A stretch of 31,642 bases of DNA from a bacterium (GTDB lineage Bacteria > Patescibacteriota > Minisyncoccia > Phycocordibacterales > VMEP01): NCBI GenBank assembly GCA_030699625.1, contig JAUYLU010000025.1, forward strand, positions 1 to 31,642, in the 5' to 3' direction. The position numbers were made by a program, and so were the translations under genes. The notes under the pieces are model-generated. The model was not told the origin of the DNA. It was given only the letters and a program-made list of their open reading frames with translations, and made no database searches. This document shows positions 1 through 31,642 of this stretch, one piece after another (positions within the stretch are counted from its first letter, which is position 1; every line of letters begins with the position of its first letter).

Positions 1-1238
<1,238 letters not shown>

Positions 1239-1382
1239 TCCACGACCCCCTCCCTCGCCATATTCAAAACTACCGTTTTGACCTAGTCGCGGGTCTTCGA
1301 CCCTTTTAGAAACCCACGGTTTCTAATTTTTTCCTCCACGGGAAACTCCCGTTTCCCGACCCCTTCCCCAACATGGTCAAAG
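1239..1382 (-). repeat. Chain of small hairpins between rpsI and grpE with duplicated rpsI 3' end
   Basis: In minus-strand order the gap contains the following. A 16-bp stem overlaps the rpsI stop (1369-1408, arms CCCCAACATGGTCAAA). Next come GGGAAAC/GTTTCCC, TTAGAAACC/GGTTTCTAA, GGGTC/GACCC, and a TCAAAAC/GTTTTGA stem near 1264-1281. The 14-nt sequence GGTCAAAACGGTAG, which ends rpsI (Ser-Lys-Arg-stop), occurs at 1383-1396 and again, identically, at 1270-1283. This looks like a target duplication around an inserted hairpin cluster. Function unknown. Confidence 0.75.
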
Positions 1383-1793
1383 CTACCGTTTTGACCATGT
1401 TGGGGCCTTGCGGGCTTTCTTCAAACCGAACTTCTTGCGCTCCTTCTTGCGCGGGTCGCGCTTGAGATAGCCGAGCTTCTTCAGTTTCGGGCGTTCCGCG
1501 TGGTCGAAAGCGACGAGCGCCCGGGCGATGCCGTGACGGAGCGCCTCGGCCTGCGCGTTCGCGCCGCCACCCGTGATCTTGGCGGAGACGCTCCATTTCT
1601 GCTCGAGCGTTGAGGCTTTGAGGGCCTCTTCGGCGACGGTGCGAAGCGTGTCGGTCTTGAAATAGCCGGAGGCGTGTTCCCCGTTCACCGATACCTCGGT
1701 CTTCGCCGAAGGGGTGAGGCGCACGCGCGCCACTGCGGTCTTGCGGCGACCCACTGCCTCGATATATTCGTTTTTTGACTTTGTCTTTTCCAT
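1383..1793 (-). CDS. rpsI: Small ribosomal subunit protein uS9
   Basis: A 136-residue uS9. Its basic C-terminal tail reaches the P-site tRNA on the 30S head. Recognisable elements are EAVGRRKTAVARVRL near the N-terminus, ITGGGANAQAEALRHGIARAL in the middle, and RKERKKFGLKKARKAP followed by SKR at the end. The ATG is 4 nt from the rplM stop, the conserved L13-S9 pair. No Shine-Dalgarno sequence is evident, so translation is probably coupled. The last codons are part of a strong hairpin, and the terminal 14 nt are repeated downstream at 1270-1283, which suggests an insertion at the stop codon that left the protein end intact. Confidence 0.97.
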   Translation of the reverse strand: MEKTKSKNEYIEAVGRRKTAVARVRLTPSAKTEVSVNGEHASGYFKTDTLRTVAEEALKASTLEQKWSVSAKITGGGANAQAEALRHGIARALVAFDHAERPKLKKLGYLKRDPRKKERKKFGLKKARKAPTWSKR

Positions 1794-1797
1794 ATGA

Positions 1798-2145
1798 TTA
1801 CTCGATGACCGTAAGGCGCTTCATACGCTTCGGGCGGAGGGTGTTCTTCGGGAGCATTCCGTGGATGGCGTGGCGCACCACCTCCCCCACTCCCTTCTTC
1901 TCGATGACCTCGGCCATGGTCGGCTGTTTCAATCCTCCCGGATAGCCGGAATAGCGCGTGTAGGTTTTTTGGGAAAGTTTTTTCGCCGGAATCCGGAGCT
2001 TCGAAGCGTTCACCACTTTCACCTCGACGTCATGGACGACGTTCTTTTTGAACCCTGATTGCTTTTTGCCCATGAGGCACAGCGCCGCTTCGGTGGCGAT
2101 TCTGCCAACGCTCTTCCCGTTCGCGTCGATGGTGTATTTTTCCAT
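1798..2145 (-). CDS. rplM: Large ribosomal subunit protein uL13 (short form)
   Basis: A 115-residue uL13, about 25 residues shorter than typical bacterial L13 (around 142). It begins directly at YTIDANGKSVGRIATEAALCL, so the usual N-terminal lead-in is missing. It retains the core YTRYSGYPGG, the region GEVVRHAIHGMLPKN and the family-typical LRPKRMKRLTVIE end. It is an early assembly protein of the 50S subunit. It lies directly upstream of rpsI. The 77-nt gap to rplQ is entirely filled by a paired 7-nt repeat array (2146-2222), and no normal Shine-Dalgarno sequence precedes the ATG. Confidence 0.95.
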   Translation of the reverse strand: MEKYTIDANGKSVGRIATEAALCLMGKKQSGFKKNVVHDVEVKVVNASKLRIPAKKLSQKTYTRYSGYPGGLKQPTMAEVIEKKGVGEVVRHAIHGMLPKNTLRPKRMKRLTVIE

Positions 2146-2222
2146 AGGTTTTAGCTTTTAGGGGTTAGGTTTTAGGGGGTCTGAATTTCGCTATAAGCTA
2201 CAAGCTACCAGCCAAAAGCTTT
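2146..2222. repeat. Degenerate 7-nt tandem array, inverted pair (word AGCTTNT)
   Basis: The whole rplQ-rplM gap is built from 7-nt steps. The left arm is AGGTTTT, AGCTTTT, AGGGGTT, AGGTTTT, AGGGGGT. After a short spacer the right arm reads ATAAGCT, ACAAGCT, ACCAGCC, AAAAGCT, the reverse complement of the same word. A long imperfect hairpin is possible. A related array lies inside leuS at 19749-19824. Confidence 0.8.
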
Positions 2223-2576
2223 TTATACAAATTCGATGATGGCCATGGTGCTGCCATCGCTTTTGCGGCGCGGGAGCTTGACGATGCGAGTGTAGCCGCC
2301 CGTCCGCTCCTTGTATTTGGGTGCGAGGTCGGTGAAAAGCTTTTTCGAGAGCTTGGCCTCGTTCGAGAGCCGGGTCGAGACGAGGCGGCGGGCGGCATGC
2401 GTATCCTGCTTGGCCGCGGTGACAAGCTTCTCGACATAGGGACGGATCTCTTTCGCCTTCGCCTCGGTCGTCACTATCTTGCCGTGGACGATGAGCGAGC
2501 GCGAAAGCGACCGGAGAAGCGCCTTGCGCTGGTTCCGTTCCCTGCCGAACTTGCGATGTGCCTTGCCGTGTCGCAT
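2223..2576 (-). CDS. rplQ: Large ribosomal subunit protein bL17
   Basis: A 117-residue bL17, a 50S protein near the peptide exit tunnel. The N-terminus MRHGKAHRKFGRERNQRKAL and the following LLRSLSRSLIVHGKIVTTEAKAKE are the family signature, and the C-terminus YTRIVKLPRRKSDGSTMAIIEFV is typical. Length is normal. It follows rpoA in the conserved rpsM-rpsK-rpsD-rpoA-rplQ order. The gap to rpoA is a paired 7-nt array (2583-2660), with no recognisable ribosome-binding site between the array and the ATG. Confidence 0.97.
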   Translation of the reverse strand: MRHGKAHRKFGRERNQRKALLRSLSRSLIVHGKIVTTEAKAKEIRPYVEKLVTAAKQDTHAARRLVSTRLSNEAKLSKKLFTDLAPKYKERTGGYTRIVKLPRRKSDGSTMAIIEFV

Positions 2577-2582
2577 GGTTTT

Positions 2583-2660
2583 AACTCACAACCGACAACC
2601 CACAACCGACAATGGGATCTCCGGATCTCTCTCCGTTGTTGGTTGTTAGTTGTTGGTTAA
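2583..2660. repeat. Degenerate 7-nt tandem array, inverted pair (word GTTGTTN / AACNNAC)
   Basis: Left arm in 7-nt steps: AACTCAC, AACCGAC, AACCCAC, AACCGAC, AATGGGA. Right arm: GTTGTTG, GTTGTTA, GTTGTTG, GTTAA. The arms are complementary and surround a spacer of about 23 nt. The array fills the rpoA-rplQ gap exactly, ending one base before the rpoA stop codon. A similar word occurs in frame in mnmA (12542-12590). Confidence 0.85.
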
Positions 2661-3620
2661 TCATTTGAGCGTGATGCCGTAATTGCCGAGCACGCGCTTT
2701 ATCTCCTGGATGCCCTTTTCGCCGAGCCCCTCGATTTCGAGGAGATCGTCCTTCTTCTTCCGCGCGAGGCCGCCGAGCGTCCGGATGCCTTCTCCCGAAA
2801 CGGCGTTCAGCGTCCTCGTGGAGAAGCCGAGGGCGTCGATTTTGGTCTTGAGCACGTCTTCGGGGATTTCCTTCTTCTCGCCCTCGCCTTCGGCGCCGGC
2901 GGTCGGCGCCTCCGTCTTCTCGATCTCCTCCTCCTTGAAGCCGACGATGGCCTTGAGCTGGTGGATCATGGTCTCGATCGATTTCTCGAGCGCTTCGCGC
3001 GGGGTGAGCGTGCCGTCCGTCTCGATGGAAATGCGGAGGCGGTTATGGTCGGTGCGGTCGCCGACGCGCATGTTCTCCACCTCGTAGTTCACGCGGCGGA
3101 TGGGCGTGTAGATGGCGTCGAGGGCGATGACGCCGATGTCCACCTTGTCCTTCTGGTGGACCTCCTTCGGCACGTAGCCGAGGCCTTTCTCGACGTCGAT
3201 TTCGGCGGAGAGCGTGGTTTTCCCGGTGATCTCGCAGATGTACTGGTCGGGATTCAGCACTTCCACCTGGCCCGGGGTCTTGAGGTCGCCCGCGGCGACC
3301 ACCTTCGGCCCCTTCGCCGAGAGCGAGACCGACTGCTTGTCGCCGCCCGCGATCTTGAAACGCACCTTCTTCAAATTGAGGAGGATGGCCACCACGTCTT
3401 CCTTGACCCCGTCGATGACGGAAAATTCGTGCGGCACCTCGTTCAGCTTGACCGAGGTGATGGCCGCGCCCGGAAGCGACGAGAGGATGATGCGGCGCAG
3501 GGAATTGCCGAGAGTGTGACCGTAGCCGGGGTAAAGGCCGTCGATCTCGTAGACGCCCGAAATGCCATCTTCTTTGATGACTTTCGGCTTCGACGGCAAA
3601 ATGATGCTGTATTCGCTCAT
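2661..3620 (-). CDS. rpoA: RNA polymerase alpha subunit
   Basis: A full-length 319-residue alpha subunit. The N-terminal dimerisation and assembly domain (about 1-235) contains GVYEIDGLYPGYGHTLGNSLRRILSSLPGAA-type sequence, with the GHTLGNSLRR block clear, plus YVPKEVHQKDK and AIYTPIRRVNYEVENMRVGD. An acidic linker (about 236-258) leads to the alpha-CTD, with TRTLNAVSGEGIRTLGGLA and the helix-hairpin-helix IEGLGEKGIQEIKRVLGNYG. It assembles beta/beta' and contacts promoters and activators. It lies in the usual rpsD-rpoA-rplQ order, 26 nt after rpsD. A complete CTD in so reduced a genome implies that alpha-dependent regulation is kept. Confidence 0.98.
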   Translation of the reverse strand: MSEYSIILPSKPKVIKEDGISGVYEIDGLYPGYGHTLGNSLRRIILSSLPGAAITSVKLNEVPHEFSVIDGVKEDVVAILLNLKKVRFKIAGGDKQSVSLSAKGPKVVAAGDLKTPGQVEVLNPDQYICEITGKTTLSAEIDVEKGLGYVPKEVHQKDKVDIGVIALDAIYTPIRRVNYEVENMRVGDRTDHNRLRISIETDGTLTPREALEKSIETMIHQLKAIVGFKEEEIEKTEAPTAGAEGEGEKKEIPEDVLKTKIDALGFSTRTLNAVSGEGIRTLGGLARKKKDDLLEIEGLGEKGIQEIKRVLGNYGITLK

Positions 3621-3646
3621 GACTCAATCGTTTTATATTGGTAACG

Positions 3647-4246
3647 TTACCGGCTGTAGAACTCGATGACCGAATTCAGGTTGTAGGCCCGGTCGGTGTC
3701 CTTCGGCGCTCCCTGCACTTCCGCCACCCCTTCCGCGCTCACCTTGAGCCAGTTGGGATAGGAATATTTCTCGAGCCGCTCGCGCAGATCCTTGAAAGGG
3801 CCGATTCCCTTGCTCCCTTCGCGCACCGCGATCGCATCGCCTTTCTTCACTCGGTACGACGGGATGGTGACCTTCCTCCCGTTCACGGTAATGTGGCCGT
3901 GAGAGACAAGCTGGCGGGCGAGGGCGCGCGAGGCGGCGAGGCCGAGGCGGTAAGCGACGTTGTCGAGCCGCGTCTCGAGGGCCTCGTAGAGCGCCTCGGT
4001 GGGGTTCGCGCCCTTTTTCTCGCGCACATACTTCACGTAGTTCGCGAATTGCTTCTCCGAAATGCCGTAGCTGTGGCGCACCTTCTGCTTTTCGGCGAGG
4101 TACGAGCCGAACTCGGAGCGCACCGATTTATGCTTTTTCTCCGACTCGAGCTTTCCCGGCGGATACGGTTTTCGCTTAAAAGCGCACTTATCGCGCCCGC
4201 AGAGCGATTCACCGAGACGGCGGCAGATTTTGCATGAAATTCTCAT
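3647..4246 (-). CDS. rpsD: Small ribosomal subunit protein uS4, zinc-binding form
   Basis: A 199-residue uS4, a primary 16S rRNA-binding assembly protein. The N-terminus has four cysteines (residues 5, 8, 16 and 21: CKIC...LCGRDKC), the zinc-ribbon (C+) form. The S4 RNA-binding domain follows at about 90-155, with ETRLDNVAYRLGLAASRALARQLVSHGHI and VTIPSYRVKKGD visible in pieces. It lies between rpsK and rpoA. An AAGGAG sequence on the minus strand lies about 35 nt upstream of the ATG, too far to act directly. The intervening 30 nt carry a GCGAGCGAAGCGAG-type motif and may be an insertion that displaced the ATG. Confidence 0.97.
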   Translation of the reverse strand: MRISCKICRRLGESLCGRDKCAFKRKPYPPGKLESEKKHKSVRSEFGSYLAEKQKVRHSYGISEKQFANYVKYVREKKGANPTEALYEALETRLDNVAYRLGLAASRALARQLVSHGHITVNGRKVTIPSYRVKKGDAIAVREGSKGIGPFKDLRERLEKYSYPNWLKVSAEGVAEVQGAPKDTDRAYNLNSVIEFYSR

Positions 4247-4290
4247 ATGTTTTCTTGGCGAGCGAAGCGAGACTTAATGTTCGCTCCTTA
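4247..4290 (-). repeat. Short insertion-like motif separating a Shine-Dalgarno sequence from the rpsD start
   Basis: Reading the minus strand, AAGGAGCGAACAT is followed by TAAGTCTCGCTTCGCTCGCC, AAGAAA and then ACATATGAG. ACAT occurs on both sides. Removing about 30 nt restores AAGGAG, a 7-nt spacer and ATG, an ideal start. The same core, TCTCGCTTCGCTCGC plus AAGAAAA, lies just upstream of the exonuclease start (13752-13785). Confidence 0.5.
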
Positions 4291-4295
4291 ATTTC

Positions 4296-4730
4296 CTAAA
4301 TCTTTCTCGGCTTCTTCGGTTGCGGCCCGTTATGCGGCACCGGGGTCATGTCTTTGATGGACGTAAGGTCGATGCCCCGCGCCGCAAATGCGCGGACGGT
4401 GGATTCGCGGCCGGAACCCGTGCCTTTCACCACCACCGCCGCTTCCTTGGCTCCGAGCGCCTGCGCTTTCTCGCCGACGAGGTCACCCACCTTCGAGGCG
4501 GCGAAAGGGGTGCCTTTCTTCGCTCCCTTGAAGCCGAGCGAGCCGCTTGAGGACCAGACGAGAACGTTTCCGGCGGTGTCGGTAAAGGCCGCCCTTGTGT
4601 TGTTATAGGTCGACTCAACGTAGAGGACGCCCGAAGTCACTTTCTTTTTCGGCGTCTTCGAGGCGCCATGCGCCTTTGCGCCCTCGGCCGCCGTTCCCTC
4701 CTCTTTTTTGGCTATGCGCTTCTTTCCCAT
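4296..4730 (-). CDS. rpsK: Small ribosomal subunit protein uS11
   Basis: A 144-residue uS11, part of the 30S platform. The lysine- and alanine-rich N-terminal extension (MGKKRIAKKEEGTAAEG) is followed by the conserved VTSGVLYVESTYNNTRAAFTDT region, then WSSSGSLGFKGAKKGTPFAA and STVRAFAARGIDLTSIKDMTPVPHNGPQPKK with the PHNG-xxPKKPRKI ending. The ATG at 4728-4730 is chosen over an in-frame start 27 nt further up because that one lies inside the inserted inverted-repeat element (4731-4848). The ATG directly abuts the element end (AACAGG-ATG), so there is no spaced ribosome-binding site. Confidence 0.96.
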   Translation of the reverse strand: MGKKRIAKKEEGTAAEGAKAHGASKTPKKKVTSGVLYVESTYNNTRAAFTDTAGNVLVWSSSGSLGFKGAKKGTPFAASKVGDLVGEKAQALGAKEAAVVVKGTGSGRESTVRAFAARGIDLTSIKDMTPVPHNGPQPKKPRKI

Positions 4731-4848
4731 CCTGTTAGAAGCAGGTCGCGGTCGCAATGACCCCCGCGGAGTTAATTTTGCTTATTTTTGATCGCCCTTT
4801 TTTCATAATCGTGATTTTTGTGTTTACGCGACCGCGGCTTCTAACAGG
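4731..4848. mobile_element. CCTGTTAGA inverted-repeat element, copy 1 (at rpsK start)
   Basis: A 118-bp element. The plus strand begins CCTGTTAGAAGC-AGGT-CGCGGTCGC and ends GCGACCGCG-GCTTCTAACAGG: 12 bp of stem, a 4-nt one-sided bulge, then 9 bp of stem, with an AT-rich interior. On the minus strand it is bracketed by ATGGGA on both sides (4849-4854 and 4725-4730). The downstream copy is the rpsK start codon plus its second codon, so this looks like a target-site duplication spanning the start codon. No ORF of its own. Non-autonomous, MITE-like; the mobilising enzyme is unknown. Confidence 0.8.
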
Positions 4849-4912
4849 TCCCATGGCAAAATCGAACAATAACCTTAATTTTCTTCTTTGTAAAGGTTCC
4901 TTGCCTTGGCGT

Positions 4913-5293
4913 TTAGGTCTTTTCTACCTTCCGGCGGCCGCTGCCCATGGTCTTTCTGACGTTGCCGCGGACCGTCCTCGAATTCGTTTTAGTGCGCTGG
5001 CCGCGGACCGGGAGCTTCTTCTGGTGCCGCACCCCGCGGTAGCACTTGATATCCTTGAGGCGCTTCACATTGCCCGCCACCTCGCGCTTGAGGTCGCCCT
5101 CGAGCTTTTCTCCCTCCACGAGCTTTCGCACCCGCTGCTCTTCTTCGGGTGAGAGATCCTTCGGGCGCTTGCCTGCATCGACGTTCGCTTCCGTGAGGAT
5201 GCGGAGCGCCTTCGGACGGCCAATGCCGTAGAACACGGTGAGTCCGATTTCGAGGCGCTTCTGTTCGGGGACGGTGATGCCGAGGATTCTCAT
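4913..5293 (-). CDS. rpsM: Small ribosomal subunit protein uS13
   Basis: A 126-residue uS13, the 30S head protein that contacts the 50S subunit and P-site tRNA. MRILGITVPEQKRLEIGLTV begins the protein. The helix-two-turn-helix region GRPKALRILTEANVD, the coiled helices around EEEQRVRKLVEGEKLEGDLKRE and the basic tail RGVRHQKKLPVRGQRTKTNS with GSGRRK follow. Length is normal. It sits between rpmJ and rpsK as in other bacteria. The ATG abuts inverted-repeat element copy 2. A good Shine-Dalgarno sequence (AGGGA) exists at the end of rpmJ, but it is spaced for the extra ATG on the far side of the element (5416-5418), not for the used start. Confidence 0.97.
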   Translation of the reverse strand: MRILGITVPEQKRLEIGLTVFYGIGRPKALRILTEANVDAGKRPKDLSPEEEQRVRKLVEGEKLEGDLKREVAGNVKRLKDIKCYRGVRHQKKLPVRGQRTKTNSRTVRGNVRKTMGSGRRKVEKT

Positions 5294-5411
5294 CCTGTTA
5301 GAGGCAGGTCACGGTCACCCGTGCCGCAGCGTGGTTTTTATTTGTTTCGACCTTTTGTTTGTTTTTCATAATGTATCTTTCGTACCACTCGTGACTGTGG
5401 CCTCTAACAGG
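5294..5411. mobile_element. CCTGTTAGA inverted-repeat element, copy 2 (at rpsM start)
   Basis: 118 bp, the same length and plan as copy 1, but with paired changes. Plus-strand ends are CCTGTTAGAGGC-AGGT-CACGGTCAC and GTGACTGTG-GCCTCTAACAGG. Relative to copy 1, A to G in the left arm is matched by T to C in the right (GAAGC/GCTTC becomes GAGGC/GCCTC), and the CGCGGTCGC arm changes to CACGGTCAC while its partner becomes GTGACTGTG. Pairing is preserved apart from one wobble or mismatch. Flanks on the minus strand are ATGAAGT (5412-5418) and ATGAGAA at the rpsM start. The upstream ATG has AGGGA 8 nt ahead of it. Confidence 0.8.
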
Positions 5412-5423
5412 ACTTCATTGTCG

Positions 5424-5537
5424 TTATCCCTGTTTCTGCTTATGGCGCGAATTCTTGCACACGACCCGCACGCGGCCGCCGCGCCGGACGACCTTGCAGA
5501 GGGGGCATATTCGTTTGACCGAGCTCCTTACCCGCAT
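5424..5537 (-). CDS. rpmJ: Large ribosomal subunit protein bL36
   Basis: A 37-residue bL36 in the canonical infA-rpmJ-rpsM position. The translation begins [20 protein letters not shown] and ends [10 protein letters not shown]. The zinc ligands are present (Cys11, Cys14, Cys27 and His32), so this is the C+ form. It is the smallest 50S protein and stabilises 23S rRNA near the base of the L7/L12 stalk. The ATG is at 5535-5537 and the TAA at 5424-5426. No clear Shine-Dalgarno sequence; a weak terminator-like hairpin precedes the start. Confidence 0.96.
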
Positions 5538-5555
5538 GATTGTTGCAAACACTTA

Positions 5556-5582
5556 AAAAAGAGGGATATGCTCCCTTCTTTG
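5556..5582 (-). terminator. Weak terminator-like hairpin between infA and rpmJ
   Basis: On the minus strand AAGGGA-GCATA-TCCCT is followed by CTTTTTT. The stem is only 5-6 bp. It could attenuate read-through from infA into the ribosomal genes, or simply be a leftover. Confidence 0.35.
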
Positions 5583-5607
5583 GTGGAACGTTCCTAATAT
5601 ACAGTAT

Positions 5608-5832
5608 TCAAAGACGCTTTACAATACGGTTGCCGGTTTTGCTCCCGTATTCATCGAGCTTTACGGAGACCTTGTCGCCGACGAGGACCCGGATACGGTG
5701 GAGGCGCATTTTGCCCGAAAGGTGGGCCATAAGCTCCTGTCCGTCGTCAAGCTTTATTTTGAAGAGCGTCGAGGGCAATGCCTCAATCACCATTCCTGTC
5801 GCGAGCGATTCTCCTCTCTCCTTTTCGTCCAT
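5608..5832 (-). CDS. infA: Translation initiation factor IF-1
   Basis: A 74-residue IF-1, an OB-fold protein that occupies the 30S A site during initiation. Diagnostic stretches are VIEALPSTLFKIKLDDGQELMAHLSGKMR, MRLHRIRVLVGDKVSVKLDEYG and the ending GNRIVKRL. Length is normal. It is the first gene after the promoter at 5964-5992 and heads the operon with rpmJ and rpsM. The ATG abuts element copy 3 (AACAGG-ATG). A second ATG on the other side of the element (5947-5949) lies only about 7 nt from the expected transcript start. Confidence 0.97.
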   Translation of the reverse strand: MDEKERGESLATGMVIEALPSTLFKIKLDDGQELMAHLSGKMRLHRIRVLVGDKVSVKLDEYGSKTGNRIVKRL

Positions 5833-5943
5833 CCTGTTAGAAGTTAAACACTAAAGAGACGCTGTTAACAATATCAGAGCCGCAAGGCGACTTCGCTCTT
5901 TTTGTTTTTTCGACCCTAAGACTGCCGGTGAACTTCTAACAGG
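5833..5943. mobile_element. CCTGTTAGA inverted-repeat element, copy 3 (at infA start)
   Basis: 111 bp with 13-bp ends, CCTGTTAGAAGTT and AACTTCTAACAGG. The interior contains a small AGAGC/GCTCT hairpin and a T-rich stretch. Minus-strand flanks are ATGGAT (5944-5949) and ATGGAC (infA start), a near-perfect duplication of the start codon and its context. The element separates the operon promoter from the infA ATG. Confidence 0.8.
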
Positions 5944-5963
5944 ATCCATATAGAGACTTTGCT

Positions 5964-5992
5964 ATCGTACCAGACGCCCTACAGAGCGTCAA
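5964..5992 (-). promoter_or_regulatory. Sigma-70-type promoter of the infA-rpsI operon
   Basis: Minus strand: -35 TTGACG (5987-5992), exactly 17 nt, then -10 TACGAT (5964-5969). The expected transcript start, near 5957, lies about 7 nt before the ATG at 5947-5949 outside element copy 3. A second, weaker TTGACC-17-TTAATT arrangement is seen further upstream (around 6063-6092). Confidence 0.75.
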
Positions 5993-6092
5993 ACCCCATG
6001 AGATAAAATCTTTTGAACGTGTGGCCAGGTTGGTGTGCTTACTGAAATCGGCGCTTGCGATAAAAATTAACTGTCGCTATCTCACGGGGTCA

Positions 6093-6165
6093 AACCGGGT
6101 AGTGAATTTTACCGCGGGCTTACGCCATGCGCCAAGGGCGCGACGGCAAAATCTACTACCTGGTT
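6093..6165. repeat. Inverted repeat between the baseplate-J-like gene and the infA promoter
   Basis: Arms at 6093-6114 and 6144-6165 match as reverse complements at 18 of 22 positions (one arm starts AACCGGGTAGTGAATTTT). They enclose GCGCC-AAG-GGCGC. No T-run follows, so it is not an obvious intrinsic terminator. The rest of the 5944-6170 gap holds the infA promoter and no gene that I can recognise. Confidence 0.6.
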
Positions 6166-6170
6166 CAAAC

Positions 6171-7487
6171 TTATTCGAGCACGGTCGTCACCTCGATGTC
6201 GTCCTTGTCATCGGGAAGCGACTGCGCCCAGAACGGCGAGAGCGAAAGCTCGGCCCGGTCGACTGCCCCGTAGCGCGAGAGTATCGACTGGAAGCTTTTC
6301 TTCGGCTTCCCCTTGAGTTCGTCGGCGAGCGCGTCCTTGTCGAGCGCCCAGACGACGGTGGCGGGGCCGGAGAGCGAGATGGTGATGGTACCGAAGCGCG
6401 GGTAGTCGATGGACTCCTTGTTTTTCACGGCGAGCGAGAGGGCGTCGAGCGTCGGGCTCTCAACGGGAGCGCCGTCAAAGCCGTCCACCGAGGTCTGGGC
6501 GATGAATTTGGCGAGGTCGCCGCGGTTCCAAAGGAGCGCGTAAAACTTTCCTTCTTTCTCGACGGTCACGTTCTTGGTTCCCTCGCCGCCGGCCACCTTG
6601 AGATCGGAGAAATCAAGAAAAACGCCGCTCTCATAGAGGATGTATCCCTCGGGCACGTTCTTTTTCGCCTCGGCGAGAAGGATTTCCCGAAGCCGTGACT
6701 CAAGCACGCGCTTCGCGTCCGCTTCATCGTCCGGTGAAATGGCGTAGGCCATGCCGATCATGCCGCCCTGCATGTTCGTTTTCGAACGGGCGTAGAACTT
6801 CGCGTAGCGGGCGGTGCCCTTGAATCCCGGCAGAGTGAAATCGGTCTTCCCGATGTTGTACTCTTCGCCCGGCTCGTCGGCGTAGACCACGGTCTCGACG
6901 CTTCCCAGAACGGTTTTTCCGTCTCCGTCTACTTTGGTGCCCGGCACCGTGATGGCGCTCGCGATGCGGTAAATCTTGCCGTCCGCGGTCTCGAAGCGGG
7001 TATTCTTGATGAGCTTCTGGGCGCTCGGCCCGTAGGCGTTGTAGACGATGATGGTGCCCGAGGCCTTCCGCTTCACTTCCTTCTGGCCGGTCGCCTGCGC
7101 TTCCATTGATTCCGTACGAGAAAGCTCAAGCGTATTGAAGTGGAGCGGCGTGGCGCCGTCCTTGCTCGCGAGGGCGGATTTCGAGACGGTGACCGTGGCG
7201 CGTTTCGGGTAGACCGTCACCTCGGCACCGACGAAGAGGAGCGAAAGCGAGAAAAGGAGGAAGACGAACGAGACGAGGGCGACGCCGTAGGCGCCGCGCC
7301 ACTTGAACCGCGGCTGGTCGGGCGGCGCATCAGGCGTTCGCGATTCCTTCGGAGGCTCTTTGGGAGGCTTCTTTCCGCTTCCGGAATTCCCGTGCGAGAC
7401 GGGAAGCCTCGCCTCCTCGCGCGGCGCGGGGGGTTCTGGCCTTTTGCGTTTTTTGTGTATGACGATGTCTTGGATCGACCGGGCCAT
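6171..7487 (-). CDS. Membrane-anchored baseplate-J-like protein
   Basis: 438 residues. Residues 1-65 are a proline- and charge-rich cytoplasmic tail. One strong membrane segment spans about 69-92 (GVALVSFVFLLFSLSLLFVG). A large outside domain follows, with ASGTIIVYNAYGPSAQKLI, NTRFETADGKIYRI, PGEEYNIGKTDFTLPGFKG and YAKFYARS. These blocks resemble the baseplate-J/gp47-like domain annotated in many Patescibacteria membrane proteins; this is family recollection, not a search. It is 15 nt downstream of the FtsA/PilM-like gene, so the two probably form one envelope-associated unit. Function unknown; a cell-surface or pilus-assembly role is inference. Confidence 0.65.
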   Translation of the reverse strand: MARSIQDIVIHKKRKRPEPPAPREEARLPVSHGNSGSGKKPPKEPPKESRTPDAPPDQPRFKWRGAYGVALVSFVFLLFSLSLLFVGAEVTVYPKRATVTVSKSALASKDGATPLHFNTLELSRTESMEAQATGQKEVKRKASGTIIVYNAYGPSAQKLIKNTRFETADGKIYRIASAITVPGTKVDGDGKTVLGSVETVVYADEPGEEYNIGKTDFTLPGFKGTARYAKFYARSKTNMQGGMIGMAYAISPDDEADAKRVLESRLREILLAEAKKNVPEGYILYESGVFLDFSDLKVAGGEGTKNVTVEKEGKFYALLWNRGDLAKFIAQTSVDGFDGAPVESPTLDALSLAVKNKESIDYPRFGTITISLSGPATVVWALDKDALADELKGKPKKSFQSILSRYGAVDRAELSLSPFWAQSLPDDKDDIEVTTVLE

Positions 7488-7502
7488 TGCGGGCTTTTAT
7501 TG

Positions 7503-8678
7503 TTATGCGTGAAGGCGGGGGGCTGCCGCGAAAATGGATTCAATGCCTAAAAATTCGTCGCGTACCCCTATTGTAGCACCGAACGCGACATCGTTCCCGA
7601 ATGCCGAGGCGCCGATGACGGTGACGTCGAACTTGTCCGCCGAGAGGGTGTACTGGCCGTACTCTTCCTGTTCCACGGCCGTGGCGAACCATTTCGCCAC
7701 GTCGCTCGCAGCGAGGAGGAACACGCGGTGCGGAAGGAGCAGGGAGGAGCGGACCATATCGAGCGCTTTGTGGAACGACTCGAGCCATTCCATCTGGACG
7801 GGGCCGAGGACGAGAGCGAGCGAAGCCGCGGCCTCGGGGTCGAGCTTTCCTTCGGCGAGCAGCCGGAGCGTCGAGCGCGTCCCTTCGACGTCCTTCCGGA
7901 GGGCGGCGCAGGCGCGGCGTAGGAGAAAGTTCCGGCCGAGCGGGAACGAAGCCGAGGCGGCAAGTGTCTGATCCTTCATGAACGAGACGTCGGTCACCTC
8001 CCCGCCCACGTCGATGAGCATGGCGTCCTTCGCCTCGGGGAAGAATGTCCGCGCCACGTGGAAGAACGGGAGCAGGAACGAATGGAAGGAGGGCGCCACG
8101 TGCGGCAGGAATTTTTTCAAATGCTCGCGGACGCGAGCGGTCATCTCTTCGCCGGAAACGCCGAAGAAAAACGAAACCTCGGCGTTCTCGGTGCGCTTGC
8201 CGAACGGGTCGAGAAGCCGGTAGCCGTTCAGCTTCACGTCGAGCACTTCTTCCTCGATGAAGTCGATGTGTTCCCGGACATTCTTGTACTTTTCCTCGAA
8301 GAATGCCTTCTTCTCCTTCTTGACGAGGTTTTCGAGGAGCTTTCGCTCGAAAACGAAGCCGTGTTCCTTGTGGAGCTTCACCGTCCGGACCTGCGAGGCG
8401 TACCACATGGAGGAGAGGAAGCAGTGGGCTTCGCGGGGACGCCCCGGCGCCGCCTTGAGCGCCTTCTCCACGGCAATGTCGAAGGAACGCCAGAGAAGCG
8501 TCATGTACCGCTCGAAATCGAAATGTTCCTGGAATGGAAGGGGCGAGCGCGCGGAGGAGAGCACGAGCGGCGCCCTCTTCCCGTTCTCGGGGAGCGAGAC
8601 CACTGCGGCGCCGACCGAAGAGGTGCCGACGTCGACGATGAGCGCGAGATTGTGGCGTGAGGAGGAGAAGAGCGCCAT
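7503..8678 (-). CDS. FtsA/PilM-like actin-fold ATPase
   Basis: 391 residues with two actin-fold phosphate loops: LALIVDVGTSSVGAAVVSL near the N-terminus and AMLIDVGGEVTDVSFM at about 225-240, followed by FPLGRNFLLRR. The region between (EVSFFFGVSGEEMTARVREH, FLPHVAPSFHSFLLPFFHVA) fits the SHS2/1C-type insert of FtsA or PilM. Such proteins polymerise beneath the membrane and recruit membrane partners. Its neighbour downstream is a single-pass membrane protein, which fits a cytoplasmic-ATPase plus membrane-partner pair. It is divergent; a true FtsA or PilM assignment is not justified. A paired 7-nt array fills part of the gap upstream. Confidence 0.65.
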   Translation of the reverse strand: MALFSSSRHNLALIVDVGTSSVGAAVVSLPENGKRAPLVLSSARSPLPFQEHFDFERYMTLLWRSFDIAVEKALKAAPGRPREAHCFLSSMWYASQVRTVKLHKEHGFVFERKLLENLVKKEKKAFFEEKYKNVREHIDFIEEEVLDVKLNGYRLLDPFGKRTENAEVSFFFGVSGEEMTARVREHLKKFLPHVAPSFHSFLLPFFHVARTFFPEAKDAMLIDVGGEVTDVSFMKDQTLAASASFPLGRNFLLRRACAALRKDVEGTRSTLRLLAEGKLDPEAAASLALVLGPVQMEWLESFHKALDMVRSSLLLPHRVFLLAASDVAKWFATAVEQEEYGQYTLSADKFDVTVIGASAFGNDVAFGATIGVRDEFLGIESIFAAAPRLHA

Positions 8679-8682
8679 GGAT

Positions 8683-8783
8683 TAGTCTATAGTCTTTAGT
8701 CTATAGTTTTTAGCCTTTAATTCAAAACCACGTTGTTTGGATTTCACTGAAAACTAAAAACTGTAAACTATCAACTATCCAGT
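8683..8783. repeat. Degenerate 7-nt tandem array, inverted pair (word TAGTTTT)
   Basis: Left arm in 7-nt steps: TAGTCTA, TAGTCTT, TAGTCTA, TAGTTTT, TAGCCTT (8683-8717). Right arm (8749-8783): AAAACTA, AAAACTG, TAAACTA, TCAACTA, TCCAGTA. The arms are complementary. It lies between the kinase-like gene and the FtsA-like gene. Confidence 0.85.
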
Positions 8784-8808
8784 ATATTCATCCTAGACTC
8801 CCTTCTCG

Positions 8809-9492
8809 CTAAGCCCTGACTCTTCGCGCCTTGTCCAACTTGTCGCTATCAATGGTAGTCCTCTCCCAATCTGTCGGGGTTATTGACCGTAACACCTTAT
8901 TCTCTATATCCAAATCGAAAACCATATCCTTCACTTTCCAAGTTCGATGCAGTCCGATACTTTCGTATTTTTGCCGTAAATTTTCCATCATTATCTCCGC
9001 TTCCGTTGTAAGACGCTCGACATCTTCTTTGGTATATCCCTTTTCTTTTATGAAAAGAGCATCCTTGTCAGTCCAGCGCAAACCCCTTATCTTTTCCATG
9101 ACGATAAGATGAGTTCCGTCTTTTTCGGCTTTAGCTATCGGCCGCGCGCCCGGTAAGTTGAACTCTTGCGCTATGCGCATTACCCGATATTCATAAAAAG
9201 GGTCGTTTGATTTTTCGATTTGTGATTTGCTTAAATTTACTTTTTTACCGACAGCGAACAGTTCTTCTCCCGCATCGTTCTTCCATACGGGGAAGTCCTT
9301 GACTGCAGTGGGGTCTTCCTCGATTTCTCCTGAATCCTTATATGTTATTTTTCCAGATTTGATATTAGATCCGTGTTTTTCAAAATAATCTATAGGATTT
9401 TCCTTGAAATCTTTTGGCACGAAACTCTCGTACTCTTTTTCTACTTCTATTTTTGACTTCTCTTGAGAAAAATTTCCTGATTCTAAACTCAT
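8809..9492 (-). CDS. Unknown protein with degenerate protein-kinase-like features
   Basis: 227 residues, not recognised with certainty. Residues 75-200 can be laid on a minimal protein-kinase fold. ELFAVGKKV could be the strand with the ATP-site Lys. EYRVMRIAQEFNLPGARPI resembles helix C and strand 4. HLIVMEKIRGLRW resembles the hinge. GLHRTWKVKDMVFDLD stands where HxDxxxxN would be, and TDWERT where DFG would be. The catalytic Asp of the HRD motif appears to be missing, which suggests a pseudokinase or an unrelated fold. The gene is visibly more AT-rich than its neighbours, which may mean acquisition from elsewhere. It ends upstream of the array at 8683-8783 and follows alaS by 3 nt, so it shares the alaS transcript. 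Confidence 0.45.
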   Translation of the reverse strand: MSLESGNFSQEKSKIEVEKEYESFVPKDFKENPIDYFEKHGSNIKSGKITYKDSGEIEEDPTAVKDFPVWKNDAGEELFAVGKKVNLSKSQIEKSNDPFYEYRVMRIAQEFNLPGARPIAKAEKDGTHLIVMEKIRGLRWTDKDALFIKEKGYTKEDVERLTTEAEIMMENLRQKYESIGLHRTWKVKDMVFDLDIENKVLRSITPTDWERTTIDSDKLDKARRVRA

Positions 9493-9495
9493 GGA

Positions 9496-11247
9496 TTATT
9501 CGAGAACTGCTTTGATTCGACGGACGCCCTGCGACACCGCCTCCTCCTTTGCTATCTTGAACGTGCCGAGCTCTTTGGTGTTCGAGACGTGCGGGCCGCC
9601 GCAGAACTCGAGACTGAAATTCCCTACTGCGTAGACCCGCACCTTGTCGCCGTATTTTTCCTCGAAAAGGCCGAGCGCACCTTTTTTCTGCGCTTCTTCG
9701 AACGGAATGTCCTCGTACGAGACGGGAAGCGCATCCCCTATCTTCGCGTTCACCAGGTCTTCCACTTTCTTTTTTTCCTCGTCGGTCATCTTGCGCTCGA
9801 AGGAGAAGTCGAAGCGCAGGCGCTCGGGAGTGATGTTCGAGCCCTTCTGAAGGACGCGCGTCCCGAGCACCTCGCGGAGGGCCTGGTGGAGGAGGTGGGT
9901 GGCGGTATGATATTTGATGGACTGCGGCGAATGGTCGAGCAGTCCGCCCTTGAACTTTTGTTCGGCGCCAGCGCGCGAGAGTTCCTGATGTCGCGACATC
10001 TCCTCTCTAAAGTCATGCTCGTCGATCCGTATTCCCTTTTCATTGGCGAGCTCGCGTGTCATTTCAAAAGGAAACCCGTAGGTCGAGAAAAGGAGGAACG
10101 CTTCCTTTCCAGAAATACCGTCTTTCGAAAGGCGGTCAAACTCCCTTGCGCCTTGGGAAATTGTCTTGGAGAATTTTTCCACTTCTTCTTTGATGGCGTT
10201 TTTTATCATGGGGGCTTTTGCGTGGAGGTTTGGATATGCCGCTTTGTAATTCTCCGCAACGGCGTCTACGAGCATTGAAATATCTCCTCCAGCCACCGTT
10301 CTTACGGTGGCCTTGAAGACAGCGCGGCGAATAAGGCGCCGCAGGATGTACCCGCGGTCGGTGTTCGACGGCATGACGCCGTCAGCGATCATAAAAATCG
10401 ACGTGCGCACGTGGTCAGCGATGATGCGCTTTGCCTTGGTATCAGCTCCGGCAGAAAGCTTGTTTATTTTCACCATGATCGGCGCAAAGAGGTCGGTGTC
10501 GAAGATATTGTCCTTCCCCTGCATGGCCATGGCGAGGCGCTCGAGGCCGGCGCCGGTGTCGACGTTCTGCTGCGAGAGCTTGCCGACGACCGTGCCGTCC
10601 TTCTTCTCATACTCCATGAAGACGTCGTTCCAGACCTCGACGATTTTCTGCTCGTCGGCTGCCTTTTGAAACTCCTCCTTGGAAAGGTCGCCCATCCCGC
10701 CGGAGAGGTCGTAGAACATCTCGGTGTCGGGGCCGGAAGGGCCGTTATCGCCCGGGCTCCACCAGTTGTCTTTGGCGCCGAGGAAATAAATCCTCTCCTT
10801 CGGGATGCCGAGCGACTCCCAGACTTTCGCCGATTCGGCATCTTGCGGGGCATTCTCGTCGCCCTCGAAGCAGGTGATGTAGAGGCGTTTCGGGTCGAGG
10901 CCGAGCCCTTCTTTTTCGTCGGTCAGGAACTCATAGCTCCACGTGATGGCGTCTTCCTTGAAATAGTCGCCGAGCGACCAGTTGCCGAGCATTTCGAAAA
11001 AGGTGTCGTGGGTGTTGTCGCCGACCTCGTCGATGTCCTGGGTGCGCACGCACTTCTGCGCGTTCACGAGCCGCTTCCCTTTCGGATGCGGCTCGCCGAG
11101 AAGATACGGGATGAGCGGATGCATGCCCGCGGTGGTGAAGAGGACCGACGGGTCGTGCTCGGGCACGAGCGAGGCCGAAGGGATGACGGCGTGTCCCCGC
11201 TTCTCGAAAAACTTTAAAAATCGTCTGCGAATTTCGTCTGATTTCAT
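9496..11247 (-). CDS. alaS: Alanyl-tRNA synthetase, short form lacking the C-Ala domain
   Basis: 583 residues; bacterial AlaRS is usually about 870. The catalytic domain opens with MKSDEIRRRFLKFFEKRGH, followed by LFTTAGMHPLIPYLLGEPHP, CVRTQDIDEVGDNTHDTF and the motif-3 region IMVKI with RGYILRRLIRRAV. The editing domain has the zinc ligands HTATHLLH and SLEFCGGPHVSNT. The protein ends about 25 residues after that motif, so the DHHA1-like C-Ala domain is missing. It charges tRNA-Ala and should still clear Ser or Gly errors. The ATG at 11245-11247 is preferred over an upstream in-frame start because it begins the conserved domain. Confidence 0.96.
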   Translation of the reverse strand: MKSDEIRRRFLKFFEKRGHAVIPSASLVPEHDPSVLFTTAGMHPLIPYLLGEPHPKGKRLVNAQKCVRTQDIDEVGDNTHDTFFEMLGNWSLGDYFKEDAITWSYEFLTDEKEGLGLDPKRLYITCFEGDENAPQDAESAKVWESLGIPKERIYFLGAKDNWWSPGDNGPSGPDTEMFYDLSGGMGDLSKEEFQKAADEQKIVEVWNDVFMEYEKKDGTVVGKLSQQNVDTGAGLERLAMAMQGKDNIFDTDLFAPIMVKINKLSAGADTKAKRIIADHVRTSIFMIADGVMPSNTDRGYILRRLIRRAVFKATVRTVAGGDISMLVDAVAENYKAAYPNLHAKAPMIKNAIKEEVEKFSKTISQGAREFDRLSKDGISGKEAFLLFSTYGFPFEMTRELANEKGIRIDEHDFREEMSRHQELSRAGAEQKFKGGLLDHSPQSIKYHTATHLLHQALREVLGTRVLQKGSNITPERLRFDFSFERKMTDEEKKKVEDLVNAKIGDALPVSYEDIPFEEAQKKGALGLFEEKYGDKVRVYAVGNFSLEFCGGPHVSNTKELGTFKIAKEEAVSQGVRRIKAVLE

Positions 11248-11313
11248 CGTGAATGCGGCGCTCGGCCGCGGGCGCCACCAATATACCATCGGGGGCTTGC
11301 TGCGGCCAATCGC

Positions 11314-11781
11314 CTATTGTCCGTTCCTTTTCGTCACGCGCGATTCGAGATACCAGAGGACGACGAAGATGAAAAGCGTGAGGAGCGTCGCGAATATGGC
11401 GAGCGGGTAGAGCTTGAAACCGGCGGCGGTGCCGATGCCGGCGGCCACCCAGAGGCCCGAGGCGGTGGTGAGCCCGGTGAGCTGCGAGTCGCGGAAAATG
11501 ATGATGCCCGCGCCGAGAAAGCCGACGCCGACGATGATCTGCGAGGCGATGCGCACGGGATCGAGCGGCGCGAGGCCGAGATAGGCGTTACTGACCGCCT
11601 CGCCGACGAGGACGAAGAGCGCGGCGCCCATGGAGACAAGGGCGTGGGTGCGCGGGCCCGCCGTTTTCCGGGCGAGCACCCGCTCGAAACCGATGAGAGC
11701 GCCGAGCGCGACGGCGACGAGAAGCGGCACGAGCTGTTCGCTGATCACTTCGTACGAAACGAGGGAGCCAATGGTTTCCAT
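11314..11781 (-). CDS. MgtC/SapB-family membrane protein
   Basis: 155 residues with four hydrophobic segments at about 17-33, 48-66, 80-99 and 112-146. Family features are ALGALIGFERVLARKTAGPRTHALVSMGAALF and GVGFLGAGIIIFRDSQLTGLTTASGLWVAAGIG. MgtC proteins are inner-membrane proteins linked to Mg2+ homeostasis and modulation of the F-type ATPase; the role here is not determined. A clear TATAAT on the minus strand (11804-11809) lies 22 nt before the ATG and just after element copy 4, so the gene probably has its own promoter. No Shine-Dalgarno sequence is evident. Confidence 0.88.
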   Translation of the reverse strand: METIGSLVSYEVISEQLVPLLVAVALGALIGFERVLARKTAGPRTHALVSMGAALFVLVGEAVSNAYLGLAPLDPVRIASQIIVGVGFLGAGIIIFRDSQLTGLTTASGLWVAAGIGTAAGFKLYPLAIFATLLTLFIFVVLWYLESRVTKRNGQ

Positions 11782-11803
11782 GAAGCTATGGCGTTATGAC
11801 GGA

Positions 11804-11809
11804 ATTATA
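11804..11809 (-). promoter_or_regulatory. -10 box (TATAAT) for mgtC
   Basis: A perfect TATAAT on the minus strand, 22 nt upstream of the ATG. Element copy 4 occupies the place of the -35 region, and the hexamer there (TTTCTC) is poor. Confidence 0.55.
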
Positions 11810-11813
11810 TCAT

Positions 11814-11877
11814 CCTGTTAGAAGTAGAGAAACTGCGTTTCTCGTCCGGCTTCGGACGAAGCCGGACTCCCAACAGG
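11814..11877. mobile_element. CCTGTTAGA inverted-repeat element, copy 4 (mnmA/mgtC, compact)
   Basis: 64 bp. One end is CCTGTTAGAAGT, the other ACTCCCAACAGG (10 of 12 paired). Inside are two perfect hairpins, GAGAAAC/GTTTCTC and GTCCGGCTTC/GAAGCCGGAC. This copy sits at the mnmA stop codon. TGA-T precedes it on the minus strand and TGAT follows it, a duplication of the stop codon bases. It may have lost the AT-rich interior of the longer copies. Confidence 0.65.
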
Positions 11878-11878
11878 A

Positions 11879-13099
11879 TCAGGCGATGACGCCCCCTCCC
11901 AGGCATTTATCCCCCGCATAGAGGACGAGCGACTGCCCGCGCGAGACGGTGTAGTCGGGCGTCTTGAGGCGAAGCGAGATGGCGCGCGGGGCGACCGCGC
12001 GCACTTCGCACGGCACGGGCGTCTGGCGGTAGCGGAACCGGGCACGGCACGCGTCGCCCTTTTTCGGCCGCTCGGAGATGAAATTCGCCTGCCCGGCGCT
12101 CACCAGAGCGCCTGCCCGGGCCCTCGTTTTCGGAGCGGCCGAGACGGTAACGGTGTTCCTCTTGATGTCTTTCCTGATGACGTACCGCGGCTGGTCGCTC
12201 GGGGATTTTTGGGCGACCGCAAAGCCGTGCCGCTCGCCGAGCGTATAAAGGAGGGCGCCGTCGTGCGTGCCGATGACGCTCCCCTTCTCGTCGAGAAGTT
12301 TCCCCTTTTTCGGCCCGAGGAGATTCGAGAGGAATTCCTTCATGTCCACCTTTCCCACGAAGCAGAGGCCCTGGCTGTCCTTCTTTTCGGCGGTCGGAAG
12401 GCCGAAGCGCCGCGCGAGCGCGCGCACTTCGCGCTTCTTCTCGTAGTTCCCCACGGGAAAGAGAATATGTCGTAATTGGCGCTGAGTAAGGGTCCACAAA
12501 AAATAGCTTTGATCTTTTTCCTTGTCCCTTGAAGTATGCAGTTCGTAGTGAGTTATTTGTTGCTTGTTATTTGTTATTTGTTGTTTTATGGCGTAGTGCC
12601 CCGTCGCCACGTAATCGGCGCCGCGGCGGAGCGCCCAAGAAAGGAACGCTCCGAACTTTATCTCCTTGTTGCACATGGCGTCGGGATTCGGGGTGTTCCC
12701 TTTCTTGTACTCGGCGAGCATGTAATCGACCACCTCCTTCTTGTATTCCTTCGAAAGGTCGTGGGTCGTGAACGGGTTGTCGAGATGGGCCGCCACCCGC
12801 ATGGCGTCCTCGCGGTCCTCGCGGCTCGTGCAGGCGAGGAACGGCGGCTGCCAGACTTTGATGAAAACGCCGGTGACGTCGTATCCCGCCTCCTTCAAAA
12901 GAGCGGCAGACACGGCACTGTCGACGCCTCCCGAGAGGCCTACAAATACTTTTTTACGCGCAAGGCCGACCTGCCCCGTCTGCCTGTGCGTGTACCTGTC
13001 TGCGTGCGAGCATGCACAGGCAGACGCACGCAGACAGGTAGGAAGCTCCTGCTTTCCTACTGGGGCGAACACCCTCTCTTTAAAAGCGCTTTTCTTCAT
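11879..13099 (-). CDS. mnmA: tRNA 2-thiouridylase MnmA, with repeat-derived insertions
   Basis: 406 residues. It thiolates U34 of tRNA Lys, Glu and Gln using ATP and a persulfide. The PP-loop KKVFVGLSGGVDSAV starts at about residue 50. Both catalytic cysteines are present (NPDAMCNKEIKFGAF and DSQGLCFVGKVDM), with DYVATGHYA and KEKDQSYFLWTL. There are two oddities. Residues 1-48 are an extra N-terminus, part of which is encoded by nested palindromes (12980-13040). Residues about 170-186 (NNKQQITHYEL) come from a 7-nt repeat array. The distant ATG at 13097-13099 is accepted because an extended -10 box, TGGTAGAGT, lies 9 nt upstream; no ATG exists closer to the PP-loop. Confidence 0.92.
   Translation of the reverse strand: MKKSAFKERVFAPVGKQELPTCLRASACACSHADRYTHRQTGQVGLARKKVFVGLSGGVDSAVSAALLKEAGYDVTGVFIKVWQPPFLACTSREDREDAMRVAAHLDNPFTTHDLSKEYKKEVVDYMLAEYKKGNTPNPDAMCNKEIKFGAFLSWALRRGADYVATGHYAIKQQITNNKQQITHYELHTSRDKEKDQSYFLWTLTQRQLRHILFPVGNYEKKREVRALARRFGLPTAEKKDSQGLCFVGKVDMKEFLSNLLGPKKGKLLDEKGSVIGTHDGALLYTLGERHGFAVAQKSPSDQPRYVIRKDIKRNTVTVSAAPKTRARAGALVSAGQANFISERPKKGDACRARFRYRQTPVPCEVRAVAPRAISLRLKTPDYTVSRGQSLVLYAGDKCLGGGVIA
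12542..12590. repeat. 7-nt array inside mnmA
   Basis: In-frame array with steps TTCGTAG, TGAGTTA, TTTGTTG, CTTGTTA, TTTGTTA, TTTGTTG, TTTTATG. It encodes an Asn/Gln/Lys/Ile/Thr-rich loop between the ATGHYA and KDQSYFL motifs of MnmA. The word resembles the rpoA-rplQ array. Confidence 0.75.
12980..13040. repeat. Interleaved palindromes within the mnmA 5' coding region
   Basis: Two inverted repeats in A-B-A'-B' order. A is CTGCCTGTGC (12980-12989), paired with 13014-13023. B is TACCTGTCTGCGTGCG (12993-13008), a perfect 16-bp match to 13025-13040. The loops are too short for both to form together. The region encodes an extra Cys/Ala/His-rich stretch of MnmA. Confidence 0.8.
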
Positions 13100-13108
13100 A
13101 ACTGCACC

Positions 13109-13117
13109 ACTCTACCA
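13109..13117 (-). promoter_or_regulatory. Extended -10 promoter of mnmA
   Basis: TGG-TAGAGT on the minus strand ends 9 nt before the mnmA ATG, predicting an almost leaderless mRNA. A second candidate, TTGATT-17-TATAAA, is also visible further upstream in the gap to the exonuclease gene. Confidence 0.5.
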
Positions 13118-13199
13118 GAATGCGCTCCATTCGACGAGCGAGGGAAATGCAAAAAATTATTTTATATCGACCGAGCGGCGTCGAATCAAGAAACTGCGC

Positions 13200-13751
13200 T
13201 TATGTTAAGAGCAGCTTCTTATAAAGCTCGAAGGTGGCCCGTGCGTCCGAAAGGGCGGTATGGGCGCGCTTGTTCTCAATGCCGAAGTATTCGCAGAGCG
13301 AGCGGAGCGAGAATTTCTCGATTTCCATCTTGTCGTAGAGCTTGGCGTAAGCGAGCGAAATGGTATCGAGCTTGTGATAGTGCATGGTGTTCTTCATGCC
13401 GTTCTCCTCGTAGGCTTTCTCAATGAAGGAGTGGTCAAAGGCAACGTTGTGCCCCACCATAATGCAACCCTCGGTCTTTTCGGCAAGCACTATGAGCGCC
13501 TGCTTGAGGTCGACAGCCGAAGTCCAGTCGGCTTCGTCGTAGCCGACGATCTCAAGGGCGATGGGGTCGGCGGTTTCGACATGGACGGGCTTCACTTTCA
13601 TTTCGAACTCCTCGACGACTTCGAGCTCGGGGCCCTTCCCTTTGCGCGGTATCTGGCGCGCGAGCACGCCGCCTATTTCGATAAGCTCGTGCCATTCAGG
13701 ATTGAGACCGGTCGTTTCCGTGTCAATAAAGGCGAGATTATGGGTGCGCAT
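13200..13751 (-). CDS. DnaQ-like 3'-5' exonuclease (DEDDh)
   Basis: A 183-residue stand-alone exonuclease domain. ExoI is LAFIDTETTGL (metal Asp and Glu), ExoII is MVGHNVAFDHSFIEKAYEE, and ExoIII is HTALSDARATFELY with the His and Asp of the DEDDh type. It resembles the epsilon proofreading subunit of DNA polymerase III, but could be an RNase T-like or oligonucleotide exonuclease. The ATG at 13749-13751 directly precedes the conserved domain. A longer in-frame start at 13814 would run through an insertion-like TCTCGCTTCGCTCGC motif and part of an inverted repeat, and is rejected. Confidence 0.88.
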   Translation of the reverse strand: MRTHNLAFIDTETTGLNPEWHELIEIGGVLARQIPRKGKGPELEVVEEFEMKVKPVHVETADPIALEIVGYDEADWTSAVDLKQALIVLAEKTEGCIMVGHNVAFDHSFIEKAYEENGMKNTMHYHKLDTISLAYAKLYDKMEIEKFSLRSLCEYFGIENKRAHTALSDARATFELYKKLLLT

Positions 13752-13921
13752 GATTGATTTTCTTAAGCGAGCGAAGCGAGATTTTTGAAAATCATCACCC
13801 CTCCCTTTCTGCATCTAAATTCTTGTGAACCCCTAAATGCATTTTAACTCCAGCACTCTATCATATCGCAAATGCAATACAAGGAAGGGAGGGGTTTGTA
13901 AATTATATTGGTAACTATAAT
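13752..13921. repeat. Gap with inverted repeat and GCGAGCGAAGCGAG motif upstream of the exonuclease
   Basis: An 11-bp inverted repeat, ACCCCTCCCTT (13797-13807) with its complement at 13885-13895, encloses about 77 nt. Closer to the gene, GATGATTTTC and GAAAATCAATC bracket TCTCGCTTCGCTCGC, the same motif seen before rpsD. A possible -10 TATGAT lies within the enclosed part. No gene found. Confidence 0.55.
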
Positions 13922-14929
13922 TTAATCAATATACAACATTTTGTTCTGTTTGTGCTTCTCGAAGGTGGCCGAGTAATGGATAGTGCCCCCCCGGTCGGAA
14001 AGGTAGTAAAGGAAGGGCGATTCGGTCGGATAGAGGGTGGCGAGGATGGCGTCGAGGCCGGGATTCCCGATGGGCCCCGCCGGAAGGCCCCGACGCGTGT
14101 AGGTGTTGTAGGGGGAATCGGCGGCGAGGTCATTGGTGGTAAGCTCGTAGGTGTTCTTGCCTATCTCATAGAGGAAGGGGGCGTCCACCTGAAGCGGCAT
14201 GCCGAGTTTGATGCGCTTCCAAAGGATGCCGGCGATGATTTTCCGGTCCTCCGAGCGATGCGCCTCCCCTTCGAGGATGGAAGCCATGATGATGATGCCC
14301 CGCACGCTGTGCCCTGTTTTTTCGATGTCGTCCTCGAGCGTTCCGAGCTTTGCGTTGAAATTCCGCTCCATTTCGGCGACTACCTGCCCCGAAGTCGCGT
14401 TCGGGAAGAAGAAATAGGTGTCAGGAAACAAATAGCCTTCCTTGCGCTCGGTAGCCGCGAGGAAGGCGTTCCCGTCAAAGGAAGGGATGCGTTTCGCGTA
14501 AAGCTCGGCCATCGCTTTGCGGGTTGTCCCTTCGGGAACGGTCACGGCGACCGGCGTGAGGTTGAACGTGCCGTGGAGGAGCCGCCATGCCACCCGCGGC
14601 ATGGCGATTCGCTTCGTGAAGAGATAGTCGCCCGCCATGACGTCTCTCGAGTCTCCGAAAAGCCGGATGGTGAATTCAAAAAGCCCCGGGGCGCGAAGCA
14701 CCCGTTTCGTCTCGAGCTCGCGGGCGATTTCCCCGAGGGAGAGGCCGCGCTCGACGTGCACCATCTCGCCCGCCGGGAAGTCCCCGCGCGCCTTCAGGAG
14801 GAACTGGTACGCGAGGAGGAGCGCCGCGAAAAGCGCAATGAGCGCGCCCCTTATCGGCCGGCGGTAGACGAACTCGAACTCCTTCAGGCGATACCAATAG
14901 GACCAGAGATTGTGCTCTCGTTCGGACAT
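13922..14929 (-). CDS. mltG: Endolytic murein transglycosylase MltG (copy 1)
   Basis: 335 residues. MltG cleaves nascent peptidoglycan strands and sets glycan length. One N-terminal membrane anchor lies at about 28-46 (GALIALFAALLLAYQFL). A LysM-like or extended region follows (VERGLSLGEIARELETKRVL). The catalytic YceG domain has IIMASILEGEAHRSEDR, with the catalytic Glu in the family position, then ADSPYNTYTRRGLPAGPIGNPGLDAI and the ending SDRGGTIHYSATFEKH. It is 12 nt from the upstream conserved membrane-protein gene (14942-16138), so probably co-transcribed. A second MltG is at 29984-30892. Confidence 0.93.
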   Translation of the reverse strand: MSEREHNLWSYWYRLKEFEFVYRRPIRGALIALFAALLLAYQFLLKARGDFPAGEMVHVERGLSLGEIARELETKRVLRAPGLFEFTIRLFGDSRDVMAGDYLFTKRIAMPRVAWRLLHGTFNLTPVAVTVPEGTTRKAMAELYAKRIPSFDGNAFLAATERKEGYLFPDTYFFFPNATSGQVVAEMERNFNAKLGTLEDDIEKTGHSVRGIIIMASILEGEAHRSEDRKIIAGILWKRIKLGMPLQVDAPFLYEIGKNTYELTTNDLAADSPYNTYTRRGLPAGPIGNPGLDAILATLYPTESPFLYYLSDRGGTIHYSATFEKHKQNKMLYID

Positions 14930-14941
14930 GGTGGACGGAGG

Positions 14942-16138
14942 TTAAATGGGAAGGTTGGTCGGCGGCTCCGATTTTTTCGACTCCACCCGCGAGAAGGAAG
15001 GAGTGGAGGCTACCTGGCCCGGGAAATGATAGATGGTGGCGAGCTCTTCCGAAGAGAGCACCATGGGCATCCTTGAGTGCGGCGGGTAAAAATACCCGCG
15101 CCGCCGATAAAGATCAAACATCTTCATCTTTTTGTTTTCCAGGCGGATGTTGCCGATATCTTCCCATGGGTAATTGATCGCGGTGAATCGCGTGAGCTTG
15201 AACCCGTTCAGATTGTTCGAATTGTATTGCTTCAGCATATTGAGCATAGCGGGGATGTTCGCGCCACGGAACGCCTCCTTTTCGGCGATGTAGATGGCGC
15301 GGATGCCGACATCGAACGGCAGCTTGTCGACGTTCCGCTCAAGCGCTTTCATCATCTCGCGCTCGCCGGGCGTAAGCAACTGGTCGCTCCATTTCTCGAC
15401 GGCGGCCGCCTTCATTTTTTCTTCCTTTATTTTCTTGATCTCGTCCTGCGCTTCCTTCTTCCATCCCTTCATTTCCTTCCCTGAAGCACGCACCGCTATC
15501 TGGAGCCACAGCTGTTCGCCAGCCGTCATCGAGCCCATAAGCTCTATAGTGGTGGCGATAGGGTCTATCTTCTCCTCTTCCTTCACCGTCTCATTGAGGC
15601 CGTAGTCGACGTAGGTCTTAATGGGATACGGGTCGGGGGCAGTGAGCGCGAACTCGGTGCCGAACATCGACCATCTGCCATCTTTCGCGTAGGAGAGCTT
15701 TTCCGTATAGTCAGGCACTTCGCCTATCTCCGCTTCGGGATAGTGGGCGTAAATATATGACTCGATGAAGTTCCTGAACTGTTCGGGGGTCCGTATGAGG
15801 AAGTGCACGTCCCCTTCGATAGAGACTATCTCGAGCGAAAAGTACATGCGCACCTTCCCGACCCAATACCGGTCGAGCCAGCTCGCGGTGCCGCCCGTCT
15901 GATGGAGCGTGTTCAGCACGAGCTCCATGGCAAGCGGCGAGCGGCGGATCTCCTTGGGCAGGCGCACCTCGATGAGCTGCCACTTTACCGTCCGCAGGAA
16001 TTCGGCATTGATATAGCGCAACCACACCCGCCAGGCCACGAAGCCGAGGAGCACGGGCGCCACGAACTTGAGCCCTTCGTTCGCGAGCGCATAGACGTCG
16101 CGAAGGGAGTTTATGAAAAGGTCGAGAAGAAACTCCAT
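14942..16138 (-). CDS. Conserved membrane-anchored protein of unknown function
   Basis: 398 residues. An N-terminal membrane segment is at about 18-38 (EGLKFVAPVLLGFVAW), followed by a large soluble region containing VKWQLIEVRLPKEIRRSPLAMEL, SLEIVSIEGDVHFLIRTPE and FIESYIYAHYPEAEI. A helical Lys/Glu-rich stretch and a C-terminal RRRGYFYPPHSRMPMVLS motif complete it. The middle resembles domains found next to VirB4/HerA-like ATPases in Patescibacteria; this is recollection and low confidence. The ATG at 16136-16138 abuts element copy 5. An in-frame start 39 nt upstream lies inside the element and is rejected. Confidence 0.6.
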   Translation of the reverse strand: MEFLLDLFINSLRDVYALANEGLKFVAPVLLGFVAWRVWLRYINAEFLRTVKWQLIEVRLPKEIRRSPLAMELVLNTLHQTGGTASWLDRYWVGKVRMYFSLEIVSIEGDVHFLIRTPEQFRNFIESYIYAHYPEAEIGEVPDYTEKLSYAKDGRWSMFGTEFALTAPDPYPIKTYVDYGLNETVKEEEKIDPIATTIELMGSMTAGEQLWLQIAVRASGKEMKGWKKEAQDEIKKIKEEKMKAAAVEKWSDQLLTPGEREMMKALERNVDKLPFDVGIRAIYIAEKEAFRGANIPAMLNMLKQYNSNNLNGFKLTRFTAINYPWEDIGNIRLENKKMKMFDLYRRRGYFYPPHSRMPMVLSSEELATIYHFPGQVASTPSFSRVESKKSEPPTNLPI

Positions 16139-16357
16139 CCTGTTAGAGATAGGGAACGCTTGTCCTATGCGGAGCAAACGTTCTCTTATAATTAACTTCT
16201 AATTTTTCCCTCATTTTAATTGCTTTACGCGTTCCCGTCCTGTTAGAAGCAGGTCGCGGTCGCTTTGCCACCGCTCACGCTCTTTATTGTTTTACGGCTA
16301 TTTTGCATAGTTTAGTTTTTTACCGCGACCGCGGCTTCTAACAGGATCTCTAACAGG
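16139..16357. mobile_element. CCTGTTAGA inverted-repeat element, copy 5, interrupted by copy 6
   Basis: Outer ends CCTGTTAGAGAT (16139-16150) and ATCTCTAACAGG (16346-16357), with a second stem GGGAACGC (16152-16159) / GCGTTCCC (16229-16236). Without copy 6 it would be about 110 bp, and its interior resembles copy 7. Minus-strand flanks are ATGGT (16358-16362) and ATGGA at the start of the downstream gene. The ATG outside it follows a TAAAAT -10 box by 12 nt. Confidence 0.78.
16239..16345. mobile_element. CCTGTTAGA inverted-repeat element, copy 6, nested in copy 5
   Basis: 107 bp. The first 25 bases and last 21 bases are identical to copy 1 (same AGGT bulge), while the AT-rich interior differs. 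It sits between the GCGTTCCC inner arm and the outer arm of copy 5, at the place where copy 7 has an unpaired 33-nt stretch. No clear direct repeat flanks it. Confidence 0.78.
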
Positions 16358-16374
16358 ACCATTATTATTTCACC

Positions 16375-16380
16375 ATTTTA
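16375..16380 (-). promoter_or_regulatory. -10 box upstream of the element 5/6 cluster
   Basis: TAAAAT on the minus strand directly follows the T-run of the terminator at 16385-16420. It lies 12 nt before the outer ATG (16360-16362) and about 235 nt from the ATG actually used at 16138. Confidence 0.5.
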
Positions 16381-16384
16381 GCGC

Positions 16385-16420
16385 AAAAAAAGGGCCCCTA
16401 CCAGAATGAGGGGCTTTTTT
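16385..16420 (-). terminator. Intrinsic terminator after the sigma-like gene
   Basis: Stem GCCCCT (16394-16399) / AGGGGC (16409-16414) with A- and T-runs on both sides. On the minus strand it ends in seven T. It follows the stop of the 16433-17470 gene. Confidence 0.8.
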
Positions 16421-16432
16421 CGCATGCGCGCC

Positions 16433-17470
16433 TTATTTGGCGACGGTATAGAAACCGTCTTTCGTCTTCCTGAAATATTTCGGGTTTTGGAGATTGACCG
16501 CGATGGTGTTCTCCTTCACGTAGCGCTTTTCGAGCACTTTCTTCATGATGTTCTCTTTCGAGAGCGGGCCTTCTTTTTTGAGCACTTCCTTGATGACGTC
16601 GCGCACCACGCCCTGGCTATAGCCCCAATCGCGGAGCGCGTAGAGTCCCCGCCCGACGAGCACGAACCGCGGGTCCTTAATGAGCTCGTTGTGCGTGGTG
16701 GCCACGTGGGCGTTCTTTTGGAAAATTTTTCCTATCTCCTCGGCCACCTCCTTGAAATGCATCGGGCGCTTGTGCCGCCTGAAAATGAGGAATGCATAAT
16801 CCTTGATGCCCCGCGTCCTGATGTTTGAAGAATTGGCCTTGCCCCATTCGCCGAGCGGATTCTTGCCAATAACCTTGGAAAGCGAGAGCCAGCGCTTCAA
16901 GATCTCCTCGTTCTTGTAATGGGCGGCCACGTCCTTGAGCTCCCCAAGGAAGGCGTTGATGACGTCCTCTTCCGACATGAGCGCGTCATCGTCCATGGCC
17001 TCGTAGAGGCTCCGGAGCGAATCGTGGACACGGTTCGAGGTCTCCTTGTCGACGATCCAGCGGTGCTTGAAATGGTCGTCCTCCTTGTGTTTTACGAAAT
17101 CGTCGTGGAGGACGAGGAAAAAATGGATATGGTTCTGGCTCGACTGGTCCTTCCCGAGATGGGAAAGAAGCTCGTCTTCCGCCACCACGCCGCCAAGCTT
17201 TATAATGGCTTCTTTGAGCTCTTCGAACGCCGGCGTTTCTTCCTTGTACGCGGGCGATTTCTTGATGGATTCGAGGGCGAAATGCTCGATTTGCCGCACC
17301 CGCTCGCGGGTGATGCCATAGCTTTCGCCGATGGCCTCGAGCGTTTTTTGTTCGGCATCGTCGGAAAGGCCGAAGCGCGAAGCGAGCACCTCGCGGGCTC
17401 GCTCGGGAAGCATTGCAGTCAATCGCTTGGTGACCTGGCGGGGCTTGAATGAAAGCGTGATGGTTACCAT
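16433..17470 (-). CDS. Sigma-70 region-4 domain fused to HARE-HTH: transcription regulator
   Basis: 345 residues. The N-terminal part (about 18-75) is a sigma-70 region 4 with LPERAREVLASRFGLSDD, IGESYGITRERVRQIEHFAL, the -35-recognising helix-turn-helix. A middle alpha-helical region carries two degenerate repeats. The C-terminal part (about 235-345) holds a HARE-HTH winged helix (RPMHFKEVAEEIGKIF, DPRFVLVGRGLYALRDWGY), as in the RNA polymerase delta subunit. A second similar unit (SKENIMKKVLEKRYVKENTI) ends the protein. No sigma region 2 is seen, so it is probably an RNA-polymerase accessory factor. The ATG at 17468-17470 is chosen because the longer start overlaps the -35 box. Confidence 0.8.
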   Translation of the reverse strand: MVTITLSFKPRQVTKRLTAMLPERAREVLASRFGLSDDAEQKTLEAIGESYGITRERVRQIEHFALESIKKSPAYKEETPAFEELKEAIIKLGGVVAEDELLSHLGKDQSSQNHIHFFLVLHDDFVKHKEDDHFKHRWIVDKETSNRVHDSLRSLYEAMDDDALMSEEDVINAFLGELKDVAAHYKNEEILKRWLSLSKVIGKNPLGEWGKANSSNIRTRGIKDYAFLIFRRHKRPMHFKEVAEEIGKIFQKNAHVATTHNELIKDPRFVLVGRGLYALRDWGYSQGVVRDVIKEVLKKEGPLSKENIMKKVLEKRYVKENTIAVNLQNPKYFRKTKDGFYTVAK

Positions 17471-17489
17471 GACGGTAGGTTGTACCTTT

Positions 17490-17518
17490 GTTGTAACATC
17501 ATTATTTATGTGCGTCAA
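17490..17518 (-). promoter_or_regulatory. Promoter of the sigma-region-4/HARE-HTH gene
   Basis: Minus strand: TTGACG (17513-17518), a 17-nt spacer, then TACAAC (17490-17495), just after the leuS stop. This shows that the regulator is transcribed independently of leuS. Confidence 0.55.
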
Positions 17519-17527
17519 GTAATTGGC

Positions 17528-20509
17528 TTACGTTACCACCGAAACGAGCCGGCCGGGCACATAGATGACCCGCGCAGGCTCTTTGCCCGCAAGGTGCGCG
17601 GCCACCTTCGGTTCGGCGAGCGCCCGCGCCTTCACTTCGCTCTCCGGCGCCTCCGCGGACACTTCTATTTCGGCGCGCACCTTGCCGTTCACCTGCACGG
17701 CGATTTTTATCATAGCGCGCTTCAATTTTGCCTCGTCATATGCGGGCCACGCTTCGTCGTGGACGGACGTCTTATGGCCGAGGCGCGCCCAGAGCTCCTC
17801 GGCCGCATGCGGCGCGAACGGGGCGAGCAGTTTGAGGAATGTTTCGAATTCGCCCTTGCCTATCGCCTCGCGCGCGTCCATCTCGTTCGCGAGGATCATG
17901 AATTCCGAGACAGCCGTATTGAAGCGCATCCGCTCGACATCCTCGCCCACTTTTTTTATTGCCCGGTGGAGCGTGCCTTCGAGCTCTGAATCACGTGCGC
18001 CGTCTTTTGCCTTGCCTGCCATCTTGAAAACGCGCTCGAGGAAGCGCCGCGGGCCGACGATGCTCTTTTCGCTCCAGGCCACCGCCTGCTCGAACGGCCC
18101 CATGAACATCTCGTAGAGGCGGAGTGTGTCCGCCCCATAGGTCTCGACAATGGCGTCGGGATTTACCACGTTCCCTTTCGACTTCGACATCTTCTCCCCT
18201 CCCTCGGCGAGAATCATTCCGTGCGACGTTCGCTTCCGGTACGGTTCGCTATGAGGCACAGCGCCGATATCGTAGAGGAACTTGTGCCAGAAGCGCGAGT
18301 AAAGAAGATGGAGCGTGGTGTGCTCCATGCCGCCGTTGTACCAATCGACTGGCATCATATGCTCAAGCTTTTTCTTGTCGGCAAGCGCATTGTCATTATG
18401 CGGGTCGATGTAGCGGAGGTAGTACCACGACGAACCGGCCCATTGCGGCATGGTGTCCGTCTCGCGCACGGCCGTGCCGCCGCATTTAGGACATGTCGTC
18501 TCCACCCAGTTCTTCACTTTCGAAAGCGGCGATTCGCCGCTGTCGGTCGGCGTATAGACGCCGACCTCCGGAAGCTCAAGCGGCAGTTCAGATTCAGGCA
18601 CCGGCACCCAACCGGGATTAAGAAGCTCGCCCTCGCTCGCTTCAATTTTTAATTTAGAATTTTTAATTTTTGATTCTTTTTCAGAAATTGGAAATTGGAA
18701 ATTGGAAATTTCCTTTAGTTTTTTGTGGCACTGTTCACAATGTTCACAAAAAACTAAAGGGATGGGCTCGCCCCAGTAGCGCTGGCGGGAGAACACCCAA
18801 TCGCGGAGCTTGTAGGTCACCTTCATGTTCCCTCCCACGAACTCGGTTATCTTCTTCTTCGCTGCTTCGGAGGAAAGGCCGGTGAATGTGCCGGAATCGG
18901 CAAGAATCCCTCCTTCTTCGTGGCATGAATAAAGCTCATGCCGCATAAATTTATTGAACACGAAATGGTGGAGCTCGTCGGCAACGGTCCTGCCCGCTTC
19001 TTCGGGATCTACCCATTCCACCTTGAACTTTTCATTCGCTTCAAGCGACGTCTCTTCCTTTGCATCGTCCAAAAGCTCGAAATGGAGCCCTGTTGCCTCG
19101 ATGGCCCGCGCTACCTTCTTCGAATGGGCGAAATAGTGATGGTGTATCTTCTCGGAAACTGCAACGAGCTTGAGGTTCACGTACCCGGTCTCTTCCCGTA
19201 TCTCGCGCCGGGCCGCCGCTTCGGGACTTTCCCCTTCTTCAAGGCCGCCGCCGATAAAAAGCCGTCCGCCAAGCGCCTTTCCCCAGTCGAGCGTAAGCAC
19301 TTTTTTCTTCTTGGGGTCATAGACGAGCGCCACGATGCTCGTACGCTTCTCTTCGTTCTCGAGCGGCGTGCCGGTGACGGGCTCGATGACGATGCGCACC
19401 GGCAATCCGTATTTCGCGGCGAACTCGAAATCCCGTTTGTCATGGGCTGGCACCGCCATGATGGCGCCCGTACCGTATTCCTTGAGCACGTAGTCGGCGA
19501 CGTACACGGGAATCTCCTCCTTGTTCGCGGGATTTATGGCCGTGACGCCTTCGAGCCGCACCCCCGTTTTCTCCTTCCCTTCGGCGGTGCGCTCGATCTC
19601 GGTCTTCTTTTTGGTTACTACGATATATCGTACAACCTCATCCCAATTTTTAATTTCTGATTTTAAATTTTCAATTATTTCATGGTCGGGCGCGAGCACC
19701 ATATAGGTCGCCCCGAAAAGCGTGTCTGGCCGCGTGGTGAAGACTTTAATAGCTGGTAGCTTTTTGGTTTTAGCTTTTAGGTTTTTCTGAAAGCCAGAAG
19801 CTACAAGCTGAAAGCTGATTTCTGCGCCCTCGGAACGCCCTATCCAGTTGCGCTGCTGGATTTTTATACGCTCCTCATAGTCCACCGTATCGAGATCGTC
19901 ATGAAGCCGGTCGGCGTACTTGGTGATGGCGAGCATCCATTGCTCCTTCTCGCGCTTTTCGGTGCTCCCGCCGCAGCGCTCGCAGGCGCCGTCCACCACT
20001 TCCTCGTTGGCGAGACCGATTTTGCAATCGACGCACCAATTGATGAGGGTTTTCTTTTTGTACGCGAGTCCTTTCTTGAAAAATTGGAGGAATATCCACT
20101 GCGTCCACTTGTAGTAGGCAGGGTCGGTGGTGTTCACCTCACGCGACCAATCGAACGAGAGGCCGAGCGATTTGAGCTGGCGACGGAAATTATCGGTGTT
20201 CTCCCTGGTGACGACGGCGGGCGGCGTCTTCGTCTTGATGGCGTAGTTCTCGGTCGGAAGGCCGAAGGCGTCCCAGCCGATTGGATAGAGGACGTTCTTG
20301 CCCTCCATGCGCCGCTTTCTCGCCACGATATCGAGGGCGGTATAGCTTCGCACGTGGCCAGTATGGAGGCCTTCACCAGACGGATACGGAAATTCGACGA
20401 GGAGATAATATTTCGGCTTTGAGCTCTTTTCGTCGAACTCATAGCGCCCCTCTTCCTCCCAGCGTTTCTGCCATTTGGCTTCTATCTTTGTGTGGTCATA
20501 CGGCTCCAT
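17528..20509 (-). CDS. leuS: Leucyl-tRNA synthetase with inserted NUDIX domain and repeat-derived loops
   Basis: 993 residues, about 130-170 longer than usual. The HIGH motif is LHTGHVRSY at about 42 and KMSKS is [15 protein letters not shown] at about 770. The CP1 editing region contains [16 protein letters not shown] and [18 protein letters not shown] complete NUDIX domain (about 386-525, with [19 protein letters not shown]) is inserted between [10 protein letters not shown] and [13 protein letters not shown]. Three more insertions, at about 229-254, 276-290 and 583-623, are encoded by 7-nt repeat arrays. The ATG at 20507-20509 ([17 protein letters not shown]) matches the canonical start; an in-frame TTG 18 nt upstream is possible. 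Confidence 0.95.
18640..18760. repeat. 7-nt array and 16-bp inverted repeat inside leuS
   Basis: Steps AATTTTT, AATTTAG, AATTTTT, AATTTTT, then GAAATTG three times and GAAATTT (18640-18711). Next to it is a perfect 16-bp inverted repeat, CCTTTAGTTTTTTGTG (18712-18727) with its complement at 18745-18760, loop 17 nt. Together they encode about 40 residues ([15 protein letters not shown] and [12 protein letters not shown]) that most LeuRS lack, placed between the [12 protein letters not shown] and [13 protein letters not shown] blocks. Confidence 0.8.
19619..19680. repeat. 7-nt array and palindrome inside leuS
   Basis: Palindrome TACGATATATCGTA (19619-19632) followed by an array AATTTTT, AATTTCT, GATTTTA, AATTTTC, AATTATT. 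It encodes [12 protein letters not shown] and VVRYIVV in the CP1 domain. A nearly identical palindrome is found in ychF at 22804-22819. Confidence 0.7.
19749..19824. repeat. 7-nt array, inverted pair, inside leuS
   Basis: Left arm: TAGCTGG, TAGCTTT, TTGGTTT, TAGCTTT, TAGGTTT. Right arm: CCAGAAG, CTACAAG, CTGAAAG, CTGATTT. This is the same word as the intergenic array at 2146-2222. It encodes [20 protein letters not shown] just before VFTTRPDT of the editing domain. Confidence 0.8.
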
Positions 20510-20536
20510 ATCCTTAATATTTGACAAATTTCCTTC

Positions 20537-20545
20537 ATTTTAGCA
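20537..20545 (-). promoter_or_regulatory. Extended -10 promoter of leuS
   Basis: TGC-TAAAAT on the minus strand, directly after the T-run of the terminator at 20545-20576. The predicted transcript start is about 20 nt before the leuS ATG. Confidence 0.55.
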
Positions 20546-20576
20546 AAAAAGCGGCTTTTGATTAAGCCGCTTTTTT
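20545..20576 (-). terminator. Bidirectional intrinsic terminator between the DUF5671 gene and leuS
   Basis: AAAAAA-GCGGCTT-TTGATT-AAGCCGC-TTTTTT. It ends the DUF5671 transcript on the minus strand. Confidence 0.9.
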
Positions 20577-20590
20577 GAAGATTTTCTGCT

Positions 20591-21547
20591 TTACCTCATT
20601 GGCTTAATAGGCGGGAACCGGTCGGGGTCGATGGTGCGGGTGAAGCACTGCTTCCCAGCCTCGTGCTTGAAATAGGCCGAATCGTCGAAGCCACCGCCGT
20701 AGTACGGCTCGGAAGGCACTATGCCGCCCTTGCCGTACACGCCTCTCCCTTTGAGGTTCTGGGACGGCAAATCGAAGGTGGCGCAGAGCTCGAACTCGTT
20801 CTTCGCCGCATTGGTCACGCGGTACGCGTACGGCTCTTCAGTTTCGGGATCTTTGGGGATGACGATGCCCTGGATGGCGTCCTCAAGCTCGGAGAGCGCG
20901 GCGGGAAGCTTTTGCTTCTGCTGCCAATGGTTTGCGACTTGCCACTGTATCTGCTGAAGGTGCGAAATGCGCATGGAATCGAAGCGGAGCGAGCGCTGCG
21001 TCGCGGGCGAACCCATGACGAGGAATCCGAGGACGACGGAAACGAGCACGAAGGCACCCGAGGCGAAGAGATAGGTCCGCGTGCCCGCGCCCCGGCGGAG
21101 GTCGGTGAGGTAGTAGCCGAAGACGCCGCCGGCGACCACGAGGGCCGCGAGCGCCTTCAGGACGAAGCGGGTCGTTATCTCGCCGCCGAGGAACGTGTTG
21201 ATGAGCGCGATGAGGTCGACGACGATGCCGACGCCTGCCACAAAGAGGGTGAAATAGACGAGCCAGCGGCGCACCGTGCTCTCCTTTTTCTCAGGGAAGT
21301 GGAGATATTCGCGGTCAAGATACCACGTGATGAAAAGGTAGAGCGGGAAGATGATGAGGAGCGAGGCGATGGCGAAGCGCATGCCGCTCGAATACGGGTC
21401 GGCGTAGTACGCGAGCGGATCGGGGAACTGGAAGTCGATGACGCTGAAGAGGAGCGTGAGGATGGCCCAGACGCTCACGTAGAGGGCCGCGATCATCCCC
21501 AGGGTGAGGAAGAAGTCGAGCGGCGTCGTTTTTTTGATTGGTTCCAT
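20591..21547 (-). CDS. DUF5671-type membrane protein
   Basis: 318 residues with five hydrophobic segments: about 10-35, 57-75, 92-118, 128-146 and 158-176. The family-like stretch is LDFFLTLGMIAALYVSVWA, DPYSSGMRFAIASLLIIFPLYL and LVYFTLFVAGVGIVVDLIAL, with GYYLTDLRR. A soluble C-terminal domain (about 185-318, LQQIQWQVANHWQQKQKLPA, ending with FPPIKPMR) looks like a pseudopilin-type periplasmic domain with few cysteines. Widespread in Patescibacteria, function unknown. It is divergently transcribed from the small coiled-coil protein gene, 50 nt away, and followed by a strong terminator. Confidence 0.78.
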   Translation of the reverse strand: MEPIKKTTPLDFFLTLGMIAALYVSVWAILTLLFSVIDFQFPDPLAYYADPYSSGMRFAIASLLIIFPLYLFITWYLDREYLHFPEKKESTVRRWLVYFTLFVAGVGIVVDLIALINTFLGGEITTRFVLKALAALVVAGGVFGYYLTDLRRGAGTRTYLFASGAFVLVSVVLGFLVMGSPATQRSLRFDSMRISHLQQIQWQVANHWQQKQKLPAALSELEDAIQGIVIPKDPETEEPYAYRVTNAAKNEFELCATFDLPSQNLKGRGVYGKGGIVPSEPYYGGGFDDSAYFKHEAGKQCFTRTIDPDRFPPIKPMR

Positions 21548-21585
21548 GGTGTTTATAAGTTAGAAATTAATTGCGGTGTATAGTC

Positions 21586-21591
21586 TATAGT
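21586..21591 (+). promoter_or_regulatory. -10 box of the small coiled-coil protein gene, leaderless
   Basis: TATAGT ends 6 nt before the ATG at 21598, so transcription should start at or next to the start codon. Confidence 0.55.
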
Positions 21592-21597
21592 ATAGAA

Positions 21598-22068
21598 ATG
21601 GCGGTGCAAATGCAAAACGGGAAACAGAACGGGGAACGGAGGACGGGGGCCATCGAGCGCTTCTCCGTCATCGCCACCCGGTGGATCGGGTCCGTTCCCT
21701 CCCTCTTCGCCCACACGCTCCTCTTCGCCGGAGCGTTTTTTCTTGTCTCCATGGGCTTCGACTTCGACCGGATGCTCCTCGCCCTCACCACCATCGTTTC
21801 GCTCGAGGCCATCTACCTCGCCATCTTCATCCAGATGACCATCAACCGGAGCGCCCAAGAGCTCGAGGAAGTCGGCATGGACATCGAAGAGATATCGGAA
21901 AACGTCGAGGAAATCTCGGAGAATGTCGAGGACATTCAGGAAGACGTCGAGGGGATTTCCGTAGCGGAGGAAGAAGGGCCGACCGAAAGCGAGAAGCTCG
22001 GGAAAATCGAGCAGTCGCTCCTCACCATCGTCCGCGAGATAGACGAGATCAAGAAAAAAGCAAGTTAA
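21598..22068 (+). CDS. Two-helix membrane protein with coiled-coil tail (DUF1003/iron-permease-like)
   Basis: 156 residues, one of two plus-strand genes. Membrane segments lie at about 36-55 and 60-78 (SLFAHTLLFAGAFFLVSMGF, TTIVSLEAIYLAIFIQM), followed by NRSAQELEEV. This arrangement is like low-affinity iron permease or DUF1003 small proteins. The tail has three near repeats, IEEISENVE, EISENVE and DIQEDVEGIS, a coiled coil. It starts at the ATG at 21598, not at the TTG 27 nt upstream, which lies within the promoter. Its mRNA ends at the terminator shared with the converging 22076 gene. Confidence 0.68.
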   Translation: MAVQMQNGKQNGERRTGAIERFSVIATRWIGSVPSLFAHTLLFAGAFFLVSMGFDFDRMLLALTTIVSLEAIYLAIFIQMTINRSAQELEEVGMDIEEISENVEEISENVEDIQEDVEGISVAEEEGPTESEKLGKIEQSLLTIVREIDEIKKKAS

Positions 22069-22093
22069 AAGCCGCTCATCGAGCGGCTTTTTT
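22067..22093 (+). terminator. Bidirectional terminator shared by two converging genes
   Basis: AAAAGCCGCTC / GAGCGGCTTTT with a 3-nt loop and T-runs. It overlaps the stop codon of the minus-strand gene at 22076 and begins within the plus-strand gene's stop. Confidence 0.9.
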
Positions 22094-22297
22094 CGACACG
22101 CGTCGCTTCTTGGGCTTCATGAGAAGCTCGCCGGTTTTGGGGTCACTGTAATAGTGCAGCGTACTTTTGTTTTTTGGAACGACGGGAATTGGGCGTCTAA
22201 GCGACGGGCTCCAGTCCCTGCCGTAAAAGCATGAGTTGCTCCCGAGGAGCGTCTGGAGCGCGAGCGCCGCGTCAAGCTCCCCTTTTATCTTGAGCAT
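22076..22297 (-). CDS. Small basic hypothetical protein
   Basis: 73 residues, not recognised. The start at 22295-22297 is supported by AAGGAGAG about 5 nt upstream, one of the few good Shine-Dalgarno sequences in the window. A longer ATG at 22327 overlaps the promoter -10 TGC-TACGAT. The protein has a hydrophobic N-terminal helix (GELDAALALQTLLG), a Tyr/Ser/Pro-rich middle and a basic tail (MKPKKRRVSKKAAR) suggesting nucleic-acid or ribosome binding. It lies downstream of ychF, after the remnant of a second ychF 3' end. Confidence 0.55.
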   Translation of the reverse strand: MLKIKGELDAALALQTLLGSNSCFYGRDWSPSLRRPIPVVPKNKSTLHYYSDPKTGELLMKPKKRRVSKKAAR

Positions 22298-22334
22298 AGT
22301 TCTCTCCTTGTGAACTGCTCTCTTCATCGTAGCA

Positions 22335-22358
22335 CTAAATCTTGAACTCGATGACCCC
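22335..22358 (-). pseudogene. Remnant of a second ychF 3' end
   Basis: Reads Gly-Val-Ile-Glu-Phe-Lys-Ile-stop, the same end as the intact ychF, but with synonymous differences at four of six codons (GTC/GTA, ATC/ATA, GAG/GAA, ATT/ATA). It lies just outside the inverted repeat at 22375-22398. Confidence 0.7.
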
Positions 22359-22374
22359 GGTATCATAACGCCTC

Positions 22375-22398
22375 GCGTTAGCTACGGGACAAGCGTCG
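22375..22398. repeat. Left inverted repeat flanking ychF
   Basis: 24 bp starting GCGTTAGCTACGGGACAAG. It matches the reverse complement of 23508-23531 at 21 of 24 positions and abuts the ychF stop codon. Confidence 0.85.
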
Positions 22399-22399
22399 C

Positions 22400-23497
22400 C
22401 TATATCTTGAATTCTATTACATCCCCGTCCTTCACAATGTATTCTTTACCCTCCGTGCGCACGAGGCCTTTCGCTCTCGCTTCAGCGTATGAGCCGGCAT
22501 CGAGCAGCTCTTTCCAAAAAATGACCTCGGCGCGGATGAATTTCTCTTTGAAGTCGGTATGGATGGCCGTGCCCGCGAGTGGCGCCGTCCACCCCTTTTT
22601 TATCGTCCAGGCTCGCGTCTCGTCTTCGCCCGTGGTGAAATAGGTGATGAGCCCGAGCAGCTTGTAGCTCTCGGCAATAAGGTCATTGATGCCGTCGTCG
22701 CTACCCCCAATCTCTTTTCTCATTTCGGCCTTTTCCGAGCCCTTGAATTCCTTGAGCTCGTCCTCTATCTTCGCGTCCAAGAGCACGGGCCTCCCTCCGA
22801 TTTGTACGATATGTCGTACGAGTTCGTCGAACCGCGCCTTGTCCGTTTCATCTAGATTTTTCCCGCCTGCCTTCCGGTTCAATCCGTAGAGTATCGGCTT
22901 TACGGTGAGCAGGTTAAGTTGTTTCAGCATTTTTATTTCCTCTCCATCCCACGCGCGCGAGGAAAGGAGCTTCCCCTCCTCGAGAAGCGCCGTGGCTTTT
23001 TTGAGGAGCGCTTCTTCCTTAAGCGCCGTTTTGTCGCCCTTCTTCACGTCTTTCCCGAGATTCGCGAGCCGCTTCGCCGCCGTTTCCATGTCCGCGAGCA
23101 CCAGCTCGAGGTTGATGACGGAAATGTCCTCGAACGGGTCTATCTTTCCGGCAACATGCTGAATGTCCGGATCCTCGAACAGGCGCACTACTTCGAGGAT
23201 GGCGTCGGTTTCGCGGATGTTCGCAAGAAACTGGTTTCCGAGCCCTTCGCCCTTCGAGGCGCCCGCCACGAGCCCGGCGATATCGACGAACTCGATGACG
23301 GCGGGAACAGTCTTCTTCGATTTTGAAAACGCCGAGAGCTTCGGGAGGCGCTCGTCGGGCACGGGAACGATGCCCACCGACGGGTCGATGGTGCAAAAGG
23401 GATAGTTCTCGGCGGGCACCGATTTCTTGGTGAGCGCGTTAAAGAGCGTCGACTTGCCGACATTAGGAAGGCCAACAATACCAATGCTCAGTGACAT
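22400..23497 (-). CDS. ychF: GTPase/ATPase YchF (OLA1 family)
   Basis: 365 residues, full length. Obg-family P-loop ATPase that binds ribosomes. The P-loop is GLPNVGKSTLFNALT, switch II FVDIAGLVAGASKGEGLGNQFL, the NxxE-type base motif at about PILYGLNRK, and the C-terminal TGS domain LLGLITYFTTGEDETRAWTI, GTAIHTDFKEKFIRAEV, VKDGDVIEFKI. All essential parts are present. The gene is enclosed by 24-bp inverted repeats, and outside these by fragments of a diverged ychF start and end. No Shine-Dalgarno sequence precedes the used ATG. Confidence 0.97.
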   Translation of the reverse strand: MSLSIGIVGLPNVGKSTLFNALTKKSVPAENYPFCTIDPSVGIVPVPDERLPKLSAFSKSKKTVPAVIEFVDIAGLVAGASKGEGLGNQFLANIRETDAILEVVRLFEDPDIQHVAGKIDPFEDISVINLELVLADMETAAKRLANLGKDVKKGDKTALKEEALLKKATALLEEGKLLSSRAWDGEEIKMLKQLNLLTVKPILYGLNRKAGGKNLDETDKARFDELVRHIVQIGGRPVLLDAKIEDELKEFKGSEKAEMRKEIGGSDDGINDLIAESYKLLGLITYFTTGEDETRAWTIKKGWTAPLAGTAIHTDFKEKFIRAEVIFWKELLDAGSYAEARAKGLVRTEGKEYIVKDGDVIEFKI

Positions 23498-23507
23498 GAG
23501 AAAAGGC

Positions 23508-23531
23508 CGACGCCTGCCCCGTAGCTAGCGC
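23508..23531. repeat. Right inverted repeat flanking ychF
   Basis: 24 bp, partner of 22375-22398. In the upstream leader it also forms part of a GCCCCG/CGGGGC hairpin (around 23515-23535). Confidence 0.85.
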
Positions 23532-23550
23532 GGGGCACTATGGTACTGGG

Positions 23551-23586
23551 GTTCGGGAGACCCACGATGCCAATAGACAATGACAT
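23551..23586 (-). pseudogene. Remnant of a second ychF 5' end
   Basis: Encodes MSLSIGIVGLPN, identical to the first 12 residues of the intact ychF, but with different codons at nine of them (including TCT versus AGC for Ser). The frame then continues through unrelated sequence to a stop overlapping the real start. An AGG lies about 10 nt ahead of this ATG, so it may retain the original initiation region. Confidence 0.8.
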
Positions 23587-23598
23587 AATCGATACGCC

Positions 23599-23628
23599 TA
23601 TTCTCTTATTCGCACGAATAAGAGAATA
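23599..23628. repeat. 14-bp palindrome upstream of ychF
   Basis: TATTCTCTTATTCG-CA-CGAATAAGAGAATA. Near perfect and between the quinone-oxidoreductase stop and the ychF remnant; no T-run. Could be an operator or an RNA hairpin. Confidence 0.6.
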
Positions 23629-23639
23629 AGGAAATTACT

Positions 23640-24218
23640 TTATTTCGCCCTCGTCCCCATCCTATAGAGCTTCTTCCTCCAGCCCTCTTTCCACTCGGGC
23701 GCGGCGTTCTTCAAGGGCCCCACTTTCGTCACCTTCGCCTTGATGCCGCCGAAACCGAGGATGGCGCTCCGTATCTCGTTCGAGTTGTCGCCGAAAAGGA
23801 TGCGCGAGAGCATGGGCGGCGAGTCCATGCAGATGACGACCCGGCCGGTGCGCCCCTTGAGGAGCTTCTCCCACCCGGGGCGGTCCTTGTTGAAACGGAA
23901 GGCGAACCCCGGGAGATAGAAACGGTCGAAGAGACCCTTCAGCATCGCGGGCATCGTCCCCCACCAGTTCGGGTAGAAAATGGCGATGTGGTCGGCCCAG
24001 CGGAAATCCTCCTGGAGCGAGCAAAGGTCCGGTTCGAGTTCCTGGATGACCTTATAGCCGTGGTGAAGGATGGGATCGAAGGAAAGGTCGCCGAGATTCT
24101 TTCGGCGCACCTCGAAGCCCGCCGCGCGGGCGCCTTCTTCGTACGCGTCGGCAAAGCCCCCTGAAGTCGTCTCCTTGTCCGTGTGGCCGAGGAGCACCAG
24201 TACGTTCTTTTTGTCCAT
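23640..24218 (-). CDS. Flavodoxin-fold NAD(P)H oxidoreductase (quinone reductase family)
   Basis: 192 residues. It matches the NQO1/MdaB/KefF-type NAD(P)H dehydrogenase (quinone) family. NVLVLLGHTDKETTSGG is the start of the FMN site, WADHIAIFYPNWWGTMPAMLKGLFDRFYLPGFAF is the highly conserved core, and GRTGRVVICMDSPP follows. Two-electron reduction of quinones or nitro compounds protects against oxidative stress; the actual substrate is unknown. It follows the 24226-24450 gene by 7 nt and reads toward ychF. Confidence 0.88.
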   Translation of the reverse strand: MDKKNVLVLLGHTDKETTSGGFADAYEEGARAAGFEVRRKNLGDLSFDPILHHGYKVIQELEPDLCSLQEDFRWADHIAIFYPNWWGTMPAMLKGLFDRFYLPGFAFRFNKDRPGWEKLLKGRTGRVVICMDSPPMLSRILFGDNSNEIRSAILGFGGIKAKVTKVGPLKNAAPEWKEGWRKKLYRMGTRAK

Positions 24219-24225
24219 AAGGCAG

Positions 24226-24450
24226 TTACGTTAAAAGCTTTTGAAATTCGTCGCGGTGCGCTTCCATGACCTCGCGGGCGGCATCCGTCTCACTATACCC
24301 CTCGGCCATCTTTTCCTTTATCTCGCCTGCCACTTTCGCGAAAAATTCTGGATGCGCAAGCATCGCCTTCATGAGCTTTTCGCGTTCCGATTCAGGCAGC
24401 GCCTTGAGCTTCGATTCCAAGAGCTTCTTCAGAAAGAATTCCTTGAACAT
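24226..24450 (-). CDS. Small helical hypothetical protein
   Basis: 74 residues, rich in Lys and Glu, all-helical by eye, with MFKEFFLKKLLESKLKALPE, REKLMKAMLAHPEFFAKVAGE and a C-terminal AAREVMEAHRDEFQKLL. Not recognised. An extended -10 (TGC-TAGAAT) ends exactly 7 nt before the ATG, indicating a leaderless mRNA. It and the downstream oxidoreductase form one transcript. Confidence 0.6.
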   Translation of the reverse strand: MFKEFFLKKLLESKLKALPESEREKLMKAMLAHPEFFAKVAGEIKEKMAEGYSETDAAREVMEAHRDEFQKLLT

Positions 24451-24457
24451 TTCCGTG

Positions 24458-24466
24458 ATTCTAGCA
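24458..24466 (-). promoter_or_regulatory. Extended -10 promoter, leaderless start for the 24226-24450 gene
   Basis: TGC-TAGAAT on the minus strand, with 7 nt (CACGGAA) between it and the ATG. Confidence 0.65.
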
Positions 24467-24481
24467 GATTTTACGGCGTTG

Positions 24482-26215
24482 TCACACCGTTTCCGCGGTG
24501 TAGATGCGCACGGGCTCGTTCCTTCCCTTTACCCGCACGTCGCCGATCGCCTTCCATCGGACGTCTGCTGCGATCTTCTCCTTGGTCGGCTCGCCGACGA
24601 TGAGACGGGTGCCGTGCTCTTTGTTGAGCCCTTCGAGCCGCGAGGCGACGTTCACGGTATCGCCCATGGCGGTGTAGTCGAAGCGCTGGTCGGAACCGAT
24701 GTTCCCCACCACCGCGGGGCCGGTGTAAATCCCGATGCCGATGTCTATCTCGACGCCTTTTTCTTTTTTAAGCAGAACATTGAGCTCTTTCAGGCGTTCG
24801 AGCATCCCGAATGCCGCCCGCAAGGCGTTCTCCGCCTGCCGATCGTCCGGGAGCGGCGCGCCCCAGAAGGCCATGACGGCGTCGCCGATGTATTTGTCGA
24901 GCACGCCCCCGTGCTTCTGCACCTCGCCCGTCATCAGGGTGAAGTAGCGGTTCAGGATGGCGACGAGCTCATGGGCCGAGACGCGCTCGGAGAGCGTAGT
25001 GAAGCCCCTGATGTCGGAAAAGAGGACCGTGATCTCGCGCTCTTCGCCGCCAAGCACCACCCGCGAGGGGTTCGAGAGTATCTCGTCGAGCACCTGCGGC
25101 GAAACGTATTTGGAAAAGGCGCCCTTGAGCGCGCGCTGCTCGCGCTCGCCGACGAAGAAGCGGAAGGCGAAATTGAGCGCCATGGAACCGAGCGCCGCCG
25201 CGTTCAGATGGAAGAGGTTGACCGTCGTTCCGCCTTCGTGGAGGAGCAGAGCGGCAAAGTCGAGGACGAGCAGGAGGGCGAACGAGGCGAGGAGCGCGCG
25301 AAGCGGCCCCCTCATGCGGGAAAAAAGGATCCCCGGTGCAAGCGCGGCAAAAAGAAGGAGGGCGTACGAGCCCGCGGGCGAAAGCGGCTCCTCGCGATAG
25401 CCCATGAGAAGCATGTTCGCGACGTTCGCCTGGATCTCAACGCCGGCCATCTCGGTCCCCTTCGAGAGCGGCGTCGGCTTCTCGTCATGGAGATCGGGAG
25501 AAGTCGCCCCGATAAGCACGATCTTTCCGCGGAGCGTTTCCGAGAGATCTTCCTCGAGGAGGCGGTAGAACGGGATTTGCCGGATGGCGCCGGGCGGCGC
25601 GGCATAGACGATGGAGACGATGCCCGTGTCTGCAGGAGCCGCGCCGCCCGCTTCGGCGAGAAGCGCAGCCATCGCCTTTCGCTGTCCTCCCGGCGTTCCT
25701 ATGGAAAGCGGCACGCGGCGCACCACGCCGTCCTTGTCCATGATGAGGTTCACATGCCCCTTCGCAATACGCGCGTTTTCGAAAAACTGCGGGAGCGGCT
25801 CGGTAAGCCGCTCGGCCAGCGCCTGGCCGTCATCGAAGCGAAGCGGCCCTTCGACCGGGAAAACGAGCGGGTAGGTCGTTTCCAAGAGCGCGCTCGCGAG
25901 AGCCGCGTCGTCCCCGTTCCCGAGCCGCGAGCGCTCGGCGAGCACCACGTCGAAACCGACGGCCAGGGGCTTTGCCCGTTCGAGTGCGAGAAAAGCGGCC
26001 GCAAAGTATTCTCTCGGCCACGGCCATTGGCCGAGGCGGGAAAGCGATTCGTCGTCGATGCCGACGACGACAATGCGGCTGTCCACCGGCTTCGGCGCGA
26101 CCATAAGGTCCTCAAGGAAACGCTCGGTGCCGAAAAAAAGCCCGGCTCCGTACGAGAAGGCGGCGGCTCCCGCTACGACGAGGGAGATGAGCACATGCGA
26201 GGCCGGATATTTCAT
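24482..26215 (-). CDS. CHASE2-domain class III adenylate cyclase
   Basis: 577 residues. An N-terminal anchor (about 8-26) precedes a CHASE2 extracytoplasmic sensor (about 38-290: VGIDDESLSRLGQWPWPREYF, KPLAVGFDVV, GVVRRVPLSI, KIVLIGATSPDLHD). Three membrane helices follow (about 310-390), then the cyclase domain (about 410-577). Metal-binding Asp is in VLFSDIRGFTTLSE and KYIGDAVMAFWGAP. Specificity and catalytic residues are in DYTAMGDTVNVASRLEG. It makes cAMP in response to an outside signal. It lies 5 nt after the FecR-domain gene, a pairing seen in other bacteria. The longer in-frame start overlaps that gene and is rejected. Confidence 0.93.
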   Translation of the reverse strand: MKYPASHVLISLVVAGAAAFSYGAGLFFGTERFLEDLMVAPKPVDSRIVVVGIDDESLSRLGQWPWPREYFAAAFLALERAKPLAVGFDVVLAERSRLGNGDDAALASALLETTYPLVFPVEGPLRFDDGQALAERLTEPLPQFFENARIAKGHVNLIMDKDGVVRRVPLSIGTPGGQRKAMAALLAEAGGAAPADTGIVSIVYAAPPGAIRQIPFYRLLEEDLSETLRGKIVLIGATSPDLHDEKPTPLSKGTEMAGVEIQANVANMLLMGYREEPLSPAGSYALLLFAALAPGILFSRMRGPLRALLASFALLLVLDFAALLLHEGGTTVNLFHLNAAALGSMALNFAFRFFVGEREQRALKGAFSKYVSPQVLDEILSNPSRVVLGGEEREITVLFSDIRGFTTLSERVSAHELVAILNRYFTLMTGEVQKHGGVLDKYIGDAVMAFWGAPLPDDRQAENALRAAFGMLERLKELNVLLKKEKGVEIDIGIGIYTGPAVVGNIGSDQRFDYTAMGDTVNVASRLEGLNKEHGTRLIVGEPTKEKIAADVRWKAIGDVRVKGRNEPVRIYTAETV

Positions 26216-26220
26216 GGGAA

Positions 26221-27600
26221 TCAGCCCCGGAGCTCGGTCTCGGGAATGAACGGCGTCACTATGAACTCGATAGGCTTCGCGGTGAAGAGCGTTCCTTCGT
26301 ATTGCAATACCGCCTCGACGCTCCCCTTGATGTCGCCGAGCTCTGAATCCTCGTCGCGGAGTTTGGAGAGAAAGGCGCCGGGCGAGGCGAATACGCCCAC
26401 ATTCCCGGTCACCTTCCATGATGCCTTGTCGGTCACGTCGAGCCGGCTTCCGTCGGCAAAAACGAGGATTGCGCGAAACGAGACCTTGTCCCCGTCCGTG
26501 AAGGCGCGCACCGAAGTTTTTGTCTCGATGACGAGCGAGCTCGGCGCGGCGACGGGTTTGGTTGCCGTTGTCCCGCCGGAAGTTTTCGTCCGTACCGTGC
26601 TGGTCTCCATGGGCGTTTCTTCTTTCACTTCGGTGGTTTTTGCGGTTTCTTCGCTCACTGGTCCCACGTGTATGCCGTCCTCGAGGAGGCGCTCCTTTAC
26701 CCGCTCGCGGAGCTCCTCGATGCTTTCCGCCTTGAGCTTTTCTATTATTTCCCGTTCGGAGTTCCGCTCTTTGCGGAGCGCCTCGGCTTTCTCCTTGCGC
26801 GCCTTCACCTCCTCGCGGAGCTCTTTGCGGGTCCGCTCCTCGCTTCTCGCTTCTTCTTTGATGGCCTCAACTGCATCGTCGAGCTCGTCGTCTTGTGCGC
26901 GGTTTTCCTTGATAAAGCGATCGTTTAGGAATTCCTTCGGCACTTCCTTGAGCACGAGCGCCGTTTCCGCGGTCGTCTGCTTCGTCGCGATGGCCCGTGC
27001 CGTCTCGTCGTCGATCTCGACGAACATATTCTCGGTAACGAGCTTCCCCTTGCCTTCGACCGGCGCCTTTGAGACGGGGTCGAGCGCCCTTATCTCGATC
27101 GTCCGTTCCGCGCCGACTATCTTCGTCGCGCCGTTCCTGTATTCGGTGAGGAATGCGGTGCCGCGGACGGTCGCCACCGCATTCGAGGTCTTTACCTCCC
27201 AGCTCGAGCGCGGCGTGGCAAGGCCGATTACTTTTGACCATACGCGCCCGGCCACGAGCGTGGCGCGGAGCGTGAGCGTCTCGTCGGCCTCGAGGCGCGC
27301 GCGTTCGAGCACGAGCGTGGAGTTCGAATCGAGGCGAAGCGCCGATCCGTCGGGAAGATGGACGGTCGCCGTGCCCAAGACGTCCGAACGGAGCGTGGTG
27401 CCCTCGTCGAGCTCGTCTCCCGTGCGAAGCTCTTTGAGCGTAGAGCCGTCCGCTTCCACCCTGAAGACTTTGGCGGTGGTCACTTCGACCCAGGGCTTTC
27501 CCGGAGCGGCGACAAGCGCCTTGCCGCCCGTCCCCGCCCAGAAATAAAAGCCGAGGGCGGCAAGCCCTGCAATCACAGCAAGCATTCCTATCGTTTTCAT
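26221..27600 (-). CDS. FecR-domain protein with coiled coil and Ig-like C-terminus
   Basis: 459 residues. Signal or anchor helix at 4-22 (IGMLAVIAGLAALGFYFW). A FecR domain lies at about 35-165, with GDELDEGTTLRSDVLGTATV, LPDGSALRLDSNSTLVLE and TSNAVATVRGTAF. A long charged coiled coil (about 225-310) leads to a Ser/Thr linker and a C-terminal Ig-like (BIG2-type) domain (FTDGDKVSFRAILVFADG and DKASWKVTGNV). Probably a periplasmic or cell-surface ligand sensor working with the cyclase. The ATG abuts element copy 7. Before the insertion its start probably overlapped the DsbA stop as ATGA. Confidence 0.85.
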   Translation of the reverse strand: MKTIGMLAVIAGLAALGFYFWAGTGGKALVAAPGKPWVEVTTAKVFRVEADGSTLKELRTGDELDEGTTLRSDVLGTATVHLPDGSALRLDSNSTLVLERARLEADETLTLRATLVAGRVWSKVIGLATPRSSWEVKTSNAVATVRGTAFLTEYRNGATKIVGAERTIEIRALDPVSKAPVEGKGKLVTENMFVEIDDETARAIATKQTTAETALVLKEVPKEFLNDRFIKENRAQDDELDDAVEAIKEEARSEERTRKELREEVKARKEKAEALRKERNSEREIIEKLKAESIEELRERVKERLLEDGIHVGPVSEETAKTTEVKEETPMETSTVRTKTSGGTTATKPVAAPSSLVIETKTSVRAFTDGDKVSFRAILVFADGSRLDVTDKASWKVTGNVGVFASPGAFLSKLRDEDSELGDIKGSVEAVLQYEGTLFTAKPIEFIVTPFIPETELRG

Positions 27601-27746
27601 CCTGTTAGAGATAGGGAACGCTCTTCCTCTTGAAGAAGAAAGTTTCCTTATGATTATCCTTAAATTTTTCTGCCATGTTCAGCGCCCTATCGCGTTCCCG
27701 TAAGTCTTTAATACTGTACCATTATCAAAAACTTATCTCTAACAGG
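27601..27746. mobile_element. CCTGTTAGA inverted-repeat element, copy 7 (between dsbA-like and fecR-like genes)
   Basis: 146 bp with 13-bp ends, CCTGTTAGAGATA and TATCTCTAACAGG. There is an inner stem GGGAACGC (27614-27621) / GCGTTCCC (27692-27699), and a 33-nt unpaired arm at 27701-27733. It interrupts an ATGA overlap. On the minus strand ATGAGT precedes it (its TGA is the DsbA stop) and ATGAAA follows (the FecR start). Confidence 0.8.
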
Positions 27747-27748
27747 AC

Positions 27749-28393
27749 TCATGGCGTCACTGGGGGAAGGCCGCGCTCCATGGCCCGCTCGATTTCTCTC
27801 TTGAACTCATCATAGTTCCCGGGGTTTTTTATCTTTGTTCCGTTCACGAAAAACGTGGGCGTGGCGTTCACTTTGAGCCGGAGTCCGCCCGCGTAATCGC
27901 GTTCTATCTTGTCTTCCGTCTCTTTTGAATCAAGATCGGCCTCAAAGCGCGCAGTGTCGAGCCCGAGCTCTTTCGCATAGGCAGTCGCGAGCGTCCTCAT
28001 GGTCGCGCTTGTCGCCCACTCCTCCTGCTTTTCAAAGAGAAGATCGTGCATCTCCCAAAACTTACCCTGCTTCCCTGCCGCTTCCGCGGCTTTGGCGGCG
28101 AGCACCGCGTTCTGATGTATCTGGGTGAGCGGAAAATGGCGGTACGCGAAACGGAGCGTGTCATTGAAATCGCCGCGGATCTCCGCGACGAGCGGCTCAT
28201 ACGCGGCGCAGGCCGGGCATTGGAAATCGCTGTACTCGATGAGCTCGACCTTTGGGTCGAGGGCGCCATCGGTCCAATCTGCAGCTTCGATCGAGGCAAT
28301 CGGCGCGCCGCCTTTGCCGGAAAGCCAAAGCACTGCGCCGAAAAAAAGCACGATGAGCGCAACCGAGACGATGAGCGTAGTACTGGTTTTCAT
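27749..28393 (-). CDS. DsbA-like thiol-disulfide oxidoreductase, membrane-anchored
   Basis: 214 residues. An N-terminal anchor or signal (about 5-25, TLIVSVALIVLFFGAVLWL) precedes a thioredoxin fold with active site FQCPACAAYEPL and the cis-Pro loop NATPTFFVNGTKI. It belongs to the DsbA/BdbD/Thioredoxin_4 group and introduces disulfides in exported proteins. It forms a unit with the FecR/cyclase genes downstream and is 32 nt from the Gmad2 gene upstream. Its stop codon TGA is at 27749-27751, and the ATGA overlap there is the site of element copy 7. Confidence 0.92.
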   Translation of the reverse strand: MKTSTTLIVSVALIVLFFGAVLWLSGKGGAPIASIEAADWTDGALDPKVELIEYSDFQCPACAAYEPLVAEIRGDFNDTLRFAYRHFPLTQIHQNAVLAAKAAEAAGKQGKFWEMHDLLFEKQEEWATSATMRTLATAYAKELGLDTARFEADLDSKETEDKIERDYAGGLRLKVNATPTFFVNGTKIKNPGNYDEFKREIERAMERGLPPVTP

Positions 28394-28425
28394 GGATTTT
28401 TCAGTATATCACGGCCGTTTCATTC

Positions 28426-28869
28426 TTAGTGGAGCACCACGCGGACCATGAGCTCCCGCTCGAGTTCCGGAAGACGCGAGGGATTAGCGGCCGTGAATAC
28501 GACGATAGCCCGTCCGTTCGCGGGCAAACTTGCAGGAATATATCCCATAAAATAGACGAAGCTATCGTTCACTGACGTGCCGTCCGCTTTCGCCTTACCT
28601 TGGCCGATAAGCGCCCCGTTCTCGTCGAGCACTTTTACTGGGAAAACGCCGCCAGAAAACCACGAACCGCGGGCGCGGCCTTTCACGAATACGGGGCGAG
28701 CAACCGTGTTGCCGATTTCCGGCTGAATGAGCTCGAACGAATAGCTTTCGACGGTGGTGAGTGCTTTGACGGGCGCTTTGACCGCCTGATAAGAAACCGA
28801 CTGATAAAAAATGAAAAGTGCGGAGACGGCGATGAGGGCGCAAAGCACAAGCACCTTGGTATTGACCAT
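28426..28869 (-). CDS. Gmad2-like immunoglobulin-fold protein, membrane-anchored
   Basis: 147 residues. Signal/anchor at about 5-24 (VLVLCALIAVSALFIFY). A Gmad2-like Ig domain follows, with ELIQPEIGNTVARPVFVKGRARGSWF split around GGVFPVKVLDENGALIG and a C-terminal ANGRAIVVFTAANPSRLPEL. Related domains occur next to germination or envelope proteins, so an extracytoplasmic binding role is inferred. The ATG at 28867-28869 is preferred to a GTG 9 nt upstream because an extended -10 (TGT-TACAGT) lies 7 nt before it. Confidence 0.75.
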   Translation of the reverse strand: MVNTKVLVLCALIAVSALFIFYQSVSYQAVKAPVKALTTVESYSFELIQPEIGNTVARPVFVKGRARGSWFSGGVFPVKVLDENGALIGQGKAKADGTSVNDSFVYFMGYIPASLPANGRAIVVFTAANPSRLPELERELMVRVVLH

Positions 28870-28876
28870 TGCGTCC

Positions 28877-28885
28877 ACTGTAACA
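28877..28885 (-). promoter_or_regulatory. Extended -10 promoter of the Gmad2 gene, leaderless
   Basis: TGT-TACAGT on the minus strand ends 7 nt before the ATG. It directly follows the terminator at 28884-28915. Confidence 0.55.
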
Positions 28886-28915
28886 AAAAGAAACGCCCGG
28901 CACTACGGCCGGGCG
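28884..28915 (-). terminator. Intrinsic terminator overlapping the stop of the 28903 gene
   Basis: CGCCCGGC / GCCGGGCG with a 6-nt loop followed on the minus strand by TTTCTTTTT. The stem contains the last codons and TAG of the gene. Confidence 0.88.
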
Positions 28916-29520
28916 GTGAAAAAAAGCGGGAGCTTCGAGCTTTCAGGGTCCTTTGGAAGCGGCTTTATAAGCGGCCTTATAAGGAGAAGGCCGTCACGCG
29001 CGAGCCGCTCTGCCTCGGCGCCGCAGAATCCCATGCGATGGGGAGTGTCGAAATACCAGATTCCATAGCACGCGCCGAGCGCCATGACCCGCAATGTGTA
29101 TTTGAGGTCTTCTTCGAGGTCTTCCTCGATTTCGCGGCCTCCCTTGAGTTCGCGCCTGAGGGTCGGCCAGTGTACCTCGTGCGTCGGCGTCCCGAGCGGC
29201 GGCAGTTTGTCGATTGCTTTCAAAAATGCGCTGCGGTCCTTGTCCAGAATCTTCGGCAGTATCGGATTGATCTCGACATCTATATCGCAGAGCACGCAAT
29301 CGAAGCGCCACTTCCCCGTTTGCTTTGACTCCTTATGGAGATGCTCAAGCTCATGCTCGAACGGGAACTCGTGCATTTTTTTGCGCGGTGTGGCGCCGTG
29401 GTGCCACTCGTCGACGATGCCGCCGACCGCCCCTATCAAGCTTCTTCCGTTTTTAACGATCGTGCCGGTTACGGAAGTGTGCTGGTTTACTATTTCCTCG
29501 ATGACCTTGAGGTGGTCCAT
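28903..29520 (-). CDS. Unknown soluble protein with a CxxC motif
   Basis: 205 residues, not recognised. A good Shine-Dalgarno sequence (GGGAGG, 6 nt before ATG) supports the start at 29518-29520. It contains FDCVLCDIDVEINP (two Cys spaced CxxC), a His-rich region HEFPFEHELEHLHKES and WHHGATPRKKMHE, and further cysteines at GACYGIWYF and FCGAE. This mix of His and Cys suggests a metal site, but no family could be named. It ends with the terminator hairpin. Monocistronic. Confidence 0.55.
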   Translation of the reverse strand: MDHLKVIEEIVNQHTSVTGTIVKNGRSLIGAVGGIVDEWHHGATPRKKMHEFPFEHELEHLHKESKQTGKWRFDCVLCDIDVEINPILPKILDKDRSAFLKAIDKLPPLGTPTHEVHWPTLRRELKGGREIEEDLEEDLKYTLRVMALGACYGIWYFDTPHRMGFCGAEAERLARDGLLLIRPLIKPLPKDPESSKLPLFFTARP

Positions 29521-29573
29521 CTTTGCCTCCCATGAAGTTCTCTGCCCGCATGATACCTCAAAACCCGCAAAGC

Positions 29574-29599
29574 AAAAGCCGCCCGGGAGGGCGGCTTTT
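29574..29599 (-). terminator. Intrinsic terminator after the 29602 gene
   Basis: AAAAGCCGCC-CGGGAG-GGCGGCTTTT, 10-bp stem with short A/T runs; readable on both strands. Confidence 0.8.
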
Positions 29600-29601
29600 G
29601 G

Positions 29602-29904
29602 TCAATTCGGCCTTTCAAGCTGCCGATGCCATTTCTGTATTTTCTCTCTGGCTTCTGCAACCAACTCTTTTAAGTCAGAATATTCATTGTTCGCCTTCGG
29701 ATTGACGAAAAGCGTTTCCAGTTCTTCATCGATAGTTTGCAACCTTTCCTCCGTCCGGCTCAGCGATTCAAGTTTTTCGCCCCTGGAAAGATTGTCGAAA
29801 TCAGCGGAATCAATTTTTTCCTGTAAGCCGCCTATCAGGGTTTTGTACCCGAGGTATGTTTGCGGTATTTCTTCGTGACTCTGTTCAAATGCTTCTAACT
29901 TCAT
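29602..29904 (-). CDS. Unknown coiled-coil protein
   Basis: 100 residues, highly charged and helical, with heptad-like leucines (GLQEKIDSADFDNLSRGEKL, TIDEELETLF, DLKELVAEAREKIQKW). No family recognised. Codon use is more AT-rich than the neighbours, which may indicate recent acquisition. It is flanked by the terminator at 29574-29599 and diverges from mltG copy 2. Confidence 0.5.
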   Translation of the reverse strand: MKLEAFEQSHEEIPQTYLGYKTLIGGLQEKIDSADFDNLSRGEKLESLSRTEERLQTIDEELETLFVNPKANNEYSDLKELVAEAREKIQKWHRQLERPN

Positions 29905-29964
29905 AGGGTGACAATTCGCGGATAATTTCGCATATTATCGAACATATCTCTATGGAAGTCAACG

Positions 29965-29975
29965 TATAGTATAGT
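29965..29975 (+). promoter_or_regulatory. Overlapping -10 boxes of mltG copy 2, leaderless
   Basis: TATAGTATAGT contains two TATAGT hexamers. The second ends 8 nt before the ATG at 29984, so little or no leader is expected. Confidence 0.55.
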
Positions 29976-29983
29976 GTGGGGTA

Positions 29984-30892
29984 ATGAAACGGATTATCGC
30001 GGGCATGATTGCGATAGGAGCAGCCCTTCTTCTCGGAATAGCGGTATCTGCGGCAGCGGACCGCGGACCGAAATCGCTCACTACCAACATCGATTTTTCA
30101 AAAAAGACTATCAATGATGGCGCAGGCGACGCTGAGCCGTCGCTTCTCTTTTCTACGCTCGCGGAAGCGTTCGAAGATGCCGTCGAGCTCATGAATGCCC
30201 TTCCCTCGGTGGCGAACCCTTCCATCGAGTACGTGCGGGTCAAACCCGGCATGCGCAAAGAGGAAGTGGCCGCCCTTCTCGTCCGCGAGCTCGGCTGGGA
30301 CGAGGAAGAGAAGCAAAAATTCCTCGAAAGCGAGCCGATTGCCCGCGCTGGCGTCTCGGGCAAGGAGGGAGTACTTTACCCGGGCGTCTATCTGGTCCCC
30401 GACGAAGCGGACGGCGAGGCGCTCCGGAAGCTTATGACCGAACGGTTCGCCGAGGAGGTCGTCGCGCGCTACGCTTCTTCGACGAGGAAAGTGATAGGGC
30501 TCGAGACGGCGCTCAAAATCGCCTCGCTCATCGAGCGCGAAGCGGGCGGCAAGCGCGACATGCGGCTCGTCTCGGGCGTCATCTGGAACCGCCTCTTTAA
30601 GGAAATGTCGCTCGGCATCGACGCCACGCTCCAGTACGCGAAGGGCACCGAGAAGAACTGGTGGCCGCGCGTGCTCCCGGACGACAAATACATCAAGTCG
30701 CCCTACAACACCTACCTGAACGAGGGACTCCCGCCGACCGCCATTTCGAACGTCTCGCTCGCCTCCCTCGAAGCGGCGCTCAACCCGAAGAAAACCGACT
30801 ATCTTTTCTATCTCCACGACCGGTATGGGCGCTTCTACGGCGCCAAGACCTATCGCGAACACCTGAAGAACATCGAGCGATATTTGAAATAA
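29984..30892 (+). CDS. Endolytic transglycosylase MltG-like protein (copy 2)
   Basis: 302 residues. Signal or anchor at 4-22 (IIAGMIAIGAALLLGIAVSA). YceG-like catalytic domain: YVRVKPGMRKEEVAALLV (LysM-like), then LKIASLIEREAGGKRDMRLVS with the catalytic Glu, DATLQYAKG, YIKSPYNTYLNEGLPPTAI and FYLHDRYGRFYGAKTYREH. It is clearly homologous to the MltG at 13922-14929 but not a close copy, shorter and probably periplasmic or more loosely anchored. Two MltG paralogues in a reduced genome is noteworthy. Plus strand, monocistronic. Confidence 0.88.
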   Translation: MKRIIAGMIAIGAALLLGIAVSAAADRGPKSLTTNIDFSKKTINDGAGDAEPSLLFSTLAEAFEDAVELMNALPSVANPSIEYVRVKPGMRKEEVAALLVRELGWDEEEKQKFLESEPIARAGVSGKEGVLYPGVYLVPDEADGEALRKLMTERFAEEVVARYASSTRKVIGLETALKIASLIEREAGGKRDMRLVSGVIWNRLFKEMSLGIDATLQYAKGTEKNWWPRVLPDDKYIKSPYNTYLNEGLPPTAISNVSLASLEAALNPKKTDYLFYLHDRYGRFYGAKTYREHLKNIERYLK

Positions 30893-30963
30893 GGCGGGTA
30901 CGCCTTGATTCGACATCGCTCGGAGGCCATGAAAATAAATTTCGCGGCACTCCTCGTTAGTCA

Positions 30964-30996
30964 AAATAAAAAGCCGGCTACCGTACGAGTAGCCGA
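30964..30996 (-). terminator. Intrinsic terminator overlapping the SpeD-like stop
   Basis: CGGCTAC-7 nt-GTAGCCG, followed on the minus strand by GCTTTTTATTTT. The stem includes the last codons of the gene. Confidence 0.85.
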
Positions 30997-31376
30997 CCGC
31001 CGCGGCAAATAACCGTGGGCTCGAGCTTGTCTTCGTCTTCCGGGCCGAAAAATTCACGGAGAGAGGCGTGAAGCCTCGTTGCCTTAGGCATATTATTGCC
31101 GCTGTAATTGCAGAAAAAGATGATTCCCTCAGCGTCGCCGTCTTCCGGCCAGGTATACACGGCCACTTTCGATTCTTCAAGCGTTATCTCCGCCGAGTAA
31201 GCGCCGTTGTCATAAATTTTGACGAACCGCGCTACCGGCACGAATCCCGCCCCGCTGACCATGCGCTCGAAAAACTGGATGAGACCGTCTTCGGATCCTT
31301 GGGCGACAAGCGATTCCGGCTTGCAGCGCCGGAAACAAAAGGGAATCAATATGCTTCGGGGAAGCACGCGATCCAT
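30978..31376 (-). CDS. SpeD-like (S-adenosylmethionine decarboxylase family) protein
   Basis: 132 residues, the size of a prokaryotic AdoMetDC proenzyme. The key region EESKVAVYTWPEDGDAEGII aligns with the family's ESHxSIHTWPEYG. The Ser that would form the pyruvoyl group after autocleavage is kept, and the Cys in IFFCNYSGN stands at the catalytic Cys position. The His of the HTWPE motif (proton donor in processing) is Tyr. GLIQFFERMVSGAGFVPVA matches the preceding helix. It could make a polyamine precursor or be a neofunctionalised or inactive member. GGAGG is 9 nt before the ATG, and a promoter is visible at 31410-31437. Confidence 0.7.
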   Translation of the reverse strand: MDRVLPRSILIPFCFRRCKPESLVAQGSEDGLIQFFERMVSGAGFVPVARFVKIYDNGAYSAEITLEESKVAVYTWPEDGDAEGIIFFCNYSGNNMPKATRLHASLREFFGPEDEDKLEPTVICRGGRLLVR

Positions 31377-31409
31377 GGCTCCTTCCTCCTTGAAGAACGG
31401 ATTTATTTG

Positions 31410-31437
31410 AGTATAGCGGCTTATGAATTTACCGCAA
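31410..31437 (-). promoter_or_regulatory. Promoter of the SpeD-like gene
   Basis: Minus strand TTGCGG (31432-31437), 16 nt, TATACT (31410-31415), about 33 nt before the ATG. Confidence 0.55.
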
Positions 31438-31642
31438 TAAAAAGTGTGGAAAAATTTTGGTGTCTCTATTAAAACACGCTAGAACCCATTTCAGCCAACA
31501 CCCAACCCAATGATTACTCGCCCGCTCGCAGACTCGCGGGCTCGCCGCCGCGGACGGCGGCCGCCCTACAGGCGCTGTACACCTTTCGCATTCTGAATAC
31601 AGAACGCTCAAGGTCTTGCGGAAGCTCCACGTAGTCGCTTCC
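31438..31642. other. Unassigned right end
   Basis: No gene could be supported. Two GC-rich hairpins are visible, GCCCGC/GCGGGC (around 31519-31540) and GCCGCC/GGCGGC (around 31543-31562), possibly a terminator or regulatory structure of a gene beyond the edge. Confidence 0.4.

Follow-up and report, generated by a model that had tools for sequence, protein, structure and literature searches.

Short inverted-repeat elements at start codons in a patescibacterium and the GIY-YIG nuclease gene of their longer copies

Described hairpin elements and the copies in the window

REP elements are hairpins that are mobilised in trans by RAYT (Y1) transposases and lie in one orientation; to our knowledge no target duplication is expected of the REP/RAYT system. 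The elements described here are also hairpins of one orientation, in a genome with a Y1 gene, however that gene (L329) is not flanked by these hairpins. Their size of 64–283 bp differs from the 20–40 bp of REPs (PMC3733652, in the part available). Bacterial MITEs, according to the accessible text of a review (PMC10969869), are short, bounded by inverted repeats, hairpin-forming and associated with a target duplication, as are the present elements. The latter differ in the start-codon address, the single orientation and the GIY-YIG gene of longer copies; “start codon” and “GIY-YIG” have 0 occurrences in the review text as available. The same partial source describes the Rickettsia palindromic elements, which are palindromic, about 150 bp long and leave the gene readable after insertion. 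Those sit inside open reading frames, whereas here 29 of 30 copies are at a start codon and one is at a stop codon; there is a likeness in two related copies (L117, L284), which sit in frame inside genes.

The rRNA genes of CPR bacteria carry GIY-YIG insertions that match neither intron group, as well as short ORF-less insertions mostly below 200 bp, and the spread of GIY-YIG there was judged to be outside a homing context (PMC11270868, in excerpt). The combination of GIY-YIG with short ORF-less forms resembles that of the present elements, and one insertion of this sort (L103) was found within 16S rRNA. The CPR insertions are however described in rRNA genes, and “inverted repeat”, “palindrom” and “start codon” are absent from the text of that paper as available. 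The Coxiella 23S rRNA intervening sequence is a selfish transcript insertion with a single small ORF (PMC4990558, in part). Unlike the present element it is in rRNA and has an S23-type ORF. A description of such start-codon elements was not found in the open-access literature searched.

The window is the whole stretch of 31,642 nucleotides that was analyzed, from a 571 kb patescibacterial genome that is 88% complete. A preliminary description placed seven copies in it, and all seven coordinates are correct, as are the identities of the affected genes it named, rpsK (S11), rpsM (S13) and infA (IF-1). There are no tRNA genes in the window. The copies and their neighbors are:

4296..4730, minus strand: rpsK (ribosomal protein S11), host gene, start codon adjoining a 118-bp element
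4731..4848, minus strand: 118-bp element 5′ of rpsK, flanks ATGGGA/element/ATGGGA read on the minus strand
4849..4854, minus strand: far-side start-codon duplicate ATGGGA of the rpsK element
4913..5293, minus strand: rpsM (ribosomal protein S13), host gene of a 118-bp element
5294..5411, minus strand: 118-bp element 5′ of rpsM, flanks ATGAAGT/element/ATGAGAA
5412..5418, minus strand: far-side start-codon duplicate ATGAAGT of the rpsM element
5608..5832, minus strand: infA (translation initiation factor IF-1), host gene of a 111-bp element
5833..5943, minus strand: 111-bp element 5′ of infA, flanks ATGGAT/element/ATGGAC
5944..5949, minus strand: far-side start-codon duplicate ATGGAT of the infA element
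11814..11877, no strand assigned: 64-bp element at the TGA stop codon of mnmA, TGAT/element/ATGAT, one end degenerate (CCCAACAGG)
11879..13099: mnmA, stop codon at the 64-bp element
14942..16138: gene without a family match, downstream of the 219-bp composite element
16139..16357, minus strand: 219-bp composite element, flanks ATGGT/element/ATGGAG
16239..16345, no strand assigned: 107-bp element nested in 16139–16357, in the place of hairpin P2
16358..16362, minus strand: far-side start-codon duplicate ATGGT of the 219-bp composite
26221..27600, minus strand: FecR-domain host gene, 459 aa
27601..27746, minus strand: 146-bp element 5′ of the FecR-domain gene, flanks ATGAGT/element/ATGAAA
27747..27752, minus strand: far-side start-codon duplicate ATGAGT of the FecR-domain gene element

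The element ends form the inverted repeat CCYGTTAGA...TCTAACRGG, which folds into a hairpin or a three-way junction. Thirteen of the 14 ends named earlier are exact (CCTGTTAGA) and the inexact one is at 11869–11877 (CCCAACAGG). With at most one mismatch, there are 15 end matches in the window; the shuffle mean is 3.45 and 0 of 100 shuffles reached 15. The whole genome has 61 exact ends (30 forward, 31 reverse) compared with 0 + 1 for the reversed pattern used as a control. The 30 genomic copies range from 64 to 283 bp. A range of 64–146 bp had been given for the window; the lower limit stands, however the upper limit is 219 bp, because the 107-bp element at 16239–16345 is nested inside the one at 16139–16357. 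A similar composite is found at L044 (G000:C6). Across 11 aligned copies there is an outer helix of 12 pairs, with a single pair broken in one copy, and 10 of 29 hairpin pairs show compensatory changes. The fold places both start-codon copies side by side.

Start codons and sites without the element

Twenty-nine of the 30 resolved elements in the genome abut an ATG or GTG that opens an ORF of 74 codons or more; the remaining one adjoins a stop codon. The siting at start codons noticed in the window thus extends beyond it and is non-random. The fourth window copy was correctly described as lying at a stop codon (TGAT/element/ATGAT at the mnmA TGA). A second start codon is present on the far side of 27 of the 30 elements, compared with 10% at random window positions, and the flanks confirm the extra ATG reported for five window copies. 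In 29 of 30 elements, the last base of the far copy and the first base of the start codon are complementary. The duplicated bases sum to 125 (shuffled mean 88.9, maximum 107 in 1000 shuffles), and the far-side start copy derives from the very gene downstream. The next base is the same in 25 of 26 comparisons. All 28 classifiable elements have one orientation, i.e. 18/0, 6/0 and 4/0 across three motif classes. The TG[A/G] target proposed earlier is not strict: there is an ATGCAA site, and GTG starts are also used (L035, L047). Of 117 ends from 10 other genomes, 38 fit no start-codon class. Two members of a set of 50 elements are nested inner copies; in addition, L204 and L205 of this set are away from starts, and L233 adjoins an ATG with a frame of 26 codons.

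Orthologous sites without the element were found in a same-genus pair (G091 and G008) and in a same-family genome. Sixteen of the 19 copies in G091 were queried (L202, L204 and L205 were not); L200, L201 and L210 had no match and the L208 match ends short of the start, leaving 12 usable starts in the part of G008 examined. All 12 are without the element in the 45 nt compared, and the single start expected at such sites is seen in 12 of 12. The orthologous sites of rpsK, rpsM and infA in G001 are also element-free. The L203/L237 pair aligns on both sides of the insertion and shows ATGCAA duplicated, as read from the letters, the aligner having set its gap a few bases off the junction. The left end of the copy in this pair has three extra bases (CCCGTCGTTAGA).

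The single start in element-free relatives and the duplicated ATGCAA therefore indicate insertions that duplicate the start codon. Sequence comparison shows that the insertions share a single orientation, abut the first base of a start codon and leave behind a start copy derived from the target. The full protein is read from the near start alone, as it is in element-free relatives, and the gene is kept intact as had been proposed. The initial interpretation is supported, since single-start empty sites exist and the copies are non-random with respect to starts. The family is more than MITE-like, as its longer copies carry a GIY-YIG nuclease.

The GIY-YIG gene and the Y1 transposase

No gene was found in the window copies, which agrees with the earlier account. 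Outside the window, however, L034 (G000:C59:7136–7418), a copy of 283 bp in the same genome, encodes a complete GIY-YIG domain. Its protein (P0001) matches PF01541 at 1e-15 with 58.2 bits, where the gathering score is 22.6. The far side of L034 reads TTAAT instead of ATG. This is the one close nuclease copy in this genome; copies in relatives encode GIY-YIG also. The nearest solved sequence relative of the protein is UPF0213, PDB 1zg2 (1e-8). A phage source of the nuclease was rejected, as 50,697 phage records gave no match.

The nuclease frame spans the whole element in several full-length copies. The far-side start codon, which is the original start of the host gene, can serve as its entry, and the frame often runs from there (MNPVR...) to a TGA within the ATGA of the host gene; in several full-length copies this is the regenerated ATGA. 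L066, for example, has a 95-aa frame, MNPVR...FLSLTG, that terminates in the ATGA of the next gene. ATGA directly follows the right end in 8 of the 13 nuclease loci listed. There are 2659 homologues; in the best 120 of these plus P0001, obtained with a query that itself starts MNPVR, 78 have the MNPVR start and 101 the FLSLTG end.

The end pattern has 359 matches in 118 genomes of the order, compared with 56 for the reversed control. The 56 of 118 genomes with an end match cannot serve as a measure of occupancy because the reversed control matches 45 genomes; at least three ends are present in 30 genomes, and in 2 in the control. The cut-off for a close nuclease was E 1.3e-28, that of this genome's own copy, and was chosen after seeing the list. 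After two ends were subtracted for the nuclease copy, 11 of the 17 genomes that have a close nuclease show at least three ends, compared with 15 of 101 without (p 4e-5); the uncorrected p of 4e-9 is too strong, since each nuclease copy contributes ends of its own. From this association we infer that the GIY-YIG nuclease moves the elements, and we regard the copies in the window as non-autonomous relatives of a mini-transposon that encodes GIY-YIG. By the same cut-off, a close nuclease is absent from 15 of the 30 genomes that have three or more ends, including the element-rich G091 (37 ends, best nuclease match 4e-22), G075 (25 ends, no match at 1e-14) and G026 (14 ends, 2e-16).

All three have PF01797, and a Y1 transposase is a serious rival as the mover. 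The hairpins would then be moved in trans by a Y1 (HUH, RAYT/IS200-like) enzyme, with the GIY-YIG gene as passenger or helper. Y1 enzymes act on hairpins in single-stranded DNA and insert in one orientation, which the fixed orientation and conserved hairpins fit. This genome has a 226-aa open frame that matches PF01797 at 2.0e-8 (G000:C64:6191–6409), and the family is present in 74 of the 118 genomes, among them 27 of the 30 that have three or more ends. At least three ends occur in 27 of 74 genomes with Y1 and 3 of 44 without (p 3e-4), and among genomes without a close nuclease in 13 of 60 and 2 of 41 respectively (p 0.02). However the target duplications here are roughly 3–6 nt, and we know of no reason to expect such duplications from Y1 enzymes. 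The Y1 locus L329 has no exact element end, its one match with one mismatch is at chance level (mean 0.98), and it adjoins a different inverted repeat. In addition, the close-nuclease association holds within Y1-positive genomes (at least three ends in 10 of 14 with and 13 of 60 without, p 7e-4). Movement by Y1 is, on balance, unlikely.

Other explanations and a possible mechanism

A slightly lower probability is given to MITEs of the ordinary kind, moved by a DDE-type transposase cutting around TG[A/G], where only start-codon insertions survive selection because the duplicated ATG would keep the gene intact. Inverted repeats and a short duplication are the classic anatomy of such elements. 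However PF01609 and PF00665, the two DDE families searched, have no match in this genome (88% complete), the orientation is fixed (28/28), and noncoding ATGR sites in the window outnumber RTGR starts (41 and 26), yet all but one of the 30 copies lie at starts. With the expected start share of 40% taken from these counts, 28 of 30 gives p 1.2e-9, a null that is only rough because the gene model mis-starts or loses genes (26221–27600 is missing). The expected share is still lower if the 74 noncoding RTGR sites are used instead. Noncoding TGR sites in the window number 132.

Much less probable is an RNA-level element, i.e. a mobile intron or bypass element removed or skipped in the mRNA between the start-codon copies. 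The hairpin does juxtapose these copies, and GIY-YIG insertions are reported in CPR rRNA genes (PMC11270868, in excerpt). Nevertheless the near start codon alone yields the full protein, and a frame opened at the far ATG meets a stop codon within the element in each of the 5 window copies tested. Rfam matches, including the group I/II intron core, are 0 in the window and at four loci that carry nuclease copies, L034, L066, L108 and L115, and P0001 scores 22.2 bits against the group I intron endonuclease TIGR01453, under the curated cut-off of 56.05. Leader-peptide coupling in the window copies was also rejected, the far-ATG frames ending after 4 to 39 codons at differing places.

Host regulatory leader hairpins, duplicated yet non-mobile, are scarcely credible: the conserved fold with compensatory changes and the position 5′ of infA, rpsM and rpsK would suit them, but the duplication is target-specific and the orthologous element-free sites contradict them, and these sites, with the absence of an Rfam match in the sequences named above, speak against a fixed regulatory RNA.

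The short, mostly ORF-less copies are thus taken to be, with fair probability, a mobile element of Patescibacteria whose longer copies have a GIY-YIG endonuclease as the only recognised gene. The nuclease would cut at the start codon and mobilise both full-length and ORF-less copies. An element inserted at a start codon would use the host's own signals for its translation, and the host gene would be restarted, which may make start codons the favored address. Restart may be by reinitiation at ATGA in full-length copies, and by bridging or cleavage of the stem in ORF-less hairpins.

It is also conceivable, though doubtful, that insertion is guided by the translation-start apparatus beyond DNA sequence alone, an enzyme with the hairpin acting on start codons at the mRNA, the ribosome or the exposed DNA of translated genes. 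Such guidance would account for the sense-only orientation and for junctions that fall exactly on the first base of the start codon. It would also explain why starts are preferred over other TGR sites and why regenerated starts seem to have been invaded again.

The small GIY-YIG nuclease encoded by the longer copy here and by copies in relatives goes beyond the earlier account. If the nuclease reading is true, this mobile element would be minimal, with its single GIY-YIG gene enclosed in a hairpin of less than 300 bp. It would live on start codons, borrow the start and stop signals of the host gene and return the start codon, even where that gene is infA, rpsM or rpsK. The MNPVR... leaders among the predicted proteins of these bacteria would then be explained, as would the tolerance of a very small genome for dozens of insertions, and the element would provide a system for testing insertion targeted to gene starts. 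If insertion is indeed guided by the start apparatus, the mobile element would be able to read where genes begin.

Insertion at start codons, with duplication and in one orientation

The host genome (G000) consists of 571,296 bases in 73 contigs and is 88% complete; the window is its contig 41. The RpoA of this genome shares about 76% identity with proteins in records named Candidatus Parcubacteria and Lloydbacteria, which marks the host as a patescibacterium. The end sequence TCTAACAGG is found 30 times in the forward and 31 times in the reverse orientation, compared with 0 and 1 for the reversed control pattern. The exact ends ascribed to the window copies in the preliminary description are found at 13 of the 14 named positions. 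Thirty elements were resolved from the surroundings of the ends. Four ends have no partner; L045, L050 and L051 are near contig edges, and L052 is 978 bases from an edge. Three of these (L050, L051 and L052) also touch an ATG. The right end at L052 (G000:C30:978) has no left end upstream and may belong to a truncated or a longer element.

The elements are inserted at start codons. In gene orientation, an ATG or GTG that opens an open reading frame of at least 74 codons follows directly after the element in 29 of 30 copies, the sole exception being 11814-11877, which touches the TGA stop of mnmA. A second ATG or GTG is located 1–4 bases before the far end, i.e. the end opposite the host start codon, in 27 of 30 copies, against 10% of random window positions; it is missing in L034, L038 and the 11814 copy. 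The siting at starts and the extra far-side ATG, first proposed from the window, extend genome-wide. All 28 copies that could be classified point the same way with respect to their gene.

The base after the duplicated start is identical at the far and near copies in 25 of 26 cases, and the duplicated bases total 125, where 1000 shuffles give a mean of 88.9 and a maximum of 107. Both the next-base agreement and a sum above all shuffles show that the far copy derives from the abutted gene. In 29 of 30 G000 copies, and in 48 of 50 of a mixed set of elements, the far copy's last base is the complement of the start codon's first base, which adds one pair to the inverted repeat.

The hairpin is conserved. 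Eleven copies fold into three helices with 29 pairs in total, and compensatory changes are present in 10 pairs. Larger ORF-less copies (L032, L037, L040, L041 and L042) have in common an additional hairpin module towards the 3′ end (GGCAAGCGAGGAC... or similar). By eye, some element-bearing genes have a −10-like box placed 6–8 nt ahead of the far ATG, an arrangement seen in leaderless transcripts. On the plus strand, window positions 24266-27547 form an open frame of 1093 codons opposite minus-strand genes; it is probably a shadow ORF.

Parts of this anatomy are also seen in MITEs and in Rickettsia palindromic elements (PMC10969869). The start-codon habit was not found described in open-access literature on MITEs/CPR, MNPVR, GIY-YIG in Patescibacteria/Parcubacteria, GIY-YIG with inverted repeats, or start-codon duplication.

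Sites without the element

Ends of a related type, CCYGTTAGARRT, number 37 in genome G091 and one in G008, which belongs to the same genus. Nineteen copies were found in the G091 loci, and 16 were searched by host-protein start in 634,268 bases of G008. A usable start was present for 12, and the element is absent in all 12 (45 bases upstream viewed). The occupied locus L203 reads ...CATACAATC-6 nt-ATGCAAT, the element, then ATGCAACCCC; its element-free counterpart L237 reads ...CATACAATC-6 nt-ATGCAAG. The flanks of L203 are similar on both sides to L237, and this alignment places the far ATG where the gene originally started and makes the near ATG the restored start codon. G001 belongs to the host's family; in it rpsK, rpsM and infA (the last identified by reading L271) each have one start codon and lack the element. 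Element-free orthologous loci with one start, as the MITE-like reading had predicted, are found.

A rough gene model of the window counts 26 RTGR starts; noncoding sequence contains 41 ATGR and 132 TGR sites. With 40% of copies expected at starts, placing 28 of 30 there (one below the number found) gives p 1.2e-9, an order of magnitude only, as the gene model is crude. This reflects targeting of start codons, favoured residence at them, or a combination of the two.

Longer copies with a GIY-YIG nuclease

L034 (G000:C59) is a 283-bp copy encoding P0001, an 85-residue GIY-YIG domain (PF01541, 1e-15). As read from the sequences, short and long copies have the blocks TTACGGRAACGC and CGTTCCCTATCTCTAAC and the ends in common. 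The nuclease frame shares the start and stop of the host. In L066 (G012) it crosses the entire element, MNPVRDHSFM...FLSLTG, and the TGA that ends it lies within the ATGA at which the next gene starts. Of the 13 nuclease loci listed, from 21 examined, 8 have ATGA after the right end (L300-L304, L308, L311 and L316). Homologues at E ≤1e-10 numbered 2659 in a protein search; among the best 120 plus P0001, 78 have the MNPVR start and 101 the FLSLTG end, a query-biased set.

In L117 (Omnitrophota, 3001-3252 plus flanks) a pilin-like gene contains an in-frame nuclease element (GFT/.../LTGFTLIEI), with duplication TTTA and no stop between the gene halves. L284 (G082:C14), a copy without an ORF, lies within a gene reading as zwf and keeps its frame, and in this it resembles a Rickettsia palindromic element. 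L103 (G010:C2, around 6971-7183) shows a GIY-YIG gene within an apparent 16S rRNA gene, with a different inverted repeat, CCACACCTC/GAGGTGTGG, and is probably an element of this kind that occupies a different type of site. CPR rRNA genes contain GIY-YIG insertions and short ones lacking an ORF, and these are probably relatives of the present elements (PMC11270868).

Across 118 genomes of the host's order the end pattern gives 359 matches versus 56 for the reversed control, and at least three ends are found in 30 genomes versus 2. Of 117 ends from ten genomes, 79 lie in a start-codon-like context (74 ATG/CAT, 5 GTG/CAC) and 38 in other contexts. Contexts like CGGG/ATGAAT/CCCG, and L066, are read from sequence as stacks in which one copy has inserted at the start codon that another restored. 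Ends in G048, G098, G109 and G026 are flanked by GTTGAC/GTCAAC, GCTTGC or ACTTGT, not ATG, and represent either composite elements or subfamilies that use other targets. L233 1490-1596 (G046:C21) has these ends and an interior that by appearance is tRNA-gene-like, beside a tRNA-like sequence.

Candidate mobilising enzymes

With two ends subtracted for the nuclease copy, 11 of the 17 genomes that have a close nuclease retain at least three ends, versus 15 of 101 without one (p 4e-5), "close" being E up to 1.3e-28, a cut-off chosen after the list was seen. Counting against a link between short and long copies, 15 of the 30 element-rich genomes have no close nuclease.

The main rival is a Y1 (HUH-type) transposase. 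G000 has one such gene (PF01797, 2.0e-8) at L329 (G000:C64:6191-6409), and 74 of the 118 genomes carry a Y1 gene, among them 27 of the 30 that are rich in elements (p 3e-4). However, the present ends were not found near L329, and among Y1-positive genomes at least three ends are still found in 10 of 14 with a close nuclease versus 13 of 60 without (p 7e-4). Target duplications are not expected of Y1 enzymes. The GIY-YIG protein is regarded as the likelier mobiliser. The L329 surroundings contain an inverted repeat of 22 nt, its arms separated by 188 nt, that differs from the present ends. PF01609 and PF00665 transposases have no match in G000 at its 88% completeness.

The nuclease would cut at the start codon and mobilise both its own copy and the ORF-less copies. 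The host gene may then be translated via reinitiation at ATGA, across the hairpin, or after hairpin cleavage.
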